Source of the DNA: a virus
IMG/VR virus record: IMGVR_UViG_3300044796_000657
Span: 366,230-430,229 of that record
Reading direction: 5' to 3' (one strand)
DNA: 64,000 nt
This document shows, in pieces, positions 1-64,000 of this stretch. The translations under genes and the position numbers were made by a program. How positions within the stretch are numbered: position 1 is the first letter of the stretch; every line of letters starts with the position of its first letter. A model generated the notes under the pieces. The model was not told the DNA's origin. It searched no databases and saw only the letters and a program-made list of their open reading frames with translations.

Positions 1-517
1 TCCAATCTAAGATCACTGGTGTACAATTCATTCCTTTGACACACTTACAGATAAACCTTGCGTCGGCATGTGTGAGGCTCTTGGCTGTTTTGAGTGTCTT
101 AGCCAAATAGTGAATTAGTACAAATGGTTTATCTGGCAGAGTTTTGATGAAATCGTCAGCTAATTGATGCTCATGAGGCTGGATTGTAATATCGTAGCCT
201 TCATAGAGCTTTTCAATTGGCTTAACTTTTAATACGTGCTTCAAAAATTGCGTAGGCTTAGTGGAAGGTAAATTACTGCAACAACTCTTTGGAATTGGCC
301 AAAGAATATCTAAAATTTCGTCATAAGAACGACTTTCATATTGATCAATTTTTCTACGAAAGATGTTTCCGACTTTGCCTAGAAAGTAAGATTCCTTTCC
401 GGAGCCGACTTCAATATCCAGATTCCAATGAGGAAAGTAATGTGCAATATGCCGCATCACAATTGAAAATTGGGCATTGTCGCCCAAACCGTGCCTCATC
501 TTAAACAAAACTCGCAT
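1..517 (-). CDS. Glycosyltransferase family 9 (heptosyltransferase-like), partial
   Basis: The reading frame is open from an ATG at 517 down to the window edge, so only about 172 N-terminal residues are seen. The start MRVLFKMRHGLGDNAQF and the later stretch FVLIHYLAKTLKTAKSLTH, followed by TPVILDW, match the pattern of GT9 glycosyltransferases (ADP-heptose:LPS heptosyltransferase type), which have a Rossmann-like fold and move a nucleotide-activated heptose to an acceptor. It lies 16 bases after the stop of the next gene upstream on the same strand, so they are probably co-transcribed. The nearby epimerase at 1541 fits a sugar-modification role. The C-terminal half, which holds the donor site, is outside the window. 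Confidence 0.7.
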   Translation of the reverse strand, partial: MRVLFKMRHGLGDNAQFSIVMRHIAHYFPHWNLDIEVGSGKESYFLGKVGNIFRRKIDQYESRSYDEILDILWPIPKSCCSNLPSTKPTQFLKHVLKVKPIEKLYEGYDITIQPHEHQLADDFIKTLPDKPFVLIHYLAKTLKTAKSLTHADARFICKCVKGMNCTPVILDW

Positions 518-533
518 ACTCTATGAAAGTAAG

Positions 534-1502
534 TTAAATCATATTCGGCGAACCACCGAGAAAATGTCTAACTCTTTGCCCTCTCATAAGACCGTCATAT
601 ATCTCCTTATTGATCATATCCTGTAGCTGATATGGAGTTCCTCGCCAATCTTCGTGCGGGCCAATGAAATCACTATCTTTCATTGGTGGCAACGCAAGCA
701 ATGGCGGACGACTCAATCCAAGGGTTTTTTCGCCAAATGCTAAATCATCGATGTGTTCACCGAGTATTGAAATTTCTGCCGTAAACTTTTCCCGCATCCG
801 TGGTTTACTATTAAAGATTTTCGGTTGCGGCAAATTGGAAAGAGGATCGGCATCAACACCCAATAACCGACATCGTAATATATTCCATTCGTCCAACGGC
901 ATTTCGTTGACGTTGATACGGTAATCATTTGTGAAAAGGTCTAATGTTGGTGCAACATCGGGAGCACAATTATGAATTAGATCGTAAGTTAAACAAATCG
1001 CTACTCCCATCCAAAAGTTGGGATTGTTCAACGGAAACACTTTTTGGTTACGAGTGATCTTATCGAGTATGGTTGGCGGGCTGCGGTGATACGTTTTAAC
1101 ATATCGACATTGCCCGTGCAATAAATTCCGATAGTGATGACTTAGATCACGGATACTATGAAATTGGTGTTGGGCGAGATGTTCACTTTTGCCAAAGATT
1201 GCCCAAGGAATTACGCTGACGCTACGACTTCCCGCAACAAAAAGTGTGCGATATGACAAAAAGCCGTTAACTCTATCAAACATATCACATACCGTTTCAC
1301 CCCATTCACACCAATGCTGCCGACGGCGGAAGCGGGAATCTTCGGGGTACGTATCGATATGCGCAAAGTATTTTTTCAAGAAAAAGGTTTTCTTGAGAGC
1401 GCCTTTCGGTATAGCGAACTCCAGAACGTGATATTCGGTATCATCGACTACTTCGATGCTTGATGAGACATTGCCGTTATGGAAGGCTTCTTTTGGTGTC
1501 AT
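534..1502 (-). CDS. Hypothetical protein (322 aa)
   Basis: I do not recognise this protein. The frame can start at TTG 1520, but ATG 1502 (MTPKEAFHNG) is the more likely start. It is soluble, rich in aromatic residues and histidine in the middle (SHHYRNLLHGQCRYVK) and has a Pro/Leu-rich stretch near the end (SRPPLLALPPMKDSDFIGP). No signal peptide or membrane segment is seen. It is divergent from the epimerase at 1541 and upstream of the GT9 gene on the same strand, so a role in glycan synthesis or decoration is possible, but only by context. Confidence 0.75.
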   Translation of the reverse strand: MTPKEAFHNGNVSSSIEVVDDTEYHVLEFAIPKGALKKTFFLKKYFAHIDTYPEDSRFRRRQHWCEWGETVCDMFDRVNGFLSYRTLFVAGSRSVSVIPWAIFGKSEHLAQHQFHSIRDLSHHYRNLLHGQCRYVKTYHRSPPTILDKITRNQKVFPLNNPNFWMGVAICLTYDLIHNCAPDVAPTLDLFTNDYRINVNEMPLDEWNILRCRLLGVDADPLSNLPQPKIFNSKPRMREKFTAEISILGEHIDDLAFGEKTLGLSRPPLLALPPMKDSDFIGPHEDWRGTPYQLQDMINKEIYDGLMRGQRVRHFLGGSPNMI

Positions 1503-1506
1503 AATG

Positions 1507-1534
1507 TTGCTATTTTGCAAATTTAAGGTATACT
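1507..1534 (+). promoter_or_regulatory. Sigma70-like promoter with almost no leader
   Basis: TTGCTA (1507-1512) and TATACT (1529-1534) are separated by 16 bases. The ATG of the epimerase follows only 6 bases after the -10 box, so a transcript from here would be leaderless or nearly so, and no Shine-Dalgarno sequence fits between. Confidence 0.5.
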
Positions 1535-1540
1535 AAACCC

Positions 1541-2425
1541 ATGAGCAAATTTCTAATTACCGGTGCTAGTGGTTTCATAGGATCAAATCTAGTAAATAAC
1601 TTACTAGACATGGGGCATGAAGTCACATGCATCGGAAGAATAGACGAACAACCAGTTCGATGTCTATCATACACTTTCCATGACATTAATTGGAAGAGCA
1701 TTGGGCAGATTGATGGTATATTTCATCAAGCGGCAATCACCAATACGCTTCATCCCAACAAAACAGATTTTAACTTAATAAACTTTGAATACACGAAGTC
1801 ACTGTTTGAGGCGGCTAAGCATAATGTCAAATCTATTGTGTACGCAAGTTCCTGTGGCGTTTACGGCGATGTTCCCACCCCATTTAGGGAAGATGGCCCC
1901 ACCAAGCCACTCAATCTGTACAGTCAATCTAAATTGGATCTTGATCAATGGGCAATGAAATGGTCTCTTGCAAATCGTGTTAAGGTCGTTGGCCTCAGAT
2001 ATAGCAACGTGTACGGTGCTGGCGAATCACACAAGGGCAAGAGTGCCAGTATGATTTACCAATTGGCCAAAAGTATCAGTCGGGGAATTCGTCCTAGATT
2101 ATTTGAACATGGCGAACAAAAGAGAGATTTCGTTTACATTGAAGATGTCATGACAGCAAATCGTTTGGCTTTAAGTGCTCCGTCCGGTGTCTACAATGTT
2201 GGCTCTGGATCAGCTACCTCGTTCAATGATATTGTTAATCATCTAAATGCCACCTTAAGCACAGATGTTAAACCTGAATACTTCCCCAATCCACATCAAT
2301 CAGTTTACCAAAATTCTACATTGTGCGATTTGAGTTTATCAAAAGATCGTTTGTGCTATTTCCCTCTGTACGACATTGCTTCTGGCATCAAAGCATATCA
2401 CCAATCGGGAAAGCTAGTCTCTTAA
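1541..2425 (+). CDS. NAD-dependent sugar epimerase/dehydratase
   Basis: This 294-aa protein is an extended short-chain dehydrogenase. It has the N-terminal dinucleotide-binding motif GASGFIG (residues 8-14), a catalytic Y127-x3-K131 (YSQSK) and a preceding Ser near 103 (YASSCGVYG). The overall pattern, including LRYSNVYG and KRDFVYIEDV, is that of nucleotide-sugar epimerases such as HldD or GalE types; the exact sugar cannot be assigned. With the GT9 gene across the divergent region, an ADP-heptose or similar pathway for phage or host surface glycans is plausible. The stop overlaps the convergent gene at 2414 by 12 bases. Confidence 0.9.
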   Translation: MSKFLITGASGFIGSNLVNNLLDMGHEVTCIGRIDEQPVRCLSYTFHDINWKSIGQIDGIFHQAAITNTLHPNKTDFNLINFEYTKSLFEAAKHNVKSIVYASSCGVYGDVPTPFREDGPTKPLNLYSQSKLDLDQWAMKWSLANRVKVVGLRYSNVYGAGESHKGKSASMIYQLAKSISRGIRPRLFEHGEQKRDFVYIEDVMTANRLALSAPSGVYNVGSGSATSFNDIVNHLNATLSTDVKPEYFPNPHQSVYQNSTLCDLSLSKDRLCYFPLYDIASGIKAYHQSGKLVS

Positions 2426-3268
2426 GCCGCTGGTCGTATTAATAGCAACCGGCAAGCCCATAATTTTGACGCCGAATTTGTCCGGATGAACCGGCAGAGT
2501 ACCTTGCGACACTTCTCTTTTTATCCAAATCGGCAATATGTCACCCGGTAACATTGTCCCAATTTCCAATGGTTCACGACGAGCATTGGTGTCAAACACA
2601 ACGCCAGTTGGTGGATTGTTTGATATTCCTATGTTCGGAGCAGTGCTGTTAATTGGCCCGCCATAGCCGATACGTGTAATCCGAACATTCAAACCTTGAT
2701 CATCAACTACTCTAAGCAATTCTTGCGCTCGCCCTTTTGCGGTACCCGAAAACGTAATAATAAAATCATATGAATCGCTTGTTCTTTGGCCCAAACAAGT
2801 CACGCCTGTCAAATTCCCCAGAGAGTTGATTAGAGCCGCAATCCGTTGAGACATAAATGCGGTGTCTGGTACCCATAGAATATCCCGTGTTTGGGTAGTT
2901 TTTGTACCTTGTGCAGAAGATTCTGTATAAGCCAATCGGAATGAACCACCAACTGGACTTCCGGGTATTGTAATGGCTTGTACATCATTGGTAAAAGCAA
3001 ATCCTAATTCAATATCAGCACCTTTATCTGCTTCTTTGGTCAAAAATACACTGGCATTTTTGAGTTTTTCAATAGAAGACAAGAGTTTAACATAGATACA
3101 ACGGTAATCAATTGAACCATCAATTGTTTGCTCTCTGGTTACGTCATCGAATAAATTGTTAAATATTTTTTTGACTGGCGAGCGAGATGGTTCACCGCCA
3201 ATAGATAACAATGGATCTGAATTGTGCTGTCCGCCGGATAGCATAAACTCAATGTCTTTTTCAGTCAT
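2414..3268 (-). CDS. Phage structural-type protein
   Basis: This 284-aa protein opens with MTEKDIEFMLSGGQHNSDPL and carries the segment IFNNLFDDVTREQ followed by DYRCIYVKLLSS, a pattern I associate with phage virion proteins found near tail or fibre genes. The rest is beta-rich with Gly/Ser/Thr segments. No enzyme motif is visible. The family resemblance is from memory, so the structural call is moderate. It is divergent from the acidic protein at 3370. Confidence 0.55.
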   Translation of the reverse strand: MTEKDIEFMLSGGQHNSDPLLSIGGEPSRSPVKKIFNNLFDDVTREQTIDGSIDYRCIYVKLLSSIEKLKNASVFLTKEADKGADIELGFAFTNDVQAITIPGSPVGGSFRLAYTESSAQGTKTTQTRDILWVPDTAFMSQRIAALINSLGNLTGVTCLGQRTSDSYDFIITFSGTAKGRAQELLRVVDDQGLNVRITRIGYGGPINSTAPNIGISNNPPTGVVFDTNARREPLEIGTMLPGDILPIWIKREVSQGTLPVHPDKFGVKIMGLPVAINTTSGLRD

Positions 3269-3369
3269 TTGGTCTATATACCTTTATAGAAATTTGTAGC
3301 CTTGTGTATATATGTCATATCGTTGCAAGTGCCGATTGTACATTGGGTTGACTAGGAGAATACAGAAAC

Positions 3370-4386
3370 ATGATGAATTATCAAACATACAAACTCCTTA
3401 ACGAAACTTTGGGTTTGTCGGCTCTTGGTGTTAAGTCCCCCCACAACTTGGGAATTGGCGCAGCACCATCGGGCTGGAGTGAAGCGGGTATGCTGCCTCC
3501 AGTGGGTGGGGCACTTAGCGGTGGCAATCCTTTTGGCGGCGTTGGTGGTGGCGGTGAAGCCCCTGCTCCCGGTGCCGATGATATGGGCGGCGATGACATG
3601 AATGCTGATCCTGATGCCGGTGACGATCAAGGTGATCAAGGTGATAAAGATCCAGCCGATATGTCTCACGAAGAATTGGTTGCTGCTTTAACTGATTTGG
3701 GACACGAAGAAGACGAACTTGAAGGCAAAGAAGACGACGAACTCCGTGATATGCTCGTCCAAGCCCAAGCCGAACAAGGCGATGATAGTGGCGACGGCGA
3801 AACCGATGCCGATCTGGATGCCGATCACGGCGACGATATGGGTGATGCTTCAGCGGGTAGTGGTGATGACAATCTCGTACCTAATAAGAAGCCAGTTAGC
3901 CCATTCATGAAGGCTTTTATGAAGAAAGAAGCCGCTGAAGCTAAGGCCAATGACAAAGAAGACAAAAAGGGCAAAGACGACGGCAAGCCTACTTTCATGA
4001 TGAAGAAAAAGTGCGGTTCCGGCATGGATGATAAGAAGATGGTTATTGGCAGCAAGAACTGCAAAGGGTGCAAAGACAATATGAAGAAAGAAAATACCGC
4101 TGGTGATTACGCTCGTCCAAAGAGTTACGATGGCAGCGAAGCGGCCTTCAAGAAGAGCATTCGTGAACAACTCGCTGCTACCAATGTTAATCAAAAATTC
4201 AACGATGGTATGCGAGATTTCAAAAAGGAAGATTTGCTGATTATGCCAAATCCCCTTGAAACCCCTGCTATGTCTCAACCCGGCGAAGCAGGTTTTGCAC
4301 CACAGGGCAAGATTGGTGACTTAGGATTTACTGCGGAAGCCGTTGCCAGTATGATGAAGCGAATTGAAAAATTGGAAAAGAAATAA
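3370..4386 (+). CDS. Acidic low-complexity protein, scaffold-like
   Basis: This 338-aa protein has two adjacent ATG codons at 3370 and 3373, with AGGAG a few bases upstream. After a Gly/Pro-rich N-terminal part (residues 30-75) comes a long Asp/Glu/Gly-rich region (about 70-165), then Lys-rich stretches with Cys pairs (KKKCGSGM, KNCKGCKDN), and an ordered-looking C-terminus ending in a short coiled segment (MMKRIEKLEKK). The composition resembles prohead core or scaffolding proteins, but no motif proves that. The conserved ends and disordered middle suggest a linker-like or assembly role. Confidence 0.7.
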   Translation: MMNYQTYKLLNETLGLSALGVKSPHNLGIGAAPSGWSEAGMLPPVGGALSGGNPFGGVGGGGEAPAPGADDMGGDDMNADPDAGDDQGDQGDKDPADMSHEELVAALTDLGHEEDELEGKEDDELRDMLVQAQAEQGDDSGDGETDADLDADHGDDMGDASAGSGDDNLVPNKKPVSPFMKAFMKKEAAEAKANDKEDKKGKDDGKPTFMMKKKCGSGMDDKKMVIGSKNCKGCKDNMKKENTAGDYARPKSYDGSEAAFKKSIREQLAATNVNQKFNDGMRDFKKEDLLIMPNPLETPAMSQPGEAGFAPQGKIGDLGFTAEAVASMMKRIEKLEKK

Positions 4387-4392
4387 CTCATC

Positions 4393-4421
4393 AAAAAAAG
4401 CCCGCATTTGCGGGCTTTTTT
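4393..4421 (+). terminator. Rho-independent terminator
   Basis: The stem GCCCGC/GCGGGC with a short ATTT loop is preceded by an A run and followed by a T run, 10 bases after the acidic protein's stop. Confidence 0.85.
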
Positions 4422-4470
4422 ATTTGGGTTCACAATATTATACTACTGTGCAAGTTAATACAAGGAAAAT

Positions 4471-4578
4471 ATGGACAAGACGAGATATTTGAATTTTTGG
4501 CTCTTGAGAGCTGAAATAAGGAGACGATTAGTAGAAGAAAAAACCAAAGAAGTTAAAGTGGTCTACAAAAAGTCTTGA
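4471..4578 (+). CDS. Small basic hypothetical protein (35 aa)
   Basis: ATG 4471 is preceded by AAGGA at good spacing. The product starts MDKTRYLNFWLLRAEIRRRL and ends VVYKKS; it is helical and basic. It lies between two terminators, so it forms its own transcription unit or is read through from the upstream gene. Function unknown. Confidence 0.55.
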   Translation: MDKTRYLNFWLLRAEIRRRLVEEKTKEVKVVYKKS

Positions 4579-4581
4579 TAC

Positions 4582-4607
4582 AAGCCCCGCTAAGCGGGGC
4601 TTTTTTA
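4582..4607 (+). terminator. Rho-independent terminator
   Basis: GCCCCGC-TAA-GCGGGGC followed by six T. Its T tract touches the stop codon of the convergent primase gene at 4605. Confidence 0.85.
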
Positions 4608-5213
4608 TTTGCATTTCCATTGATTACGGCAAACAATCTCTTTCCAATCTTCTTTTTTCTTTGGTAATTTTTTTTCAAGAAGCCAAGAGGGATCAAAAAT
4701 AGGTGTCTTTTTCAAGAGCTCTAATGTCCAAGTTTGAGTTTCTTGATAGGGCAACTTGGATGTTTCGTGGATTGATCCCGGCCCCACAAAGAGGCCACCG
4801 TCGCCTCGAATGTCCAAGTTATATTTAACGCCGTCTTTGACTATTTTTTGAACATTACGAATACTTCTGTTCATTGGATGCCGATAAATGTAATGTGTAC
4901 CGTGTCCGGAACCGCTGACCTGCATGAGTGGTGTAGGTGGACATGCTTTTTGTACGACTTGCTCAGCGGCCTCATCGTCGGCATCTACAACGATAATACC
5001 AGAAATTTTGCCTGTGATAATGGCATAATTCAAACCGGCATACCTTTGATACCAATAAACAATTTGGTCTAAGCTGGCTCGTTCTGATTGATAGGGCTTC
5101 CATCGTTCTACGGTACACCCTTTGTTGGATGCTCCCTTAACGAGTGGCGGTGATATGGAGAAGCCGAGATTGCATAATCGCAAAGCATTTTCAAAGATCA
5201 GTCTATGATTCAT
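4605..5213 (-). CDS. Primase-polymerase (prim-pol) domain protein
   Basis: This 202-aa protein resembles the N-terminal bifunctional DNA primase/polymerase domain (PF09250-type, archaeo-eukaryotic primase fold). Visible features are a basic entry segment (CTVERWKPYQSERAS), NYAIITGKISGIIVVDADDE with the metal-binding DxD, the HYIYRHP segment with its conserved His, and LDIRGDGGLFVGPGS with the Arg-Gly and Gly-Pro-Gly signature. I start it at ATG 5213 (MNHRLIFENALRL). It has no helicase domain, so it is a stand-alone catalytic core that probably primes phage DNA replication. Confidence 0.85.
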   Translation of the reverse strand: MNHRLIFENALRLCNLGFSISPPLVKGASNKGCTVERWKPYQSERASLDQIVYWYQRYAGLNYAIITGKISGIIVVDADDEAAEQVVQKACPPTPLMQVSGSGHGTHYIYRHPMNRSIRNVQKIVKDGVKYNLDIRGDGGLFVGPGSIHETSKLPYQETQTWTLELLKKTPIFDPSWLLEKKLPKKKEDWKEIVCRNQWKCK

Positions 5214-5222
5214 AAATATGAT

Positions 5223-5357
5223 ATGGGTTCTTTCAAAAAATGGCTTGAGTCTGCTGATCAACAACGACAAAAAGATAAGGCTTCCCTCGCTCTGAAAAAA
5301 CCAGAAGTGAGAGATAGCCTAATATCTCGTTACGGTGGATTTTTGAAGAAAACTTAA
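5223..5357 (+). CDS. Small hypothetical protein (44 aa)
   Basis: ATG 5223 opens a 44-codon frame (MGSFKKWLESADQQRQKDK at the start, SRYGGFLKKT at the end). It is divergent from the primase gene 9 bases away and overlaps the end of the convergent hydrolase gene by 4 bases. It is charged and helical. There is no clear Shine-Dalgarno sequence, which lowers confidence. Confidence 0.5.
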   Translation: MGSFKKWLESADQQRQKDKASLALKKPEVRDSLISRYGGFLKKT

Positions 5358-6031
5358 TACATGTCTTCCCCGACGTTTTCGTTTTCAATGACTTCGTAAT
5401 CATCGTAGTAACCGAATCGTTTTGAGAAAAAGTCTCTCAGTAATCTAACGTCCAGATGGGATACTTGATGCCCACCGTGGTATCTTTCTACAAAGTCCAC
5501 TGGATATTTTTGCTTTTGAAGTGCCTTTTGCATTGGTACATATCGTTCGTCCCACTTGAAACAATTATCATCCATGTTGTGTTGGACGATGAGCGGCGCA
5601 CCGGTAGGGCATTTTGGCAATTGTTTCGGATTGAGAATTGCACCAGCCAAACACACACCACCTGCCAATGGCTCAACGCTATGTGCCATGACGTTAATTG
5701 TCATAACACCACCTGCCGAGAAGCCCATAATGCCGATTTCGTTTCGCTTAAAGCCCCAACCGTTTTGGATGGTACTAATTGCCTTTTCGATCACGGCACG
5801 GGCAGCAGGCAAGCCTTCTACAGCGTCGTTTTGATCGTGGATGCCGTTTGGTTGAGGGTACCATTCAAGATTGTTTGGCTCTAGAATGACGGCCATACTT
5901 CGCCATAAGCCACTATGCTCGAAGATGGATTCCATGTAAGAAGTGGGAATTCCACGCCCCGGCAAAGCCAACATACAACCCACTGGCTTTGTACCAGAAA
6001 CGGGTTCAATAACCGTCCATTTAGAAAGCAT
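5354..6031 (-). CDS. Alpha/beta hydrolase (phospholipase/carboxylesterase type)
   Basis: This 225-aa protein has the alpha/beta hydrolase layout. An oxyanion-side strand MLALPGRGIP is near the start. The nucleophile elbow GFSAGG (Ser near 124) follows NEIGIM. Later come LIVQHNMDDNCF, with the likely acid Asp, and YHGGHQVSH, with the likely catalytic His. This order matches the phospholipase/carboxylesterase (AB_hydrolase_2) family, which cleaves acyl esters. The substrate in a phage is unknown; it could act on host lipids or O-acetyl groups. Confidence 0.85.
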   Translation of the reverse strand: MLSKWTVIEPVSGTKPVGCMLALPGRGIPTSYMESIFEHSGLWRSMAVILEPNNLEWYPQPNGIHDQNDAVEGLPAARAVIEKAISTIQNGWGFKRNEIGIMGFSAGGVMTINVMAHSVEPLAGGVCLAGAILNPKQLPKCPTGAPLIVQHNMDDNCFKWDERYVPMQKALQKQKYPVDFVERYHGGHQVSHLDVRLLRDFFSKRFGYYDDYEVIENENVGEDMY

Positions 6032-6097
6032 GACAACTCCGAAAATATGTACGTATTAAGGCCACCGATCAAAAGATCGGTGGCTTAGAGACGACGA

Positions 6098-7060
6098 TTA
6101 GAAACCCCATGCCGTTGCGAGGTCAGTCCACGTTGCGGTGCAGTGTCGCTTGCCGTTGATGGGTTCGCAAGCCAACAGCAATTCTTCGTACAGCTTGGCG
6201 GGCATGTACTTCTTCACCAACCCGTTCAAGAAGGTTTTGCCCAACTTCTTGTCGGAATTGTTAATTGCGTTTTTGAGGTCTTCCACCTTGTAGGCGGTGC
6301 AGGTCTGTTCATCTTTCCAGAGTTCCAGATGCTTCTTTTCGGCGACGAAATCGACCGTGAACTTGCTCAACCGATAAATCAGTTGAACGAGGGCCGGACT
6401 GCGGAGCCAGAAGTTGCCGGTTGCTCGGTATTCAACGCCGTAATCCTTCGGACGGTGGGTACCGGCGTTCCCATAGAGCTTCCGACGAGCGGCGCTGGTT
6501 GGGTCTTGATCCATCCACAGGGAGGGAATGCCGACGAACAAATCCATCATGCGTACCACCCACACCCGACCCCAAGGGCGTGCTTGGCCTTCGTCTTGGT
6601 CTTCCGGGGCAGTTAACGGGTACACTTGGTCGGCAAAGCCCAAGTGGATGTGCCCGCCCGCCGAACGGAATGTGGTTTCGCAGCTCGGTGCTTGAACCAT
6701 TGCCATTTCGTAGGCATCGAATTCGGGTTCGCAGCCGAAGACCAGTGCGTCGGGGTGTTGGCATTCCGATTTCGGATATTCGCCCGAAGCACGCAGTTCC
6801 AATTGATATGGGTACACTGCCTTGGAAAGACGATACAAGCAATCCTTGATGGTAGCGACCAGTGCGGCATCGCTATCAGCGGGATTGATGTTAACTTCGA
6901 CGTTCACGTTGTCCGGAAACGCCTTGCCGCCGTTCCCCAAATCGAGTTTCTTTTCCTTGTTACCGTGAATCACGCCGATGGCGGATTTCAGGTAGCCGGT
7001 TTTGGGATCGCAGAGCATCATCTCCGGATCGGTGCCCACAAGCAGTTTCGTCTTCGCCAT
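6098..7060 (-). CDS. COOH-NH2 amidoligase (phage type)
   Basis: This 320-aa protein belongs to the ATP-grasp-related phage amidoligases (COOH.NH2 ligase type 2). The sequence starts MAKTKLLVGTDPEMML, and the GTDPE motif is a hallmark, as is the later AGGHIHLGF and the GCEPEFDAY segment. ATG 7060 is chosen because the upstream extension is short and atypical. These enzymes form amide or peptide bonds, possibly to modify peptidoglycan or proteins. Base composition is noticeably more GC-rich than in its neighbours. It is followed upstream by a conserved companion gene at 7074-7898. Confidence 0.85.
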   Translation of the reverse strand: MAKTKLLVGTDPEMMLCDPKTGYLKSAIGVIHGNKEKKLDLGNGGKAFPDNVNVEVNINPADSDAALVATIKDCLYRLSKAVYPYQLELRASGEYPKSECQHPDALVFGCEPEFDAYEMAMVQAPSCETTFRSAGGHIHLGFADQVYPLTAPEDQDEGQARPWGRVWVVRMMDLFVGIPSLWMDQDPTSAARRKLYGNAGTHRPKDYGVEYRATGNFWLRSPALVQLIYRLSKFTVDFVAEKKHLELWKDEQTCTAYKVEDLKNAINNSDKKLGKTFLNGLVKKYMPAKLYEELLLACEPINGKRHCTATWTDLATAWGF

Positions 7061-7073
7061 GACTGTCGCTCCC

Positions 7074-7898
7074 TTAAGGTTTAATCGCCGTAGTAGTCGC
7101 ACCGACCATCGATGAAACTACCTTTTCTTCCACCTTTTTCTTTTCGTCAATACTCTTTCGTGTCCAATACTTGCACACGTTTTGCGTTGCGCCACTGGCA
7201 AAACCGCAAATCCCGGCACTGTTGTGCATAGTACTAATTGGCACTTTCGCCGGGTAATTCTTCTGAGTATCGATGAAGAAGAACTTACGATAACCCATCT
7301 TTAGTATCTTTTCTATCCCTTTCAACGCCTGCGAAACCTGATGCTGATCGTTAGTTTGGTATGCGGGTATTTTTCCTGAACCCACGCCTCTTAACGTTAC
7401 CATAAAGTCAGTGCCGGGCTTATGTACGAAGCCAACTCGCAACATAAGGCTGTACATGCTAACCATGACCGGTGAATTGAACCACTTGCCCGATCCGCTA
7501 ATGCGATATGCACCCGTTTTAGCGTATCTTGAAGGGGGATTCGATACCTTCCAAATTCTGGTCGGCTTTAATTTGAGTTTTTGTTCTACCTGATTTAGAA
7601 AATCAAGCACCCCCTGAATTTTTTCATTGAATTTCTTATCACGAGAATTAACCACCACCAACCGAATCCTATCCATCGATATTTTCGGCATTGTGGCCGG
7701 GTTATAGGTAAAACCGTAAATGGATGCCGTGCGGTTATTCAGATGCCCTTGAACGGCATCTTGAATAAAGTCCTTGCAGAAAACAAAAGGATGGCATTGC
7801 TCATTGTTCGCATTGACCAAACAGTACTGCAGTCCCGTGTCATAGATTTCGGAAATGCTCTGACTCGTTTTCAGCCACTTGATTTCAATTTCCTTCAT
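7074..7898 (-). CDS. Unknown protein, paralogue of 51976-52740
   Basis: This 274-aa protein starts at ATG 7898, preceded by GGGGGAAA. It aligns by eye over its length with the protein at 51976: YDTGLQYCLVNANNEQCHPF against FDTGIQYAFLSADNEQCFPL, then YGFTYN against YGFTYS, and a C-terminal GATQNVCKYW against GTTKNLCPQW. Conserved Cys and aromatic positions suggest a defined fold. I know no function. It sits 14 bases upstream of the amidoligase on the same strand, and its paralogue sits next to NAD synthetase, so both may serve ATP-dependent ligase-type enzymes. Confidence 0.8.
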   Translation of the reverse strand: MKEIEIKWLKTSQSISEIYDTGLQYCLVNANNEQCHPFVFCKDFIQDAVQGHLNNRTASIYGFTYNPATMPKISMDRIRLVVVNSRDKKFNEKIQGVLDFLNQVEQKLKLKPTRIWKVSNPPSRYAKTGAYRISGSGKWFNSPVMVSMYSLMLRVGFVHKPGTDFMVTLRGVGSGKIPAYQTNDQHQVSQALKGIEKILKMGYRKFFFIDTQKNYPAKVPISTMHNSAGICGFASGATQNVCKYWTRKSIDEKKKVEEKVVSSMVGATTTAIKP

Positions 7899-7947
7899 TT
7901 GATTTCCCCCAATTACAGAATTCAGTCTCCCAACAATACATACGAAT

Positions 7948-8259
7948 ATGGACAGTTTCAAGCTATTCGAGACAGTAGAACGACATACAGAACACGAAGT
8001 TCTCAACATGTACTACAGCCGAAACCAATACAAAATTGCCGACATTAGTGAATTAACTGGCCTCTCCACCGCTGGCATTTATCGCATCCTTCAAAAACAC
8101 GAAATTGTACCACAACGACGTACAGCCAATGCTGGTCAATATGAAACCATTTATCATTTTGCCGATACAGGAGTTCCCGCTAAGAGAATTGCTGAGTTAT
8201 CAGGTTATTCTTTGAGACAAGTTTACAATATCTTAAATTCCCGCACCCAATCAATTTGA
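7948..8259 (+). CDS. Double helix-turn-helix DNA-binding protein
   Basis: This 103-aa protein contains two HTH-like segments: IADISELTGLSTAGIYRILQ (about residues 30-49) and AKRIAELSGYSLRQVYNIL (about 78-96), each with the alternating pattern seen in resolvase or transposase-type HTH domains. No catalytic domain follows, so it is likely a transcription regulator or transposase-derived DNA binder. It is divergent from the gene at 7074-7898 across a 49-base gap that may hold its operator. Confidence 0.75.
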   Translation: MDSFKLFETVERHTEHEVLNMYYSRNQYKIADISELTGLSTAGIYRILQKHEIVPQRRTANAGQYETIYHFADTGVPAKRIAELSGYSLRQVYNILNSRTQSI

Positions 8260-8296
8260 TATTACTTTATTAGAGTAAATCAACAGATTGGAAAAT

Positions 8297-9370
8297 ATGT
8301 CTATTTGTTTAACGATGATCGTCAAAAACGAAGGCGCTATTATTGAGCGAGCGTTGGCATCGGTTAAAAATCACATTGCTCATTACATCATTTGTGATAC
8401 CGGTAGCACAGACGATACAGTAGTAAAAATTAAGCAAGTTTTACATGACGTACCGGGCCAAATTTTACATCACGATTGGGTTAACTTTTCGCACAATAAA
8501 AATCTTGCAATTGATATAGCTGCCACTACGAGATGTGACTGGATTTTACTTTTAGATGCCGATGAAGCTCTTATTGTTAACAATAATACCCTAGATCAGC
8601 TTTTGGACAAAGAAGTTGATAGTTATTTGGTTACATTGAAGACCATGAACACCAATAACGTCTACAAAAAACGTAAAATCTTACGCTCCAACTCACAGTG
8701 CCGCTTTGAGGGCGCAACGCACGAAGTATTGGTAAAAAAAGAATTTGTTAAAGATGCTGATTTGATAGGTGCTGAAATTGCCGAATTCAATGATTCTTCA
8801 AGGCGTTTGGGTGGCTTGAAATACATTGACGATTTAATGATTTTGGAAAAGGACTTCAATACAAATCCAACGCCAAGAAAGTGCTTCTATTTAGCACGTA
8901 CATATTACGATATGGGATTTTACAATCCTGCTGCTTTGTATTTTGAAAAAAGAATTAAGATGGGAGAATGGGAAGAAGAAGTTTATTATTCGATGTACCA
9001 ATTAGCCAATTGTCAATGGAATCTTACGCACGACATTTGGAAGTGCTTTGATTTGTTTATAGCGTCGTACAACTACCGCCCCAGTCGATCTGAGGCTTTG
9101 GCTGATCTTGCACAATATTTAGAACAGGCGAAGATGTGGAATACGTTGTACCATGTGACGAAAGGGGAATTCGCCTTATCACAAGATATGTTATTTGTAA
9201 ACAGCTCAGCCCATTGGCGGATCATCGAAAAGCACGCTTTCGCTGCTTATTACTTAGGTGATCGCCAAAAGGCTAAAATGTTATTACAGCGAATTATTGA
9301 TTCTCAAACTTTGGATGCCAATCAAGCCCAAACCCTTGCTAAGAATTTGGCTATTATGAATTCGGTCTAA
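8297..9370 (+). CDS. Family 2 glycosyltransferase with TPR-like C-terminus
   Basis: This 357-aa protein starts at ATG 8297; an in-frame TTG lies 9 bases upstream. The N-terminus MSICLTMIVKNEGAIIERAL, then ICDTGSTDDT, and the DxD-type motif LLLDADEAL (about 90-98) mark a GT-A fold family 2 glycosyltransferase of the SUNS/Wza-like group that often has tetratricopeptide repeats. The second half is alpha-helical with repeats such as ARTYYDMGFYNPAALYFEK. It would add a sugar to a protein or surface glycan. It overlaps the end of the convergent gene at 9354 by 17 bases. Confidence 0.85.
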   Translation: MSICLTMIVKNEGAIIERALASVKNHIAHYIICDTGSTDDTVVKIKQVLHDVPGQILHHDWVNFSHNKNLAIDIAATTRCDWILLLDADEALIVNNNTLDQLLDKEVDSYLVTLKTMNTNNVYKKRKILRSNSQCRFEGATHEVLVKKEFVKDADLIGAEIAEFNDSSRRLGGLKYIDDLMILEKDFNTNPTPRKCFYLARTYYDMGFYNPAALYFEKRIKMGEWEEEVYYSMYQLANCQWNLTHDIWKCFDLFIASYNYRPSRSEALADLAQYLEQAKMWNTLYHVTKGEFALSQDMLFVNSSAHWRIIEKHAFAAYYLGDRQKAKMLLQRIIDSQTLDANQAQTLAKNLAIMNSV

Positions 9371-9815
9371 TTGTTAACGTATAACCGAATTCTTCCCCGT
9401 AATAAATGTTGGCTTTCGGGATCTTCGTATTGGACGCCTTGTAATTCTTGGCTTGCCCTTGAAGGAACGAAAGCGTGTCACGGAAATTCTTAAATGTCGT
9501 TTTCGTCCCATCCAGTAATTGAAGGTTGATGGTATCGTCGGCCATCACTGTAACCTTGAATCTCTTTTCTTCTTCTTCCTCTCTGTCGTTAATACTGAAA
9601 GGAAGGTCGCCATCCGTTGCCTCTGTCAGAATTTCTTTCGTCTTATTCTCAGTGGTGGAATAGACGATGTGCTTGCCTGCTTTCCTTTGATCGACAATAT
9701 GACTCACAAGGTTGAGGCCAAGAATAATGACTTCGTGTTTACCCATTCCCATGCTTGAAGCAAGGTTTGTGATTCTGTTGTCTTCTTCCGTAATCGCTAT
9801 GATGATCTTTCCCAT
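9354..9815 (-). CDS. Hypothetical protein (153 aa)
   Basis: I do not recognise it. It starts MGKIIIAITEEDNRI and has an acidic run (about 80-86, EEEEE) followed by a beta-rich C-terminal half. The N-terminal part resembles a ribbon-helix-helix layout (EEDNRITNLASSMGMGKHEV), so a DNA-binding role is possible but unproven. It stands alone on the minus strand. Confidence 0.65.
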   Translation of the reverse strand: MGKIIIAITEEDNRITNLASSMGMGKHEVIILGLNLVSHIVDQRKAGKHIVYSTTENKTKEILTEATDGDLPFSINDREEEEEKRFKVTVMADDTINLQLLDGTKTTFKNFRDTLSFLQGQAKNYKASNTKIPKANIYYGEEFGYTLTIRPNS

Positions 9816-9946
9816 GTCTTTTGTCCCTGCTGAATAGAAAGTTAATTTGATAAATCGCTACGGATTTCGCAATTCGCACATAATACCACCATATTTTTTG
9901 TAATCAACACCACTCTAATAGTTAATCTTCTCGTTAGGGTGAAAAA

Positions 9947-10462
9947 TTGAAAATCGCTTACTTCATTTTGGGGCCGGAAAGCAGCGGCACTCGCATGATC
10001 ACCAAGGCTTTTTGTTCGCTTGGCATTTATGGCGACCACAAGCATCGCCAAAGAATGGATGATCTGAATTTTGCTAAGACGCCTGCGAGCATCGTCTTAA
10101 GACGGAGCTTGCCTCACGGTGAACTTTGGCCCGCTATTGCCGATACAATCACATTGATGAAACGTGGCGGCTACCAGCATGTCGTGCCTATCTTAATTAT
10201 TCGTGACAAAGACGCCACTGTTAAATCTCAACTTCGCCATGTTCACGAAAAGGACGAAGAAGTCTCTCGTAACAATGTTGCTTATAGCATCGATCACACC
10301 TATAGAGACTTGGCCAAGATCGGCTTACTGCCGACCATAATTTGCTATGAACCATTTGTTAAATATGAACATGTCCGAAAACTATTCTTTGACAGCTTGG
10401 GTTTGCCAAATCCGGTCATGGATTTTTATGACGCAAACGAGCAATACAAGGAGGGCGAATGA
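9947..10462 (+). CDS. P-loop sulfotransferase-like protein, copy 1
   Basis: This 171-aa protein starts at TTG 9947 with AGGGTG upstream. The N-terminus MKIAYFILGPESSGTRM is a degenerate P-loop in the style of sulfotransferase-like phage proteins, where the Ser-Gly-Thr-Arg group replaces a Walker Lys. Later LRRSLPHGE, LIIRDKDATVKSQ and ICYEPFVK align with the next gene. It overlaps that gene by ATGA, so the two are translated together. Substrate unknown. Confidence 0.75.
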   Translation: MKIAYFILGPESSGTRMITKAFCSLGIYGDHKHRQRMDDLNFAKTPASIVLRRSLPHGELWPAIADTITLMKRGGYQHVVPILIIRDKDATVKSQLRHVHEKDEEVSRNNVAYSIDHTYRDLAKIGLLPTIICYEPFVKYEHVRKLFFDSLGLPNPVMDFYDANEQYKEGE

Positions 10463-10980
10463 AAAGAGCGTTCTTTGTAATTGGACCAGAAAGTAGCGGC
10501 ACACGAATGATGACGAGAGCGTTCATTAAATGTGGTGCGTACGGCAGTGGTGGACATCTTCAAATACTGGACGAAGAGGGTTTTAAAGGTGGACACGAAA
10601 TGATCGTTTTTCGTCGGAGTGTTCCTCATGGAAAATTCATGCCCAAGTTGTCCAGACTCGTTGGGCGTATGACAAAAAACAATTACGTTATTACCCCCAT
10701 AGTCATTTTGCGAGATAAGGATGCTTGTGCTGCATCTCAAGTCAAAAATAAACATGCTAAAAATTTAGAAGAGTCTCGTTTGAGTATTGAAGAAGCAGTT
10801 AATCATATTTACTCGGAATTGTCTTCTGTCGAGCTCCATCCCATCATCATTCATTATGAACCATTCGTGAAAAATCAGGATGTTCGTAAGGCTTTTTTCA
10901 CATCGTTAGGTCTCTCAGTACCTCAGATGGAATTCTACGATGGTAACGAACAGTACAAAGAAAATAATGAGAGTGACTAA
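10459..10980 (+). CDS. P-loop sulfotransferase-like protein, copy 2
   Basis: This 173-aa paralogue of the preceding gene shares GPESSGTRM, FRRSVPHGKF, VILRDKDACAASQ, IHYEPFVKNQDVRKAFF and an end FYDGNEQYKE. The tandem pair with translational overlap suggests recent duplication and perhaps a heterodimer. The fold is probably a nucleotide-binding P-loop; a sulfotransferase activity is only inferred. Confidence 0.75.
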   Translation: MKRAFFVIGPESSGTRMMTRAFIKCGAYGSGGHLQILDEEGFKGGHEMIVFRRSVPHGKFMPKLSRLVGRMTKNNYVITPIVILRDKDACAASQVKNKHAKNLEESRLSIEEAVNHIYSELSSVELHPIIIHYEPFVKNQDVRKAFFTSLGLSVPQMEFYDGNEQYKENNESD

Positions 10981-11008
10981 TTTAAGTTATTCTCATTTAG
11001 GAATCATT

Positions 11009-11785
11009 ATGCCAATTCGTTTAAAGACTCATTCAACAATTAATCGTGGTTACGGCTGGAAGCGTGGACTCCCCGACCAAAGAAAACCATTCTGTAATAT
11101 CACCTTTGCCGGTGATCTGCCTTCTAAGGTAGATTTGCGTGACAAGTGTCCGGCAGTTTACGATCAAGGCGACTTGGGCAGTTGTACAGCAAATGCTCTC
11201 GCTGGCCTTTCCGAATTCTTAATGATCAAACAAGGTTTGACTCCTTATGTCCCTTCAAGATTGTTCATTTATTATAATGAAAGAGCGATTGAAGGCAGCA
11301 TTAGTGACGATGCCGGTGCTTCGTTAAGTGACGGCGCTTCGGTCATGGGAACCTTCGGTGCTCCTCATGAATCGTTGTGGTGGTACAATACCGCCAAGTT
11401 CAAAACCAAACCCAATAAGTCTGTTTATACAGACGGTGCCAAACATCGACTTCACGAAGTTACCCGTGTTCAACAGAATCTTGATGCTTTCCGCAAAGTA
11501 CTAGCTAGTGGCGTACCTTTCGTCGGCGGCTTCACTGTTTACAGTAGCTTTGAATCACCTTCGGTAGCTGCCAATGGCATTGTTTCAATGCCTAGCGTTG
11601 ATGAAGACGTTTTAGGTGGACACGCAATTCTAATTGTAGGATACGATGATGTGGCCCGCCACTTTATCGTACGCAACAGTTGGGGATCAGGTTGGGGCGA
11701 TAAGGGTTATTTCTATATGCCTTACGACTACCTGCTCAGTAGCGATCTGGCAGATGATTTTTGGACTGCGAGCAAGATAGATTGA
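11009..11785 (+). CDS. Papain-family (C1) cysteine protease
   Basis: This 258-aa protein starts at ATG 11009, preceded by AGGA; the frame extends upstream but that part overlaps the previous gene. The C1 triad is clear: Cys59 in QGDLGSCTANA, His205 in GGHAILIVGYDD and Asn223 in RNSWGSGWGDKGYF, with the oxyanion Gln53 upstream. There is no inhibitory propeptide and no signal peptide. It could process phage proteins or act on host proteins during infection. Confidence 0.93.
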   Translation: MPIRLKTHSTINRGYGWKRGLPDQRKPFCNITFAGDLPSKVDLRDKCPAVYDQGDLGSCTANALAGLSEFLMIKQGLTPYVPSRLFIYYNERAIEGSISDDAGASLSDGASVMGTFGAPHESLWWYNTAKFKTKPNKSVYTDGAKHRLHEVTRVQQNLDAFRKVLASGVPFVGGFTVYSSFESPSVAANGIVSMPSVDEDVLGGHAILIVGYDDVARHFIVRNSWGSGWGDKGYFYMPYDYLLSSDLADDFWTASKID

Positions 11786-11819
11786 GTCCAGAAATCACTT
11801 CTAGTGTCTACATAATTAT

Positions 11820-12389
11820 ATGAAAATAGCAATTGAAGACATTGATTTTGAATTTATTCTCAATGATAAGATGTTTTTGGGAACTCTTTGTAAACGTGGA
11901 CATGATTACGAAAATACCGGCAAGAGTCCGAGGTATAAAAAAGTACCCGGCTCTTGTCGTATTTGTCATGAAATTCGTCGGCGACAATGGTTGGTAGAAA
12001 ACTCTTCAAGAATGAAGGAGCTTCAACGCACATGGAATTCTTCGCATAAAAAACATCATGCTGAGTGGAAGAGAAAATTCCGTAAACAAAAACCATTTTT
12101 GAGATATTTGGGTCGGGCGAGACGTGTATCTCACATAAAAGAAAATTTAATTGATGCTTCTTATCTAGAGGAGCAATGGTTCAAACAAGATGGCAAATGC
12201 TATTGGCTAAAAGTTAACTTAGAAATTGAAGCAGCGTCAAATTCACTTACAAAAGCCACACTTGATCGCCTCATTCCAGAAATGGGCTATACAAAAGAGA
12301 ATGTCGTATGGGCAAGCAGATTCGCCAATATTGGTAGAGGCAATGTTCCCGTTAAAGATTTCACGGCATTCTTGCAAGTAATTTTATAA
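11820..12389 (+). CDS. HNH-like endonuclease, possibly degenerate
   Basis: This 189-aa protein has an N-terminal zinc-binding-looking segment (LCKRGHDYEN and CRICHEIRRRQW) and a C-terminal part ATLDRLIPEMGYTKENVVWAS typical of HNH endonucleases (the DR...GYxxxNV segment). The usual leading His of the HNH core is not evident, and a CYWLKVNLEIE stretch stands where CYWTG-type motifs occur. It may be a homing endonuclease with an altered active site. Confidence 0.7.
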   Translation: MKIAIEDIDFEFILNDKMFLGTLCKRGHDYENTGKSPRYKKVPGSCRICHEIRRRQWLVENSSRMKELQRTWNSSHKKHHAEWKRKFRKQKPFLRYLGRARRVSHIKENLIDASYLEEQWFKQDGKCYWLKVNLEIEAASNSLTKATLDRLIPEMGYTKENVVWASRFANIGRGNVPVKDFTAFLQVIL

Positions 12390-12427
12390 TAAATCGAGAT
12401 TTTATAGGTTTGGTTGATAGATAATGT

Positions 12428-13117
12428 ATGAAAAATAAATTAATGACAATTGGCGAATTGGCCGAAAGGTTATCCGTGAGTCCTGATGCAATCCGCAAAT
12501 GGGAGCAGCGAGGATTGGTTAACTCAGCAAAAACTATGGGTGGTCATAGAAGATATACTGAATATGAAGCAGAGCGACTGCAACATCAAATGAACTTTCC
12601 ACTTGAAAAAGGATTTTTTTCTGAAGTGACTGATGCTTGGCATCGAAAATCGAAATTTATTTCTTGGAAAAAGTTTGTTGCCTCTCACGATTCCGAAGAA
12701 AAAAATAAACTCGGTAAGTGTCAAGGCTCTAAGATGGCTTTACTTGCTTTAGAAAAATTGGCTGACGCAGATTGGGAATCTATCGACAAAATAGATGAAG
12801 CTTTAGAACCAATTTATGATTGGTATCGTCAAAATAGAGAATACTATTGGGAAACATTTTGTATTGGGTTACCCATGACACCAGAAAGACAAAATGTTGG
12901 GTATCAACTAGACGGCATATATCAAACTCTTTGGGGTATGCTTGGTATAGCAAGCAATGGTGAAAAAAGTGTTTTAGAAGGCAACGGGTCATTTCCACAT
13001 GAAAGAGATCGCATTAAGCTTGCCATTAAAAATGGATGGGACGGCAAAGGCAGTATTCATGATTGGCAGCAAAAACGTCTCTTTGAAAGAATTAAGCAAT
13101 ATGGTGAGCAAAATTGA
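12428..13117 (+). CDS. MerR-type HTH regulator fused to unknown domain
   Basis: Residues 5-55 form a MerR-like winged HTH (LMTIGELAERLSVSPDAIRK, then RGLVNSAKTMGGHRRY). The following 170 residues are helical, Trp-rich and unknown to me (for example DWYRQNREYYWETFCIGL). The protein could be a transcription regulator with an effector domain or a small DNA-binding enzyme. A bidirectional terminator follows 9 bases after the stop. Confidence 0.8.
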   Translation: MKNKLMTIGELAERLSVSPDAIRKWEQRGLVNSAKTMGGHRRYTEYEAERLQHQMNFPLEKGFFSEVTDAWHRKSKFISWKKFVASHDSEEKNKLGKCQGSKMALLALEKLADADWESIDKIDEALEPIYDWYRQNREYYWETFCIGLPMTPERQNVGYQLDGIYQTLWGMLGIASNGEKSVLEGNGSFPHERDRIKLAIKNGWDGKGSIHDWQQKRLFERIKQYGEQN

Positions 13118-13125
13118 CTAAAACA

Positions 13126-13157
13126 AAAAAAGCCCGGCAATGCCGGGCTTTTTTTTT
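13126..13157. terminator. Bidirectional terminator
   Basis: The stem AGCCCGGCA/TGCCGGGCT has A runs before and T runs after, and lies between two convergent genes. Confidence 0.85.
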
Positions 13158-13158
13158 A

Positions 13159-13710
13159 TTACTCATCACTCTCTTCTGAACCACCCGAACTTGATGAAAT
13201 GCCTTCTTCATCCTCTTCTTCCAATTCCGCTAATTCTTCCGTTGGAACTTCAACATCGTCGGACATCACTTTGAACTCTTCGCATTGAGGAATGGATTTG
13301 CTCTTCAGCCAATCGTGGAATACCATTAACAATTGTTTCCATACTTCTTCGGTCATTGCCATATAGACTTCGGAAGACACGATCAAGTTAATGGCGTCGT
13401 ATCTCGCTTCATCTTCTTCCGACAAATAAGCCTGGCCGGGAACAAAGATTGCGCCGTGAGTATCGGCCAATAGTTTTTCGTCAGTTGTTTCTTTGAACCA
13501 CAACCAAGGAAAATACCATTCACCTGTCTTTGTCTTCAATCGCCCTACGTATGACTCTTCGGGATTAACATCAGGCTCCATTTCGCCCGTTACAGTAAAG
13601 ACGATTTTACCGCAAAAGTAATTTTCATCATCTGTAGTGATATTGAAAAAATCCACAGGATAGTCATAATCACCTATCTTGAATGTTCCGCTACCAGTTG
13701 TTTCGCTCAT
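13159..13710 (-). CDS. Hypothetical acidic protein (183 aa)
   Basis: I do not recognise it. The first 120 residues look globular and aromatic (GEWYFPWLWFKET). The C-terminus is a Glu/Ser-rich tail (ELEEEDEEGISSSSGG) that is probably disordered. It starts at ATG 13710 on the minus strand and converges with the MerR-like gene at a shared terminator. Confidence 0.7.
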   Translation of the reverse strand: MSETTGSGTFKIGDYDYPVDFFNITTDDENYFCGKIVFTVTGEMEPDVNPEESYVGRLKTKTGEWYFPWLWFKETTDEKLLADTHGAIFVPGQAYLSEEDEARYDAINLIVSSEVYMAMTEEVWKQLLMVFHDWLKSKSIPQCEEFKVMSDDVEVPTEELAELEEEDEEGISSSSGGSEESDE

Positions 13711-13754
13711 TGTTATTTACCTTGTGTATTTGACCTCAATAACAAAGTGTCATC

Positions 13755-14504
13755 GTGCAAAATCTCACCGAAACTCGAATGACTTTTGAACAGGCATACA
13801 AAAATGCCATCATGAACTCCGCTCTTTACGAACTAAAGGAAAATTCCAAAGGGCAGCAACCATCCCTCGCAGCAGTAGAAGCAGCAGCAAAGCAAGATGC
13901 TGCTACGATCCACGGCTTAGTTGATGATCTTTGTAAAGATATGACACTTTTGTTTGGTAAACCTTTTAAGCGGCAGAGCATGTTACATGTTTTCACCTCT
14001 TTTATGTTTATAGGTGTTGGTCAACCACTTAACTATGCGATCAATAACTACAACACATTTTTATCTGGATACATGAACGGCGTTATACAAACCATATCCC
14101 ACTATCGTAAATTGAAATGGGTTGGGTCAGATGTTTTGATCGACAATATCGTGATCAAAAATGCCGAAATTAATGTTTCTAAAAATTTGAATGGTAATTT
14201 ACAGAAAACGAAATTTAATTATGAACCTTATGTTCTCCAAGGCGAAAACAAAAAATCTGTTGTTGCGATCCGCTTCGGGTCAGCATGGAGCAAGATCGGT
14301 CTCGTAAAAAATATTCAGAAAATGTATTACTTCTGGATGGGCTTGCCATTAAGTGGTGCAGCATTTACAATTTGGCTGCTGACGAAATTTGAAGATTCTG
14401 TTGTAGTACTGATGTTGAGTATTATCAGCCTGCTTTGCGTGTCATTGACGGTATTGATGGGCATCAATATCTATCAGAAAAACCACAGCCCCATTAAGGT
14501 TTAA
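13755..14504 (+). CDS. Membrane protein with two C-terminal helices
   Basis: This 249-aa protein starts at GTG 13755, with ATG 13779 as an alternative. It has an N-terminal helical part and two hydrophobic segments near the end (MYYFWMGLPLSGAAFTIWLL and SVVVLMLSIISLLCVSLTVL), leaving most of the protein on one side of the membrane. It ends 1 base before the M50 protease gene, so the two are one operon. Function unknown. Confidence 0.65.
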   Translation: MQNLTETRMTFEQAYKNAIMNSALYELKENSKGQQPSLAAVEAAAKQDAATIHGLVDDLCKDMTLLFGKPFKRQSMLHVFTSFMFIGVGQPLNYAINNYNTFLSGYMNGVIQTISHYRKLKWVGSDVLIDNIVIKNAEINVSKNLNGNLQKTKFNYEPYVLQGENKKSVVAIRFGSAWSKIGLVKNIQKMYYFWMGLPLSGAAFTIWLLTKFEDSVVVLMLSIISLLCVSLTVLMGINIYQKNHSPIKV

Positions 14505-14505
14505 G

Positions 14506-15255
14506 ATGTTCAACTTCCTGAAAAACAAAGTTAATTCCATCAACACCGAAAAGGTGTTTGCTGTTTGCCGATGGTTCAACATTAAGCTTTGTTCGGCCTT
14601 TGGGATCGTGACGACCATTCACTGGTCTGTTCTCGCATTCATATTGGGCCTTGTAGTGTTCAGTGGCACCGAGACAGCGTGGATTTTCGGTATTGCTATG
14701 TTGAGCGTCGTACCGCACGAATACGGCCACTCTTTGGCTGCACTCTATTACGGCATCAAGACTCAACGCATCCTTATTTATCCAGTCGGTGGCGTAGCAC
14801 TTATAGAGAAGATGCCGCCTAAATGGTACCAAGAAACTGTTGTGTCATTGGCAGGCCCGGCAGTGTCACTAGCACTGGCATTGATAGGGTTTTTAGGTGC
14901 GTGGGCCGAAGGCAAAACCAAACTCGTATTACATGATGGTGAGTTGGGAACCACATATGACATACGCAGTTTTTGGTGTGCGTTGTTTTTAGTAAATATC
15001 GGACTCTTCCTCTTTAACATGCTTCCGGCATTCCCAATGGATGGCGGGCGAGTTTTACGATCAGTCTTATCGAGCTTCTTGGGCTTCTTCCGAGCAACAC
15101 AGATCAGTCATTATGTTGCTATGGCATTAGCTGCTTTGATGGGTGTCGTCGGTTTACTAACTGGCGGATTTGGCTTGATAGTGACGGGAGTGCTGGTATA
15201 CTACATGTCGTCGCAGGAGTACAATTCTGCGAAGGCCCAAAGAAATATTTATTGA
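14506..15255 (+). CDS. M50 site-2 membrane metalloprotease
   Basis: This 249-aa membrane protein has the zinc motif HEYGH (residues 71-75) inside a transmembrane helix and the distal NMLPAFPMDGGRVLRS motif with the third zinc ligand Asp. Four to six hydrophobic helices are visible, and no PDZ or CBS domain follows, so it is a compact rhomboid-like core of the SpoIVFB type. These enzymes cleave membrane-embedded substrates, often anti-sigma factors. The gene just upstream encodes a membrane protein that could be a partner or substrate. Confidence 0.9.
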   Translation: MFNFLKNKVNSINTEKVFAVCRWFNIKLCSAFGIVTTIHWSVLAFILGLVVFSGTETAWIFGIAMLSVVPHEYGHSLAALYYGIKTQRILIYPVGGVALIEKMPPKWYQETVVSLAGPAVSLALALIGFLGAWAEGKTKLVLHDGELGTTYDIRSFWCALFLVNIGLFLFNMLPAFPMDGGRVLRSVLSSFLGFFRATQISHYVAMALAALMGVVGLLTGGFGLIVTGVLVYYMSSQEYNSAKAQRNIY

Positions 15256-15314
15256 AAATACAAAAAGGCCACTATATAATCTTGTTGTTGGAACACCGTT
15301 TTAGAGAATTACAA

Positions 15315-15404
15315 ATGTCATCGAGCTACGAGCATAAATCTGGAAATCAAGGCTGGCACATCGCCAAGCGTCCAGAATGCGCACAGCCTACCACCAACAC
15401 ATAG
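15315..15404 (+). CDS. Possible small peptide gene (29 aa)
   Basis: An ATG at 15315 opens a 29-codon frame (MSSSYEHKSGNQGWHIAKRP at the start) in the 259-base gap after the protease gene. No good ribosome binding site is seen, so this could be chance. Confidence 0.3.
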   Translation: MSSSYEHKSGNQGWHIAKRPECAQPTTNT

Positions 15405-15405
15405 T

Positions 15406-15428
15406 CTCAGGTCTTATATGAACCTGAG
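15406..15428. other. Stem-loop
   Basis: CTCAGGT (15406-15412) pairs with ACCTGAG (15422-15428) across a 9-base loop; no T run follows, so it may be an RNA control or stability element. Confidence 0.5.
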
Positions 15429-15458
15429 TTAAACACTCGGTTCAGTAAAAACTTTTTT

Positions 15459-15487
15459 ACCCATCCGAGTTCCGGATGGGTTTTTTG
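15459..15487 (+). terminator. Rho-independent terminator
   Basis: ACCCATCCG pairs with CGGATGGGT and is followed by TTTTTT, closing the 13.7-15.4 kb unit. Confidence 0.85.
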
Positions 15488-15514
15488 TTTTGTATATGGT
15501 AAACTGGTTAGACC

Positions 15515-16894
15515 ATGATACCAGAATTGAAAATCGTGAGATGCATTAGTCCACAGCAAGAAACTGTGGACATGCGACCCCAAGAACTTTTAGAAGTTGT
15601 CTTGGTGGGACATAGCAATGCGAGGTGGGCGTACTTAAATCCGTCTAACACCAGCTTGCCAAGACTGAGAGTTGTAAGACAAGAAACCTCCGTAGATGAT
15701 GGTTTCAAAAGAGGCGGCAGATTGAACTTTAAGGTTCAAAGAGCAGCCCGAAAGCCTTGTGAATGGCAACATCATTTTTGGTTCCGTATAGAGCCAAGTG
15801 ATGTACGAAAACTGGAAGACGCTCTCGAAGGCAGAGGTTCATTTGAGATAGCTCATTTGATGTTCTCGGTAATGGTTAACGACAAACTGAGAACGGTTGC
15901 GGATTTGCGGGTGAATGTTATAGCCGAAAAAGAAGACAAAGAGGAATACTTTGAACTTCTTAACGGTACGAACTTCGCAGGCAAAGATCCGATTTTGAAT
16001 GAGGGTTTGTCAAGCGGATCAAGCGGTAGAGTCTTCAAACTTGAAGATGGTTACATGCTCAATCCTTCGAATGAGCAAGTGATTTTTGAGAGAAATGAGC
16101 AACAGATGCTCGCTGAATTTGCTGCACCACCCAAGCATCAAATTAAGAATAGACGATGGGTGTATAGAGCCGAAAATCAATGGGATGGAATGTCGGTCAA
16201 TGAATTGCCTCCGAGGCAAATCAATGGCCAAATCATTCAAAGGTTCATGATTCAGAATTTGAATAGCTCCGCTTTGATCGGAGTCGCCTGCCGCAAGATG
16301 GGCAAGATTCTGTTTACCATAGTTGATGGCGAAAATGCTCGATATTCCGCTTTTGATCGGAAGCTCGATGTGATCGTCACAAACCAGCGGGAGCTTGGAC
16401 AAGAGTTTGTAGCCACGGAAGACGATGACTTACTTGAGTTAACAGAGAACGTTGCCAAAGAGGCATGGTTAAGTAAGTTCGCAAGAGACTACAAGGAGAG
16501 ACGTACCGCTCGATCAAAAGTCGTGATCGATGAGCTTGAATGCTTCAATCATGACTTAGGACACGGACTGTATGTAAAAAGTTTGGAAAGTATGGACTTG
16601 AAAACAGTCTTTGATGCAAGGGATTTGGATGTAATCTATCTTCCAGAACATCAGGATTTGTTGATCATCCTACCGTCCAATCCGGATGCAAGATGGATGC
16701 TTGAAAACCAAGAGCAATTTCTAAAAACTTTGCTTGCTTTGAATGATGGGAATCGACAACGATTTACTTTCTGTCATAATGACAAAAAGGGCGAGTGTAA
16801 TAATTTGACTTTCCGTGTAGGGAAGATAACGAGACGAGTTTACGTCAGAAGGAAACGAGAAACGGTTTACGATGTAGACCGATACCCAGACTAG
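15515..16894 (+). CDS. Hypothetical protein (459 aa)
   Basis: I do not recognise this protein. It is soluble, with no signal or membrane segment. It has two mixed alpha/beta parts split by a charged region near residue 190. The C-terminal third includes KGECNNLTFRVGKITRRVYV. Its size and the isolated terminator upstream suggest its own promoter. It is followed 11 bases later by a small gene and may be an operon head. Confidence 0.7.
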   Translation: MIPELKIVRCISPQQETVDMRPQELLEVVLVGHSNARWAYLNPSNTSLPRLRVVRQETSVDDGFKRGGRLNFKVQRAARKPCEWQHHFWFRIEPSDVRKLEDALEGRGSFEIAHLMFSVMVNDKLRTVADLRVNVIAEKEDKEEYFELLNGTNFAGKDPILNEGLSSGSSGRVFKLEDGYMLNPSNEQVIFERNEQQMLAEFAAPPKHQIKNRRWVYRAENQWDGMSVNELPPRQINGQIIQRFMIQNLNSSALIGVACRKMGKILFTIVDGENARYSAFDRKLDVIVTNQRELGQEFVATEDDDLLELTENVAKEAWLSKFARDYKERRTARSKVVIDELECFNHDLGHGLYVKSLESMDLKTVFDARDLDVIYLPEHQDLLIILPSNPDARWMLENQEQFLKTLLALNDGNRQRFTFCHNDKKGECNNLTFRVGKITRRVYVRRKRETVYDVDRYPD

Positions 16895-16905
16895 AGGTAA
16901 AAGCC

Positions 16906-17184
16906 ATGAAATTCAGCAAAGTTGAAACTTATGAAAATTGGTGTAATATCGACAGACTGAACGACAAGGAATTCGTCAACGGTGAAGCAGTAGAAGTTCA
17001 ATGGCCGGATGGAACCACGACAACCGAAAAGATCGTGTACGATAAAGACTCAAAGGTACTCAATGACGCAGGGGAAGATTACCTTGCCAGAGACTACAAA
17101 GCCTTTATTAAAGCGGATGTGCGAGGCAGCAAAGTTAAAGTTCCACTTCGGAAATCAGACATCTTGCTGAGACGCTTGGGATAA
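16906..17184 (+). CDS. Hypothetical protein (92 aa)
   Basis: This soluble 92-aa protein starts with ATG preceded by AGAGGTAAA. It has a beta-rich core (EAVEVQWPDGTTTTEKIVYD) and a basic C-terminus. Function unknown. A tRNA gene begins 6 bases after its stop. Confidence 0.65.
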   Translation: MKFSKVETYENWCNIDRLNDKEFVNGEAVEVQWPDGTTTTEKIVYDKDSKVLNDAGEDYLARDYKAFIKADVRGSKVKVPLRKSDILLRRLG

Positions 17185-17190
17185 ACAACC

Positions 17191-17258
17191 GGGTCTACTT
17201 GCGGGCAAGCTCTGGGTTTTGCAAATCCGGCAACGGGGTTCAACTCCCCGTAGATCCA
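17191..17258 (+). tRNA. tRNA-Ala(TGC), compressed D-arm
   Basis: The acceptor stem GGGTCTA pairs with TAGATCC, the anticodon loop is TTTGCAA, and the T-arm is CGGGG-TTCAACT-CCCCG. The D region is only 15 bases (CTTG-CGGG-CAAG plus three), with no T8-A9. CCA is not encoded. Confidence 0.65.
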
Positions 17259-17272
17259 CTAGGAGAAGAAAA

Positions 17273-17467
17273 ATGTTTCACGTATTCAAATGCGACAATG
17301 GAACAGTGATTGCGGTTCATGTTAATAAGTATGGGGACATTAGTGTTTACGATAAGGTGAACCCTAAAGAACTCAAAGAGGTTGGAACATTTGAAGCAGA
17401 TGGTGTTTCAGATTTCAATCACGGCATGAGGCGGGCAATAGAAGTAGCAATGGATGAAGGGGCATAA
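17273..17467 (+). CDS. Hypothetical protein (64 aa)
   Basis: ATG 17273 follows AGGAG. The product (starting MFHVFKCDNGTVIAVHVNKY) is small and beta-rich with an acidic C-terminus. It lies between two tRNA genes and has no recognised function. Confidence 0.6.
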   Translation: MFHVFKCDNGTVIAVHVNKYGDISVYDKVNPKELKEVGTFEADGVSDFNHGMRRAIEVAMDEGA

Positions 17468-17472
17468 AACAT

Positions 17473-17545
17473 GCCTTCGTAACTCAACTGGCAGAGTAGC
17501 GGTCTTTTAAACCGAAGGTTGTGGGTTCGACTCCCACCGATGGCA
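17473..17545 (+). tRNA. tRNA-Lys(TTT)
   Basis: Acceptor GCCTTCG/CGATGGC, D-arm ACTC/GAGT, anticodon loop CTTTTAA and T-arm GTGGG-TTCGACT-CCCAC. The discriminator A is followed by CT. Confidence 0.93.
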
Positions 17546-17597
17546 CTAACATTCAATCGAAAGATTGAAGTTCTTTGACAACTTAGTTTTTATTTTT

Positions 17598-17665
17598 GAA
17601 CCATCCGGCGGATCGGCGCTAAGTTTGCGAAATTTGGATGGCAAGTTCGACTCTTGCATGGTTCA
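17598..17665 (+). tRNA. tRNA-Arg(GCG), compressed D-arm
   Basis: The acceptor GAACCAT/ATGGTTC is perfect; anticodon stem TAAGT/ATTTG with loop TTGCGAA; T-arm GCAAG-TTCGACT-CTTGC. The D region is 15 bases (CCG/CGG stem). GCG is an unusual Arg anticodon in bacteria. Confidence 0.65.
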
Positions 17666-17811
17666 CTTTGACTAACTCTGTGAAGCGGAGCGGTAGCATA
17701 ACCCCTACCGGTTTAATGAGTGTAGGCTGTGGCAGGCGAAATAACGCTAAGGCCAATGACACTTAACCTTTATCGTGACATTAAGATGATGATAAAGTGA
17801 ATGTCGAACAT
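17666..17811. other. Gap without a clear gene
   Basis: This 146-base gap between two tRNA genes has no open frame or complete tRNA. It has GC-rich short inverted segments (AACCCCTACCGG, GGCAGGCG) and may hold processing signals or a decayed tRNA. Confidence 0.3.
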
Positions 17812-17884
17812 GCTCTCATAGCTCAACTGGAAGAGTACCTCGTTTCGACCGAGGCGGTTGTAAGTTCAACTCTTACTGAGAGTA
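17812..17884 (+). tRNA. tRNA-Arg(TCG)
   Basis: Acceptor GCTCTCA/TGAGAGT, anticodon stem CCTCG/CGAGG with loop TTTCGAC, T-stem GTAAG/CTTAC. The discriminator A is followed by CT. Confidence 0.92.
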
Positions 17885-17955
17885 CTAAGGCGACGACTGC
17901 CTTTCAAATGATAGAGCCTTCAACGGTTTAGTGCCTTTTGATAAATGTCGTAATT

Positions 17956-18028
17956 GATCCCGTCGCCAAGAGGCTCAAGGCATCGATCTGCAAAATCGAC
18001 ATCGTAGGTTCAAATCCTACCGGGGTCT
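17956..18028 (+). tRNA. tRNA-Cys(GCA)
   Basis: Acceptor GATCCCG/CGGGGTC, anticodon stem TCGAT/ATCGA with loop CTGCAAA, T-arm GTAGG-TTCAAAT-CCTAC. Confidence 0.92.
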
Positions 18029-18055
18029 CTGTTAACTTTTCAACTAGGAATAACC

Positions 18056-18271
18056 ATGAACGACATTCAACTTCGAACATTAATCGGTCAAACTGTTGGC
18101 GATGCCGAACTTATTGTAATCGCTAATGGATTTACCCCTATGATTTTTGAAGTTAACGAAATCAGAATTAGTTTGGGTTATTCAGCCAATGTGGTAACAT
18201 TAGAACATCAAGACAACATTGTCGTCGGTGCGTACACACAAGCTACCATTGACAGCCAGTACAGGAAATAA
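18056..18271 (+). CDS. I78-type inhibitor-like small protein
   Basis: This 71-aa protein starts MNDIQLRTLIGQTVGDAELI. The IGQTVGDAE segment, followed later by NVVTLEHQDNIVV, fits the pattern of peptidase inhibitor I78/potato-inhibitor-like folds (a Gly-x-Thr helix start, then a strand with Asn-Val and an inhibitory loop). The protein at 30455 has a stronger version. Call is tentative. Confidence 0.5.
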   Translation: MNDIQLRTLIGQTVGDAELIVIANGFTPMIFEVNEIRISLGYSANVVTLEHQDNIVVGAYTQATIDSQYRK

Positions 18272-18277
18272 CATAAT

Positions 18278-18350
18278 GCCACCGTAGCTCAATTGGCAGA
18301 GCAAGTGTCTCTTAAACACGAGGTTGTGGGTTCGACTCCCGCCGATGGCA
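18278..18350 (+). tRNA. tRNA-Lys(CTT)
   Basis: Acceptor GCCACCG/CGATGGC (one mismatch), loop CTCTTAA, T-arm GTGGG-TTCGACT-CCCGC. It closely resembles the Lys(TTT) gene at 17473, so the two probably arose by duplication. Confidence 0.92.
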
Positions 18351-18370
18351 CTCAACACAAGAGGTTAACA

Positions 18371-19045
18371 ATGTGGGATTTAGAAACGATCAAAAGGATC
18401 AATAAAATCGCACTAGCAAAAGGTAGAAAATCTATGCTTCCTCAAGAAAACGTTTCGGTAGTTGACAAAATTTTGGCATCTACCGAAAAAGCAACCAAAG
18501 GTTATTCCAAGCAAGATAAGGCTTTGGTTTGCTTAATGGCTAAGAATGGATTCTTGAAAGCGTTTTTGGCAACTGCTTCGCTCAAAGAGAAAAGTCTTTG
18601 GCATAAGATTGTTTACAACCTTTTGATGAACGACGTTTATCCGTACATTGAAGAAATGGGCTTTGAAAGATTATACGCTGACACTATTCCCGATTTGATG
18701 AAAGATGATGTTCAAGACATCGCATTTTTGAGATTGCTCAAACTCATCAATGCACAACAAGCTCATCAAATGGTGCGGGATAGTTGGTATCTTGGCGACA
18801 GTCATCAGGCATTGTTCGCCTTGAAGTTAAACGACGATGCCGGTGATGATGAACTTTTGGAAATCATCAAAACCGTTATCGCAGGTAGCGGCAAAGTAGT
18901 CGCTGATTATTATGGTGGAAAAGCTGCTGCTGCTAATAGCTTGTTGGGTCAAACGATCAAGCGAGCAAAAGAAGCAGGCAAGAATACAGACCCGACAAAG
19001 ACCAAAGAGTTAATTGTTAAAACCTTAGATGAGACAAAACCATGA
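18371..19045 (+). CDS. TROVE/vWA-like or helical hypothetical protein (224 aa)
   Basis: I start this at ATG 18371 (MWDLETIKRINKIALAKGRK). It is mostly alpha-helical, with repeats of helical pairs. Segments such as LKLINAQQAHQMVRDSW and LLEIIKTVIAGSGKVVADYYGGK suggest a solenoid. No known motif is certain and the function is unknown. It overlaps the next gene by ATGA. Confidence 0.65.
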   Translation: MWDLETIKRINKIALAKGRKSMLPQENVSVVDKILASTEKATKGYSKQDKALVCLMAKNGFLKAFLATASLKEKSLWHKIVYNLLMNDVYPYIEEMGFERLYADTIPDLMKDDVQDIAFLRLLKLINAQQAHQMVRDSWYLGDSHQALFALKLNDDAGDDELLEIIKTVIAGSGKVVADYYGGKAAAANSLLGQTIKRAKEAGKNTDPTKTKELIVKTLDETKP

Positions 19046-19230
19046 TTTTAGTAGAACTAGATCCGAAAGTCACGCCGAAGTTAGGCGATGCGCAATCAAT
19101 GGGCAGTGTTCAATTGGTGGACATGAAAGATGGTACACACCAAGTAGTTGATCATCTTAAGCGATCTGAACAAAACCTTGCAGACGATCTTCGCAAATGT
19201 GGCGATGTTCGTACCGTCAAGGTAATATGA
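19042..19230 (+). CDS. Hypothetical protein (62 aa)
   Basis: ATG overlaps the previous stop (ATGA). The product starts MILVELDPKVTPKLGDAQSM and looks like a small ferredoxin-like alpha/beta domain. Function unknown. Confidence 0.6.
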   Translation: MILVELDPKVTPKLGDAQSMGSVQLVDMKDGTHQVVDHLKRSEQNLADDLRKCGDVRTVKVI

Positions 19231-19237
19231 AACAAAT

Positions 19238-19307
19238 AGGACGTATTGCGTGGGAGTAACATCGAACTCCAAATCCGAATGAGACGGTTCGAATCCGTCA
19301 CGTCCTA
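19238..19307 (+). tRNA. tRNA-Trp(CCA), short D-arm
   Basis: Acceptor AGGACGT/ACGTCCT is perfect, anticodon loop CTCCAAA, T-arm GACGG-TTCGAAT-CCGTC. The D-arm TTGC-GTGGGA-GTAA follows the acceptor with a single linker base. Confidence 0.8.
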
Positions 19308-19323
19308 CTTAGAAAAGAGGAAA

Positions 19324-19689
19324 ATGTCTTCACAAGATTGGAAAGATAGCAATGCTGACAAATTACGTCTTTATCGACGTGAGTGGTATCATCGCAACAA
19401 AGAAAAAGAAATTGAAAGGATAGTTGCTCGCAAAAAAGAAATGCGAACTTGGTTAAATGAATACAAATCTAATCTTGCTTGCAAAGCTTGTGGTGAAAAT
19501 CATATAGGATGCTTGGAATTTCATCATAAAAATAGCGAAGATAAAGATGTAGCTATAGCAATTGCTATGCAGCGTGGGTACAGTAAAAAAAGAATTATGG
19601 AAGAAATGGCCAAATGCGAAGTACTATGTGCAAATTGTCATAGAAAATTACATTGGGAAAATGGGAAAAAGGGCCAAATCGAATATTAA
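19324..19689 (+). CDS. HNH endonuclease
   Basis: This 121-aa protein has a complete HNH core near its C-terminus: CKACGENHIGCLEFHHKN, then CEVLCANCHRKLHW. The two CxxC pairs would bind the structural zinc and the His-His pair and final His form the active site. It is probably a homing endonuclease that spreads between tRNA-region sites. It is a distant relative of the protein at 24182. Confidence 0.9.
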   Translation: MSSQDWKDSNADKLRLYRREWYHRNKEKEIERIVARKKEMRTWLNEYKSNLACKACGENHIGCLEFHHKNSEDKDVAIAIAMQRGYSKKRIMEEMAKCEVLCANCHRKLHWENGKKGQIEY

Positions 19690-19703
19690 CCAAAAGGTGC
19701 TTT

Positions 19704-20108
19704 ATGAGACTTGTCGCTATATTTCATTATCCGGGCTGTTGGGAATGCAGTGGACATGATGAAGTACGCCCGATGGTCTACGAGAGCGCCGAAGCCTTAC
19801 TCGTTCATTTTGACGATAAAATGAAAGCGTACATTGCGGCACAAGAAGCCCAAAAGAAGGCTTATAAGGCATGGGAGAAATTAAAACCGAAGCCTCGCAA
19901 ACACAAACAGCCTTTAACGGAATACGATGAGGCGTTTACCAAATGGTACCAACAACAGCCTAGAAACATGCCGGGTAGTTTGCACATTGAAATTGGCGGC
20001 TATACTTTCTATGCTGAAGACCTGATGAGCGATGGAAAATATCAACTGCCGACGATCTTGACAGTGGATGAATGGTTTGAACAATGGACGATTAGTTCGC
20101 AAGATTGA
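19704..20108 (+). CDS. Hypothetical protein (134 aa)
   Basis: I start at ATG 19704 (MRLVAIFHYPGCWECSGHDE). It has a CxxC pair near the N-terminus, a Lys-rich helical middle and a beta C-terminal part (GSLHIEIGGYTFYAEDLM). Function unknown. Confidence 0.65.
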   Translation: MRLVAIFHYPGCWECSGHDEVRPMVYESAEALLVHFDDKMKAYIAAQEAQKKAYKAWEKLKPKPRKHKQPLTEYDEAFTKWYQQQPRNMPGSLHIEIGGYTFYAEDLMSDGKYQLPTILTVDEWFEQWTISSQD

Positions 20109-20139
20109 GTTAATAAACGAGTTTGGTTGAATCGAGAAA

Positions 20140-20367
20140 ATGATTTGGTATGATGGAGAAAGACTCGTAAGTGATCTTTTTATGTTGGCTTTCACGGAAT
20201 GAAAGTCGCATAAGGGTGAACAGGTGGGTGGCCTTTTCCTCGATGACACCTGCTTCACCTGCGGAACCGGACGGCTCAAGGAGGTAGTTCACACCAGACG
20301 AGGTTTGTCGCCGACCCGTCGCTATGCCGTCCGGTTAACCGCAAATGGAATAATTGAATGCCAGTAG
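20140..20367 (+). pseudogene. Small frame interrupted by TGA; 3' part may be a gene
   Basis: From ATG 20140 one frame of 76 codons is open except for a TGA at 20200-20202. The residues after the TGA, including DDTCFTCGTGRLKEVV, look protein-like and could start at GTG 20224, with AAGGG upstream. The end overlaps the next ATG (20358), which supports real translation of the second part. Either the gene is broken, or the stop is read through, or only the 47-aa second part is real. Confidence 0.4.
20265..20336. repeat. Perfect 11-bp inverted repeat
   Basis: AACCGGACGGC (20265-20275) is the exact reverse complement of GCCGTCCGGTT (20326-20336), enclosing 50 bases with an inner GAC/GTC helix. It may be a structured RNA inside or overlapping the small frame here. 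Confidence 0.6.
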
Positions 20368-20609
20368 AAAACGTGATGATTTGGGTGTTAACTATTGTTG
20401 CTGTTTTGTCGATGTTTGGAGCAGTAGCAGTAGTTTTAAACGTAGCAGAAAAGATTTCTCGCCGACGACAACGAAAAAAGTGTGAAATTGTTTTTGGTGG
20501 ACACTCTTACATTGAACTCTCTCATGGTAGACATTGTTGTTTTAGGTGTTTGACACTTCGAAGCAAATTACCCATTAGAGCCAAAATTGAAATCTTGATA
20601 GAGAAGTAA
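20358..20609 (+). CDS. Membrane-anchored zinc-binding-like protein (83 aa)
   Basis: One N-terminal transmembrane helix (MIWVLTIVAVLSMFGAVAVV) is followed by a basic stop-transfer segment and a soluble domain with CCFRC. Function unknown; it ends 1 base before the next gene. Confidence 0.65.
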   Translation: MPVENVMIWVLTIVAVLSMFGAVAVVLNVAEKISRRRQRKKCEIVFGGHSYIELSHGRHCCFRCLTLRSKLPIRAKIEILIEK

Positions 20610-20610
20610 T

Positions 20611-20934
20611 ATGAGATGCCCATTATGTAACGCATTGTTAATTATTAAGGTCATTAAAAAGCGTGATATTGATCTTCAATGTCATAATTGTGATTTTGTT
20701 TGGGGAAATTGTTCTCGCAAAATTCCCGATGAAATGAATGAATTCTATACTTGCGGCAACGTAGAGTGGACAAGAGAGGAATTGTCTCTTATTGGCCAAG
20801 CAATGAAAAGAAGTTATCTTTTTGATGATGACAGAAGGTTTTTCAAAGGCAGAAAAACTTATAGTGTTTGGCGTGAAAACGATAAGATAATTAACGTCTT
20901 TGATAAATGTGAAGAACTAATCAAAGACATTTAG
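20611..20934 (+). CDS. Zinc-ribbon hypothetical protein (107 aa)
   Basis: The N-terminal CPLCNALL and later CHNCDF form a zinc ribbon. The remainder is helical and charged. The gene starts at ATG 20611, and is part of a run of small zinc-binding genes. Function unknown. Confidence 0.65.
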   Translation: MRCPLCNALLIIKVIKKRDIDLQCHNCDFVWGNCSRKIPDEMNEFYTCGNVEWTREELSLIGQAMKRSYLFDDDRRFFKGRKTYSVWRENDKIINVFDKCEELIKDI

Positions 20935-20945
20935 TGGAGATCGTC

Positions 20946-21110
20946 ATGCAGTGTATTAATTGTAATAAAGAATGTGAATTTGATAGTCCTTATTTTCTTT
21001 GTCGTGAACACTGGATTGAATGGTTTGCCGAAAATACGGCAGATGATGAAATTCAATTAACACCACAAGAAATCATTGAATTCAAAAAAGAATTACAAGA
21101 AACAATTTGA
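20946..21110 (+). CDS. Small zinc-binding protein (54 aa)
   Basis: ATG 20946 follows GTGGAGA. MQCINCNKECEF plus a later Cys and His (FLCREHWIEW) suggest a treble-clef or ribbon site. It ends 4 bases before a tRNA gene. Function unknown. Confidence 0.6.
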   Translation: MQCINCNKECEFDSPYFLCREHWIEWFAENTADDEIQLTPQEIIEFKKELQETI

Positions 21111-21114
21111 TTTT

Positions 21115-21188
21115 CGGGCGGTAGCTCAATTTGGTAGAGCGCCTGGTTTGGGACCAGGAGGTTGCAGGTTCAATTCCTGTCCGCCCGA
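21115..21188 (+). tRNA. tRNA-Pro(TGG)
   Basis: Acceptor CGGGCGG/CCGCCCG perfect, anticodon stem CCTGG/CCAGG with loop TTTGGGA, D-arm GCTC/GAGC, and T-arm GCAGG-TTCAATT-CCTGT. Confidence 0.95.
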
Positions 21189-21190
21189 CT

Positions 21191-21266
21191 GACTTTTACA
21201 GAATTTCGTATGTAACTACATTTTTAGGCAATGAATTGTTACATACACTACTCGTCAGTAAAAGTC
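21191..21266. ncRNA. Nested stem-loop, candidate small RNA
   Basis: GACTTTTAC (21191-21199) pairs with GTAAAAGTC (21258-21266) and, inside, GTATGTAAC (21208-21216) pairs with GTTACATAC (21238-21246), both perfect. It directly follows tRNA-Pro. It is not a tRNA. Confidence 0.55.
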
Positions 21267-21446
21267 TATTTTCTCATACCACCCTGATGTTGCAAAACGT
21301 GGCGGGTGGAATTTGTGAGACCGCTATCTTAATGTGTGATAGCAAAGAGAGTGAAAAGTGGAAGCCTCATAAGCGTTCATGCTCTGAAGTTAATAACTCA
21401 GATATAATAACTCTCTAATACGACGGGATGGCATCCTGTCGTGTGA
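21267..21446. other. Gap with short hairpins
   Basis: No convincing frame is seen here. Small hairpins are visible, such as GCTATC/GATAGC (around 21323) and ACGACGGGA/TCCTGTCGT (21420-21442). This may be precursor RNA or decayed tRNA sequence. Confidence 0.35.
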
Positions 21447-21521
21447 CAACATCTCAGAAACCTTAAACAAGTGGTCTGGCTTGCCCGCAAGGGAAGATCG
21501 GTTCAATTCCGATGTAGTTGT
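21447..21521 (+). tRNA. tRNA-like element without a clear anticodon
   Basis: A good T-arm (ATCGG-TTCAATT-CCGAT) is followed by GTAGTTG, which partly pairs with CAACATC at the 5' end (two mismatches). Length is normal (75) but no anticodon stem folds; instead CTTGC/GCAAG forms. It is probably decayed or non-standard. Confidence 0.4.
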
Positions 21522-21526
21522 TTTTA

Positions 21527-21600
21527 GGCTCGTTCGTCTACGTTGGCTAGGACCGTTGTTTTTCAGGCAACAGAAGGCGGATCGTCACCGCCACGAGTCA
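21527..21600 (+). tRNA. tRNA-Glu(TTC)
   Basis: Acceptor GGCTCGT/ACGAGTC, anticodon stem GTTGT/GCAAC with loop TTTTCAG, T-arm GGCGG-ATCGTCA-CCGCC. Confidence 0.93.
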
Positions 21601-21703
21601 TCGACCGAAAGGTCACAATACTGAGTTCTGTCACACAGAATACAACACCCGGAAGGGGAAGGGAAGTTAATAGCTTTCGCTCGACAATTTTTTGAGGTGC
21701 GTT

Positions 21704-21931
21704 ATGGAAGTAATGGTAATTGTTGAAGATGATTTTCATTGTCAATCTGTTGCTGGTGAATTGGCAAAGATCGGCATGGTAATCACAGAAATTTTGCCAG
21801 CAGTCGGTGCTGTAACGGGAAGCATTATGCCTCCTCTCACACTGTCAGACTTGAAAAAAGTTAACGGTGTTCTGGATGCCGAAGAAACGGTAATTTCAAC
21901 TACAAACCATAAGTACGGTTGCTGTGGATAA
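21704..21931 (+). CDS. Small protein with Leu-Pro-x-Val-Gly-x-Val-Thr-Gly motif (75 aa)
   Basis: This starts at ATG 21704 with TTGAGG upstream. The pattern LAKIGMVITEILPAVGAVTG, then LKKVNGVLDAEE, resembles a bacterial small-protein family of about 75 residues often labelled ketohydroxyglutarate aldolase without proof. Two Cys residues end the chain. It overlaps the next gene by 8 bases. Confidence 0.55.
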   Translation: MEVMVIVEDDFHCQSVAGELAKIGMVITEILPAVGAVTGSIMPPLTLSDLKKVNGVLDAEETVISTTNHKYGCCG

Positions 21932-22187
21932 TAAAATCTTAACTGTTGAACATGTGATGAGATGCAAAGGCACTCAACTCATTGGCAAACTTGAATGCGA
22001 TGTTAAGGTAAACGATCAAGTTAACATCAAAAATAACACTGTTCGTATTTTTGCTATCCTTAAGGGTATGTCACAAGACCTTCAAGACTTTGCCAGCAAG
22101 GGTGACCATGTAGTATTAATGTTTAGAAATATACCACATGTTCCAATTAGTCCCGGCGATGAAGTCTTGACTGCTCCCAATACATAA
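21924..22187 (+). CDS. EF-Tu domain-2-like small protein
   Basis: This 87-aa protein starts at GTG 21924. The order GKLECDVKVNDQVNI, then ASKGDHVVLMFRNI and ISPGDEVL matches the beta-barrel of translation-factor domain 2 (EF-Tu/SelB/IF2), including the two Gly-Asp turns. No GTPase domain is present. It could bind tRNA or imitate a translation factor; this is inference. Confidence 0.5.
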   Translation: MDNKILTVEHVMRCKGTQLIGKLECDVKVNDQVNIKNNTVRIFAILKGMSQDLQDFASKGDHVVLMFRNIPHVPISPGDEVLTAPNT

Positions 22188-22190
22188 GGC

Positions 22191-22772
22191 ATGGAAACCT
22201 TTAAGCAGTTTTTTGAAGTTCAAAGTGGTGTCATTGTAGCTTATCACGGAACGCCCCACGGACTTTTTGATAAATTTGACGCATCAAAGCGTGGTGAAGG
22301 CGCTGACCAAGGCGACTTTGGCAATTATGGTAATGGTTTTTATTTTACCATTGATAAAGCAATGGCAATAAGGTATGCTAAAAAACTTACTGAACGCCAA
22401 ATTGGTAATCAGCCATATTTGTACACTGTCAATTTGAGAATATTCAAACCATTCTCTTTTGACAGGTTGCGTAATTATGAAAAAGACTTTTGGGATACAA
22501 TTAAGGCTAATCATGCGGCAGGAATGAAACACGGTTTGATAAACATTTCAAGTGAGCAAGAAAATGCTATAATGAAAAAGTATCAGACGACAGAAGATGA
22601 AATTGAGTTTATGAAGTGGTTAGAGTCGAAGATGAATGACAATTGGGAAGATGTGAACTTCGCACAAATATTGAAAAAGAAAAGATATGATAGTGTTGTG
22701 ATCAAAGGCGGCGAAGAAATAGTCGTCTTTGACGAACATCAAATACAGATAATCAAAAGAGAACCAGTATGA
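22191..22772 (+). CDS. ART-PolyVal-like putative ADP-ribosyltransferase
   Basis: This 193-aa protein resembles the ADP-ribosyltransferase-like domain found in phage polyvalent proteins. Key parts are AYHGTPHGLFDKFDASKRGE (His at the NAD site), then YGNGFYFTIDKAMA (the Y/F and Gly segment) and a later KRYDSVVIKGGEEIVVFDEHQI. The enzyme would transfer ADP-ribose from NAD to a host target. It overlaps the next gene by 4 bases. Close to NAD-synthesis genes elsewhere in the window. Confidence 0.75.
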   Translation: METFKQFFEVQSGVIVAYHGTPHGLFDKFDASKRGEGADQGDFGNYGNGFYFTIDKAMAIRYAKKLTERQIGNQPYLYTVNLRIFKPFSFDRLRNYEKDFWDTIKANHAAGMKHGLINISSEQENAIMKKYQTTEDEIEFMKWLESKMNDNWEDVNFAQILKKKRYDSVVIKGGEEIVVFDEHQIQIIKREPV

Positions 22773-23041
22773 GCAAAAAAGTATATTACAGACAGTGTCG
22801 GTTAAGTAAGCCGGGTTATTTGGATCAAGTAAGTTGGATTCCTGAAACCTTCGCCGAAGCTGGCAAGATAGTCAAGTTGAAGAATGAAGGAACAGAGGAT
22901 TGGGCGAATGGATGGTCAGTTAAGTCCGTTGGTTTGACAAGACTTGCTGAAACGCCTCATACCGAAGGATTGATTCGCAATCACAGAAATGCGACTGGCG
23001 ACTCAATGCCAAAGAAGGCAAATGTCGTTGTAGCGGAATAA
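22769..23041 (+). CDS. Hypothetical protein (90 aa)
   Basis: Overlaps the ART-like gene by ATGA and is likely co-translated; it may be its partner or immunity factor. The sequence starts MSKKVYYRQCRLSKPGYLDQ. Function unknown. Confidence 0.65.
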   Translation: MSKKVYYRQCRLSKPGYLDQVSWIPETFAEAGKIVKLKNEGTEDWANGWSVKSVGLTRLAETPHTEGLIRNHRNATGDSMPKKANVVVAE

Positions 23042-23055
23042 ATAAGAAGTAAAGA

Positions 23056-23126
23056 CGGCCCGTAGCACAATGGTAGTGCAAAGTTCTGATAAAGCTGAGA
23101 CAAAGGTTCAATTCCTTTCGGGCCGA
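23056..23126 (+). tRNA. tRNA-Ile(GAT)
   Basis: Acceptor CGGCCCG/CGGGCCG perfect, D-arm GCAC/GTGC, loop CTGATAA, T-arm AAAGG-TTCAATT-CCTTT. Confidence 0.9.
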
Positions 23127-23130
23127 TTTG

Positions 23131-23266
23131 AGTTATGTTTGGTTAACCAGCATCGTTTGGAAGCAACGAAGCATAACTTGATTTTTTGTCCAACGTCAGT
23201 GATTAAAAAGTAGCTAAGCCCGATGCGAAGAGGCAAACGCTTACTGTTCAGACGTTGTGCTTTTTT
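23131..23266. ncRNA. Two consecutive stem-loops ending in T runs
   Basis: AGTTATG/CATAACT (23131-23178) and CAACGTC/GACGTTG (23191-23257) each close a loop with smaller inner helices and are followed by six T. They could be terminators or small structured RNAs after tRNA-Ile. Confidence 0.5.
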
Positions 23267-23300
23267 GCGGGGATAGCTCAATTGGTATATTGGTTGTTAG
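23267..23300 (+). pseudogene. 5' half of a tRNA (Asn-like, GTT)
   Basis: A tRNA-like start (acceptor side GCGGGGAT, AGCTCAATTGGTA D-arm) runs to the loop TTGTTAG and stops; no matching 3' half follows before the gene at 23322. An intact tRNA-Asn(GTT) exists at 25311. Confidence 0.5.
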
Positions 23301-23321
23301 AAAAGCTTTAATAGATTTGAG

Positions 23322-24164
23322 ATGTTTAATATGAAATCGGCGATTAACGAAGACTTTGTTTGGAAAACAACAGTCGTAAAACCGGTAGACATTCTTGATG
23401 CCATTAAAACTATTGATGGCGATGGCTTGGAGTTGAGCTTAGTTCCAGAAAATTGGGCTAATGCTCATTTGTACCTAAGTTGGGCAAAAGCGGAACTTGA
23501 GAATGATAACCCGTTCGGATGGGAAAAGGTTGTGAATTACGCCAAGAAGACAGTATGTCGACTTATAGACGGTCTACTCTTGAACAATTACTTCGGAAAA
23601 TATCTTGGATCGAATTATCCAAAAAAAATTAAATTACTACAGACTCTCGGAATTGAAATTCCTGACCTAGTCCATGATTGGATCATTCATAAACGAAATA
23701 AAATCGAACACGACTATCAGTTGGCGGACAAAAAACAAGCAAAGAATGCCGTAGAAATTGCTGGACTATTCCTCGCAGCAACAACGGGAGATGCGGCTCG
23801 CAAACCATTCCTAATTGGCGGTACATCAATTGTGTGCCGTTTTGGAAGTGGATGGCCTGGGGATCATGTAGAAAAATTGAATAGAATGAGGGTGAACGGA
23901 AATCCATTTGTTTTCTTCGATTCTCATGAAGATCACAAAAAATCAATTGTTAAAATTATTTATCCTATTGATATGGAAATTCGATCTTCTCAAATAAAAG
24001 AATTTTCAGAAGTGGAAATGATTGAATTTTCTAAGATTATGCGAAAATATAAGTTTTTTCTTGAATTTGCAAAACCAATGATAGAAAATTCGGGATTGTC
24101 TCTGGAGAGTGTGATGAATTATCAAGTTATGGAAGCATTCAAAAAACGATTAAATGTTGATTAA
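23322..24164 (+). CDS. HEPN-motif protein, possible RNase
   Basis: This 280-aa protein has R125-x4-H130 in KRNKIEHDY, the RxxxxH motif of HEPN ribonucleases, within a helical region preceded by a long helix pair (VVNYAKKTVCRLIDGLLLNN) and followed by KKQAKNAVEIAGLFLAAT. The C-terminal 130 residues are a separate, unknown domain. HEPN RNases occur in toxin-antitoxin and abortive-infection systems and often cleave tRNA. It lies between a broken tRNA and an HNH gene, which suggests a mobile cassette. No antitoxin is evident. Confidence 0.6.
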   Translation: MFNMKSAINEDFVWKTTVVKPVDILDAIKTIDGDGLELSLVPENWANAHLYLSWAKAELENDNPFGWEKVVNYAKKTVCRLIDGLLLNNYFGKYLGSNYPKKIKLLQTLGIEIPDLVHDWIIHKRNKIEHDYQLADKKQAKNAVEIAGLFLAATTGDAARKPFLIGGTSIVCRFGSGWPGDHVEKLNRMRVNGNPFVFFDSHEDHKKSIVKIIYPIDMEIRSSQIKEFSEVEMIEFSKIMRKYKFFLEFAKPMIENSGLSLESVMNYQVMEAFKKRLNVD

Positions 24165-24181
24165 TGAAAGCGGTTCAATAA

Positions 24182-24580
24182 ATGAAAAAATGTTGTATGT
24201 GTCAGAAGGAACTTGATAAAATAAATTTCAAGACAAACAAAAGACGATTGGATGGATTACAATCTCAATGTATTAACTGTCATAAAGAATACCGTCGTCA
24301 GCACTACTTGAAGAACCGTGAAAAATACATTAAGTTAGCTGCTGACGGTGGTGATAATTTTAGAACATGGTGGGCAGAATACAGAAAACAATTTGTTTGT
24401 TCCTGTGGTGAAAGTCATCCCGGTTGTATAGATTTTCATCATCCAAACGATAATAAATCTGCCAATGTTTCAAAACTTGTTATTGATAAGTGCAAGACAA
24501 AACTTTTGACGGAAATTGAAAAATGTATTCCATTATGTGCTAACTGTCATAGAAAACATCATTGGAATGAGAGAAATTAA
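24182..24580 (+). CDS. HNH endonuclease
   Basis: This 132-aa protein starts with a zinc finger (CCMCQKEL, then CINCHKEYRRQ). The HNH core is CSCGESHPGCIDFHHPND, then CIPLCANCHRKHHW. Related to the protein at 19324. It ends directly before the tRNA-Gly gene and is probably a homing endonuclease. Confidence 0.9.
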   Translation: MKKCCMCQKELDKINFKTNKRRLDGLQSQCINCHKEYRRQHYLKNREKYIKLAADGGDNFRTWWAEYRKQFVCSCGESHPGCIDFHHPNDNKSANVSKLVIDKCKTKLLTEIEKCIPLCANCHRKHHWNERN

Positions 24581-24651
24581 GCGGAATTGGCATATCGGTT
24601 GTGCTCCAGCCTTCCAAGCTGGCCAGACGGGTTCGACTCCCGTATCCCGCT
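24581..24651 (+). tRNA. tRNA-Gly(TCC)
   Basis: Acceptor GCGGAAT/ATCCCGC (one mismatch), anticodon stem CCAGC/GCTGG with loop CTTCCAA, T-arm ACGGG-TTCGACT-CCCGT. It starts at the base after the HNH stop. Confidence 0.93.
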
Positions 24652-24653
24652 CT

Positions 24654-24733
24654 GAATATAGGTCGTTTTAAGTCAGTTAAGACTCCGTCAATCGTCTGTT
24701 GCCGGAATAGAGGTTCAAATCCTCTCCTATTCA
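24654..24733 (+). tRNA. tRNA-like element, anticodon unclear
   Basis: T-arm AGAGG-TTCAAAT-CCTCT is intact and CCTATTC partly pairs with GAATATA (5 of 7). An extended anticodon-like arm TCCGTCAA/TTGCCGGA leaves loop TCGTCTG (GTC with C33). It is a degenerate or non-standard tRNA. Confidence 0.4.
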
Positions 24734-24741
24734 CAAACGCA

Positions 24742-24832
24742 ATGGCCGAGGGGTCTAAGCCCCCCATAAACTAGGTAGCGATCCCTAAATTCTGGGACGA
24801 CTTGCTCCGAGTGCCTATGCTGATCAAATTGT
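24742..24832 (+). other. tRNA-like 5' remnant (class II style) and gap
   Basis: ATGGCCGAGGGGTCTAAGCC resembles the D-arm of Leu/Ser tRNAs, but no T-arm or 3' acceptor follows. It reads as a fragment. Confidence 0.35.
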
Positions 24833-24905
24833 ACGGGCTTAGAGAAACGGTTATCTCACAACCCTCATAAGGTTGAAATAGGTGGTTCGACTCCATCAGT
24901 CCGCA
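24833..24905 (+). tRNA. tRNA-Met(CAT), initiator-like
   Basis: Acceptor ACGGGCT/AGTCCGC with an A1:C72 mismatch, D-stem GAGA/TCTC giving A11:U24, anticodon stem CAACC/GGTTG with loop CTCATAA, T-arm GGTGG-TTCGACT-CCATC. The 1:72 mismatch and A11:U24 are initiator features; the three G-C pairs of initiator stems are absent. Confidence 0.88.
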
Positions 24906-24934
24906 TTGATTTTGTAAATTAAATATGATACTAT
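24906..24934 (+). promoter_or_regulatory. Sigma70-like promoter
   Basis: TTGATT and TACTAT with a 17-base spacer, 24 bases before the ATG at 24959. Confidence 0.45.
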
Positions 24935-24958
24935 TGTCGTATCAGAAAGGTTAGTCAG

Positions 24959-25300
24959 ATGCATTACACGCTTTGTAAATATGGGAATGTGTCAGAGAGG
25001 TTGCTGGACACGACATATCCACTGACTTTAACCCCCGATGAAGTTGAGAATATGTTTGACTGCGGTGGCAACCCTCCCGTCCATTGTTACAGCGTCACTC
25101 ACATGCATGTGGTAGATCGTCTGAAAAAAGACCTTCCTGATTACAAATTTAATTTCAATCGGTGTTCGTATATGATTGAAGCGGGTGCCGATGTTTGGAA
25201 CGAGCAATACGAAGGTTTGTATCCTGCTCCCGATGAATTCACGCAAGGCATTCCAGATAGTTCGCCGTTAAATTCAGCGGTTGCTGTTATGCCCGGTTGA
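24959..25300 (+). CDS. Hypothetical protein (113 aa)
   Basis: The gene has a promoter-like region and AGAAAGG upstream. The product starts MHYTLCKYGNVSERLLDTTY. It has Cys, His and aromatic residues but no motif I know. Confidence 0.65.
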   Translation: MHYTLCKYGNVSERLLDTTYPLTLTPDEVENMFDCGGNPPVHCYSVTHMHVVDRLKKDLPDYKFNFNRCSYMIEAGADVWNEQYEGLYPAPDEFTQGIPDSSPLNSAVAVMPG

Positions 25301-25310
25301 TGGAAAATTT

Positions 25311-25382
25311 TGCCTTATAGCTCAACGGTAGAGCGGCGTGCTGTTAACACGAAGGTTGAAGGTTCAAATCCTTCTAGGGCAG
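25311..25382 (+). tRNA. tRNA-Asn(GTT)
   Basis: Acceptor TGCCTTA/TAGGGCA, D-arm GCTC/GAGC, anticodon loop CTGTTAA, T-arm GAAGG-TTCAAAT-CCTTC, discriminator G. Confidence 0.93.
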
Positions 25383-25422
25383 CTTGGTTTGTATTTTTTG
25401 GAAACTCTGTCTAAAGGTCATC

Positions 25423-25731
25423 ATGAAAACGACGCAAAACTTCATCACGTGTAAGCTGGTTTTCGGCTTCGGGTTTAAGAAGGAAGATGTTGTGGCGTTG
25501 TTGGCCAAGTACACGCAAGATGGTGTCATTGCCAATTTCGTTGAAGACATCCATATCGGCTGCAATCGCTTGGCTTTTGCCGTCGTGGACATTCCTGCCT
25601 CTGTTAGCCACCAGTTGGTTAACGATAACGTAGTGAAGGAAATGGATATGCTTGCTTCATATGGCAAGCCTCTATCAATGGCCGAAAACTGCGGGGCTGG
25701 CGGATGCTGTGGTGGTGGTTGCGGACCTTAA
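25423..25731 (+). CDS. Hypothetical protein with Cys-rich tail (102 aa)
   Basis: ATG 25423. A globular alpha/beta part (MKTTQNFITCKLVFGFGFKK at the start) ends in a Cys/Gly tail, NCGAGGCCGGGCGP, that could bind a metal or cross-link. Similar Cys-rich tails end the proteins at 21704 and 41692. Function unknown. Confidence 0.65.
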   Translation: MKTTQNFITCKLVFGFGFKKEDVVALLAKYTQDGVIANFVEDIHIGCNRLAFAVVDIPASVSHQLVNDNVVKEMDMLASYGKPLSMAENCGAGGCCGGGCGP

Positions 25732-25777
25732 TATTGATGGGGCTTAGATCGCCTTAATGTTGTGAAAGAGAAGACTT

Positions 25778-25972
25778 ATGATAAATGTAGAGACAAATGC
25801 TGAGATTAGAGTAAGAGTAGAAAATGCTCTGCGTCGTCGCAATTTGTGGGACGTATTCAAGCAAGAAGGAATAATGGAAGAAGTGATTTCCGATATAACG
25901 AAAATACAAGGCGGTAGAAGTCCGTTATTGTGGTCGCAACTTGAAGATTTCTTGATAGGTTGGAGGGGCTAA
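25778..25972 (+). CDS. Hypothetical protein (64 aa)
   Basis: ATG 25778 after AGAGAAG. Short, helical, charged (MINVETNAEIRVRVENALRR at the start). Function unknown. Confidence 0.6.
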   Translation: MINVETNAEIRVRVENALRRRNLWDVFKQEGIMEEVISDITKIQGGRSPLLWSQLEDFLIGWRG

Positions 25973-26018
25973 AGTGGGCCTCGCCTAAGCCCCCATGTCG
26001 TATTCAGGGAAACGAATC

Positions 26019-26258
26019 ATGGCAACAGTAAAGTTCCAATTTGAAGCTGGCATGGTTGTGCGAAGTGATGTTCGCTCAATCATTAAAAAGTATTGCTTTC
26101 GGTGGAATTATGATTTGGCCATTGAAGAGGATGCCGGATTTTTTTCTACGACTTTTTATTGTAAGGTTAAGTGTCCAGACTCACAAAGCAAACTGGCCAA
26201 GGAACGAATCAATACATTGTTGATCGCATTGAAAAATCAACTTGACAACGGCAAATAG
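26019..26258 (+). CDS. Hypothetical protein (79 aa)
   Basis: I choose ATG 26019 because CAGGGA lies at good distance; an in-frame ATG at 25995 is less likely. MATVKFQFEAGMVVRSDVRS begins a ferredoxin-like alpha/beta fold. Function unknown. Confidence 0.6.
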   Translation: MATVKFQFEAGMVVRSDVRSIIKKYCFRWNYDLAIEEDAGFFSTTFYCKVKCPDSQSKLAKERINTLLIALKNQLDNGK

Positions 26259-26267
26259 GTGTGTATA

Positions 26268-26579
26268 ATGGGTGAAATGTCGCCATTCGCCTCTCGTGGA
26301 AGGGGCTTAGTTAGACAGGGTGTTAAACCTATTTATAACTATGTGAGTGGCCCGTTCGCAACTTACATACAAGCGGACACGTATCGGCGAAATTGTTGTC
26401 ATATGGGGTTTGAGATAGTGACGTTGGATGCGGTGACGGGCGGCGGATTTCGTCCCCCGAACTATCCATCCTACGGTTTCTATATTGTTCACCATCTGAA
26501 TAAACATCCACAAACGCCACCACCCGAACCAGTTGTTAAATCAACTTTCAAAACCTACTTTCGTGAGGCAAAAAAATGA
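26268..26579 (+). CDS. Hypothetical protein (103 aa)
   Basis: ATG 26268 (MGEMSPFASRGRGLVRQGVK); GTG 26259 is an alternative. It has a basic N-terminus and a Pro-rich C-terminal half. Its stop is in the same frame as the TrpRS-like gene that follows with no ATG between them. Confidence 0.55.
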   Translation: MGEMSPFASRGRGLVRQGVKPIYNYVSGPFATYIQADTYRRNCCHMGFEIVTLDAVTGGGFRPPNYPSYGFYIVHHLNKHPQTPPPEPVVKSTFKTYFREAKK

Positions 26580-26615
26580 CTATGGTGTTACTTTGGCTCT
26601 AAGAACCTTTGCGGT

Positions 26616-27305
26616 TTGCGTCCTACGGGTCGCCTTCATATCGGTCACTACTTCTCGGTAATCTTGCCGGGTCGTGATGGGGCTGAAGTCCTCATAGCCA
26701 ATTATCACGCTCCGCAAGAAACCAACTTGGAGGAGCTTGTTAAAGTTCTCAACAAATTCGGTGTAAACCAAATCAGAATGCAGCGTGATGTATTCAATGC
26801 CGAACTTTACTTCCGCCTTCTCTCAATTGCCGGTTTTGGCGATTTAGCCAGAATGCCGCAATTCAAATCGGCTGATGAAGACAAACAAACTGGTCAACTA
26901 CTCACCTATCCAGTCTTGATGACACACGATGTCGTCGGCTATGAGAACGTGTTGGTAGGTGAAGATCAGAAGGTGCATTTGGAATACGCTCGTAGGCTAA
27001 TTCGCAAATACAACAAAACCTTTAATGAAGAAGTTGTTTTGCCTCGTCCGATGATTGTTGGCGGGAAAGTTAAGGACTTGCGGAAGCCGACTGAAAAGAT
27101 GAGCAAGTCGTCACCTGATGGTTGTTTGTTCCTTGACGATACGCCCGACGATATTCGTACAAAATTGAAGGCAGCAACCACGACACCGGAAGGGATAGAG
27201 AACCTTTCTACATTGTACACTCATTTTGTTGGGCCTACAGTGCCTTCTATGAATTCTGAGCTTAAGTCTCAGTTGGCAGATGCTTTGATTGAGGCTTTTA
27301 AATAA
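26616..27305 (+). CDS. trpS: TrpRS-like class I aminoacyl-tRNA synthetase, short form
   Basis: The frame has the TrpRS signature RPTGRLHIGHY with the HIGH box near residues 8-11 and KMSKS at 161-165, with MTHDVVGYENVLVGEDQ between them. At about 229 residues it is about 100 short of usual TrpRS; the C-terminal anticodon-binding helices are reduced. Within its own frame only TTG 26616 can start it, leaving no residues before the first conserved motif. A +1 shift from ATG 26582 at CTC-TAA would add 11 residues. Partner to the tRNA-Trp at 19238. Confidence 0.85.
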   Translation: MRPTGRLHIGHYFSVILPGRDGAEVLIANYHAPQETNLEELVKVLNKFGVNQIRMQRDVFNAELYFRLLSIAGFGDLARMPQFKSADEDKQTGQLLTYPVLMTHDVVGYENVLVGEDQKVHLEYARRLIRKYNKTFNEEVVLPRPMIVGGKVKDLRKPTEKMSKSSPDGCLFLDDTPDDIRTKLKAATTTPEGIENLSTLYTHFVGPTVPSMNSELKSQLADALIEAFK

Positions 27306-27324
27306 TCTTGGCAAAGGAAACGCC

Positions 27325-27507
27325 ATGCAAACCGCACCGTTAGGTCATTGGATAGCATTTTTCCTTTCCATGATCACATTGATATTTTTATCAGTGGTTC
27401 CAGCAACCGATTTATCAGTTAATCAAAAACTGATTACTGCTGTTTATTTATTTCTATTTGGCCTTATTGGATTTCTAATTGGGCGAATTGGAACAAAAAA
27501 AGATTGA
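27325..27507 (+). CDS. Small membrane protein (60 aa)
   Basis: ATG 27325 after AAAGGAAA. Two transmembrane helices (HWIAFFLSMITLIFLSVV and LITAVYLFLFGLIGFLIG) with a short loop. Function unknown; could be a holin-like or inner-membrane protein. Confidence 0.65.
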   Translation: MQTAPLGHWIAFFLSMITLIFLSVVPATDLSVNQKLITAVYLFLFGLIGFLIGRIGTKKD

Positions 27508-27532
27508 CTTTCTGTAATGATGCGGGTATAGT
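27504..27532 (+). promoter_or_regulatory. Sigma70-like promoter
   Basis: TTGACT and TATAGT with a 17-base spacer, 52 bases before the GlyRS-like gene. Confidence 0.6.
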
Positions 27533-27584
27533 ATCTCTATGAAACCCGGCTAGACCAAGGCCGATACTTTATGAGGATTTTGCG

Positions 27585-28310
27585 ATGGAAGCGTTGTATG
27601 ACAAAAATGGCTTAATGTTTTATTCGGAGCGGGAAGTCAAGTTGCGGGAACAGTTCCGTGATTACTTTGCGGATCGAATGAGGGAAACGTTGTTAGCGAC
27701 GAATCCTATGTGGCGGTTTTTGATGGTGGAAGCACCTCTGTTAACGCCCAACAAACACATCAACAAGAATTACACTGCCGAAGATGTATTCGTGTGTGAC
27801 GATCTAACCTTAAGGCCGGAAACGACGCCGGGTACTTATCAGTGGATTCGTTCCAAGTTTGATGACAGCAACAGTGGTTTTCGTCCCCCGATTTGCGTTT
27901 GGCAATACGGCAAGAGTTTTCGGCAAGAACAGGATCAAGTATCAAAGCATTGCCGGTTCAAAGAGTTTTACCAGCAGGAATTCCAGTGCGTCTTTACGTC
28001 GGATACTGCGAATGATTATCACACGGTTTTACAAAAACCGGTTGAAAAGATGATTCGTGATATGATTGGCTTGCCGACTCGGTTGGTGGTTAGTGATCGG
28101 TTGCCGGATTACAGCAAGAGTACAATGGATATCGAAGTAGACAACGGCGACAAGTGGATGGAAGTTTGTAGTATGAGCCTGCGAACCGATTTTCCCGGTA
28201 CGGTCAGTTTCACGACCAAAACGAAGGTTGTGGAAAGGGATCTGTTGGTTGCGGAGGTTGCCATCGGTTTAGATCGGTGTGTTTACAATTTCCTGCAAAG
28301 GGTAGATTAA
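27585..28310 (+). CDS. Compact GlyRS-like class II aminoacyl-tRNA synthetase
   Basis: This 241-aa protein is a class II catalytic core. LRPETTPGTYQWI matches the GlyRS LRPETAQG segment, FRQEQDQ plus RFKEFYQQEFQC is motif 2, and the late GLDRCVYNF fits motif 3. There is no anticodon-binding domain, which normally gives GlyRS over 400 residues. It may aminoacylate a phage tRNA such as Gly(TCC) without reading the anticodon, or act on another acceptor. Own promoter upstream. Confidence 0.75.
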   Translation: MEALYDKNGLMFYSEREVKLREQFRDYFADRMRETLLATNPMWRFLMVEAPLLTPNKHINKNYTAEDVFVCDDLTLRPETTPGTYQWIRSKFDDSNSGFRPPICVWQYGKSFRQEQDQVSKHCRFKEFYQQEFQCVFTSDTANDYHTVLQKPVEKMIRDMIGLPTRLVVSDRLPDYSKSTMDIEVDNGDKWMEVCSMSLRTDFPGTVSFTTKTKVVERDLLVAEVAIGLDRCVYNFLQRVD

Positions 28311-28576
28311 TGCGTGATTTTATTCGCTGGTTATTAGCTGGCATTTGCTTGATTATTGCCTTGAACTGCATAGTAGAGGTTTACTTTGTTATGCGGGCGG
28401 CAGAGAGCTTGAAGCATTACACCAAAGTTAAGTTTTATGTTCCTTCGGGATGTGATCTTTACATTGAGGGGCAGAAAAGCAGGTTGCCAGTCTACTTGAA
28501 TAAAGAACACGTGTACAAGATGGAATTTCGGCGTGGTGATGTTGTTGAGAAGCAGTGGGACTATAAACCAGAGTGA
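28310..28576 (+). CDS. Membrane-anchored hypothetical protein (88 aa)
   Basis: ATG shares one base with the previous stop (TAATG). One N-terminal transmembrane helix (WLLAGICLIIALNCIVEVYF) and a beta-rich soluble part. Function unknown. Confidence 0.65.
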   Translation: MRDFIRWLLAGICLIIALNCIVEVYFVMRAAESLKHYTKVKFYVPSGCDLYIEGQKSRLPVYLNKEHVYKMEFRRGDVVEKQWDYKPE

Positions 28577-28579
28577 TTT

Positions 28580-28807
28580 ATGTGTTTAGACTTTTTAGCC
28601 TTTTGTGTTGTTCTTTTCCTTTTGCTAAGTGTAACAGGACGACCGCACGATCAAAAGAATGATGCTCTTTTCCCGAAACCAAAACCTGTGTCGCCCCGCA
28701 AAGGTCGCAGATTGGAACGAGAGTTATTTCAATGGGTGCGTATAAACTCAATGCGGTTTCACCATTGGCTTTGTGGAATTTTGATGCGATGTCGTCTAGG
28801 CCGGTAG
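28580..28807 (+). CDS. Membrane-anchored basic protein (75 aa)
   Basis: An N-terminal hydrophobic helix (FLAFCVVLFLLLSV) is followed by a Lys/Arg-rich part. The 3' end runs 23 bases into tRNA-Gln(CTG), so the C-terminus is encoded by tRNA sequence. Function unknown. Confidence 0.55.
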   Translation: MCLDFLAFCVVLFLLLSVTGRPHDQKNDALFPKPKPVSPRKGRRLERELFQWVRINSMRFHHWLCGILMRCRLGR

Positions 28808-28857
28808 GACAACTGTCTCTGAAGCAGTTTACGAAGGTTCAAATCCTTCCGTCGCAA
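28785..28857 (+). tRNA. tRNA-Gln(CTG)
   Basis: Acceptor TGCGATG/CGTCGCA, anticodon stem ACTGT/GCAGT with loop CTCTGAA, T-arm GAAGG-TTCAAAT-CCTTC. Confidence 0.93.
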
Positions 28858-28884
28858 CTTTTTACTTAACTAAATAAACTAATC

Positions 28885-29121
28885 ATGAATGTAATCCGTA
28901 GTAAATATTTTTACCAAATCAGTCACTTTATTTCTGGCTCGCCGGAAAATATGCAAAAAGTTGATGAGAACTTTCTGAGGCAAATCGAAGAGATAGCCGG
29001 GATACAGGAAGAGGATGTTTATTCGTGGAGATTCGATGTATACTCACAATACCTCCAAGGGCGTTGTCAGTTGGTCGATGAAAGAATGGGACATGTACTT
29101 GCCGACATAGGACAAGTATGA
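28885..29121 (+). CDS. Hypothetical protein (78 aa)
   Basis: ATG 28885. Charged helical protein (MNVIRSKYFYQISHFISGSP at the start). It ends at the base before tRNA-Gln(TTG). Function unknown. Confidence 0.6.
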   Translation: MNVIRSKYFYQISHFISGSPENMQKVDENFLRQIEEIAGIQEEDVYSWRFDVYSQYLQGRCQLVDERMGHVLADIGQV

Positions 29122-29194
29122 TGGGGTTTCGTCTAATCTGGTAGGACAACTGTCTTTGGAACAGTCTGTGAAGGTTCAAATCCTTCAACCCCAA
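29122..29194 (+). tRNA. tRNA-Gln(TTG)
   Basis: Acceptor TGGGGTT/AACCCCA perfect, loop CTTTGGA, T-arm GAAGG-TTCAAAT-CCTTC. Close relative of the Gln(CTG) gene. Confidence 0.93.
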
Positions 29195-29212
29195 TTATAG
29201 GGAGGCGTATAT

Positions 29213-29611
29213 ATGATATGTGAAAGAATGTGGCGCAACTGCATTATTAAGCATCTGAATATTGCTAATATTTGGCGAAATGCTGACGCAGATCGTATCA
29301 AGCCTGCCAAGCAAGACATATTTTGGGTAGAGGCTTCATTGGCCGATGCTTCTTATCTTATGTCTTACGTACACGATGAAGATCATATTAGCCGTATTCG
29401 GTTTGCTATCAAAGGGGTTCAGGTGTCCCCTCGCAAAATGAACTTCATTGTTTCTCGAAATGGGCTTTTTGTTCAATACTATCCGATGTTAAGTTTTGAT
29501 TCGCCGGGGATAAAATGGGAAAAAGTTCATCCATTTTCATTTTCCAGTTTTGCTGAAATGAACAAGAAGATTCCTGTAGTTGCGGAAAAGATTTATTGTG
29601 GTGATTTGTGA
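29213..29611 (+). CDS. Hypothetical protein (132 aa)
   Basis: ATG 29213 after GGGAGG. No motif recognised; alpha/beta with a central charged helix. It ends 3 bases before tRNA-Asp. Confidence 0.65.
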   Translation: MICERMWRNCIIKHLNIANIWRNADADRIKPAKQDIFWVEASLADASYLMSYVHDEDHISRIRFAIKGVQVSPRKMNFIVSRNGLFVQYYPMLSFDSPGIKWEKVHPFSFSSFAEMNKKIPVVAEKIYCGDL

Positions 29612-29614
29612 TAG

Positions 29615-29688
29615 GGCAACGTGGTGTAGTGGTTTCTGCATGTCTGGTTGTCAACCAGTTGGTGCGAGTTCGATTCTCGTCGTTGTCG
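29615..29688 (+). tRNA. tRNA-Asp(GTC)
   Basis: Acceptor GGCAACG/CGTTGTC, anticodon stem TCTGG/CCAGT with loop TTGTCAA, T-arm GCGAG-TTCGATT-CTCGT. Confidence 0.92.
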
Positions 29689-29702
29689 TTTTTAGGTGAA
29701 AG

Positions 29703-29993
29703 ATGAAGAGTTTATCCGAAATATACTCGGAAGTTAAGAAGGTGCCTTTTCGGGTGCGAAATGTTGAGACGAATGAAGATTGGTTTATTGTGATGGTAAC
29801 TTTGGCACAAAATCGTCCGGTGATAATGTCGGCAATAAGATTAGAGGGATGTTCGTTTACGAAATATCAATATTCAGCTAGTCATAAAGTATATGCTTTG
29901 TTATCATCAAAAGAAGAATGTGTTTTTTGGCAAGGCTTAAGTCATCAACAGGCTACTTTCAGGGCTAAATCCTTTTATCGCAGGGCATCATGA
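29703..29993 (+). CDS. Unknown protein, paralogue of next gene (96 aa)
   Basis: ATG 29703. FRVRNVETNEDW aligns with FRVRDINTLEDF of the next gene, and ALLSSKEE with ALLSTLPE. Tandem paralogues overlapping by ATGA. Function unknown. Confidence 0.65.
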   Translation: MKSLSEIYSEVKKVPFRVRNVETNEDWFIVMVTLAQNRPVIMSAIRLEGCSFTKYQYSASHKVYALLSSKEECVFWQGLSHQQATFRAKSFYRRAS

Positions 29994-30358
29994 CACCGAA
30001 AAGTATTGCCCAATTATGGGTAGAGCTTAATGGCCCAACATCTTTTCGAGTGAGGGATATTAATACATTGGAAGACTTTGTAACTTGTTACAAATATGAA
30101 TGGAAATGTGAAAATGGCGTTCCAGTATTAGTGGCTTTGGAAGCTGCCGATAATATGGAAAAGTCCATGATCAAAATAGATGCTAATGAAAAAAGATTTG
30201 CATTACTTTCAACGCTGCCTGAAATTAAGAAATACACAGAAATGCCTCCGTCAACTTGTGTATACTTTGTAAAAGGTGAATATCGTAAAGCAAAAGAAAA
30301 GATTGCGAAAGAAGCGAGACAACCTGTTCATAGCACTTATGAGCATGATTATAGTTAA
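29990..30358 (+). CDS. Unknown protein, paralogue of previous gene (122 aa)
   Basis: ATG overlaps the previous stop. Shares the FRVRD-x6-ED core and has a longer basic C-terminus (GEYRKAKEKIAKEARQ). Function unknown. Confidence 0.65.
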   Translation: MTPKSIAQLWVELNGPTSFRVRDINTLEDFVTCYKYEWKCENGVPVLVALEAADNMEKSMIKIDANEKRFALLSTLPEIKKYTEMPPSTCVYFVKGEYRKAKEKIAKEARQPVHSTYEHDYS

Positions 30359-30361
30359 TAT

Positions 30362-30434
30362 GGTGGATATGGTGTAGTGGTCTGCACAAATGTTTGTGAA
30401 GCAAAAGGTGCGAGTTCGATCCTCGTTATCCACC
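30362..30434 (+). tRNA. tRNA-His(GTG)
   Basis: Acceptor GTGGATA/TATCCAC plus an extra G at -1 opposite C73, the His identity feature. Loop TTGTGAA on a weak anticodon stem; T-arm GCGAG-TTCGATC-CTCGT. Confidence 0.9.
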
Positions 30435-30454
30435 CTTTTTTATAGAGAGAAATC

Positions 30455-30889
30455 ATGCGATATACTAAAAAGTTCAGCAGTGTTGCTGCCGAAGAAGTAA
30501 AGGCCAGAGAGAGCATAAGAAAAATGTTTCATAAGGACATCAAATCAGATAAGATATTCAAAAGAATAATCAAAAAACAAGCTACTGCAATTTCGGAAGC
30601 AGAGCATGCACTTAGACTTGCTAGACTTTCAAGAGCTGGACTCAGTGCCCAAGCTAGTCGGATATTACAAGTTAATAATTTGTTGCCTGTATCAATGGTG
30701 GTGTTGAATAACGCTGTCATTGGAAAGACGGTTGCCAATGCCGAATCGGAGTTGAAAAAAATGGGTTATGAAATGCGAGTCGTCATGGATGATGGGGAAA
30801 GATTGGTTGTGACGGAAGACTTGCATAATCGCCGGGCGAATGTTGAAAAGCTCAACAACACGATCATGAGAGTTATTGACGTACGTTAA
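30455..30889 (+). CDS. I78 inhibitor-like protein (144 aa)
   Basis: The first 70 residues are a basic helical region. The C-terminal domain VIGKTVANAESELKKMGYEM, then VVTEDLHNRRANVEKLNN matches the I78/potato-inhibitor-like fold: GKTVxxAE helix, then T-x-D...RxNV inhibitory loop region. Such proteins block serine proteases; a phage could use it to protect its proteins. A weaker relative is at 18056. The stop ends at the base before the tRNA-like element at 30890. Confidence 0.6.
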   Translation: MRYTKKFSSVAAEEVKARESIRKMFHKDIKSDKIFKRIIKKQATAISEAEHALRLARLSRAGLSAQASRILQVNNLLPVSMVVLNNAVIGKTVANAESELKKMGYEMRVVMDDGERLVVTEDLHNRRANVEKLNNTIMRVIDVR

Positions 30890-30996
30890 CTGGTTGTAGT
30901 TTATCGACGGTTAAAATTACAATTAGGGAAAACGTGACTAATCCAAGTTATGTTGCCCATATAATTGAGAAACGGGTTCAAATCCCGTCAGCCAGA
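30890..30996 (+). tRNA. Oversized tRNA (107 nt), possibly Gly(GCC)
   Basis: Acceptor CTGGTTG/CAGCCAG is perfect, D-arm GTTT/AAAT and T-arm ACGGG-TTCAAAT-CCCGT are good. The core is about 32 bases too long, with an extra hairpin ATTAG/CTAAT. The best anticodon arm is TTATG-TTGCCCA-TATAA (GCC). Another folding is CAATT/AATTG with a 38-base loop. Either an intron-like insertion or an extra arm. Confidence 0.55.
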
Positions 30997-31024
30997 TTTT
31001 TGATAGTTTTCACTAACTTAAGTT

Positions 31025-31276
31025 ATGGAATCAATCAAACAAAAACACGTTGACCCTGTTTGGGGTGAATGTACTCTAATTTTCGCACCAGAAGCCGCCC
31101 AAGATATGGCTATGTACCAAATGATGTCCGACATGCCAAGATCGGGTGAAATTAGGGAACAAGAGGTAAAAGATTGGCGAACAATTAATAGTTTGATTTC
31201 AGAATTGTACTGGACAACAGATTTCAAATATGGTAGTATTGATGGGGAATTAGACCCCTTTGGATACTACGAATGA
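31025..31276 (+). CDS. Hypothetical protein (83 aa)
   Basis: ATG 31025; overlaps the NadD-like gene by 4 bases. Starts MESIKQKHVDPVWGECTLIF; acidic. Function unknown, possibly linked to NAD synthesis by position. Confidence 0.65.
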   Translation: MESIKQKHVDPVWGECTLIFAPEAAQDMAMYQMMSDMPRSGEIREQEVKDWRTINSLISELYWTTDFKYGSIDGELDPFGYYE

Positions 31277-31836
31277 AAATCAGTATTTTGGGTCTGTCAG
31301 CCAATCCAGTTACAAATGGGCACATAGGTGTTTCTGAACTTATTGTAGCTTCGGGTGCTGTTGATGAAGTATGGTTTTTGCCTTGCTATCATCACATGTA
31401 CGGCAAAGACTTGATTGATTCGTCGCATCGGCTCAAAATGTGCGAGTTGGCAGGAGTTAAGGTTTGTGATTGGGAAGTCAAAAATGGAAAATCTGGTAAG
31501 ACCTACGAAACTGTCGTCGGTTTGAAGAAGGAATTTCCCGAACATGAATTCTCTTGGATTATTGGCTCTGACAACGCAGACACAATACACAAATGGTACA
31601 ACTACGAAGAATTGGTGAATACAATTCCGTTCCTAGTTGTCCAAAGAGCGGGTAGTCCACTAAAAGGCGGCTGGTACGATTATCCCCCGCACAAAGTCAT
31701 TCCCACGAAATGGGTAAATGAAATAAGCTCCACTTTGGTGAGAGCAATGGTCAAGAGTGGCGATCCCAAAGTTGTTGATCTTGTACCGGCGAGTGTCCTA
31801 GATTACATTCGCAAACACAATTTTTACAAAGGTTAA
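31273..31836 (+). CDS. nadD: Nicotinate/nicotinamide mononucleotide adenylyltransferase
   Basis: This 187-aa protein is a nucleotidyltransferase of the NadD/NMNAT family. The N-terminal GLSANPVTNGHIG replaces the usual GxFxPxHxGH; ISSTLVRAMV near the C-terminus is the ISSTxxR motif; and VLDYIRKHNFY ends the fold. It makes NaAD or NAD from mononucleotide and ATP. With NadE at 52750 it gives the last two NAD synthesis steps. ATG overlaps the gene upstream. Confidence 0.85.
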   Translation: MKISILGLSANPVTNGHIGVSELIVASGAVDEVWFLPCYHHMYGKDLIDSSHRLKMCELAGVKVCDWEVKNGKSGKTYETVVGLKKEFPEHEFSWIIGSDNADTIHKWYNYEELVNTIPFLVVQRAGSPLKGGWYDYPPHKVIPTKWVNEISSTLVRAMVKSGDPKVVDLVPASVLDYIRKHNFYKG

Positions 31837-31837
31837 T

Positions 31838-32185
31838 ATGAAAGTCACCATCACCCCCAAAGCCGTTGCCGAAGTTCGTCGTATTATTACCGAACAATTG
31901 GCAGAAGAAACCAAAGAAAACGAAAAGACTTATCTGCGGATTCGGGTTCAAGGCGGTGGCTGTTCTGGCTTCCAACACAAATTGGATTTGTCCAGTGAAA
32001 TCAACGAAAAGATCGACACCGTCATGGTTGTCGAAGGCGTTGATGTGGTTATTGATAAGAGAAGTGCCTTGTATCTGGATGGCGTGGTTGTGGATTTCTT
32101 GGATGAAATTAACAACCGTGGATTCAGTGTCAAAAATCCGAATTCCAAAGGTACATGCGGTTGTGGTAGCTCCTTCACAATGTAA
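31838..32185 (+). CDS. A-type Fe-S cluster carrier (HesB/ErpA/IscA-like)
   Basis: This 115-aa protein has the three conserved Cys: VQGGGCSGFQHKL and the C-terminal GTCGCGSSF. The order and length match ErpA/IscA proteins that hold and pass on [2Fe-2S] or [4Fe-4S] clusters. One base separates it from the NadD-like gene. It could support a Fe-S enzyme made by the phage or host. Confidence 0.93.
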   Translation: MKVTITPKAVAEVRRIITEQLAEETKENEKTYLRIRVQGGGCSGFQHKLDLSSEINEKIDTVMVVEGVDVVIDKRSALYLDGVVVDFLDEINNRGFSVKNPNSKGTCGCGSSFTM

Positions 32186-32194
32186 GGCGATCCA

Positions 32195-32467
32195 ATGAGC
32201 AAGTTAAAAAAAGGCAGAACCATTTATTTGGCTTGTTCTGCCACAGTGGCTTACTTGGATAAAAATAAAACGTACTATTTCAGTGGCACTTGGTCGGTTG
32301 AGCCGTTTGAAACTCATTGGAGTGCTGACGAATATCTCAAGACCTTGAAAGCAAAATACAAGGATAGGATTTGGGAGCCGTTAACTGTTCAGGGTCGTAA
32401 GGGTATCGGCAGTTGGGCACATGGAGATTGTTGGTTTTTATTCGTTGACACCAAAATAATGAAATGA
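32195..32467 (+). CDS. Hypothetical protein (90 aa)
   Basis: ATG 32195 follows AAGGCGA. Beta-rich with many Trp/Tyr (YYFSGTWSVEPFETHW). Function unknown. Confidence 0.65.
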   Translation: MSKLKKGRTIYLACSATVAYLDKNKTYYFSGTWSVEPFETHWSADEYLKTLKAKYKDRIWEPLTVQGRKGIGSWAHGDCWFLFVDTKIMK

Positions 32468-32473
32468 GTCACA

Positions 32474-32725
32474 ATGAAAATCACAAAAGAAAACTTGTTG
32501 GCTTTTGGGTTCAAAGAACTTGAAGGTCGTGAAGACTGCTACAGTTTACAATCCAAGGATACATCTTTTTTGATTATGCTTTTGAGGGATGGATGGGATT
32601 TCAGTGGGCATATCGTTACTGAAATGGCCGAATTGGTTTCATGGGCATATCAAGATGGATGGATAGATGGTAAATACAGAGTAGAAGCAAAATTGGCGGC
32701 GTTCATGGATTTGGATAAGGAATAA
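32474..32725 (+). CDS. Hypothetical protein (83 aa)
   Basis: ATG 32474. Alpha/beta, acidic (MKITKENLLAFGFKELEGRE at the start). Function unknown. Confidence 0.65.
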   Translation: MKITKENLLAFGFKELEGREDCYSLQSKDTSFLIMLLRDGWDFSGHIVTEMAELVSWAYQDGWIDGKYRVEAKLAAFMDLDKE

Positions 32726-32726
32726 T

Positions 32727-33056
32727 ATGGGTTTTGGAGTTTTTGGTTGTTGTTGTAAAGATTGTAGTGCCGAATGGAATGTCGTTACTACCGATCATTT
32801 GAATGACCACTTCTGCCCAAATTGTATCTCGGAGAATGTTAATGTTCTCAACAGGTCTGTTCCTTTCTGCGTGAATGACGGTTTGCCGCCCGATCATGTC
32901 TATAACTGTATTTGCGGTAAAGTTTTTCAACGTCAACCCGATGCGGACTTCGATCCGTTCGTTAAAGATGTTGAAAAAATAAGAAAACAATTATGTGTTC
33001 AATGCCCTTACTGCAAAAGGCGTAATGATCACGAATTGGGTTGGTATGTACCATAA
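32727..33056 (+). CDS. Zinc-ribbon protein (109 aa)
   Basis: Several metal-binding pairs are visible: CCCKDCSAEW, CPNC, CICGKVF and CPYCKRRN, which is enough for two or three zinc sites. It ends at the base before tRNA-Tyr. Could bind nucleic acid. Confidence 0.7.
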   Translation: MGFGVFGCCCKDCSAEWNVVTTDHLNDHFCPNCISENVNVLNRSVPFCVNDGLPPDHVYNCICGKVFQRQPDADFDPFVKDVEKIRKQLCVQCPYCKRRNDHELGWYVP

Positions 33057-33137
33057 GGATCTGCTTACTAAGTGGGATTAGTACCCGGCTGTAACCCGGT
33101 TGCCAAGTGCTAAGGAGTTCAATTCTTCACAGATCCA
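33057..33137 (+). tRNA. tRNA-Tyr(GTA)
   Basis: Acceptor GGATCTG/CAGATCC perfect, anticodon stem CCGG/CCGG with loop CTGTAAC, long variable arm, T-stem GGAG/CTTC. Starts at the base after the preceding stop. Confidence 0.88.
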
Positions 33138-33207
33138 TTTGATTTCGGTTGAGCAAAAGTAGGTTAATTTCTTCAAAAAAATGCATACATACCACAGGAG
33201 GTTTGTG

Positions 33208-33600
33208 ATGCATAAAAAAAGAAAAAACCTAATGGGACGTATGAAGCACAACGTCGCAGAAGCAGCTGCCGGTCAATGCCCCGATTCTAACGAATTGAAG
33301 GGTGATAATATTCCAGACCATAAGATGTTTCACAAAGCCCCTAAAGCTAAAAAAGGCAAAAAGGGTAAGATGAAAGCTAAGATGGGCAAGAAAGCCCATA
33401 TGAAGCGGAATGTTAAGGCTAAGATGAAACGTCGTAATGCTAAGGCTAAAATGAAGCATCGTAATGCTCAAGCCAGTCAATGGCATTTAGTCAAGAAGAA
33501 TAATGGCGAATGTAAGTGTACACAAAACTTACGTCGTCGTCTCTCTTTGAGGAAATTTACTACGCAGAGCGAATGTGAAAATCATCGCAGCGGTTGCTAA
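33208..33600 (+). CDS. Lys/Met-rich basic protein with C-terminal Cys motif
   Basis: ATG 33208 follows AGGAGG, so the upstream in-frame ATG is not used. The middle (about 50-95) is repeats of Lys, Met, Ala and Arg (KAKMKRRNAKAKMKHRNA). The C-terminus ECKCTQN, then FTTQSEC matches that of the minus-strand protein at 55602. The composition suggests DNA binding or condensation, possibly packaged in the head. Confidence 0.7.
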   Translation: MHKKRKNLMGRMKHNVAEAAAGQCPDSNELKGDNIPDHKMFHKAPKAKKGKKGKMKAKMGKKAHMKRNVKAKMKRRNAKAKMKHRNAQASQWHLVKKNNGECKCTQNLRRRLSLRKFTTQSECENHRSGC

Positions 33601-33610
33601 ATTGCTTCTA

Positions 33611-33640
33611 CAAGGGAGGCTGAGTCCTCCCTGTTTTATT
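33611..33640 (+). terminator. Rho-independent terminator
   Basis: AGGGAGG-CTGAGT-CCTCCCT followed by GTTTTATTT, just after the basic protein. Confidence 0.8.
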
Positions 33641-33644
33641 TAAC

Positions 33645-33718
33645 GGGCCTATAGTTCAACCGGGGAGAACATCCAACAGGAATGTTGGAAGGTCGAGGTT
33701 CAAATCCTCATAAGCCCA
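33645..33718 (+). tRNA. tRNA with irregular anticodon loop
   Basis: Acceptor GGGCCTA/TAAGCCC, D-arm GTTC/GAAC and T-arm CGAGG-TTCAAAT-CCTCA are normal. The anticodon arm is TCCAAC-AGGAAT-GTTGGA, i.e. a 6- or 8-base loop with no T33, so identity is unclear. Confidence 0.7.
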
Positions 33719-33722
33719 CTTT

Positions 33723-33793
33723 GCTTTCATAGTATAATGGTATTACCCTAATTCGGTAAATTAGAAACCTGCGTTCGATTCGCAGTGAAAGCT
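33723..33793 (+). tRNA. tRNA-Thr(GGT), C33
   Basis: Acceptor GCTTTCA/TGAAAGC perfect, stem CTAAT/ATTAG with loop TCGGTAA, so C precedes the GGT anticodon. T-arm CTGCG-TTCGATT-CGCAG. Confidence 0.88.
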
Positions 33794-33798
33794 CTCTC

Positions 33799-33869
33799 GC
33801 TTCCATAGTATATTGGTATTATTCTTCCTTCGTACAGAAGAGATAGTGGTTCGATTCCACTTGGAAGCC
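33799..33869 (+). tRNA. tRNA-Thr(CGT)
   Basis: Acceptor GCTTCCA/TGGAAGC perfect, anticodon loop TTCGTAC on CTTCC/AGAAG (one mismatch), T-arm AGTGG-TTCGATT-CCACT. A sibling of the preceding gene. Confidence 0.85.
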
Positions 33870-33881
33870 CTTGGTTAATTT

Positions 33882-33954
33882 GCCTCAGCAGCACAAAGGC
33901 AGGTGCACCGCTCTTGTAAGGCGGAACTTGTGGGTTCGACTCCCACCTGTGGCT
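33882..33954 (+). tRNA. tRNA-Thr(TGT)
   Basis: Acceptor GCCTCAG/CTGTGGC (one mismatch), anticodon stem CCGCT/GGCGG with loop CTTGTAA, T-arm GTGGG-TTCGACT-CCCAC. Confidence 0.92.
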
Positions 33955-33956
33955 CT

Positions 33957-34550
33957 ATGAAGATGTCAAGAAGTGATGCGGGCAAGTTAGGACACTTAGC
34001 ATCCAAAGAAATACAACAAAAAAATAGAGATTTAATCGTTAACCAATACGAGCAACATCCTAATCTATGTTTGTATTGTCAAGAAGCATTGCCTTATAAA
34101 AAAAGATTTAATGTTTTTTGTAATCATTCATGTTCTGCTAAAAAGAATAATCGCAACATCGATAAACCTTGTTTGAATTGCAATACAATAACTAAAAATC
34201 CTGTATATTGTACAAAAAAATGCGCCAATGAATATCGCTGGAATGTGATATATCAAAAAATCACAACAGAAGGCAAGCTCTTGAATATTCCTAGTGGTTA
34301 TGGCTATAATGCCGTAGTCTCTAAAAGATATTTAGTAGAAACCCGTGGTCATTGTTGTGAAATATGTAAAGGCGATACTTGGATGGGTAAACCAATGCCA
34401 TTAGTTTTAGATCATATTAACGGTAATCCTACTAATCATAATTTGGACAATGTTAGGCTTGTTTGTGGAAATTGTAATATGCAGCTTCCAACCTTTTGTG
34501 GTAAAAATATAGGCAATGGCCGAACGAAACATCGTGAGACGAATAAATGA
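33957..34550 (+). CDS. HNH endonuclease with zinc fingers
   Basis: This 197-aa protein starts at ATG 33957 or 33963, right after tRNA-Thr. Three Cys-rich fingers (CLYCQEAL, CNHSCSAKKN, CLNC/CTKKC) precede the HNH core CCEICKGDTW, then LVLDHINGNPTNH and LVCGNCNMQLPTF. This layout is typical of phage homing endonucleases. It overlaps the next gene by ATGA. Confidence 0.92.
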   Translation: MKMSRSDAGKLGHLASKEIQQKNRDLIVNQYEQHPNLCLYCQEALPYKKRFNVFCNHSCSAKKNNRNIDKPCLNCNTITKNPVYCTKKCANEYRWNVIYQKITTEGKLLNIPSGYGYNAVVSKRYLVETRGHCCEICKGDTWMGKPMPLVLDHINGNPTNHNLDNVRLVCGNCNMQLPTFCGKNIGNGRTKHRETNK

Positions 34551-34837
34551 TTACTTGTCATGGCTGCGGGATACTGAAAGATCAAACTATTCTGGAAATC
34601 TATCCATATCCAGAAGAAGATAGTTTGTGTGATGAGCCAATAGAGCCGACACTTGAATTGGATTGTTGTCCTAATCCGGGCAGTACTGGTGATCGTGGTT
34701 GGAAGAAAGTAACGGTTTGTCACGAGTGTTTTCACAAGTTGCAACCTGATATGTGGATTAGTGAACAGTGTTGGGAGAAGATTAACCCAACAACATTATT
34801 TGATCAGTTGCCACCATTGTACGGGACTTTAGCATAA
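34547..34837 (+). CDS. Zinc-binding hypothetical protein (96 aa)
   Basis: CHGCGILKD and CHECFHKL form a zinc site. The 3' end (GTLA stop) lies inside a copy of the tRNA direct repeat at 34822, so its last residues match those of the next gene. Confidence 0.65.
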   Translation: MITCHGCGILKDQTILEIYPYPEEDSLCDEPIEPTLELDCCPNPGSTGDRGWKKVTVCHECFHKLQPDMWISEQCWEKINPTTLFDQLPPLYGTLA

Positions 34838-34846
34838 CGGCAGTGT
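34822..34846 (+). repeat. 25-bp direct repeat, tRNA 5' half (copy 1)
   Basis: These 25 bases are identical to 35141-35165, where they form the acceptor and D-arm of a tRNA gene. Here no anticodon or T-arm follows. The two copies enclose the gene at 34884. Confidence 0.9.
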
Positions 34847-34883
34847 TCAATTTCTTTATCAACTTTGAAAGTTAATGTGATTT

Positions 34884-35156
34884 ATGGCTCGTCCTCCTGA
34901 ATTTGATAAACACGCAGAATTAATTACTGATTACATTCGTAAGATGGGACTTTACGGGGTAACGCAAGAAATTCGCTTTGCTTTAACTGCTATTTTTGTC
35001 AACGATATTAATGATGATGAATTGTTTCATAAAGTAATGAAAGCATTGGAATCTTTCCAAGACGAATTAGGTAAAATTCAAGAAGATCGTATGAGTAATA
35101 GGAAAAAAGATCAACCTATTTATCCAATTGGGACAGTTATCGGGACTTTAGCATAA
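34884..35156 (+). CDS. Hypothetical protein between tRNA repeats (90 aa)
   Basis: ATG 34884. Helical, charged (MARPPEFDKHAELITDYIRK at the start). Its 3' end runs into the complete tRNA copy. The flanking direct repeats suggest it came with an insertion or tandem duplication. Function unknown. Confidence 0.6.
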   Translation: MARPPEFDKHAELITDYIRKMGLYGVTQEIRFALTAIFVNDINDDELFHKVMKALESFQDELGKIQEDRMSNRKKDQPIYPIGTVIGTLA

Positions 35157-35165
35157 CGGCAGTGT
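35141..35165 (+). repeat. 25-bp direct repeat (copy 2)
   Basis: Exact copy of 34822-34846, inside the complete tRNA gene. Confidence 0.9.
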
Positions 35166-35223
35166 GTTCCGGTAAGACCTACGTGGTTCCGGAATGGTAA
35201 GAGTTCGACTCTCTTAAGTTCCA
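35142..35223 (+). tRNA. Oversized tRNA (82 nt), identity unclear
   Basis: Acceptor GGGACTT/AAGTTCC, D-stem GCAT/GTGT and T-arm AAGAG-TTCGACT-CTCTT are good. The anticodon region is TTCCGG/CCGGAA closing a 16-base loop with an inner ACC/GGT helix, 9 bases more than normal. Confidence 0.55.
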
Positions 35224-35244
35224 CTAGAACGAATAGATACATCT

Positions 35245-35448
35245 ATGAAAGATAATCTTGTGGCAAATGCCGTCGTTCCTACTATCACACTCAAACAGTT
35301 AAAGCTTAAGAATAATTATGATGACTCTCGTAAGCATCTTGGGCAATACGCAGAAGGTTTTTGGTTTCAGGACAACGTGTACAGATTGCCTTTTTTGAGA
35401 CAGTCGTACGAGGGGAATTATGTTTCCCCGACATTAAATGGAAAATAG
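35245..35448 (+). CDS. Hypothetical protein (67 aa)
   Basis: ATG 35245. Starts MKDNLVANAVVPTITLKQLK. Its last 9 bases overlap the start of tRNA-Ser(GCT). Function unknown. Confidence 0.6.
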   Translation: MKDNLVANAVVPTITLKQLKLKNNYDDSRKHLGQYAEGFWFQDNVYRLPFLRQSYEGNYVSPTLNGK

Positions 35449-35526
35449 GTAAATGCTGGTTTGTTACGTCAATTTGCTAAATTGATCCGGTTAACCCCGG
35501 CAGAGGTTCGATTCCTCTATTTTCCG
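35440..35526 (+). tRNA. tRNA-Ser(GCT)
   Basis: Acceptor GGAAAAT/ATTTTCC perfect, stem TCAAT/ATTGA with loop TTGCTAA, long variable arm CCGG/CCGG, T-arm AGAGG-TTCGATT-CCTCT. Confidence 0.93.
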
Positions 35527-35529
35527 CTT

Positions 35530-35616
35530 GGAAGGGTTTGCACATTGGTAAGTCAGCTTGTTTGGAAAACAAGTCGACCGTAAAAGGTCGTGCAGGTTCG
35601 ATCCCTGTTCCTTCCG
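35530..35616 (+). tRNA. tRNA-Ser(GGA)
   Basis: Acceptor GGAAGGG/TCCTTCC, stem CTTGT/ACAAG with loop TTGGAAA, variable arm CGACC/GGTCG, T-arm GCAGG-TTCGATC-CCTGT. Confidence 0.93.
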
Positions 35617-35638
35617 CTCATATTTAATAGGAGTACAG

Positions 35639-35809
35639 ATGAAAGGTAACTTGACTCTGGAAGAGAAATTGGTAATAATACAGAAGGAAATTTTAGATTA
35701 TAAACCTGCTACTAAATGGGAGGCAGCTAATGATCGTACCCTAAAACAGCTCCACGCTGAACAACAGCGACTTGAACGAGCAATTGAAAGAAGAGAACAA
35801 AACGCTTAA
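35639..35809 (+). CDS. Hypothetical coiled-coil protein (56 aa)
   Basis: ATG 35639 after TAGGAG. Helical, charged (EEKLVIIQKEILDYK, EQQRLERAIERRE); probably a coiled coil. Function unknown. Confidence 0.65.
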   Translation: MKGNLTLEEKLVIIQKEILDYKPATKWEAANDRTLKQLHAEQQRLERAIERREQNA

Positions 35810-35839
35810 TGTCCATAGTGGCTCTCAACGAGGATTGTA

Positions 35840-36523
35840 GTGAGCAGCAAAAAATCCGCCCGCCGACGAGCTAAGCAACTTCAGCAAATGGCTGATGAGC
35901 AAGTTCGTAAAAATAACAATCAAAATAATCCTCCTCAGCCACAATCAAATCATCCCAAACCAAAACCGAAGCCGAAACAAGCTAATCCGCAACCTCAACC
36001 GCCCAAAAACATTCCGACAGCTAAAGTCGTGGCAATCAGGTGTTTTGAAATTAACTTTCAACTCATTGATGTTGAAGTTCGCAAGACGAGGGATATTCGG
36101 CAGTGGTTTTATCAGCCGGAAGGTCAGCATAGGGCTATTCTTGATACATTGAGATTTGTTGTTAGTGAATCAGAACGATGTATCAAAGCTAGTAATCGTT
36201 TCAAGATGGTGGTAGACGAAGTTAAGTTGTATGAGTGGACTTTGGCAAAGCCCACTATGGATGGTGAAATAGCCACAAAGAAAAACGGTTTACCGATTTT
36301 TGAATGGCATCACCGAAAACAAATTGTCAAGATGCCGGAATCTTTGACAAAAAAGCAACAAAGACAAATTGGCTATGTTGCTGCTACCTTGGACAAATAT
36401 CGACCACTGAAAATTAAGGTCGAGATCGAAGAAATAGGCCAAGAGCTCACCAATGAAGGTGCGGTACCCTTGCATCAAGACAAACAAAAGCAACTTGCCT
36501 TGATGACTGCTGGTGCTTTATAA
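35840..36523 (+). CDS. Hypothetical protein with Pro/Lys/Asn-rich linker (227 aa)
   Basis: GTG 35840 with AACGAGGA upstream. A basic N-terminus and a Pro/Lys/Gln repeat region (about 28-58, PKPKPKPKQANPQPQPPK) precede a folded alpha/beta domain. No motif recognised. Confidence 0.65.
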   Translation: MSSKKSARRRAKQLQQMADEQVRKNNNQNNPPQPQSNHPKPKPKPKQANPQPQPPKNIPTAKVVAIRCFEINFQLIDVEVRKTRDIRQWFYQPEGQHRAILDTLRFVVSESERCIKASNRFKMVVDEVKLYEWTLAKPTMDGEIATKKNGLPIFEWHHRKQIVKMPESLTKKQQRQIGYVAATLDKYRPLKIKVEIEEIGQELTNEGAVPLHQDKQKQLALMTAGAL

Positions 36524-36541
36524 TCTCACAAGGAGCGTTTT

Positions 36542-36736
36542 ATGCAATGCCAAATCACGGTTGATGGTGGTAAAGACAAAAAGGCCAAAGAAGTAGCCAC
36601 CCTTCTTGAGTCGGTAATTGCCGAGTACATGTGGAAAAACGCCGACAAATTTGTTGGTATGGAAAATGAAGCAATGAATTTGAAGGTCGTCTTTGGCAAC
36701 AGGGCCATTGACACGAACGTTGGCGAAGTTAGCTAA
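36542..36736 (+). CDS. Hypothetical protein (64 aa)
   Basis: ATG 36542 follows AAGGAG. Starts MQCQITVDGGKDKKAKEVAT; small alpha/beta protein. Function unknown. Confidence 0.6.
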   Translation: MQCQITVDGGKDKKAKEVATLLESVIAEYMWKNADKFVGMENEAMNLKVVFGNRAIDTNVGEVS

Positions 36737-36745
36737 GGAGAAGAC

Positions 36746-36970
36746 ATGAGCGAGAAAAACGTACAGGTGCGTTGTCCTGTCTGTGGCATCGTCATGTTGT
36801 GTGATAGCAGTAAGATGCCAGAACACGTTAATCGAATGGATACAAAGAAGCAAACTTGCTATGGAAGCAAGTTGCCTGTGATGGCGGGTTTGTACGGCGA
36901 TTTTTTTCCGGGGGAACTAATTTATCCTAACCCCAATCGTCGTAACAACCCCGCTCAGGGTGGATATTGA
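36746..36970 (+). CDS. Small zinc-binding protein (74 aa)
   Basis: ATG 36746 follows AAGGAG. CPVCGIVMLCDSS and later H-x10-C form a C2HC-like site. Its stop abuts the tRNA at 36971. Function unknown. Confidence 0.65.
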   Translation: MSEKNVQVRCPVCGIVMLCDSSKMPEHVNRMDTKKQTCYGSKLPVMAGLYGDFFPGELIYPNPNRRNNPAQGGY

Positions 36971-37038
36971 CGCAATCGTACGGGGTACAGTTGGTTCTCA
37001 TAAGACTAATTTGCTGAGTTCGAGTCTCAGGTTTGCGA
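36971..37038 (+). tRNA. tRNA-Met(CAT), compressed D-arm
   Basis: Acceptor CGCAATC/GTTTGCG (one mismatch), D hairpin GTAC-GGG-GTAC, stem TGGTT/GACTA with loop CTCATAA, T-arm CTGAG-TTCGAGT-CTCAG. Could also be the Ile tRNA read after lysidine modification. Confidence 0.75.
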
Positions 37039-37052
37039 TTTAGGAGAATGTT

Positions 37053-37304
37053 ATGGTGAAGTTTTTAGCAGGCTTAATTCTTGGCCTGATATTGACCGTT
37101 TCAGTGCATACGTATTTCGTTTCAAAAGCGTCACAAGAAAGAATGCCGGGCGTTACGGAAGAAGATGTTCAACAACTTCCGCCCGGTGCTAAAAATCTAA
37201 AAAGTTTGGGGAATCGATGGTTGACTTTCGAAATGGAAGACAAGACCTATTACATGCACAGAGCGTCAAGCACGAATTTGGCACCAATGATCTTTCCGAA
37301 GTAA
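37053..37304 (+). CDS. Signal-anchored hypothetical protein (83 aa)
   Basis: ATG 37053 after TAGGAG. An N-terminal helix (FLAGLILGLILTVSVHTYF) anchors a small soluble domain. Overlaps the next frame by 88 bases. Confidence 0.65.
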   Translation: MVKFLAGLILGLILTVSVHTYFVSKASQERMPGVTEEDVQQLPPGAKNLKSLGNRWLTFEMEDKTYYMHRASSTNLAPMIFPK

Positions 37305-37474
37305 TAGAAGTCAATTACAAATCTCAAAAATTAAATCAAAAAAATCGCTGGCACACATGCCCAAATTGTCGTCGCCACAATAGCTTGCTGTACACACCTA
37401 TAACCATCAACAATGTGCTATTTACCAAAATAAAATGTATGGGTTGCGAGTGTTATTCAAACGTCCGCAATTGA
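37217..37474 (+). CDS. Zinc-ribbon protein (up to 85 aa)
   Basis: The second half has a clear ribbon (TCPNCRRHNS and CMGCECYS). The only ATG is at 37217, with GGGG upstream, deep in the previous gene; a non-ATG start near 37300 is possible. Function unknown. Confidence 0.5.
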   Translation: MVDFRNGRQDLLHAQSVKHEFGTNDLSEVIEVNYKSQKLNQKNRWHTCPNCRRHNSLLYTPITINNVLFTKIKCMGCECYSNVRN

Positions 37475-37481
37475 TCTTCAG

Positions 37482-37509
37482 TTGATAAATTGTCCCTTTT
37501 TGTTATACT
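37482..37509 (+). promoter_or_regulatory. Sigma70-like promoter
   Basis: TTGATA and TATACT with a 16-base spacer, 31 bases before the deformylase gene. Confidence 0.65.
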
Positions 37510-37540
37510 CATCTTATTAGTACTCAAGCGGTGAGAACAC

Positions 37541-38056
37541 ATGCCTAAGATCAGCGACCAAGTAGTTCAGGGTAATAGCCCTGAAGAATTTGACTGCTCA
37601 ACATTGAATCATTCGGTGTTTCCAGTTAACATGCGATTGTTTAATGTCAGTCCATTCTATCGCCAGATCATTATGGACTGTATCCAATACATGGAGAGTC
37701 ACCTTAACATGCACTTTGATGATTACCACAATCACCGTGGAATCAGTGGTGCTGAGTTAGGCTTACCTTGGAATATCATCGCTTACAAACACGGCCAAGT
37801 TAAAAAATATTGTATCAACCCAAAAATCATTAACGTCTCAAAAGACGGCGTAGAAACCGAAACCAAGTGTGGTGCTTTGAAACTCGATAAGGCCGTTAAG
37901 GTTTTTCGGCATTCATTCATTGACTTGGAATATTACGATCTTAAGGGTGGTCATATTGTTGAACGGAATATTGGTCGTACTGAAGGCGGATTTACAATTC
38001 AGCACGAAATCGATCACAACAACGGCATCAGTATCCTCGACAGGGAGATAAAGTAA
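37541..38056 (+). CDS. def: Peptide deformylase
   Basis: This 171-aa protein has the three deformylase motifs in altered form: GISGAELGLP (for GxGxAAxQ, about 67-76), Cys110 in KCGALKL (for EGCLS), and QHEIDHNNG (HExxH, 155-159). Metal ligands Cys and two His are all present. It removes formyl groups from new proteins. Phage deformylases are known from marine phages. It is the head of an operon: the next gene starts at its last stop base. Confidence 0.88.
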   Translation: MPKISDQVVQGNSPEEFDCSTLNHSVFPVNMRLFNVSPFYRQIIMDCIQYMESHLNMHFDDYHNHRGISGAELGLPWNIIAYKHGQVKKYCINPKIINVSKDGVETETKCGALKLDKAVKVFRHSFIDLEYYDLKGGHIVERNIGRTEGGFTIQHEIDHNNGISILDREIK

Positions 38057-38457
38057 TGTTCTGGAACAACGAAAAAAACACCAAGCTGGCAACGGTTGGT
38101 GCGAAGACTACGGCGATTGCGGAAGCGGTCATCGCTTCGCCGACTGACATTACGATCCATCGGGGGCCATCTTCTTTGTCGCCCCGTGCGCCCAGTAATT
38201 CACTGGTACAGTTTCGTAGCAAAGCAATTATGATTGCTGGCCAAGAAGTTAAGATCGATCCTTATCAATTGATTCGGGCCATCAAACGTGTTACTCAGCA
38301 AATCGGTGAGTACAAAGATAACGACGATATTTTTTCTCTCGTCTCGGCTAACGCATTCCGCAAAGCCCGTGGTGATCTAGTTAACAAACTGGAAGTTCAC
38401 TTCCATATCCACTGGCACATTGACAAAGAAACCGGCGAATCTGTCTTTTACATGTAA
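38056..38457 (+). CDS. Hypothetical protein (133 aa)
   Basis: ATG at the stop of the deformylase gene (TAATG). An N-terminal Ala/Thr-rich part and a His-rich end (VHFHIHWHIDKE). Function unknown. Confidence 0.65.
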   Translation: MFWNNEKNTKLATVGAKTTAIAEAVIASPTDITIHRGPSSLSPRAPSNSLVQFRSKAIMIAGQEVKIDPYQLIRAIKRVTQQIGEYKDNDDIFSLVSANAFRKARGDLVNKLEVHFHIHWHIDKETGESVFYM

Positions 38458-38465
38458 GGGAAACT

Positions 38466-38780
38466 ATGCTCAAAGTCACTGGTGGGAAAAAGGGAAGTTC
38501 CAATGATCCTATGCTGGCCGCTTTGGAAAAATTGCGGTTAGCAGAAAAGGAAGTCGAAGAACTGAAAAAAACGAACGGTTGGACTCCAAAGTCTTTGGAG
38601 TCGTACACTGCCGCTGAAAAAACGGCTTGGTTTGACACGATGTACTCTTCGGCCTTGCAGCACTTTAACGAACGTAAGGCTGGAAAGTTTTCCGAAGATG
38701 ATGATGACGCACGATACACTTTTGAGAACGTCATTGAATTGCTTGGCAAGGATGTATGGGATACCCTCAATAAGTTTTAA
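38466..38780 (+). CDS. Hypothetical protein (104 aa)
   Basis: ATG 38466 after AAGGGAAA. Helical with a coiled-coil stretch (LEKLRLAEKEVEELKK). Function unknown. Confidence 0.65.
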   Translation: MLKVTGGKKGSSNDPMLAALEKLRLAEKEVEELKKTNGWTPKSLESYTAAEKTAWFDTMYSSALQHFNERKAGKFSEDDDDARYTFENVIELLGKDVWDTLNKF

Positions 38781-38791
38781 TGTGAGTGATA

Positions 38792-39109
38792 ATGATATTT
38801 CGGTATTTGTCGGTATTCTTTCTGTTGAATCTTGTAGATGGATTTATCACGCAGTATCTTCTTGCGAATGATTACGAAGTTGACGAGTTCAATCCAGTTA
38901 TTAACTACACGGTAAATCATTGGGGATGGACTGGCTTTTGGATTTACAAAGCCCTCATTTTGCCCCTTTTGATGTCTGGCGTTTTCTTTTTCTTTCGTGG
39001 TGAAAAGCGTTTGCGAATAATTAAGTGGTCGTGTATCGGTTTTGGCGTTCTGGTTTTTTACATGACTATTTTGTTTTTGATACAGATTTTAGGAGTCGGC
39101 CATGTATAA
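38792..39109 (+). CDS. Membrane protein, three to four helices (105 aa)
   Basis: ATG 38792 (MIFRYLSVFFLLNLVDGFIT), three to four hydrophobic segments. The pattern of NLxDxxxTxY-like and EVDEFNP segments resembles DUF5658-type membrane proteins. Overlaps the next gene by 8 bases. Confidence 0.65.
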   Translation: MIFRYLSVFFLLNLVDGFITQYLLANDYEVDEFNPVINYTVNHWGWTGFWIYKALILPLLMSGVFFFFRGEKRLRIIKWSCIGFGVLVFYMTILFLIQILGVGHV

Positions 39110-39377
39110 GGTCGCAGATGTCAGAAAAGCAATAGAGTACCACAAAGCTCGTCAATTACGTACGGACTTCGTACTTGAACATTACGAAGCCATTGCTTGT
39201 GATGCCTCACATCCGGCAATTCGGTTTGGTATGTTAAAGAACATAGCAATTCTGCGTGAACAAAACACGCTTGCGAGAGCCAAAAATCGGCGTGAAATTG
39301 CTATGTTAGAACACCTCTTGGCTGAAGATGAAGCAGCCAATTTCTGGAAAGGTGAAGATCGGTTGTTAGACATATGA
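39102..39377 (+). CDS. Hypothetical helical protein (91 aa)
   Basis: ATG 39102. Helical, charged (MYKVADVRKAIEYHKARQLR at the start). Overlaps the next gene by ATGA. Function unknown. Confidence 0.65.
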   Translation: MYKVADVRKAIEYHKARQLRTDFVLEHYEAIACDASHPAIRFGMLKNIAILREQNTLARAKNRREIAMLEHLLAEDEAANFWKGEDRLLDI

Positions 39378-39904
39378 ATGAAATGTTAATGCCAGACGAA
39401 GGCTTTCAAAAACTGTGCGATGAATTTCTTACTCCCGATTCTATGGTTGTTGAAATCGGCGCTTACAAGGGTGGCAATTCTGTATTTCTGTCAGCAAATT
39501 GTCTCGTATTAGCCTGTATTGATGAATGGCGAGATTACGAAGACAATGGTGTTTCATATAAGGAAATGGTAGAATCGGAAGCATACTTTGATGTGCAGGT
39601 TGCTCATTTGGACAATGTACACAAATTTAGAACGAGCAGTCGAGTAGCGGCGAGTATGTTTGGGAACAGGATTGTTGATCTTGTGTACATAGATACAAGA
39701 ACCACTTATGCGTCCATCAAAGAGGATGTTGAGAATTGGTGGCCGAAGGTTAAGTTTGGCGGGACGATAAGCGGCAGTCATTACAATCTTCCAGAAGTCA
39801 AAAAGGCAATCGATGAAATATTCGAAAAAGCCGATAGGGTCTACAGTGATAATTCGTGGGCTATTATGAAATTTCCGGGTCGGTGGCAAGAAAACGAGAA
39901 GTAA
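39374..39904 (+). CDS. Class I SAM methyltransferase-like protein
   Basis: This 176-aa protein has motif I VVEIGAYKGGNS (about 29-40), an acidic motif after LACIDEW, and VDLVYIDTRTTYASIKEDV followed by a GG turn (KVKFGGTISGSHY), as in Methyltransf_24-type enzymes. Substrate unknown. GSHY could correspond to the GDxF position of related enzymes, so it may be inactive or altered. Confidence 0.7.
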   Translation: MNEMLMPDEGFQKLCDEFLTPDSMVVEIGAYKGGNSVFLSANCLVLACIDEWRDYEDNGVSYKEMVESEAYFDVQVAHLDNVHKFRTSSRVAASMFGNRIVDLVYIDTRTTYASIKEDVENWWPKVKFGGTISGSHYNLPEVKKAIDEIFEKADRVYSDNSWAIMKFPGRWQENEK

Positions 39905-39912
39905 AGTGCTCC

Positions 39913-40086
39913 ATGCCTAAAAAAGATGATGTCTGCCATTGCCCGTGTCATTCTTCGCCGACAACGATTATCCACATAATGGCTTGTTGTTACAAATGCC
40001 CCAAGTGTGGTCAAAATATTAAGAACGAGTGTTATGATGAACATGTCAAAAAATGCGGAAAAGAAAAACCGGCTGATCGACATTGA
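39913..40086 (+). CDS. Small Cys/His-rich zinc protein (57 aa)
   Basis: ATG 39913. CHCPCHSS and CCYKCPKCGQ plus CYDEHVKKC form one or two fingers. It overlaps the next gene by 53 bases. Confidence 0.6.
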   Translation: MPKKDDVCHCPCHSSPTTIIHIMACCYKCPKCGQNIKNECYDEHVKKCGKEKPADRH

Positions 40087-40381
40087 TGGTACGGTGTGTG
40101 AAGACATCGCAAATGAAAACTCTCATTTGTATCCAACTGCCAAACTTTGGCCCGGTTCGGTTCAGAAAATCAACTTTTTTTATGATCAAGGCGATTTCAT
40201 TGTGTTCTTTACGGCACGTGAAGAAAAGGATAGAAAAGTTACTGAAGATTGGTTACAATCCAATGGCTTCAAGTATCACGCCCTAATAACTGGAAAGCCC
40301 AGAGGCGGCAATTACCAGTGGATAGACAATCTCAAAGGGGAGTTTGTTCTATTTGAGGGCGATTGGGAGAAAATCCTGTGA
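40034..40381 (+). CDS. HAD-superfamily phosphatase-like protein
   Basis: ATG 40034. The motif RLIDIDGTVCED (DxDGT), then IVFFTAREEKDR (motif II Thr) and GKPRGGNYQWIDN (motif III Lys and IV) fit small HAD phosphatases of the phage nucleotidase type. At about 115 residues it has no cap domain. Overlaps both neighbours. Confidence 0.75.
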   Translation: MMNMSKNAEKKNRLIDIDGTVCEDIANENSHLYPTAKLWPGSVQKINFFYDQGDFIVFFTAREEKDRKVTEDWLQSNGFKYHALITGKPRGGNYQWIDNLKGEFVLFEGDWEKIL

Positions 40382-40602
40382 AACCTTTCGGCATCATCTT
40401 AATGTTGATCGCTTTTGGAATGCTAATTGGTGGATTTTATGACTCTCATGATTTGCGTTGGGAATTTCCCGATGCGACTGAGCGTCGATTGTGGATTGAC
40501 CATTCGGATCGTTTGATGATGCAATGCGGATTGTTATTCGGCGGTTTCGTTGTTGGTTTCATAGGCTATCTTTTGATGGCACTTGATAACAGAAGATATT
40601 AA
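40378..40602 (+). CDS. Small membrane protein (74 aa)
   Basis: GTG 40378 overlaps the HAD stop (GTGA). Two helices (PFGIILMLIAFGMLIGGF and GLLFGGFVVGFIGYLLM). Function unknown. Confidence 0.65.
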   Translation: MKPFGIILMLIAFGMLIGGFYDSHDLRWEFPDATERRLWIDHSDRLMMQCGLLFGGFVVGFIGYLLMALDNRRY

Positions 40603-40614
40603 CTAACATCACAA

Positions 40615-40950
40615 ATGAGAACTTCTATGAAATGGCTTCAAGACAAAATTGTTAAGTTGTTATTCAAGAAGCCGTATTACACCGGTAATTTTGCAACAAA
40701 CCTGATTTATTTCTTTTGTCATTTGTTCGTGTCGCCGCCGTATTTACAAGGTCGCTTTTTGACCTTTACCAAAGAGGCTTTACAGAGCAACCCTCATTGG
40801 AAATATCAGCACGGACAGACTCTTATTGTACAACGCCGTGAGTGGATACCGGCAAAGTATAATTTGATACCGGGCTACCATTATCATTTAGAGCGATTCG
40901 ATGGAAAAACCATTATTTTCCACGAGAATTGGTTAACACTCCTAAGATGA
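40615..40950 (+). CDS. Hypothetical protein (111 aa)
   Basis: ATG 40615 or 40627. Aromatic and basic (KKPYYTGNFATNLIYFFCHL). One possible membrane segment. Function unknown. Confidence 0.6.
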   Translation: MRTSMKWLQDKIVKLLFKKPYYTGNFATNLIYFFCHLFVSPPYLQGRFLTFTKEALQSNPHWKYQHGQTLIVQRREWIPAKYNLIPGYHYHLERFDGKTIIFHENWLTLLR

Positions 40951-40959
40951 GGAATGATC

Positions 40960-41304
40960 ATGAGCCTTTACGGACTTCAAAAACAGTTTGAGTATTATCG
41001 TGATGTGGATCAGCAATTGGACGATTACAGTGCCGCTCAGACGAAAAGGCGTGCCGTGATTCTTCCCGAAGCGGAACTTCAAGTGGAAGCAACGGAACTT
41101 CACGGCAAAATTCTGAATACGATGATGAAACACGCCCGCAACGGCTGGTCAAATGTTCCTTTGAAAACCCATCCGGAATGTGTCATTAACCGGGTGATTG
41201 CCATGTTAGCCGAAAAAGGCATCAAGGCAAAACATTCTTACAATGAACATACCCCCAAATACGACCATTTGGGGATTGATTTGAGTACCGTGAAGGTAGG
41301 GTAA
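40960..41304 (+). CDS. Hypothetical protein (114 aa)
   Basis: ATG 40960 (MSLYGLQKQFEYYRDVDQQL) after GAGGA; overlaps the next gene by 1 base. Helical, charged. Function unknown. Confidence 0.65.
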   Translation: MSLYGLQKQFEYYRDVDQQLDDYSAAQTKRRAVILPEAELQVEATELHGKILNTMMKHARNGWSNVPLKTHPECVINRVIAMLAEKGIKAKHSYNEHTPKYDHLGIDLSTVKVG

Positions 41305-41603
41305 TGAGCAATTGTAAAGCACAAGCTGAGAGGTTGTTGAAGGGCGAGACGGTGAAGTTTCGCCCTGTTGGTAATTCAATGCGGCCCAAAATTGAAAGCA
41401 AGGCATTAGTTACTGTTTCGCCTGACATTGAAGAGATTGTTAAAGGTGACATTGTTCTTTGTAAAGTAAACGGTTATTATTGCGTACATCTGGTGGGTGC
41501 CGTCAAAGGAAACCAATATCAGATTACCAATGCCAAAGGCTATGTGAATGGTTGGATTACCAAAAATGGCATTTACGGCAAAGTAATCGAAGTGGAAAAT
41601 TAG
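41304..41603 (+). CDS. S24/S26-like peptidase-fold protein (99 aa)
   Basis: The sequence PVGNSMRPKIES (Ser25 as nucleophile), then EEIVKGDIVLCKVNGYYCVHLVG and a late GYVNGWITKNGIYGKVIEV follows the LexA/signal-peptidase-I order. The usual catalytic Lys is not seen; a His (CVHLV) stands near, as in archaeal-type signal peptidases. The activity is therefore uncertain. Its stop shares its last base with the start of tRNA-Glu. Confidence 0.65.
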   Translation: MSNCKAQAERLLKGETVKFRPVGNSMRPKIESKALVTVSPDIEEIVKGDIVLCKVNGYYCVHLVGAVKGNQYQITNAKGYVNGWITKNGIYGKVIEVEN

Positions 41604-41673
41604 GCCCGGTCGTCTATCGGCAGGACATCACATTCTCAATGTGAGAAGAAGAGTTCAATTCTCTTTCGGGTCA
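41603..41673 (+). tRNA. tRNA-Glu(CTC)
   Basis: Acceptor GGCCCGG/TCGGGTC, anticodon stem TCACA/TGTGA with loop TTCTCAA, T-arm AAGAG-TTCAATT-CTCTT. Confidence 0.9.
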
Positions 41674-41691
41674 CTTAATTTCAATGGGGCA

Positions 41692-42252
41692 ATGATGACT
41701 AAGATTCTCATCGGAAAATCTGGCGGACAAGAAGCTAAGTTATCAACGCTAATCAATCCAAGTATGGATTTTACCGGAACGAGACCAGATTTAACGAAAT
41801 TGTTTACCGGTACCCGCATGACAAGGGAAATGGGTAATATAATTTCCTCGTCTAGTAGAATGCCTAGAATCTTATTGTCTAGCGACTATTCTAAGCCGAT
41901 GACCAGACAAGCGTTAATTGAAAAATTCTTGGCCAAAGGTTGGTTGACGGAAAAACAAGAAGATGGAATGAAGCCGTGGATTCGTGACATGCTCAATGAG
42001 TTTGCCATTGAAATCTTGCTTCATGCTAAAAATGGTGGTATTGATCAATTATTATCGGAAATCAACTTGCCTCAAAAAAGACCAAGTGTTATTCCATTAA
42101 AAATTATATCGTCACCACCTGTCAAGCCAACAAAAAGCACAATCGCCATTAATGAAATCGATGGTGATTTGTTGGGCGGTGAAAAAACGGTTAAGTTACA
42201 AGATGTTGTTTTAAAAAACCCAAATGAGGATGATCACTATGGTTGTTGTTAA
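41692..42252 (+). CDS. Hypothetical protein with Cys tail (186 aa)
   Basis: ATG 41692 or 41695. Starts MMTKILIGKSGGQEAKLSTL; Thr-rich N-terminus, helical middle, ends HYGCC. Function unknown. Overlaps the next gene. Confidence 0.65.
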   Translation: MMTKILIGKSGGQEAKLSTLINPSMDFTGTRPDLTKLFTGTRMTREMGNIISSSSRMPRILLSSDYSKPMTRQALIEKFLAKGWLTEKQEDGMKPWIRDMLNEFAIEILLHAKNGGIDQLLSEINLPQKRPSVIPLKIISSPPVKPTKSTIAINEIDGDLLGGEKTVKLQDVVLKNPNEDDHYGCC

Positions 42253-42427
42253 TTGTTTGAAGCGTAGCGGACGTTGGCTCATTGGTCGCATCCGTTGGTC
42301 TTGTGGTAAGTGTCCAAATTGCGGCCACGTTTTTGGAACAGATACGCATAAATGCGATCTTTGCAGGGATGCTCAAAATGCCGACTTGAAGTTGTGGGTC
42401 GATTTTGGACACAGCTTACATAAATAA
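42239..42427 (+). CDS. Zinc-finger protein (62 aa)
   Basis: I prefer ATG 42239 (MVVVNCLKRSGRWLIGRIRW); ATG 42230 is possible. CGKCPNCGHVF and CDLCRD make a treble zinc site. Basic; may bind nucleic acid. Confidence 0.6.
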   Translation: MVVVNCLKRSGRWLIGRIRWSCGKCPNCGHVFGTDTHKCDLCRDAQNADLKLWVDFGHSLHK

Positions 42428-42434
42428 AAACTAA

Positions 42435-42521
42435 GGAAGGTTTAGTACATTGGCAAGTCAGCCGGTCTTGAAAACCGTTACACCTGAAAGGGTGTTGTCA
42501 GTTCGACTCTGACACCTTCCG
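42435..42521 (+). tRNA. tRNA-Ser(TGA)
   Basis: Acceptor GGAAGGT/ACCTTCC perfect, stem CGGT/ACCG with loop CTTGAAA, variable arm ACACC/GGTGT, T-arm GTCAG-TTCGACT-CTGAC. Confidence 0.93.
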
Positions 42522-42542
42522 CTTGAATTTTCGTAAAAATAA

Positions 42543-42613
42543 GCCGTTTTAGTGTAATGGTAGCACGCTGGCCTGAAAACCCGGTAGTCTAAGTTCAAAT
42601 CTCAGAGACGGCA
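42543..42613 (+). tRNA. tRNA-Phe(GAA)
   Basis: Acceptor GCCGTTT/AGACGGC, D-arm GTGT/GCAC, loop CTGAAAA, T-arm CTAAG-TTCAAAT-CTCAG with one mismatch. Confidence 0.9.
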
Positions 42614-42648
42614 CTTTATTAAACATTAACTTTTTTAGGAGATGCATC

Positions 42649-42996
42649 GTGTTTGTTATGACTGCATGTGTCTTCCATGAAGACGATGAAAGTCCAGAAT
42701 TTTTCCTGAATGAAGATGTAGCTTTAGGGTTTCTGGAACTTCTGGATAAAATTCCATTCGCTTTTTCCGATTACGCAACCTCTGACGCATTCATTGACAA
42801 TCGCCCACTGGGATTTAGCGGTTACGAAGTTAACGATGCCGAATCTGGTAATTATTGGGAAATTCGTGGTAAAACCGTATTCAAATTTGATACTAAGGGT
42901 GTTTGGTTAGGTAATGACGATGAAGAGATCCTAGAAGCATTTTTGTACAATCACATCACCGAGCCGATCATCAAGGCACTCGCTACCAAATCCTGA
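42649..42996 (+). CDS. Hypothetical protein (115 aa)
   Basis: GTG 42649 after AGGAGA; ATG 42658 is an alternative. Acidic, aromatic (MFVMTACVFHEDDESPEFFL at the start). Its end overlaps the convergent C39-like gene by 14 bases. Confidence 0.6.
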   Translation: MFVMTACVFHEDDESPEFFLNEDVALGFLELLDKIPFAFSDYATSDAFIDNRPLGFSGYEVNDAESGNYWEIRGKTVFKFDTKGVWLGNDDEEILEAFLYNHITEPIIKALATKS

Positions 42997-43564
42997 CCGC
43001 TTTGTAAAGATTGTAAGAGTTTTGGGGTCTGCCCGAAATGGTCATACCTAAGCGGTGGTATACACGACCGTCACCGTCAATATCTGCCCATCTGTTAACC
43101 ATTTTGTTGCGAGTGATAAAGCTGCGGCGGCGCTTAACGTAAGGGTCTTCGAAAAAGATGTATTTTTCGTCATATCCAATAGCAATAACCCAATGGCCAC
43201 ACCAAATCAAGTCACGATAATAGCGGTGTGAGCCATATGCTTGTATGGCGCACATAACAGGGTTGCCATTGTCCAGTGAAGTTAACAATTGATCCAGTTC
43301 TAGGTTTTTTTCAACACGGACAGTTAATCCAAGATTTCGTAAGCCAGATACGATATTAATTGGCTTAGTTCCATCAGCTTTATCAGTACTTAGCAATTTG
43401 CCCCAAGCGGCCTCTCCTTGTGGCCCAACACCATAATAACGGCCTAAAGTACGACAGGCAGCGGCTCCGCAGCTATGCCATGTTGATTGCTGGTAGTGCG
43501 GTAGTGGAACTAAAATCCCGGTTGGATTTATGTTGATCTGGTTTTTTTCGAACCATTCTTCCAT
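42983..43564 (-). CDS. C39-like cysteine peptidase (193 aa)
   Basis: The Cys motif is HYQQSTWHSCGAAACR (Cys32), followed by CGHWVIAIGYDEKYIFFEDP with the catalytic His and Asp, as in C39-like/papain-like peptidases. There is no signal peptide or transporter domain. A second member is at 62535. Possible roles are processing phage proteins or cleaving a linker in the host. Confidence 0.8.
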   Translation of the reverse strand: MEEWFEKNQININPTGILVPLPHYQQSTWHSCGAAACRTLGRYYGVGPQGEAAWGKLLSTDKADGTKPINIVSGLRNLGLTVRVEKNLELDQLLTSLDNGNPVMCAIQAYGSHRYYRDLIWCGHWVIAIGYDEKYIFFEDPYVKRRRSFITRNKMVNRWADIDGDGRVYHRLGMTISGRPQNSYNLYKAVRIW

Positions 43565-43598
43565 GACTTAACTTAGTAAGACACAATATGAGGTATTT

Positions 43599-44099
43599 AT
43601 GACTCTTCTCGCAGACCTTAGAACAAAACTTGTAGTGGCCTTAAAAGCCAAAAAAGAAACTGAAAAATCGATCATTCGTATCGTTTTGGGTGAAGTGGCG
43701 ACACATCAAGGCCGTACTGGAAAAGAACCGTCAGATGATGATGTCAAGCGTATTATCAAAAAATTGATTCAAAGTAATCAAGAAACAATGAATTTTTATG
43801 AAGATGAAATAGGTGGGTGTTTAGACGCCCAACGCAAATGGGACACCCTTGCCGAAGAAAACTTGATTTTATTAAGTATTGTCCCACCTGCTAGGAAGTT
43901 GGATGCTAACGGCATTTACAACACTGCTTTGCTTGCTGGCGAACCGATATTTAACAACCTCAAAGATGCCAAATCGGAAGGTCAGGCAATTGGGCTTTGT
44001 TTTAAATATCTTAAGAGTTATAATTGGGAGTCTGAACCCGATGATGTATTACAGGCAGTTAAAAGGATTCGCTCTGAAGGACATATCCTCAGCATTTAA
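43599..44099 (+). CDS. YqeY/GatB-tail-like protein
   Basis: This 166-aa protein fits the YqeY family: LRTKLVVALKAKKETEKSII at the start, then SDDDVKRIIKKLIQSN and the C-terminal DVLQAVKRIRSEGH. YqeY shares the GatB tail domain that binds tRNA and is found near translation genes. It precedes the phosphatase and dehydrogenase genes on one strand. Confidence 0.75.
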   Translation: MTLLADLRTKLVVALKAKKETEKSIIRIVLGEVATHQGRTGKEPSDDDVKRIIKKLIQSNQETMNFYEDEIGGCLDAQRKWDTLAEENLILLSIVPPARKLDANGIYNTALLAGEPIFNNLKDAKSEGQAIGLCFKYLKSYNWESEPDDVLQAVKRIRSEGHILSI

Positions 44100-44107
44100 G
44101 GTATCTA

Positions 44108-44569
44108 ATGGAAGTTCACATCAGATCGCATAAAGAAGCATTGGCAATGATTGTTGCCAAGCCGAATACGTACGATGTGATTTTCATCAATGAGCCGTAT
44201 TTCGGTGTTGATGCGATATTTAAACAAAAATCTCGCAGCTTAACAACTCACTTTTTCCATGATCTTGAAAGACCTATCAAGGGAAGAAGGATGCCAAAAT
44301 ACAACGACGTTAAGGCAATGTTGGATTTTGTAGATAAGAAATCCAACATTCTCTGCTGTTGTCCAAGTGGAATTTCTCGCAGCGCAGCCATTGGGTATGC
44401 TGTTACGTGTATGAAATTTTACAACCCCGAAGCGGCCTTGAAAATTTTAGATTATGATAAGCATATTCCCAATGTATTAATTTCACAATACGCAAGTGAA
44501 ATTTTACAAAAACCAGACATACTCGGTCGCATCAATCGGTTTAGAGAAGGTGTTTTTTCCACCCTATAA
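44108..44569 (+). CDS. Tyrosine/dual-specificity phosphatase-like protein
   Basis: This 153-aa protein has the signature C85-x5-R91 in CPSGISRSAAIGYA, preceded by hydrophobic residues as in PTPs. An earlier Asp (DVIFINEP) could be the general acid. It might remove phosphate from host proteins. ATG 44108. Confidence 0.75.
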   Translation: MEVHIRSHKEALAMIVAKPNTYDVIFINEPYFGVDAIFKQKSRSLTTHFFHDLERPIKGRRMPKYNDVKAMLDFVDKKSNILCCCPSGISRSAAIGYAVTCMKFYNPEAALKILDYDKHIPNVLISQYASEILQKPDILGRINRFREGVFSTL

Positions 44570-44582
44570 AGGCAAGATTAAT

Positions 44583-45863
44583 ATGTCCATGCTCGCCGAA
44601 GCTAAACAGCAATTAGAAGCCGCTTACAAATATGCTTCCATTGATCCTGAATCGTGGGAGCGTCTTCAACACCCCCAAAGAACCATACAATGTGCCATTC
44701 CTATGAGGCACGATGATGGGGTACTTCAAGTTTACAAAGCGTACAGATGTCAATACGACACGACATTGGGGCCAGCAAAGGGCGGCATTCGCTACCATCC
44801 ACACGTTGACCGTGACCATTGTGAAGCATTAGCCTTCTGGATGACTTTCAAGTGTGCTGCTGTTAAGATTCCTTTCGGTGGGGCAAAAGGTGGAATTGCC
44901 GTTGATGCCAAGAGTCTTTCCCACCGAGAATTGGAACGATTGAGCAAAGCTTACATTGATGCTTTCGCCGATGTGATTGGCCCGGACATTGATATTCCGG
45001 CACCTGATATGTATACCGACGAACGGACGATGGGTTGGATGTACAGCGAATACCGCAAGATCAAGGGCGGTCATCCCAAAGATATGATTACTGGTAAGCC
45101 GACTGCTTTGGGTGGCATTGAAGGCCGACACAGTGCTACAGGATACGGTGGCTTTTTCGTCTTGGATACAATTCTGAAGCAATACGCAAGTCAAATCAAT
45201 TTGAAGTTAAGTGAAGGCCAAAAAACCATTGCCTTACAGGGATTTGGTAAGGTCGGTACTTGGCTTGCCGAAAAGGCTTGGGAGCAAGGATACAAAGTTG
45301 TTGCGATCACTAATGAATTTGGCGGTGTATATGAACCCAAACACGGTTTACATATTCCTACTGCCAAAGCCGCACAAGAAGAATCGGGCGGTAAGAGTTG
45401 GGGTGTCCACGCAGCGGAAACATCTGTTATCACCAATGAAGATTTGTTAGCTTTGGATGTTGACGTTCTTGTCCCTGCCGCAATGGAACGAGTGATTACA
45501 GACAAGAATGCGAATGCTGTACAGGCCAAGATTATTTTGGAGCTTGCCAACGGCCCGACTACGAATGCGGCTGATACCATTTTGAATGATCGTGGAATTT
45601 TTGTTATCCCAGACATTTTGGCGAATGCCGGTGGGGTGGTTGTCAGTTATTTTGAATGGGTGCAAAACAGAGGTGGCATCGTTAAGTCACTAGAAGAAGT
45701 GAATAAGGAATTACGTACGGTTATGTTGGGAGCAACGAACAAAGCGATGGATCGATTACTGGAATTCAAAATCCCGCTTAGGACAGCAACGTACGCATTA
45801 GCTTTGAAGCGTATCGGAATGGCTAATGAGAGCCTTGGCGTGAGGCAGTATTTCAGGAAATAA
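44583..45863 (+). CDS. gdhA: Glutamate dehydrogenase-family protein
   Basis: This 426-aa protein starts at ATG 44583 with AAGGCAAG upstream. It has KGGIRYHPHVDRDHCEALAF, IPFGGAKGGIAVD with the catalytic Lys, the acid Asp in PAPDMYTDERTMGW, and the NAD(P) motif LQGFGKVGTW with a following EFGGVY. Length and motifs match hexameric Glu/Leu/Phe/Val dehydrogenases, most likely glutamate. It links 2-oxoglutarate, ammonia and glutamate, with NAD(P)H. This is rare in phages and may feed the glutamine used by NadE. Confidence 0.93.
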   Translation: MSMLAEAKQQLEAAYKYASIDPESWERLQHPQRTIQCAIPMRHDDGVLQVYKAYRCQYDTTLGPAKGGIRYHPHVDRDHCEALAFWMTFKCAAVKIPFGGAKGGIAVDAKSLSHRELERLSKAYIDAFADVIGPDIDIPAPDMYTDERTMGWMYSEYRKIKGGHPKDMITGKPTALGGIEGRHSATGYGGFFVLDTILKQYASQINLKLSEGQKTIALQGFGKVGTWLAEKAWEQGYKVVAITNEFGGVYEPKHGLHIPTAKAAQEESGGKSWGVHAAETSVITNEDLLALDVDVLVPAAMERVITDKNANAVQAKIILELANGPTTNAADTILNDRGIFVIPDILANAGGVVVSYFEWVQNRGGIVKSLEEVNKELRTVMLGATNKAMDRLLEFKIPLRTATYALALKRIGMANESLGVRQYFRK

Positions 45864-45866
45864 CTT

Positions 45867-46220
45867 ATGGTTGATTTTAGAAGCACTAGGAATTATCATT
45901 TGAATGGTCGCAACGTAATACCGTGTAGTGGTTTTTTCTTTCAATTGATCCAATCTCAACAAGTTGGCTCATTTGTAGTCGCTCAAATCAAGTACACAAC
46001 ATGTACTACTTTTGACGGCAATAAAATCATCGTGTTTGATGGAATGAAAATTGACGATTTGATGAAGTTAAAAACCATCGATCCTCATTTTTCCGAAGAA
46101 GTAAAAAATTGCCATCCAATAGCAAGGTTCATGCCAACGCCTGAAGGATGGAATCACGCAATAAAGTTTTGCGAAATGTTAAGTGTTGAACAGTCGGCTT
46201 GTCCACAATATTCTTTTTGA
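45867..46220 (+). CDS. Hypothetical protein (117 aa)
   Basis: ATG 45867. Starts MVDFRSTRNYHLNGRNVIPC; mixed alpha/beta. Function unknown; 3 bases after the dehydrogenase. Confidence 0.65.
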   Translation: MVDFRSTRNYHLNGRNVIPCSGFFFQLIQSQQVGSFVVAQIKYTTCTTFDGNKIIVFDGMKIDDLMKLKTIDPHFSEEVKNCHPIARFMPTPEGWNHAIKFCEMLSVEQSACPQYSF

Positions 46221-46229
46221 GGTTTTTCT

Positions 46230-46418
46230 ATGAAGTCTTTTCTTATTGGTTTGGTAATTTTGGCTATTGGTTTCGGTGGAGGCTTATATGCTTCCAAGTT
46301 TGATTGTGTTCGCTCATGTCCTTGTCTCGGCAAAGTTTGCGGTGCCAAGGAGTGCCCATGCCCATGTCCACCTGCTAAGGGTGATGTTGCCGGTGACTGC
46401 TGCGTTCCAAAGAAGTAA
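46230..46418 (+). CDS. Small Cys-rich membrane/secreted protein (62 aa)
   Basis: An N-terminal helix (FLIGLVILAIGFGGGLYASK) precedes a Cys/Pro-rich tail (CVRSCPCLGKVCGAKECPCP). It could be a membrane anchor with a metal-binding tail. Function unknown. Confidence 0.65.
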   Translation: MKSFLIGLVILAIGFGGGLYASKFDCVRSCPCLGKVCGAKECPCPCPPAKGDVAGDCCVPKK

Positions 46419-46427
46419 ATTGAATCC

Positions 46428-46462
46428 AATTAAGCAAGCCTTATAATGAGGCTTGCTTAATT
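46428..46462 (+). terminator. Long perfect hairpin
   Basis: A 13-bp perfect stem (AATTAAGCAAGCC with its complement) and 9-base loop. There is no T run after it, so it may act as a partial terminator or RNA stabiliser. Confidence 0.6.
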
Positions 46463-46487
46463 CACTAAACCCTTTCAGGAGATCATG

Positions 46488-46763
46488 ATGGCTCTTACGC
46501 TAATTCAAGTTAAGGATGTCTGCCAAGCACAAGCGAGCAATAAGTCTCCGTGGTCTTGGGGAACGCCAAATACAACTTGTAAATACCTTACCGGCGAAAT
46601 AGTTGGCAAACAGTACAAACAACTCTGTATGAAGTTGGCGCCGGGTGTGGTTGAAAAGAAGAGAAAAGATGGTATGCTGGCTCATGACTTTGATAAGTTG
46701 CCCGATAACTGTCCCGGCTACTCATACCTGAAGTATAAGGATCAAGGATACGACGTTCCTTAA
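46488..46763 (+). CDS. Hypothetical protein (91 aa)
   Basis: ATG 46485 or 46488 after AGGAGA. Starts MALTLIQVKDVCQAQASNKS; Cys and aromatic residues. Function unknown. Confidence 0.65.
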   Translation: MALTLIQVKDVCQAQASNKSPWSWGTPNTTCKYLTGEIVGKQYKQLCMKLAPGVVEKKRKDGMLAHDFDKLPDNCPGYSYLKYKDQGYDVP

Positions 46764-46780
46764 CTTCTCTTCTTGAAAGA

Positions 46781-46990
46781 ATGAAAATGAGCAAGACATC
46801 CGAAAGCATCGCAATGGCTGAGTATGAAAAATACAAAGCCCAAATGACGAGTTTGGAAACACAGGGCGACACCACAAGCAAGAATGCCATCTCAATTCGA
46901 ACGATGCTCTTTCAATTGTGGAATAAGTTAACGCCAGAGCAACAAAGAGAAATAGCAAAGAAGTACATTCCTTCCGGAAGTTTTTCATAA
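46781..46990 (+). CDS. Hypothetical helical protein (69 aa)
   Basis: ATG 46781, 10 bases before the IleRS gene. Helical (SESIAMAEYEKYKAQMTSLE). Function unknown. Confidence 0.65.
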   Translation: MKMSKTSESIAMAEYEKYKAQMTSLETQGDTTSKNAISIRTMLFQLWNKLTPEQQREIAKKYIPSGSFS

Positions 46991-47000
46991 AAGGTAAGCC

Positions 47001-49838
47001 ATGAATCTTGACCCTAACACTCGTGAACAAGAAGTTCTCAAATTGTGGAAGGGTCAAGATACGTTTCAGGCGATTCAATTTCGTCGGAAATCGGCTAAGC
47101 CTTTTGTGATGTTTGAAGGCCCGCCAACCGCCAATGGCAAACCCGGCATCCATCACGTTCTCACCCGCACATTTAAAGATGCAATCGCACGCTTCCAAAC
47201 CATGAAAGGCCGTTACGTTGAACGACGGGCCGGATGGGATGAACACGGATTGCCAGTAGAATTAGAAGTCCAAAAAGCCTACGGACTCCCCACCAAAGAA
47301 TCCATTCTCGATTACGGTGTTGCTGAATTTAATAACAACTGCCAAGTCAGCACCCGCAACTTCATCGCCGATTGGGAAAAATTAACCCACCGAATGGGTT
47401 ATTGGCTCGATTTTGAAAACGCCTATAACACATCAGATCCTAGTTATATCAACAAAGTTTGGACAGTCTTAGATAATCTCATGGCTAATGATGAGATTTA
47501 TCAAGACTATAAAATCGTGCCTTGGGCTTGCGATTCCCAAACCGTCTTATCCAATTCAGAATTAGAACAAGGTTATAAAGAGGTTGAACACAATACGATG
47601 ACGGTTAAATTCCGCATCGATGATGACACCAATACCTATCTGATCGCATGGACAACTACCCCTTGGACATTGCCAGCTAATATGGCTTTAGCAGTCAATC
47701 CTTCGTTAACATATTACGAAACCATTGACTCAGAGGGGTGCCATTGCATTAGCCTCAAAAAAACCGAACCCTCATTACCAATCAGTGGCCACAAACTTGT
47801 CGGCCTAAAATATCGTCACCCATTTATCTCTGGTAAGGTCTGTCAAGTCTATGGCGACAACTTCGTTAGAGGCGATACAGGAACCGGAATTGTACATATC
47901 GCACCTGCTTTTGGCATTGATGATTACGCTCTTTGGAAAAAGAGTATGGCCCTTGAGCCAATCATCTGTCACGTAAATCCGGATGGTTCTTTCAACGCAG
48001 CAGCTCCAGACTTGCTGCGAGGCATCAATTTGTTGGACAGAAATTTCAAAACTGTTAACTCTTTAATTCATGCCCACTTGACTTCGGCAGGAGCAAACTA
48101 CGAAAATCAATCCTTCAAGGATTCGGGATTTACACATCAATACCCGCACAATTGGCGAACGGGTAAGCCTCTTATCTATATGTTTAGACATAGTTGGTTC
48201 GTGAAAACAACCGGCCTCAAACTTCGTCAAGTTAACAAAGAAGAAGTGACTTGGTATCCTAGTAATATCAAAGAAGGTAGATTTGGACAATGGCTTGATG
48301 GTGGCAAAGATTGGGCAATTTCCCGTGAACGATTTTGGGGTACACCGTTGCCCTTTTATCGTGATGCTGACAATAACGTCTCTTTCCAAGTCCCTCAATA
48401 TTATCACAAGCCGGGTTCTGATACGCCCATCGTCAAAGATAGAGTAATCTGGAAACGAACCTCAGAAGTTTTGGACTGCTGGTTCGATAGTGGCGCAATG
48501 CCGTTTGCCGCTTATGAGAAGTTCCAGCCAGCCGATGTAATTTGTGAGGGCATCGATCAAACCCGTGGGTGGTTCTATTCGTTAATGGTTATTGGTGTTG
48601 CTCTCACAGAACATACGCCATTCAAGGCAGCGATTTGCCTCGGCCATGTTCTGGATAAGAACGGCGTGAAAATGAGCAAGTCCAAAAAGAATGCTGTTGA
48701 TCCTTGGGAAGTTTTTGAGCGAGAAGGCGCTGATGCCGTTCGTTGGTACATGCTCAAAACACCAATCGGACAATCTCTTTTGTGGAATGAAGCCGAAGTT
48801 AAAAAAGTCAATCAAACATTCTTCAATCGCTTGCTTAGCTCTCTTGACTTTTACGAGCAACAACAAAACCCCGACAAGCCTCATCGATCTAGTAATGGGT
48901 CAAAAGATGCTACGGATATTTGGATGATGGCACGCCTACACAGTGTTGTTAACAGCGTATCCCAATATTTGGAAGATTATGAATTTGCCAAAGCGATTGA
49001 AGCCATTGAGCTTTTTACCAACGATCTTTCTAATGTTTGGATTAGAACAAATCGATCACGATTCCTTGCTGATGGTGCCCATGTTCCTAACGGTATTTTG
49101 AAAAACTGCCTAAAAACACTAACATTGTTAATTGCACCGTTGGCGCCGATGTTGGCTGAACATGTCTGGTATCGTTTGTGTCCAGAAAACATTGTTTATG
49201 GAAGCATGGGTTCGGTACATGCTACCGATTGGCCTAAACCAGAAGATAATACGTGGGACGCATTCTCAAAAAATATTGTTATTCTTGAAGCCATGAAAGA
49301 AGCTCGTCAAGTTATCACTGAAGGCTTGAAACAGAGAGACAAGCGGAATATCCGTTTGAGGCAACCGATCAAAGCAGTGCGGGTGCCTCGTAACATCAAT
49401 CCACAACTCATTCAATTCGTCAAGACGGAGTTGAATGTTAAAGACATCATCGTTGATGCTAAGGGGGAATCCGTGGAAATGGATTTCAACCTTACGGATG
49501 AACTTGTAGCGGAAGGTATGGCAAGAGATTTGATGCGGGCTATTCAAGTTCGCCGCAAAGATTTAGGTTTGAAGCGTGGTGAACCAATTCGTATCGTATT
49601 GGAAGTCGATAAAAAGACCAGATCCATGCTTGAACCACATATGAGTGAGTTGATGTTAAGTGTGACTTGTGGTGATCTGCGATACAAAGAAGTCGCAGAT
49701 ACAGCATCGCCGATTGTAATGGAAGTCACAAAAATGGAACCGGCTAACCCAGATGGCTATAAGGAATTCGGAAAAGCCACAACAAAACTGACTTCTGCTG
49801 AAATCGCCAAAGTGATATTGACAAATCGTGTCGGTTAA
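47001..49838 (+). CDS. ileS: Isoleucyl-tRNA synthetase
   Basis: This 945-aa class I enzyme has FEGPPTANGKPGIHHVL (HIGH-type, about 38-54), RAGWDEHGLPVE, the editing-domain segment TTTPWTLPANMALAVNP, ISRERFWGTPLP, WFDSGAMP and KMSKSKKNAVDPWEVFE (about 557). All are IleRS features rather than Val or Leu. It is slightly short of the about 1,000-residue norm, mainly at the C-terminus, which lacks the usual zinc Cys pairs. Two Ile tRNAs, GAT (23056) and TAT (58221), are present. Start ATG 47001 after AAAGGTAAG. Confidence 0.95.
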   Translation: MNLDPNTREQEVLKLWKGQDTFQAIQFRRKSAKPFVMFEGPPTANGKPGIHHVLTRTFKDAIARFQTMKGRYVERRAGWDEHGLPVELEVQKAYGLPTKESILDYGVAEFNNNCQVSTRNFIADWEKLTHRMGYWLDFENAYNTSDPSYINKVWTVLDNLMANDEIYQDYKIVPWACDSQTVLSNSELEQGYKEVEHNTMTVKFRIDDDTNTYLIAWTTTPWTLPANMALAVNPSLTYYETIDSEGCHCISLKKTEPSLPISGHKLVGLKYRHPFISGKVCQVYGDNFVRGDTGTGIVHIAPAFGIDDYALWKKSMALEPIICHVNPDGSFNAAAPDLLRGINLLDRNFKTVNSLIHAHLTSAGANYENQSFKDSGFTHQYPHNWRTGKPLIYMFRHSWFVKTTGLKLRQVNKEEVTWYPSNIKEGRFGQWLDGGKDWAISRERFWGTPLPFYRDADNNVSFQVPQYYHKPGSDTPIVKDRVIWKRTSEVLDCWFDSGAMPFAAYEKFQPADVICEGIDQTRGWFYSLMVIGVALTEHTPFKAAICLGHVLDKNGVKMSKSKKNAVDPWEVFEREGADAVRWYMLKTPIGQSLLWNEAEVKKVNQTFFNRLLSSLDFYEQQQNPDKPHRSSNGSKDATDIWMMARLHSVVNSVSQYLEDYEFAKAIEAIELFTNDLSNVWIRTNRSRFLADGAHVPNGILKNCLKTLTLLIAPLAPMLAEHVWYRLCPENIVYGSMGSVHATDWPKPEDNTWDAFSKNIVILEAMKEARQVITEGLKQRDKRNIRLRQPIKAVRVPRNINPQLIQFVKTELNVKDIIVDAKGESVEMDFNLTDELVAEGMARDLMRAIQVRRKDLGLKRGEPIRIVLEVDKKTRSMLEPHMSELMLSVTCGDLRYKEVADTASPIVMEVTKMEPANPDGYKEFGKATTKLTSAEIAKVILTNRVG

Positions 49839-49876
49839 GTTAGACTATCTGACCGATACAAATAAAGGGCGATTTT

Positions 49877-51313
49877 ATGAAAAAGGCAGAATTAGTAGAA
49901 GCAGGCATTCCCGTGAATTGCCATGCTGCTGCCATTAAGGTCATTCAAGATGGCTTCCGGCACAAAATCTTCCCTTCCAACAAAGGGGCACGGGAAGCTT
50001 TAACGAGAGTGGCCGCTGCGCCTGAAATGCACCTCGGCGCAGACGACTTCTACCGAGAATTGGCAAGCACCATCATTGCCACCCGCAAACAGCACGTTGA
50101 AGACGAAGCTCTTTACGCCAAAAACAGCATTGGTACAAGCCAATCGTTTGCCTCTTGGGGTGCCGACATTGAACAAGGTGCCATTGATCAAATGCAAAAT
50201 GCGGTATCCCTGCCAGTTTCAGTGGTCGGCGCCATGATGCCCGATGCCCACAGTGGGTACGGTTTGCCCGTAGGCGGTGTTCTGGCCACATACGACAGCA
50301 TCGTTCCTTATGCGGTAGGCGTCGATATTGGTTGCCGGATGCGTTTTACGTTCACCGATATCGATCCATCACTCCTCAAGGATTCTCACGACAAGAAGGC
50401 GACTCCGCTCTGTAAAGCCTTGCGTGAAGGAACGGTTTTTGGCGTCGGCGGTCAACACGAAATTAAGATGAACCATCCAGTCATGGACAAGGATTGGAAC
50501 ATCACGGCTGTCACAAAAGCCGCCAAAGATAAGGCATGGCGGCAGTTGGGAACCAGCGGTTCCGGCAATCACTTCGCCGAATGGGGCATTGTGACGTTAA
50601 CTCAAAAAGAATTCGGTTTAGAGCCGGGGAAATACGTCGCTCTCATGACTCACAGCGGCTCCCGTGGTTCGGGTTCTGATGTTTGTAGTTACTATACCGA
50701 CGTTGCCGCTTCCAAGCTGCCAAAGGCTTATGAGAAATTCGGCAAAATGAAATTGGCGTGGTTGCCAATGGCTTCCGAAGCTGGCCAAGAGTATTGGGCA
50801 GCTATGAACCTTATGGGTGATTATGCCGCTGCCAATCACTACGTCATTCACGAATTGGTTCTCAAGAATATGGGAGCAACGGCCCTTAAAGTGATTGAGA
50901 ACCACCACAATTTCGCATGGAAAGAAGATTACAAGGGAACCGAAGTGTACGTTCACCGTAAAGGTGCTACACCTGCCGGAAAGGGCGTACTGGGTATTAT
51001 CCCCGGTAGTATGGCCACTTCCGCATTCGTCGTACGAGGCAAGGGCAATCCTGAAAGCTTGATGTCGGCTTCTCACGGTGCCGGGCGGGCAATGAGCCGC
51101 ACCAAAGCTAAGGAACAGTTTAACTGGAGCACATGGAAGAGCCAAATCCAAAATGCCGGTGTACGACTATTGAGCGGCGGGATTGATGAGGTTCCCGGTG
51201 CTTACAAAGACATTCACAAAGTCATGGCTCAACAAACCGACTTGATTGATGTTGTGGCAGAATTCATGCCCAAAATCGTCCTCATGGGTCAAGATGGTCG
51301 GAGCGAAGATTAA
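49877..51313 (+). CDS. rtcB: RtcB RNA ligase
   Basis: This 478-aa protein has the RtcB motifs: VGVDIGCRM (Cys153, Mn site), LGTSGSGNHFAEWG (His), LMTHSGSRGSGSD and SHGAGRAMSRTKAK with the His that takes GMP near residue 400. It joins RNA ends with 2',3'-cyclic phosphate and 5'-OH, as made by anticodon nucleases or tRNA splicing. Phages use it or similar enzymes to repair tRNAs. GC content is higher than in its neighbours. It overlaps the next gene by 1 base. Confidence 0.96.
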   Translation: MKKAELVEAGIPVNCHAAAIKVIQDGFRHKIFPSNKGAREALTRVAAAPEMHLGADDFYRELASTIIATRKQHVEDEALYAKNSIGTSQSFASWGADIEQGAIDQMQNAVSLPVSVVGAMMPDAHSGYGLPVGGVLATYDSIVPYAVGVDIGCRMRFTFTDIDPSLLKDSHDKKATPLCKALREGTVFGVGGQHEIKMNHPVMDKDWNITAVTKAAKDKAWRQLGTSGSGNHFAEWGIVTLTQKEFGLEPGKYVALMTHSGSRGSGSDVCSYYTDVAASKLPKAYEKFGKMKLAWLPMASEAGQEYWAAMNLMGDYAAANHYVIHELVLKNMGATALKVIENHHNFAWKEDYKGTEVYVHRKGATPAGKGVLGIIPGSMATSAFVVRGKGNPESLMSASHGAGRAMSRTKAKEQFNWSTWKSQIQNAGVRLLSGGIDEVPGAYKDIHKVMAQQTDLIDVVAEFMPKIVLMGQDGRSED

Positions 51314-51723
51314 TGGACGCAACACAACAACAACGGTTAACTGAATTGCGAAATAGGCAACGAATATGCCTTATGAGTCGCACCGTTCTTTCGTCGGACG
51401 AAAAGACGGAGTTGAAGAATTTATCACAACAAGAAAAACGGGAAATGATTGAATTTGTTGGGCAAGAGCTTTACGAGTGGGCAACAGAAATGTTATTTCG
51501 TCATGACCCTATTGGGTTGGGCGGTATGGATTGTCCAAAAAACGAATATTCCTTGGAAGCAAGATGTATTATGTCTCGTGTCAAAAATATGACATCGGTT
51601 GATAAGATACACGAAATTGTTTGGAATGTATTTCTGCAAATGTTTAGTGAACATTGTGCTGGTGAAAAAGAAAAATATCTCCCAATTGCTCAAGATATTC
51701 TCAAAAAGTTAACGGATGCATAG
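51313..51723 (+). CDS. Hypothetical protein (136 aa)
   Basis: The start overlaps the RtcB stop by 1 base. RHDPIGLGGMDCPKNEY, then a helical end, resembles small bacterial proteins with a DPIGxx...NEY segment of unknown function. It may be co-translated with RtcB. Confidence 0.65.
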   Translation: MDATQQQRLTELRNRQRICLMSRTVLSSDEKTELKNLSQQEKREMIEFVGQELYEWATEMLFRHDPIGLGGMDCPKNEYSLEARCIMSRVKNMTSVDKIHEIVWNVFLQMFSEHCAGEKEKYLPIAQDILKKLTDA

Positions 51724-51725
51724 CC

Positions 51726-51971
51726 ATGAGCGAAAAAGGCATTTCAAGAGTCATCATCGGCCTATTTGTGCTGTTTGGCGGCATCATTGTATGTTATTTT
51801 GGTGCTATGCAACTTGGGCCAATGCAAGCGAAACCTGAACACCTACAAGCTCTCAAAGCAAATAAGATGGGCGATTTCAGCGACAGTTATGGCGGCTCAC
51901 GATACAAGCTTTGCCGTGTTGATTTGCCCGATGGATCTTGGTACGTAGTCGCTATACCCACTACTAGGTGA
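51726..51971 (+). CDS. Membrane-anchored hypothetical protein (81 aa)
   Basis: ATG 51726. One helix (VIIGLFVLFGGIIVCYFGAM) followed by a small beta domain. Function unknown. Confidence 0.65.
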   Translation: MSEKGISRVIIGLFVLFGGIIVCYFGAMQLGPMQAKPEHLQALKANKMGDFSDSYGGSRYKLCRVDLPDGSWYVVAIPTTR

Positions 51972-51975
51972 GTCC

Positions 51976-52740
51976 ATGAAAGTTGCGAAATGGTTTACGA
52001 AACATTATACACTCGCACAAACCTTTGACACGGGCATTCAGTATGCTTTTTTGTCAGCGGATAACGAACAGTGTTTCCCATTGGTGACTTGTAAGGAATT
52101 TTTGATTGACGCCGTTCATGCGTTAATTCATAACAAGCCTACGTTCCTCTATGGGTTTACGTACAGTATAGCCAACAACCCGCCGATCTGTCTTGACCCT
52201 TGTCGTCTACTTCTTTCTACCAATAGCAAAAAAAACAAAGCCACATTTTACGAAGATGCGGTTCGACTGAAATCCTTTTTAAATCTCCTTGAACAAAAAA
52301 TGGGATGCGAAAACGAGTCAGAAATTGAAGTGGTAGAAAATCATCCCCCTCTACCTTACATCAAACAGCCTATGGTTTTGTTAACCAGTCCGGCCTTGTG
52401 GATGCTTTCACCGCCAATGCTTTCGTTATTCGCCCTACTCATTCGGGTGGGGTTCTACTACAACGGCAAAGAAACAGCATGGGGTCACTGTCAAAAAGTC
52501 CGTGACAAAAAGATCATCACCGATCATCCACGAAACGGCGAGTATCTTAAGTCGGCTTGGAAAACCATAATGGATTTGGTGGAATCGGGCGGTATGTGCC
52601 GGTTCAAACCAGATATGAAAGATAATTGGCCACTATTCGCTCAACAATGGCAGTTGCACGAATGGTCAGGAATTGTATCGCTGGCCAAGGGAACAACGAA
52701 AAATCTCTGTCCACAATGGTATCCCAAATCTACATCTTGA
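51976..52740 (+). CDS. Unknown protein, paralogue of 7074-7898
   Basis: This 254-aa protein shares FDTGIQYAFLSADNEQCFPL, YGFTYS, LLSTNSKK and GTTKNLCPQW with the minus-strand protein at 7074. It ends 9 bases before NAD synthetase, as the other lies just before the amidoligase. Function unknown. Confidence 0.8.
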   Translation: MKVAKWFTKHYTLAQTFDTGIQYAFLSADNEQCFPLVTCKEFLIDAVHALIHNKPTFLYGFTYSIANNPPICLDPCRLLLSTNSKKNKATFYEDAVRLKSFLNLLEQKMGCENESEIEVVENHPPLPYIKQPMVLLTSPALWMLSPPMLSLFALLIRVGFYYNGKETAWGHCQKVRDKKIITDHPRNGEYLKSAWKTIMDLVESGGMCRFKPDMKDNWPLFAQQWQLHEWSGIVSLAKGTTKNLCPQWYPKSTS

Positions 52741-52749
52741 GGGACTACA

Positions 52750-54741
52750 ATGAACAGTCAATTTGGTTTTGTCTGCGTTGGAGCAGGTTCGTCACGTGTT
52801 TCAGTCGGCAACCCCGTCTATAACGCCGATGAAACCATTGCTCTGATACGCAGAATGAAAGATTGTGATATTGTGGTTCTCCAAGAGTTGGGGATCACTG
52901 GCTACACTTGTCGCAATCTTTTCAGTCAAGAGCTTCTTATTAACTCTGCTGCACAGCAGGTTCAACGTGTCGCCGAAGCAACCAATTGGGTCAAAAATGG
53001 GATTCCCCCTCAATTGGTCTTTGTAGGCTGTCCCATATACGTTAACAACAATCTGTACAATTGCGCCGTAGCGATCCAAGACGGCGAAGTGATCGGTATC
53101 GTCCCGAAGCAGCACCTTCCCAATTACAAGGAATTTGAAGAAACTCGTTGGTTTCAACCCGGTTCTTCTAAGTTGCCACAATCCATTAAGTGGCAAGGCG
53201 AAACCGTCCCATTTGGCACTGATCTCCTATTTGACTTCGGCAACAATGTTGTCGTCGGTGTGGAAATTTGTGAAGATTTGTGGATGCCTATTCCGCCTAG
53301 TTCCCATCAGGCACAAGCGGGCGCAACCATTTTAGTTAACCTTTCGGCGTCCAATGAAACGGTTGCCAAAGCAGACTACCGTCGTGATTTGGTAGTTGGA
53401 CAATCTGGCCGATGTATTGCCGCATACGTTTATTCGTCTGCCGGGCCTTCCGAATCGACAACAGACTTGATTTTCGGCGGTCACTGTATGATTGCCGAAA
53501 ATGGGAGCCTCTTGAAACAGTCCAAGAGAGTTGGCGATGGATCAAAGCTGTCGTTCAATTCGCACTTCATCATGGGTGATGTTGATGTGCAAAAGATTAT
53601 GTTTGAGAGACGGCAAACTACAAGCTATGGCCAAGAAGTCAGGTTGAACTACCGCAGAATTAACGTTCGCTCACGACAAAAAACCAAAACATTACATCGC
53701 ACCATTGACAGTATGCCATTTGTTCCCAAAGACTCTGGTAAACTCAATGAACGATGTACGGAAATTTTCGCCTATCAAGTGGCCGGTCTTGCTTGTCGTC
53801 TCAACAGAATAGGACGCTACAATCCTGTGATCGGTGTTTCGGGTGGTTTAGACTCCACTTTGGCGTTGCTTGTGTTAGCGAAAACGTTCGAAGCTCTTGG
53901 TATTGATCCCGGCAAGATCCAAGGAATCACGATGCCCGGTTTCGGTACCACCAGCCGGACGCTTGACAACGCTAAAAAGCTGATGGATCAATTGAAAATC
54001 AGCCAAACGACCATTGACGTTTGTCATTTGAGTTTGGAAACATTCCGTCAGATGGGACACAAACCTTTCGGACTTTCGCCTTATCTGGAAATGGATAAAT
54101 TTAAAGAAGCACTCAAAGGTTTAAAGAAACAAGATCGTCATGATCTTGTTTTTGAGAACGTTCAAGCGAGAGTGCGAACCCACTTCCTAATGAATCAGGG
54201 CTTCGTCGTTGGCACTGGCGACTTAACCGAAGCAGCGTTGGGTTGGTGCACGTTCAATGCTGACCATATGAGTATGTACAACCCCAATTGCTCTGTACCA
54301 AAGACATTGGTCAAGTTCCTAGTCAAATGGGCCGCTGAAAACGAATTCGACGGCAAAACACAAAAAACCCTGCTCGATATTGTTGATACGGAAATTTCGC
54401 CCGAATTGTTGCCGGTGGACAATGAGGGGAAAGCTCAATCTACCCAAGATACGTTGGGGGCTTTTGAGTTACATGACTTTTTCCTATTCAACATTATTCG
54501 GAATGGATTTTCACCGGATAAAGTGTTATTCTTAGCGGAATATGCCTTTGACGGTGCTTACAAAAAAGAAGTTATTCACAAGACGTTGAAGTTATTTTAT
54601 GAAAAATTCTTCCGCAATCAGTTCAAACGAAATTGCGTTCCCGATGGTGTTAAAGTTGGATCTGTGAGTTTGTCGCCCCGTGGTGATTGGCGAATGTCTT
54701 CCGACTCCGATCCCACTCTTTGGCTTAAGGAGCTACAGTAA
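52750..54741 (+). CDS. nadE: Glutamine-dependent NAD+ synthetase
   Basis: This 663-aa protein has an N-terminal nitrilase domain with the E46-K120-C174 triad (VVLQELGITGY, GIVPKQHLPNYKEF, VEICEDLWMP) and a C-terminal synthetase domain with SGGLDST (364-370), GTGDLTEAALGW and the end KRNCVPDGVKVGSVSLSPRG. The glutaminase domain supplies ammonia to turn NaAD into NAD with ATP. Together with the NadD-like gene at 31273 it completes the NAD end pathway. It overlaps the next gene by 1 base. Confidence 0.96.
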   Translation: MNSQFGFVCVGAGSSRVSVGNPVYNADETIALIRRMKDCDIVVLQELGITGYTCRNLFSQELLINSAAQQVQRVAEATNWVKNGIPPQLVFVGCPIYVNNNLYNCAVAIQDGEVIGIVPKQHLPNYKEFEETRWFQPGSSKLPQSIKWQGETVPFGTDLLFDFGNNVVVGVEICEDLWMPIPPSSHQAQAGATILVNLSASNETVAKADYRRDLVVGQSGRCIAAYVYSSAGPSESTTDLIFGGHCMIAENGSLLKQSKRVGDGSKLSFNSHFIMGDVDVQKIMFERRQTTSYGQEVRLNYRRINVRSRQKTKTLHRTIDSMPFVPKDSGKLNERCTEIFAYQVAGLACRLNRIGRYNPVIGVSGGLDSTLALLVLAKTFEALGIDPGKIQGITMPGFGTTSRTLDNAKKLMDQLKISQTTIDVCHLSLETFRQMGHKPFGLSPYLEMDKFKEALKGLKKQDRHDLVFENVQARVRTHFLMNQGFVVGTGDLTEAALGWCTFNADHMSMYNPNCSVPKTLVKFLVKWAAENEFDGKTQKTLLDIVDTEISPELLPVDNEGKAQSTQDTLGAFELHDFFLFNIIRNGFSPDKVLFLAEYAFDGAYKKEVIHKTLKLFYEKFFRNQFKRNCVPDGVKVGSVSLSPRGDWRMSSDSDPTLWLKELQ

Positions 54742-55013
54742 TGCAGATAGGCGATTTAATTGTTTTCAAAGAATCCAAATACTTCAAAGACCCATTTGTT
54801 GTGATGAGGGGCTTTAAGAACCAGAATGGCATTAATTATTCAGTTTCATCATTCGACGCTCGAATGATGATGACCATTCTTGAGCGTGAGTCCAAAAAAG
54901 TTGGACAAATAGACGGTGACTCATTTTATGAAATCAAATCAAAGTGGGGCCACACGATTAGTGCTTATGCCACTTCGATGGTGTACCTAAGCGAAATCAC
55001 ATTCTCAGATTGA
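54741..55013 (+). CDS. Hypothetical protein (90 aa)
   Basis: ATG overlaps the NadE stop by 1 base. Starts MQIGDLIVFKESKYFKDPFV; beta-rich, SH3-like pattern. Function unknown. Confidence 0.65.
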   Translation: MQIGDLIVFKESKYFKDPFVVMRGFKNQNGINYSVSSFDARMMMTILERESKKVGQIDGDSFYEIKSKWGHTISAYATSMVYLSEITFSD

Positions 55014-55038
55014 TTTAACTGACGATTTAAGTTATAGT
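55010..55038 (+). promoter_or_regulatory. Sigma70-like promoter
   Basis: TTGATT and TATAGT with a 17-base spacer, 30 bases before the gene at 55069. Confidence 0.5.
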
Positions 55039-55068
55039 AGTACCATCTACTCGGCGAAAGGGATTTAT

Positions 55069-55605
55069 ATGAGCGAACCCAAACCAAAAACGTGGCAGGA
55101 TTACTTGCCAGCAGAGGAACGTCGCAAGTATGAAGAAGAGCGACGAGAACACCTTAAGCGATTGGACGATGAAACCTTTCGTGAAATTCAAGCATTGGTT
55201 GACGGTTTACCCGATAAAAAAGGTGAAAAAGTGAGTCCATTTTATACGCCAAACATCGCTAAGACTTACCCCTATGCGGAAGCAAGGGTGGCTGTGGAAG
55301 AAACAGCAAAAGAAGAAAAAGTTAAGCCTTCTCTCACCATGAAGATGATGCAGGAAGCAAAGGAATTGTCGAGTAAGGGGATGAGCGAACATGCCATCTC
55401 AAAGCAAATTGAAAAATCAGAAGGTTGGGTCAAAGGAAGTTTGTTAATTCTTAACAAACTTCCGCCATCTGTTCATCAAGCAATTGAAAGCAATCAATTG
55501 AGCAGAATTGCTGCCCTACAATTGCTTTTGTGTCCTCCGGATAAACTTGAAAAAGTTGTCGAGGGACTTGTGAAATTGTATGCCATAGAAGGCACGAAAC
55601 TTTAA
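55069..55605 (+). CDS. ParB/KorB HTH-like DNA-binding protein
   Basis: This 178-aa protein has a charged N-terminal half and a C-terminal segment AKELSSKGMSEHAISKQIEK, then SEGWVKGSLLILNKLPPSVHQ that matches the HTH region of ParB/KorB proteins (the LxxxGxSxxxIAxxxG pattern). The ParB N-terminal CTPase box is missing. It may bind centromere-like sites or regulate genes. Confidence 0.65.
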   Translation: MSEPKPKTWQDYLPAEERRKYEEERREHLKRLDDETFREIQALVDGLPDKKGEKVSPFYTPNIAKTYPYAEARVAVEETAKEEKVKPSLTMKMMQEAKELSSKGMSEHAISKQIEKSEGWVKGSLLILNKLPPSVHQAIESNQLSRIAALQLLLCPPDKLEKVVEGLVKLYAIEGTKL

Positions 55606-55919
55606 CCCATCATGCCCATGCCCATACCCATAAGTCGCCTGCGTCTTCCACGAAGCATTTTCTTCGCTGGTGTTAAGGGCATCTTCATGAAGAACGACGA
55701 ACAATCACCAACAAACTTGGTGCATTCTGCCTGTGTTGAAAACGAATTGATTGCTATCCATTTGGCTGTTGGCAATTTATTCTTGAAGCACTGACACTTA
55801 TTGTTGTCGTCTGGGTTGTTGCCTAGAATCCAAGGTTTGAGTTGAGCCTTTTTCATTTGGGCCTTCATCTTACCTTTTTTCATCTTGGCTTTTTTCATTC
55901 GCTTTTTCTTAGGCATCAT
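55602..55919 (-). CDS. Lys/Met-rich basic protein with Cys motif
   Basis: ATG 55919 or 55916, with AGGAGG upstream on the minus strand. The N-terminus is Lys/Met repeats (KKAKMKKGKMKAQMKKAQ), the middle has KCQCFKN and FSTQAECTKF, and the C-terminus is Arg/Met/Gly-rich. The Cys part matches the protein at 33208. Likely DNA- or RNA-binding, perhaps packaged. Confidence 0.7.
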   Translation of the reverse strand: MMPKKKRMKKAKMKKGKMKAQMKKAQLKPWILGNNPDDNNKCQCFKNKLPTAKWIAINSFSTQAECTKFVGDCSSFFMKMPLTPAKKMLRGRRRRLMGMGMGMMG

Positions 55920-55965
55920 AAGCCTCCTGTTTCGTAAAAATATATACGGTAGAAAGTATCAAAAC

Positions 55966-56436
55966 ATGAAAGACGACATCGAGAAGGCTGGAAGTGTTAA
56001 CGAAGCATTGGAGATTTTGTTCAGTGGTGGAGCATTGCCTACTCCCCAATCAACGCAAATCAATGAACTTAAAGACTCAATTCTTGTGTCTGCTGTTCAA
56101 ACATTCATTCAAATGATGCCAAGATTTCTGTCGCTGACAGACGATCAGAAGAAGGAATTTATCGGCGCATTAATGTGCTATCATTCCCAAGAAACTGATC
56201 CCATCGTCAGAAATGAGGCATTCTATGTCTTGTACGAATATCTGCTCGATGCCCCACCAGCAGCACAAGAAGAGATACCTGAACCGCAAAAAACCATAGA
56301 GCGTTTTGAAGCGTCAACAACGCCATGCGAAGATTGTCAAGAAATCCCAACCAACAGAATTAAGTTCACTGAAAAGAACCGATCAGAAGAGCATTTCTTG
56401 TGCGAAAGATGTGAAGAATCAACACGACACGAATAA
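55966..56436 (+). CDS. Hypothetical protein with C-terminal zinc finger (156 aa)
   Basis: ATG 55966. A helical N-terminal part and a C-terminal CEDCQE/CERCEE pair that may bind zinc. Function unknown. Confidence 0.65.
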   Translation: MKDDIEKAGSVNEALEILFSGGALPTPQSTQINELKDSILVSAVQTFIQMMPRFLSLTDDQKKEFIGALMCYHSQETDPIVRNEAFYVLYEYLLDAPPAAQEEIPEPQKTIERFEASTTPCEDCQEIPTNRIKFTEKNRSEEHFLCERCEESTRHE

Positions 56437-56445
56437 GGATGTTCC

Positions 56446-56631
56446 ATGAAAGATTTTCTAAAGGCTTGCAAACTTTCCTTGGGATGTTTAGGATTTTATT
56501 TCTGGTGTGTATTAATTGCGTTGCCGATTTTTGGATTGAATAACTTTGGAAACTATGGTATAGTGATGTTCGTACTTTGTGCTTTGATGTTTCCCTTACA
56601 AGTGTTAAACAGGCTCAAATATGGCGACTAA
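56446..56631 (+). CDS. Small membrane protein (61 aa)
   Basis: ATG 56446. Two hydrophobic helices (LGCLGFYFWCVLIALPIFGL and YGIVMFVLCALMFPLQVL). Overlaps the next gene by 11 bases. Function unknown. Confidence 0.65.
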   Translation: MKDFLKACKLSLGCLGFYFWCVLIALPIFGLNNFGNYGIVMFVLCALMFPLQVLNRLKYGD

Positions 56632-56854
56632 ATTTTTATGCATAGGTGGCCCACTAGATAAGGTGCGAGCAACCAGCGAAGAATTAGCAATACGGATGCC
56701 AGAATATAACTCAGTGTATACTTCTTATAACTGTAGTTATCGCATTCGTCGTCCCAATAAAAAAATGATCGAGAATGCCAAAGAATCTGGCAGACCGGTG
56801 TTAACTTCCGCAATTATGGTTCACAATAGTGTGTTCCAAGTAAAGCCCATGTGA
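56621..56854 (+). CDS. Hypothetical protein (77 aa)
   Basis: ATG 56621. Starts MATKFLCIGGPLDKVRATSE; its last 10 bases overlap tRNA-Leu(GAG). Function unknown. Confidence 0.65.
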   Translation: MATKFLCIGGPLDKVRATSEELAIRMPEYNSVYTSYNCSYRIRRPNKKMIENAKESGRPVLTSAIMVHNSVFQVKPM

Positions 56855-56928
56855 TGGAACTGGCAGACTTCACGGTTCGAGAAGCCGTGGCTCTTTTGAG
56901 CGTGCAGGTTCGAAGCCTGTCATGGGCA
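56845..56928 (+). tRNA. tRNA-Leu(GAG), C33
   Basis: Acceptor GCCCATG/CATGGGC perfect, anticodon stem ACGGT/GCCGT with loop TCGAGAA, long variable arm GCTC/GAGC, T-arm GCAGG-TTCGAAG-CCTGT. Confidence 0.88.
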
Positions 56929-56957
56929 CTGTTTTCCCCTTTTATCGGAGTATGATT

Positions 56958-57248
56958 ATGAATCTTGAACTTTGCGCCTCGTTCGCCGAAGCTGTGTTTC
57001 CCGCCGACGCTGTCGCCCGTGAGAACCTTTTCGAAAACGCCAAGTTGGGCCGCTTCAAAGACTTCGATGAAGCCATCATGCAGCAAGCTGTGGACTTCTA
57101 TGCTGAAGGCGTCAGATCGGGTGGTGTTAAGTTCCCCACTCTGTTCTGCCAAGATGTTCAGGCCGCTCTCCCAACCCACGACAAACAGAACTTCAAGATC
57201 CTTGCGCACGTCGCCCAATGCGAATGCTGCCAGCAAAAAGTCAGCTAA
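56958..57248 (+). CDS. Hypothetical protein (96 aa)
   Basis: ATG 56958 after GGAG. Starts MNLELCASFAEAVFPADAVA and ends with a Cys pair (QCECCQQK). GC-richer than its neighbours. Function unknown. Confidence 0.65.
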   Translation: MNLELCASFAEAVFPADAVARENLFENAKLGRFKDFDEAIMQQAVDFYAEGVRSGGVKFPTLFCQDVQAALPTHDKQNFKILAHVAQCECCQQKVS

Positions 57249-57252
57249 GTAG

Positions 57253-57381
57253 GTATCCGGTGTGAGCATGGGACTCACTCCTGTAGGTATTACTGGACTT
57301 GGGATAGACCCAAGCTGCTCGAAAGGCGGAAGACCGGTGCAACTCCGGAAATGACAAAAGGTTCGATTCCTTTCGGATGCT
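57253..57381 (+). tRNA. Oversized tRNA-like gene (129 nt)
   Basis: Acceptor GTATCCG/CGGATGC is perfect, D-arm GTGA/TCAC and T-arm AAAGG-TTCGATT-CCTTT are good. About 55 extra bases lie between, with hairpins CTTGGG/CCCAAG and CCGG-TGCAACT-CCGG. Either a tRNA with an intron-like insert or a tRNA-like RNA with extra arms; anticodon not assignable. Confidence 0.55.
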
Positions 57382-57385
57382 ACTT

Positions 57386-57691
57386 ATGAAACCTCGCATC
57401 ATGTATGTTGAAAACAAAGCGACCGGCGAAGCTCATATCGGAAGAGTGAGCTTTTCTAAAACCGGTCGCACGGTTTACTACAACAGCAAAAGCCTATCCA
57501 ATCTTGGCGGAAGAGGCTTTAAAGCCAATCACTACGACATTGACACACACGAAGAGTATTGGGTGTCCGGGCCTCACAAAGATGGCAATGACAAACTGTA
57601 CGGTGGACAGAAGGGCGTTGTAATAGACGCCGACGTTTGGGACGAGTATTGGATAGAGATAAGGGGATTGAAAGAGATTCCCAAACGTTAA
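57386..57691 (+). CDS. Small conserved phage/bacterial protein (101 aa)
   Basis: ATG 57386. ARIGRVSFSKTGRTVYY-like text (here HIGRVSFSKTGRTVYYN), then GGRGFKANHYDI, EEYWVSGPHKDGNDKLYGG and EYW match a widespread small protein often mislabelled as a 1-deoxy-D-xylulose-5-phosphate synthase-like protein. Real function unknown. Confidence 0.75.
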   Translation: MKPRIMYVENKATGEAHIGRVSFSKTGRTVYYNSKSLSNLGGRGFKANHYDIDTHEEYWVSGPHKDGNDKLYGGQKGVVIDADVWDEYWIEIRGLKEIPKR

Positions 57692-57700
57692 TATGTTTGA

Positions 57701-57774
57701 GTCGGGGTAGCCCAACGGCAGGAGGCGACACACTCAAAATGTGTACAGTGTGGGTTCGAATCCCACCCTCGATA
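57701..57774 (+). tRNA. tRNA-Leu(CAA), short variable loop
   Basis: Acceptor GTCGGGG/CCTCGAT with wobble pairs, stem ACACA/TGTGT with loop CTCAAAA, T-arm GTGGG-TTCGAAT-CCCAC. The variable region is only 5 bases, unlike usual Leu tRNAs. Confidence 0.85.
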
Positions 57775-57776
57775 TT

Positions 57777-57884
57777 ATGAAGAAGTTTATTAAATACACT
57801 TGTAATGTTGCTCGCAATGCGGTTTGTCTTTATTTTCGTCCGATCACGGCAACAATTCAATTTGTCAAAAAGAAGTTAAGATGA
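57777..57884 (+). CDS. Small basic protein (35 aa)
   Basis: ATG 57777, ends by overlapping the next ATG (ATGA). Basic (MKKFIKYTCNVARNAVCLYF at the start). Function unknown. Confidence 0.5.
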   Translation: MKKFIKYTCNVARNAVCLYFRPITATIQFVKKKLR

Positions 57885-58063
57885 AACCAACAGATAAAGA
57901 ACATGAATGTTTTACCAAATTAGATAATGGATCAATACCGGCGGGTAGAGATGTTGATGTTTATCGTATTGACGACAAAACAATTTTTGTCAGCTTCCCA
58001 AATGGTGGGCATATTAGGATTGTAAGCGAAACACCAATTAAGACATTTTGCAAACCTGAATAA
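57881..58063 (+). CDS. Hypothetical protein (60 aa)
   Basis: ATG 57881 after AGAAG. Beta-rich (VDVYRIDDKTIFVSFPNGGH). Function unknown. Confidence 0.6.
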   Translation: MKPTDKEHECFTKLDNGSIPAGRDVDVYRIDDKTIFVSFPNGGHIRIVSETPIKTFCKPE

Positions 58064-58077
58064 CAAAAGAAGTTAAA

Positions 58078-58212
58078 ATGATTACCGCAATGGTTATTTG
58101 TTTTGTTTGTATGGTTATTGGAGCGGCTACTGATAGCGATTTGGCAACGCTGGCTTTCATTATTTTTATGATTTTATTGGGCATAAAAATAATTAGTTTT
58201 ATTAATTCTTAA
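58078..58212 (+). CDS. Small membrane protein (44 aa)
   Basis: ATG 58078 after AGAAG. Two hydrophobic segments (AMVICFVCMVIGAA and LAFIIFMILLGIKIISFI). Function unknown. Confidence 0.55.
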   Translation: MITAMVICFVCMVIGAATDSDLATLAFIIFMILLGIKIISFINS

Positions 58213-58220
58213 TATAATTT

Positions 58221-58296
58221 GGTCTCGTAACATAGTCTGGTCTAATGTGCCGATCTTATAAGTCGGATATCGAAAGTTCAAATCTTTCCGAGACTA
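58221..58296 (+). tRNA. tRNA-Ile(TAT)
   Basis: Acceptor GGTCTCG/CGAGACT, D-stem ACAT/ATGT, anticodon stem CCGAT/GTCGG with loop CTTATAA, T-arm GAAAG-TTCAAAT-CTTTC. Reads AUA directly. Confidence 0.92.
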
Positions 58297-58297
58297 C

Positions 58298-58369
58298 TGT
58301 CGTTTAGCTGAGTGGTAAAGCGTCTGTACGACATGCAGAAGATCATCGGTTCAATTCCGGTAACGACAA
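58298..58369 (+). tRNA. tRNA-Val(GAC), C33
   Basis: Acceptor TGTCGTT/AACGACA perfect, stem TCTGT/GCAGA with loop ACGACAT, T-arm ATCGG-TTCAATT-CCGGT. Confidence 0.88.
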
Positions 58370-58373
58370 CTTT

Positions 58374-58445
58374 GGCTCGTTAGTATAACGGATAGTGCGG
58401 TTGTTTCCTAAACGACAAGCAGAGGTTCGACTCCTCTACGGGCTA
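58374..58445 (+). tRNA. tRNA-Arg(CCT)
   Basis: Acceptor GGCTCGT/ACGGGCT, stem GTTGT/ACGAC with loop TTCCTAA, T-arm AGAGG-TTCGACT-CCTCT. Confidence 0.92.
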
Positions 58446-58450
58446 CTTAT

Positions 58451-58526
58451 GCCTTCGTAATGGCCCCGGTTTCTACCCGGAAGGTGCATAACTGGAATTA
58501 TACAGGTTCGACTCCTGTCGAGGGTG
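58451..58526 (+). tRNA. tRNA-like gene, anticodon ambiguous
   Basis: Acceptor GCCTTCG/CGAGGGT and T-arm ACAGG-TTCGACT-CCTGT are good and the total length is normal (76). The core folds as CCGG-TTTCTAC-CCGG (TCT, Arg) or CCGG/CTGG with a loop ending CATAA; neither leaves a normal D-arm. Confidence 0.55.
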
Positions 58527-58554
58527 CTGGTTTCAATTAACGGAGATGATTATT

Positions 58555-58836
58555 ATGATGAAGAATATTTTGATCGCATTGGCAGTTATCGCAGGTGTGG
58601 CATTCACCACTTCTGCTGCTTCCGCACAACATCGCTATCCCCCAAGAGGTGGTGCTGTTGTTGTAGTTAGACCGCCAGTATATGCCCCACCTGTCGTTGT
58701 AGTTCGCCCACCAGTTTATAATTATAACTACAATTATGGCTATAACTACAACTATGGTTTCTACAATCCGTACTATAATCCATTCATATACGGCAATTCT
58801 TTTTACGGTAGTTCCTTTTTCTTCCGTATTCGTTAA
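58555..58836 (+). CDS. Secreted Pro/Tyr/Asn-rich protein (93 aa)
   Basis: A signal peptide (MMKNILIALAVIAGVAFTTS, cleavage after SAASA) precedes Val/Pro repeats (VVVVRPPVYAPP) and Tyr-Asn repeats (YNYNYNYGYNYNYG). ATG 58555 (two ATG), GGAGA upstream. Likely exported; function unknown. Confidence 0.7.
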   Translation: MMKNILIALAVIAGVAFTTSAASAQHRYPPRGGAVVVVRPPVYAPPVVVVRPPVYNYNYNYGYNYNYGFYNPYYNPFIYGNSFYGSSFFFRIR

Positions 58837-58841
58837 ACTTC

Positions 58842-58870
58842 AAAAAACCCGGTTTTAGCCGGGTTTTTTT
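58842..58870 (+). terminator. Rho-independent terminator
   Basis: ACCCGG-TTTTAG-CCGGGT followed by a run of T. Confidence 0.88.
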
Positions 58871-58885
58871 ACTTCATGGTGATAT

Positions 58886-59152
58886 ATGGAAATTGTTTGG
58901 ATATTGGCTTATTTGGTCTTTAATTTCACAATGGTGTTGTTTTTAGTTCGCTATAATTTAATTTCTAAAAAAGATTGCCTTCCGGTGTTATTAGCGTGGC
59001 CGTATTTAGTTTTGATGACAGTTGTTACGATATTAGCGGTCTTGATATCGATGCCATTTATGGTATTATATAGCTTAACAGCTCAACGTTGGTTGGGCGG
59101 CATTAATGATGTCTTATGGCGACTAGGAAGTCGTCATTCTGATCAAGGATAG
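58886..59152 (+). CDS. Membrane protein (88 aa)
   Basis: ATG 58886. Two hydrophobic helices (VWILAYLVFNFTMVLFLV and YLVLMTVVTILAVLISMPFM). Ends 3 bases before the PDZ gene. Function unknown. Confidence 0.65.
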   Translation: MEIVWILAYLVFNFTMVLFLVRYNLISKKDCLPVLLAWPYLVLMTVVTILAVLISMPFMVLYSLTAQRWLGGINDVLWRLGSRHSDQG

Positions 59153-59155
59153 CAA

Positions 59156-59842
59156 ATGGCGATTCAACTTGCCCGATCCACCCAATCGGTACCAGTCAAA
59201 ATGGTAAAGGTTAAGTTCAATTACAAAATTGGCGAAACGGTCACATTCAAGTTGTGGAAAACAAGACACTACGGAATGATCCTTGCCCGTGAACAAAATT
59301 GGCACGGCGGCTTGAAAGTCTACAAAGTTCAAGTAGACAAATACAGAAGCCATTACGTTTACGAATCTGAAATACGTCGTACAAAACGTCGTCCTAAATA
59401 CATCGTCAAAATTACTGAGATCCAATTCGAATCTTTGGGTGAAGGTTTACACATTTTCCCAAATCGCTGGATCAACTTAAACAAATCTGCAAGTAAATTC
59501 GGCTCGCTCATTCGCAGGGCAATTCCACTTCGTCCAACATTGGATGATATTAAACTCCCCCCTCGTGTCCCCGAACCACGCATCGGCATTCCATACAGCA
59601 ACATTGAAGACATGGACAAAAATGCCGGTGTCTTAGTGATGGCTGTTTCTCTTGAAGGACCGGCATGGAAGGGTGGTTTGAGAGAGTGGGACATTATCGT
59701 TAAGATGGGCAGTCAAATTGTCCATAATAGAGCGGAATACACAATCGCACTCAGACACATGTACATCGGTCAGGCAATGGAAGTGACTGTGATACGTGAT
59801 AAACAGCCTGTTCAATTGGTCATTGTCATTGAAGGGTTCTAA
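59156..59842 (+). CDS. PDZ-domain protein
   Basis: ATG 59156. The last 80 residues form a PDZ domain: PRIGIPYSNI, NAGVLVMAVSLEGPAWKGGL, REWDIIVKMGSQ and the final VTVIRDKQPVQLVIVIEGF, in the order of HtrA-type PDZ. The N-terminal 130 residues are a basic unknown beta-rich part with no protease motif. May bind protein C-termini. Confidence 0.75.
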   Translation: MAIQLARSTQSVPVKMVKVKFNYKIGETVTFKLWKTRHYGMILAREQNWHGGLKVYKVQVDKYRSHYVYESEIRRTKRRPKYIVKITEIQFESLGEGLHIFPNRWINLNKSASKFGSLIRRAIPLRPTLDDIKLPPRVPEPRIGIPYSNIEDMDKNAGVLVMAVSLEGPAWKGGLREWDIIVKMGSQIVHNRAEYTIALRHMYIGQAMEVTVIRDKQPVQLVIVIEGF

Positions 59843-59844
59843 TC

Positions 59845-60015
59845 GTGTTTTTGCCAAAGCCAACATGCGACGAATTCTTGCCAGAAGAAGAACCTAAGCC
59901 CAAACCCAAATTTGATTGGCGAAAGGTTCAAGAAGAAAAATTTAACACCAAAAAAGTTCCGCCTGAAATGTATCTCTCACAAGACGATCAGGGGGAATTT
60001 TCTTTTTGGCGATAA
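59845..60015 (+). CDS. Hypothetical Pro/Lys-rich protein (56 aa)
   Basis: GTG 59845, 2 bases after the PDZ gene. Charged and Pro-rich (EEEPKPKPKFDWRKVQEEKF). Likely disordered; function unknown. Confidence 0.55.
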   Translation: MFLPKPTCDEFLPEEEPKPKPKFDWRKVQEEKFNTKKVPPEMYLSQDDQGEFSFWR

Positions 60016-60033
60016 ATTTTTCCATAATTTCTC

Positions 60034-60062
60034 TTGCTATTTGAAACAGGATGTGATACACT
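60034..60062 (+). promoter_or_regulatory. Sigma70-like promoter
   Basis: TTGCTA and TACACT with a 17-base spacer, 36 bases before the LemA-like gene. Confidence 0.6.
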
Positions 60063-60098
60063 CATTTGGCGTTCACAACTTTCTTTCAAGGGGAAATC

Positions 60099-60701
60099 AT
60101 GTTCGACAAATTCGGAAAATTGGTGGTGTTGGGATGCGGCGGGTTAATTGCGAGCGTTGTAGTCGTCGGCATCATCTTTGGCATCTGGTATTTCGGCACA
60201 TTCAACAAGCAAGCAAGATTCGTCGCTCAAATTTCGGGCGAACAAGACGTATGCAAGATCAGCTACGACAACACATGGAAGGTCATTCAAGAAATGGCCC
60301 AAGTTCCCGATGCCTACAAAGACGGCTTCAAGGAATCATGGGGTGTGATTGTTAACAGCAGTCCTAGCAAAACCGCTGGCCTCGTAAACGCCTACGTCAC
60401 TCGCTTCAACCCCAAATTTGACAGCAAGTTGTATGAAAAGCTTATGGTCACCATCGAGCATCAGCGGAAATCATTCGCAGAAGCCCAAAAGAAGCTGCGG
60501 GCACTGAAAACCGAACACGACGCTTTCCGAACAACCATGCCCGTTGACAGCATGTTGGGCCGAATGCTCTTCGGCACTTTCCCGCCAATCGAAGTCCAAC
60601 TCGTTCTCTCGGAAAAGACCGACAACGCCTTCGAGACCGGTCGAGACGACAAGATCAACGTCTTTGACCGCAAACCCGCCACCGTTCCTACCGCCAGTTG
60701 A
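60099..60701 (+). CDS. LemA-like membrane protein (200 aa)
   Basis: ATG 60099 after AAGGGGA. One N-terminal transmembrane helix (GGLIASVVVVGIIFGIWYFG), then helices with NKQARFVAQISGEQ, NTWKVIQEMAQVPDAYKDGF and IEHQRKSFAEAQKKLR that resemble LemA-type four-helix proteins. GC-rich compared with its neighbours. Function unknown. Confidence 0.6.
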   Translation: MFDKFGKLVVLGCGGLIASVVVVGIIFGIWYFGTFNKQARFVAQISGEQDVCKISYDNTWKVIQEMAQVPDAYKDGFKESWGVIVNSSPSKTAGLVNAYVTRFNPKFDSKLYEKLMVTIEHQRKSFAEAQKKLRALKTEHDAFRTTMPVDSMLGRMLFGTFPPIEVQLVLSEKTDNAFETGRDDKINVFDRKPATVPTAS

Positions 60702-60708
60702 TCCGCCG

Positions 60709-60792
60709 ATGTGGGCAGTATTGATGACTTACGGCGTGACATTTCTAGCCAACGTCGGCATCGTTTTGGGATTTAGTTTGAAGAAAGACTGA
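60709..60792 (+). CDS. Possible small membrane peptide (27 aa)
   Basis: ATG 60709 starts a 27-residue frame with one helix (VTFLANVGIVLGFSLKKD). No ribosome binding site stands out. Confidence 0.4.
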   Translation: MWAVLMTYGVTFLANVGIVLGFSLKKD

Positions 60793-60803
60793 ATAGATAA
60801 TGA

Positions 60804-61190
60804 ATGACTTTCAAAGAATTTATAGCAAAGCATGATATCGACTTTTCGCCAGTCGTTAACTTGATCGATAAGGCTTTGCTATCTATCAAGAGAGTTGAAC
60901 CACAAATCGATCATCCGCTTTGGATGCAATCAAAACAACATCTGAGTGGATATGAGGATGTTGTTCAATTCTTTTACAACAGTTTACATTCATTGCGGGA
61001 ATGGGTGAGCCGAGGCGCTCACAACAAGAAGTTATCTCAGACGATAAAGCCATTGTACAATAAGATTTTGAAAGATGTGTCTAGGCTTGTAGCGAAGAAA
61101 GAAACGCATCCTACGCTTCAACAATTCAATGTACAGAACACTTTTGACTCAATTCAGAAGATGATTCAAGACATAACTTCTAGTGTTTGA
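60804..61190 (+). CDS. Hypothetical helical protein (128 aa)
   Basis: ATG 60804. Helical throughout (SLHSLREWVSRGAHNKKLSQ). The end overlaps the convergent small gene by 25 bases. Function unknown. Confidence 0.65.
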   Translation: MTFKEFIAKHDIDFSPVVNLIDKALLSIKRVEPQIDHPLWMQSKQHLSGYEDVVQFFYNSLHSLREWVSRGAHNKKLSQTIKPLYNKILKDVSRLVAKKETHPTLQQFNVQNTFDSIQKMIQDITSSV

Positions 61191-61324
61191 CTTGGCCTTG
61201 GCTCGTCTGCATATGGATGAACATACCAAGTATGATCACTTACTTGATAAGCCTCAATTTTGTCAAGAAATTGCTCTCGTTCTTCTTCGGTAGCAGATTG
61301 CCACCATTTAATAGCTTCTTCCAT
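61166..61324 (-). CDS. Small hypothetical protein (52 aa)
   Basis: ATG 61324. MEEAIKWWQSATEEEREQFL then WYVHPYADEPRPSQT. It is on the same strand as the following tRNA-Val. Function unknown. Confidence 0.55.
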   Translation of the reverse strand: MEEAIKWWQSATEEEREQFLDKIEAYQVSDHTWYVHPYADEPRPSQTLEVMS

Positions 61325-61344
61325 TTTATCTCTTACGATTTGAG

Positions 61345-61417
61345 TGGGCGTTGAGGGATTCGAACCCCCGGCTCTTTCCGTGTAAAGGAAATACTCTGGC
61401 CTCTGAGTTAAACGCCC
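61345..61417 (-). tRNA. tRNA-Val(TAC)
   Basis: On the minus strand: acceptor GGGCGTT/AACGCCC, stem TTTCC/GGAAA with loop TTTACAC, T-arm CGGGG-GTTCGAA-CCC-type. The only tRNA on this strand. Confidence 0.92.
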
Positions 61418-61468
61418 ATTTGTATTTAGATATTAAAGTATTTGCCCGTCGGTTTCAATATATAAAGT

Positions 61469-62548
61469 ATGCATCGTAGAAAAAGATTAGCAGCAAGAGC
61501 AGAAAGTTTCGGCGGAAGTTTAAGTTTAAGTTCCGCAGCAGCAGCGTCCTCTTCATTGGCTCCACAGAAAAAAATGGGCATGGGTATGGGCATGAAACCC
61601 CCCGGCAACGGCATGGGTATGGGAATGGGTGGTGGCCCCGGTCCCGGCCCCGGAGGGCCGGGTGGTCCAGGTGGTGGTGGTGGACCGGGTAACGGTGGTC
61701 CCGGCCCCGGAGGGCCGGGTGGTCCAGGGCCGGGCATGGGAAAAACAACTAGCTCTCACGATTCTCAATCAAGTCACGCACCCACCATTCCATCGGCCCC
61801 ACCAACTGGCCCCTTACCAGCAGGTGGTGGCCCCACAAACTGGCAAGTAGATTTCATTAACAATAGCAATGCGGTAACTGATGCCGATCTGCAAACTTGT
61901 ATTGCCGCTCTACAAAAACAGGTTCAATTCCATTTTGGCCCGGTTTGGAACATTAATGCCGATCTTAAATTTAGCACTCAATTAAACTTCAATCCTACAA
62001 TCTTCGTTCTGGATTATTCGTCCGATGTTAGCATTTTGGGTTATCACGACATAACACAAGCTGGTATTCCAGTAGGATTCGTATTCGCACAATCTTCAAT
62101 TGATTCAGGTGAGTCTTGGCAAGTCACAGCAAGCCATGAACTTTTGGAACTATTAGGCGATCCTTATGTTAATTTGGCTTGCCAAGGTCAATTTGCCGGG
62201 CAGAACGTATTCTTTGCCTATGAAACTTGTGATGCAGTAGAAAATGACGTTTATCAGATTGACGGTGTGGATGTATCTAACTTCCAATATCCATCATGGT
62301 TTGTCAATCAAAACTCTGATCGTTATGATTATATGGGAGTTTTAGATGCACCATTCACAATTTCTTCTGGTGGTTATTTAACGTATTTTCGAACAGTAGG
62401 CGACTGGATTGATGTATCTTCCAATGGTTTGCTACCACTGAATAAGCCGAAATTCACCAGACATTTCCGAAGACGCAAACTTGCCAACCCGCTTTACTCA
62501 GTACCATTAGAAACCCCGATCAATAGGCACAACCATGTCAAAGATTAA
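61469..62548 (+). CDS. Collagen-like metallopeptidase-like protein (359 aa)
   Basis: ATG 61469. The N-terminal 100 residues have Met/Gly and Gly-Pro-Gly repeats (GGPGPGPGGPGGPGGGGGPG), like collagen. The C-terminal part has ASHELLELLGDP (HExxE, about 218) and ETCDAVE, a possible zinc peptidase site. Similar bacterial proteins exist with HELLExLxDP. Possibly a virion or surface protein. Confidence 0.7.
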   Translation: MHRRKRLAARAESFGGSLSLSSAAAASSSLAPQKKMGMGMGMKPPGNGMGMGMGGGPGPGPGGPGGPGGGGGPGNGGPGPGGPGGPGPGMGKTTSSHDSQSSHAPTIPSAPPTGPLPAGGGPTNWQVDFINNSNAVTDADLQTCIAALQKQVQFHFGPVWNINADLKFSTQLNFNPTIFVLDYSSDVSILGYHDITQAGIPVGFVFAQSSIDSGESWQVTASHELLELLGDPYVNLACQGQFAGQNVFFAYETCDAVENDVYQIDGVDVSNFQYPSWFVNQNSDRYDYMGVLDAPFTISSGGYLTYFRTVGDWIDVSSNGLLPLNKPKFTRHFRRRKLANPLYSVPLETPINRHNHVKD

Positions 62549-63137
62549 TATGAAGTTCAAACATTGGTTAGAAGATACGAATGTTCCCGATCAGCATATC
62601 GATATTGATATTCCGCCAACTCACCAACAGAAAGATTATTCTTGTGGTGCTGCCTGTCTGCGAGCCATTAGTACTTACTTTAAAGTCGGCCCGAAAACCG
62701 AACAAGAATTCATGAAGGATTGTAATACCAAACATGATAAAGGGACGCACCCAGAGAACCTAGAAAGGGTCGCCAAACAGTATGGTTTGAGTGTACAAGC
62801 CAAAAAGAACATGACATTGAGTGAACTGCAGAACTATTTAAAGAACGGTGTACCAGTCATTTGCGTGATGCAGGCTTGGGGAGATCCAAAAGATTATCAT
62901 AACGAAGATAGCGGCCATTATGTAGTGGCTATTGGATTCAATGAAGTTAACATTTATTTTATGGACCCACTCATTGAGGATGCAGCACGTGGTCATTTGT
63001 CTCACTCAGAATTTGTGAAAAGATGGCACGACCATGCACCAGATGGTGAAAAATATATAAGATTTGGTATTGCCATGTGGAAGAATGTTAATTCGCCCAA
63101 AGCCGAAAAATTACATACGACTCAAAAGATCAAGTAA
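62535..63137 (+). CDS. C39-like cysteine peptidase (200 aa)
   Basis: ATG 62535, overlapping the previous end by 14 bases. QQKDYSCGAACLRAI (Cys37), GHYVVAIGF (His) and YFMDPLIED (Asp) match C39-like peptidases. A relative is at 42983. Confidence 0.85.
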   Translation: MSKINMKFKHWLEDTNVPDQHIDIDIPPTHQQKDYSCGAACLRAISTYFKVGPKTEQEFMKDCNTKHDKGTHPENLERVAKQYGLSVQAKKNMTLSELQNYLKNGVPVICVMQAWGDPKDYHNEDSGHYVVAIGFNEVNIYFMDPLIEDAARGHLSHSEFVKRWHDHAPDGEKYIRFGIAMWKNVNSPKAEKLHTTQKIK

Positions 63138-63653
63138 TTATTTTCTTGGTGTCCAATTTGTATCCCAAGGGTGTTTGATATTGGCATTTCGACATCGAAG
63201 CATTGTGAAGCAGAAGCTATAACTTGCATTTTCGGTTATTTCATCTTCTTCACTGGCTTGAAGCATACGTTCAATGTATTGGGCATCATTACTGTTAACG
63301 ATCAATCCTCGCCATTTGGCAATTTGAACAATATACTCGGTTAGTTCTTTATTTTTCATTATGCGTTGGCTTTCTTTTTCCGAAACGACAAGATCGTCTT
63401 GGAAGTAAAAAGATACAGCTTCCCACAATGGAAAATCTCTACGAATCATACAAAGGTCTGTATAACGATGATTTAAAATTTGTTCTACCCGCCATTGAAC
63501 TTCGGGATTTGACGATGTTTTGAGTATTTCTATAAGTTGAGGCACAACGACAAAACCCGCCTGATCGAGTCCTTTGGTCGCAAATTCTCGCATTTGATAA
63601 CTTGGACTGTCTAGGTTTTGTAAGAAAAACGATAAAAGAATTGCGGTTAACAT
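63138..63653 (-). CDS. HEAT-like protein with signal anchor (171 aa)
   Basis: Begins with a short hydrophobic segment (MLTAILLSFFLQNLDS) and a helical repeat pattern (REFATKGLDQAGFVVVPQLI, then NPEVQWRVEQIL), as in HEAT/ARM repeats. Function unknown. Confidence 0.65.
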   Translation of the reverse strand: MLTAILLSFFLQNLDSPSYQMREFATKGLDQAGFVVVPQLIEILKTSSNPEVQWRVEQILNHRYTDLCMIRRDFPLWEAVSFYFQDDLVVSEKESQRIMKNKELTEYIVQIAKWRGLIVNSNDAQYIERMLQASEEDEITENASYSFCFTMLRCRNANIKHPWDTNWTPRK

Positions 63654-63668
63654 ATAGTTATAAATAAA

Positions 63669-63699
63669 AAACGCCGGATTTTTATCCGGCGTTTTTTAC
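63669..63699 (-). terminator. Terminator of the gene at 63701
   Basis: ACGCCGGAT pairs with ATCCGGCGT; read on the minus strand it is followed by a T run. Confidence 0.85.
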
Positions 63700-63700
63700 A

Positions 63701-64000
63701 TTAAATCTTTTGGCGAGCGGTTGGTGGATGCTCGGTGATATGGCTCTTAAGTTCTCGGACGGTGAACTTGTAGTAATCACTACGAGTCTTGCCCTTCCAT
63801 TGAGCCAGAACCTTAGTCGTTACTGGCAATTTCAAAAGTTCTTCTGCCGTATAAACGACATCAACCTTCATTTGAGTCTTACCGGGCGTCATCACCACGA
63901 AAGGATGCTGCTTTTGAATCCGATTATTGCGAAGACCTGAATCTTCGAAGTAGTGGCGGTTAGCAACACGAACATTCTTACCATTGGTCAATCTAATCAT
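63701..64000 (-). CDS. Hypothetical protein at window edge (99 aa or more)
   Basis: An ATG lies exactly at 64000, but the gene may extend beyond the window. Basic, beta-rich (MIRLTNGKNVRVANRHYFED at the visible start). Function unknown. Confidence 0.55.
   Translation of the reverse strand: MIRLTNGKNVRVANRHYFEDSGLRNNRIQKQHPFVVMTPGKTQMKVDVVYTAEELLKLPVTTKVLAQWKGKTRSDYYKFTVRELKSHITEHPPTARQKI

Follow-up and report, generated by a model that had tools for sequence, protein, structure and literature searches.

Why does a phage carry tRNA genes whose anticodons cover all 20 amino acids, and why does it add aminoacyl-tRNA synthetases of its own? The question is raised by a phage record of 430,229 bp, of which the final 64 kb are considered here (the whole stretch of 64,000 nucleotides is called the window here, and positions are counted from its first letter). 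The source is a very large bacterial virus, a T4-like huge phage: its record exceeds 200 kb and carries a terminase large subunit and a Gp23 capsid family protein. No 30-mers are common to the first and last 30 kb of the record, which gave no sign of terminal repeats in the style of phage XacN1 but may be incomplete or collapsed. We consider it rather probable that the region serves this phage as a module for the supply and maintenance of tRNAs that work on host ribosomes.

The tRNA genes of the window

ARAGORN detected 33 tRNA genes in the window, spanning positions 17473 to 61417, and made no call in any of 20 dinucleotide-preserving shuffles of the window, while the Rfam tRNA model placed 25 window genes above its gathering score; the array noticed by the first-pass annotation is confirmed. 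About four tRNA-like genes were found besides these (17191-17257, 30890-30996, 58451-58526 and, the weakest, 35142-35224), and the number reported earlier, some 40 genes, is corrected to about 37. The 33 ARAGORN genes include one, at 33645, that lacks an anticodon. Outside the window the record also has genes for Lys TTT, Arg TCT, Met CAT and Leu TAA, and these four raise the ARAGORN count to 37 in the record, an array of well over 20 genes.

All window features described here are on the plus strand, except the gene for tRNA-Val(UAC). Both ARAGORN and Rfam recognised tRNA-Lys(UUU) (17473-17546; 63.8 bits), Arg(UCG) (17812-17885), Cys(GCA) (17956-18029), Lys(CUU) (18278-18351), Pro(UGG) (21115-21189), Ile(GAU) (23056-23126), Gly(UCC) (24581-24652), Asn(GUU) (25311-25383), Gln(CUG) (28785-28858), Gln(UUG) (29122-29194), Asp(GUC) (29615-29688), His(GUG) (30363-30435), Thr(GGU) (33723-33794), Thr(CGU) (33799-33870), Thr(UGU) (33882-33955), Ser(GCU) (35440-35527), Glu(CUC) (41603-41674), Phe(GAA) (42543-42614), Leu(GAG) (56845-56929; 31.4 bits), Leu(CAA) with a short variable loop (57701-57774), Ile(UAU) (58221-58297), Val(GAC) (58298-58370), Arg(CCU) (58374-58446) and, on the minus strand, Val(UAC) (61344-61417). 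A CAU tRNA at 24832-24906 was also called by both programs, and the Rfam frame (24833-24905) leaves its A1/C72 unpaired. Two further ARAGORN genes, tRNA-Ser(GGA) (35530-35617) and tRNA-Ser(UGA) (42435-42522), were scored by the Rfam tRNA-Sec model only.

The remaining genes are divergent or doubtful. The tRNA-Trp(CCA) gene (19238-19308; ARAGORN, 26.6 bits in Rfam) has A1-U72 and A73 instead of the bacterial G73, which its homologue in the relative G003 carries. The Rfam tRNA model gave no score to the divergent tRNA-Tyr(GUA) (33057-33137) or to the doubtful tRNA-Glu(UUC) (21527-21600), whose T loop, AUCGUCA, is abnormal; both were called by ARAGORN. Two short ARAGORN genes with a reduced D arm, tRNA-Arg(GCG) (17598-17666) and a CAU tRNA-like gene (36971-37038), are doubtful and had no Rfam match; the first folds no better than shuffled sequences and the fold of the second is weak. 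The tRNA-like gene at 58451-58526 (Rfam tRNA model, 25.7 bits) has a UCU loop by eye, no evident D arm and a weak fold, and the match at 35142-35224, read as Leu AAG with an 11-nt intron in the ARAGORN intron mode only, is probably spurious or degenerate. At 30890-30996, a 107-nt tRNA-like RNA (Rfam tRNA model, 32.4 bits; fold z of -3.2) has a long imperfect hairpin that replaces or interrupts the anticodon arm; ARAGORN reads it as Met(CAT) with a 31-nt intron, and C33 together with the hairpin fit replacement of the arm just as well.

Nineteen amino acids are represented among the ARAGORN genes. We take the 67-nt sequence at 17191-17257, with its reduced D arm, as tRNA-Ala(UGC), the twentieth, because inspection by eye revealed G1-C72, G2-C71, G3.U70, A73 and a UGC loop; its minimum free energy fold retains the acceptor, anticodon and T stems, and Rfam gives it a weak mascRNA match. 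Neither program called this Ala gene, and every anticodon listed by the first-pass annotation was nevertheless found. The data support a single phage region in which every one of the 20 amino acids has an anticodon, a pattern already known from other huge phages.

The degenerate genes (Arg GCG, CAU at 36971, Glu UUC and 58451) would be expected if the region were a partly decaying gene bank, acquired in bulk and now holding many relics. This explanation is quite improbable, since most genes keep intact stems and the discriminator bases required by bacterial rules, which decay would not preserve. In addition, the oddities of the Trp D arm and of the divergent Tyr gene are seen again in related phages, including a similarly odd Tyr gene in LR756511, with stems that have changed and are still paired.

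Codon coverage, charging and the phage synthetases

Codon coverage was calculated for the whole record under standard wobble and includes the Ala and Glu(UUC) genes, although both are doubtful. The tRNAs read 51 of the 61 sense codons, or 55 if U34 also reads U. UUA relies on a tRNA gene elsewhere in the record, beyond the window, and another such gene is the only secure reader of AGA. The ten unread codons (CUA, CUG, CCU, CCC, CGU, CGC, GCU, GCC, GGU and GGC) make up 14% of the codons of the phage, including 60% of its Ala codons and 72% of its Gly codons. By describing the region as nearly an independent decoding set, the first-pass annotation overstates the case: not all 61 codons can be read, five synthetases were found for the whole set of tRNAs in the window and among the families listed outside it, up to 25 per batch, and no ribosomal gene was seen in the same material. 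A phage able to replace the tRNA and charging machinery of its host would account for the 20-amino-acid anticodons, the five synthetases, the deformylases, the CCA-adding-enzyme-like protein and RtcB of the record. Such near-autonomy is highly unlikely given the ten codons unread under standard wobble and the 15 amino acids with no synthetase found in that scope, and two of the five enzymes are reduced.

Codon usage also bears on a simpler explanation, in which the tRNAs only top up codons used more by the phage than by the host. This conclusion was reached for XacN1 from codon usage (PMC5852040), and the present phage, at 43% GC, uses AUA, AGA, UUA and similar codons. As the sole explanation it is nonetheless unlikely here: nearly every codon box is covered instead of a biased subset, the heavily used GCC, GCU, GGC and GGU have no standard-wobble tRNA, and RtcB, Thg1 and the synthetases are left unexplained.

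The discriminator bases follow bacterial rules, with G73 in the Asp, Asn and three Ser tRNAs, U73 in Cys and Gly, and C73 with a gene-encoded G-1 in His; most of the remaining tRNAs have A73. Because most phage tRNAs carry these bacterial-type discriminators, host synthetases probably charge them. No tRNA gene in the window encodes its CCA end. The record encodes a Thg1-like protein and a short CCA-adding-enzyme-like protein (231 aa, below the family cut-off), and the window contains an RtcB RNA ligase (49877-51313; PF01139, 3.3e-90), a peptide deformylase (37541-38056; PF01327, 1.9e-12; TIGR00079 below cut-off), a 224-aa protein with a GatB/YqeY tail domain that corresponds to the GatB C-terminus (18371-19045; PF02637, 1.2e-9) and, tentatively, a YqeY-like protein (44108-44569; PF09424, 2.1e-5 in a concatenated query, and no NCBIfam match).

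Family-profile matches bore out RtcB, the deformylase and the three synthetase-like proteins named earlier. Ile, Trp and Gly enzymes are encoded in the window, and Tyr and Phe enzymes elsewhere in the record. The isoleucyl-tRNA synthetase (945 aa; 47001-49838) scored 697.8 bits with TIGR00392 against a cut-off of 621 and ranks closest, among PDB structures, to Thermus, eukaryote and MupA-like enzymes; a search of viral contigs found no close relatives, and many of the IleRS and PheRS matches returned from the phage collection seem to be contaminating bacterial sequence or host DNA that carries no annotation. A short TrpRS lies in the stop-to-stop frame 26580-27305, probably starting at TTG 26616 (TIGR00233, 3.3e-26, below cut-off; PDB TrpRS, 1.3e-20); it has the motifs TGRLHIGHY and KMSKS and little sequence beyond the latter. 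The third is a 241-aa GlyRS-like class II catalytic core (27585-28310; GlyRS, 1.2e-13; PDB GlyRS, 7e-6), with no anticodon-binding domain found. Both the short TrpRS and the GlyRS core may be incapable of charging tRNA. The TyrRS is above its family cut-off, and the PheRS, at C1:270235-271260, is of mitochondrial type (341 aa; TIGR00469, 330.7 bits against 258.35), a single chain whose C-terminus matches the PheT anticodon domain.

Two unusual tRNAs coincide with a phage enzyme, namely tRNA-Ile(UAU) with IleRS and the A73 tRNA-Trp with TrpRS. The IleRS of Mycoplasma mobile charges tRNA-Ile(UAU), which that of Escherichia coli cannot do efficiently (PMC4810244), and G73 is the bacterial Trp determinant (PMC9976931); bacterial enzymes may therefore charge both tRNAs poorly. 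The Tyr, Phe and Gly tRNAs of the phage present no clear identity change. As observations on this pairing, Trp/TrpRS and Ile/IleRS are two cases only, and LR756511 has tRNA-Ile(UAU) but no tRNA-synt_1 match, both of which count against it.

For transcription, charging, repair and a role in defence we infer the following for the supply and maintenance module. The tRNAs would be transcribed from the phage, receive their 3' CCA post-transcriptionally, be charged mostly by host synthetases and serve host ribosomes, sustaining phage translation when the host pool is mismatched, degraded or cleaved by defences; it has been hypothesised in print that phage tRNAs counter defences that cleave tRNA (PMC10264068). 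RtcB and the CCA-adding-enzyme-like and Thg1-like proteins would maintain or repair tRNAs, and two of the phage synthetases would serve tRNAs that bacterial enzymes may refuse, IleRS for Ile(UAU) and the short TrpRS for the A73 Trp. The 20-amino-acid set extends a known pattern, and the testable question is why the phage adds synthetases. Both combinations are predicted to be partly orthogonal tRNA/synthetase pairs, which would survive loss of the host enzyme or of lysidine modification.

A tRNA-like RNA with a GNRA-capped stem

The gene without an anticodon, at 33645-33719 (Rfam, 46.9 bits; ARAGORN, tRNA-???), folds as a cloverleaf in which a 7-bp stem, UCCAACA/UGUUGGA, is capped by a GGAA (GNRA) tetraloop; a 7-nt anticodon loop is absent, and it is no canonical tRNA. 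We collected 16 tRNA-like RNAs with a GNRA stem. Each keeps a complete tRNA body, with its acceptor, D and T arms and in many cases an encoded CCA, together with a perfect stem of 7-8 bp. The stems are unrelated in sequence and all fully paired, and the RNAs frequently lie near amber-suppressor tRNAs. We think it likely that 33645-33719 belongs to an undescribed phage RNA family of GNRA-stemmed, non-decoding tRNA bodies that act elsewhere, at loci enriched for amber-suppressor tRNAs. With no anticodon to decode with, such RNAs would need some other role, possibly that of a decoy or ligand for an enzyme that binds tRNA or for a defence protein.

Blastn with ten family members found no match in cultured phages, and a length-matched scan of bacterial genomes returned at least eight tetraloop-armed tRNA-like sequences, with no GNRA among the matches listed. 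No description of anticodon-less GNRA tRNAs in phages was found in the literature searched; a paper on theta ribozymes refers to 'undetermined' tRNAs but does not analyse them (PMC10879173). Like tRNA-Other of Bacillus cereus and the YrlA RNAs, the RNA is tRNA-like and not an ordinary decoder. Identity with either was rejected: tRNA-Other bears a Trp anticodon (PMC3399842), where the phage RNA has its GNRA-capped stem, and YrlA has no support in Rfam, as a search of the window with the Y-RNA/YrlA models at gathering score and one of 16800-62000 at E values of up to 1 were both without a match. If the family is real, tools have so far been classing a conserved phage RNA that does not decode as 'undetermined tRNA', and the RNA gives a new clue to the handling of host tRNA biology and of stop-codon suppression by phages.

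Comparison with other tRNA-rich phages and known enzymes

Huge phages are known with up to 67 tRNAs and 15 synthetases (Al-Shayeb et al. 2020; PMC7162821). The jumbo phage XacN1, with 56 tRNAs for 20 amino acids, resembles the present phage in having its set near the genome end and in encoding Thg1, a glutamyl-tRNA amidotransferase-like protein and a CCA enzyme (PMC5852040). Its set, however, lies in 66-kb direct terminal repeats and includes two amber suppressors (PMC5852040), whereas the present record has neither a suppressor tRNA nor 30-mers common to its ends; a search of XacN1 for PF00579 and PheRS gave no match. Of the relatives found in the phage collection, the closest has 60 tRNA matches. 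The huge phages LR756511.1 and LR745206.1 have 60 and 61, including Ile(UAU) as here, and the LR756511 terminase is 42% identical to that of the present phage. LR756511 differs in having a CUA tRNA and no tRNA-synt_1, PF00579 or PheRS match. In both phages tRNA-Trp has G73 and no PF00579 synthetase scored above cut-off, whereas the present phage has the A73 tRNA-Trp and a reduced tRNA-Ala. Their G73 tRNA-Trp without such an enzyme, like the size of their tRNA sets, speaks for the supply and maintenance module proposed above.

Among the enzymes, the phage PheRS is built like the mitochondrial monomeric PheRS (FARS2), with a catalytic core and a ferredoxin-fold anticodon domain in one chain, and differs in coming from a phage record, outside the window. 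The closest parallel to the Ile pair is that of M. mobile: here too, one genome combines a tRNA-Ile(UAU) of the unmodified type with an IleRS. Unlike M. mobile, the phage also supplies tRNA-Ile(GAU) and many other tRNAs, and the acceptance of UAU by its IleRS is predicted.

tRNA genes and amino acid coverage

The window spans bases 366230–430229 of a linear 430,229-bp IMG/VR virus record, which is a T4-like tailed phage, as shown by a terminase large subunit (12501–14165 of record stretch L017) and a Gp23 capsid family member. ARAGORN identified 33 tRNA genes in the window and 37 in the whole record, against none in 20 dinucleotide-preserving shuffles of the window, and 25 window genes exceeded the gathering threshold of the Rfam tRNA model, so that the tRNA calls of the first-pass annotation hold. 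Nineteen amino acids are covered by program-called tRNAs, and alanine only by 17191–17257, called neither by ARAGORN nor by the tRNA model. Its sequence and fold revealed a 7-bp acceptor with G1-C72, G2-C71, G3.U70 and A73, a 6-bp stem bearing the UGC loop, a good T arm and a reduced D arm. Except in animal mitochondria, tRNA-Ala conserves the same four positions (review, PMC9976931). Ordinary tRNA-Ala(UGC) is present in related phages, and 17191–17257 is therefore a derived, shortened copy. We accept it on these features as a tRNA-Ala of putative function, and with it the claim of anticodons for all 20 amino acids. By the same standards Arg(GCG), the CAU gene at 36971, Glu(UUC) and the gene at 58451 are degenerate.

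The discriminator bases correspond to bacterial identity, with G73 in the three Ser genes and in those for Asp and Asn, U73 for Cys and Gly, and C73 with gene-encoded G-1 for His. The window's genes for Arg, Ile, Leu, Lys, Phe, Pro, Tyr and Val carry A73. Random decay would not keep such a pattern. None of the window's tRNA genes encodes CCA. The record contains a CCA-nucleotidyltransferase-like protein (record positions 71531–72226, below cut-off) and a Thg1 family member (family match). We also observed tRNA-Leu genes with short variable loops in place of the usual long arm (57701–57774 in the window; viral loci L065, 11813–12531, and L048), with up to four anticodons per phage. The 107-nt tRNA-like RNA at 30890–30996 has either a long imperfect hairpin as anticodon arm or a 31-nt insert, and two small repetitive Lys/Met/Arg-rich proteins with similar cysteine-containing ends (33208–33600 and 56958–57248) adjoin tRNA genes.

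A tRNA-like RNA without an anticodon

The RNA at 33645–33719 was reported by ARAGORN as tRNA-???(ggaa) and scores 46.9 bits as a tRNA (Rfam). Where an anticodon arm would be expected, it folds UCCAACA/UGUUGGA into 7 bp closed by a GGAA tetraloop. Its counterpart in the huge phage LR756511 (11914–11989 of locus L041), likewise called tRNA-???, has a GAAA loop on an 8-bp stem that differs in sequence. Two scans of viral contigs, which required a tRNA D arm, a GNRA in a set position and AGGTC, and left pairing free, returned 20 distinct loci, 11 of them paired along the whole stem (7/7 or 8/8) and a twelfth at 7/8; the chance of a full stem is about (6/16)^7 = 0.001 per match. Searching all the fetched loci by structure yielded 18 sequences, including one evident false match and two near-duplicates. 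In a set of 16 RNAs that contains the window's and the LR756511 member, 112 of 112 stem cells are paired, and six of the seven stem positions show 5–6 pair types; 2000 arm swaps gave 61 paired cells on average and 84 at most; these 16 were selected for pairing, the unselected figure being 11/20. Further members lie in L068, L073, L074, L076, L077, L079, L081, L085, L086, L087, L170, L222 and L287. When the GNRA requirement was dropped, the pattern matched 35 tRNA-like loci that have a T arm. In seven of these, a stem of 6 bp or more bears a tetraloop (five GNRA, one UUCG, one CAAG); others have 6–8-nt loops.

These RNAs often lie near CUA tRNAs: such a tRNA is present at 9 of 16 of their loci, and among the remaining viral tRNA loci at 15 of 177 (p = 1e-5, the loci not all being independent). 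The present phage itself lacks one. If the RNA is made, its role is certainly non-decoding. LR756511 also has two 126–128-nt tRNA-like RNAs with an extra hairpin (L041, 10433–10558 and 12610–12737), sharing the motif AGCATACAAACA between D arm and anticodon arm.

Synthetases, altered tRNAs and decoding capacity

The window's IleRS lies above the equivalog cut-off, and its best scores are with the Thermus, eukaryotic and MupA-type enzymes, ahead of the S. aureus type. The window's TrpRS is short, with HIGH-like and KMSKS motifs and little sequence after KMSKS, and the GlyRS-like protein consists of a class II core (motifs 2 and 3), in which no anticodon domain was found. Elsewhere in the record, TyrRS and a single-chain mitochondrial-type PheRS (record positions 270235–271260; L014, 10235–11260) are both above cut-off, and no close phage relative of the latter was found. 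The total is at least five, since outside the window the best 25 families per batch were considered for proteins of at least 170 aa. A second deformylase also lies outside the window.

Two of the five synthetases coincide with an unusual tRNA. IleRS accompanies tRNA-Ile(UAU), starting at 58221, a tRNA not efficiently charged by E. coli IleRS and charged by that of M. mobile (PMC4810244). TrpRS accompanies a tRNA-Trp at 19238 with A73, bacterial Trp enzymes using G73 (PMC9976931). G73 is found in the homologous tRNA-Trp of the related fragment G003, which shares the odd D arm, and in those of LR756511 and the huge phage LR745206; no PF00579 synthetase exceeds the cut-off in either phage or in G003, itself only 69 kb long. 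This co-occurrence, in two cases only, is suggestive of phage synthetases tied to altered tRNAs; against such a tie, LR756511 carries Ile(UAU) but yielded no match to a class I Ile/Leu/Val/Met synthetase.

All tRNAs of the record together read 51 of 61 codons by standard wobble, the ten unread codons making up 14% of phage codon usage; allowing U34 to read U as well raises the number to 55. Anticodons for 20 amino acids are supported, the proposed near-independent decoding set is not, and the short TrpRS and GlyRS core fit badly with full autonomy.

Other genes of the phage include an Rsr/Ro60-like RNA-binding protein (record positions 242054–243667; L013, 2054–3667; below cut-off) alongside RtcB and a protein of the RNA ligase family. 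A near-complete NAD salvage route is also encoded, by NAD synthase, nicotinate-nucleotide adenylyltransferase and NAPRTase (window 52750–54741 and 31273–31836, and elsewhere in the record). The window also encodes a Glutamate/leucine dehydrogenase family enzyme (44550–45863) and an ADP-ribosyltransferase domain protein (ART-PolyVal; 22191–22772), and record positions 1–160000 a serpin-family protein (6e-96), unusual in a phage, with FolD and cobalamin adenosyltransferase.

Possible role and comparison with known arrays

The array is most likely a tRNA supply and maintenance module. Phage tRNAs would function on host ribosomes, host enzymes would charge most of them, phage enzymes would serve the altered ones, and repair enzymes may act against tRNA cleavage. 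Phage tRNAs have been hypothesized to counter tRNA-targeting defences (PMC10264068), which would fit the presence of RtcB, the CCA-like enzyme and Thg1.

XacN1 carries 56 tRNAs covering 20 amino acids (PMC5852040), and huge phages carry up to 67 tRNAs and 15 synthetases (PMC7162821). LR756511, the nearest relative by terminase in the phage collection (42% identity), has 60 tRNA matches, LR745206 has 61, and the closer G003 (terminase 64%) packs 26 into its final 5 kb. The tRNA set itself is therefore of a known kind, and the combination of synthetases together with the anticodon-less RNA sets this array apart as a variant.
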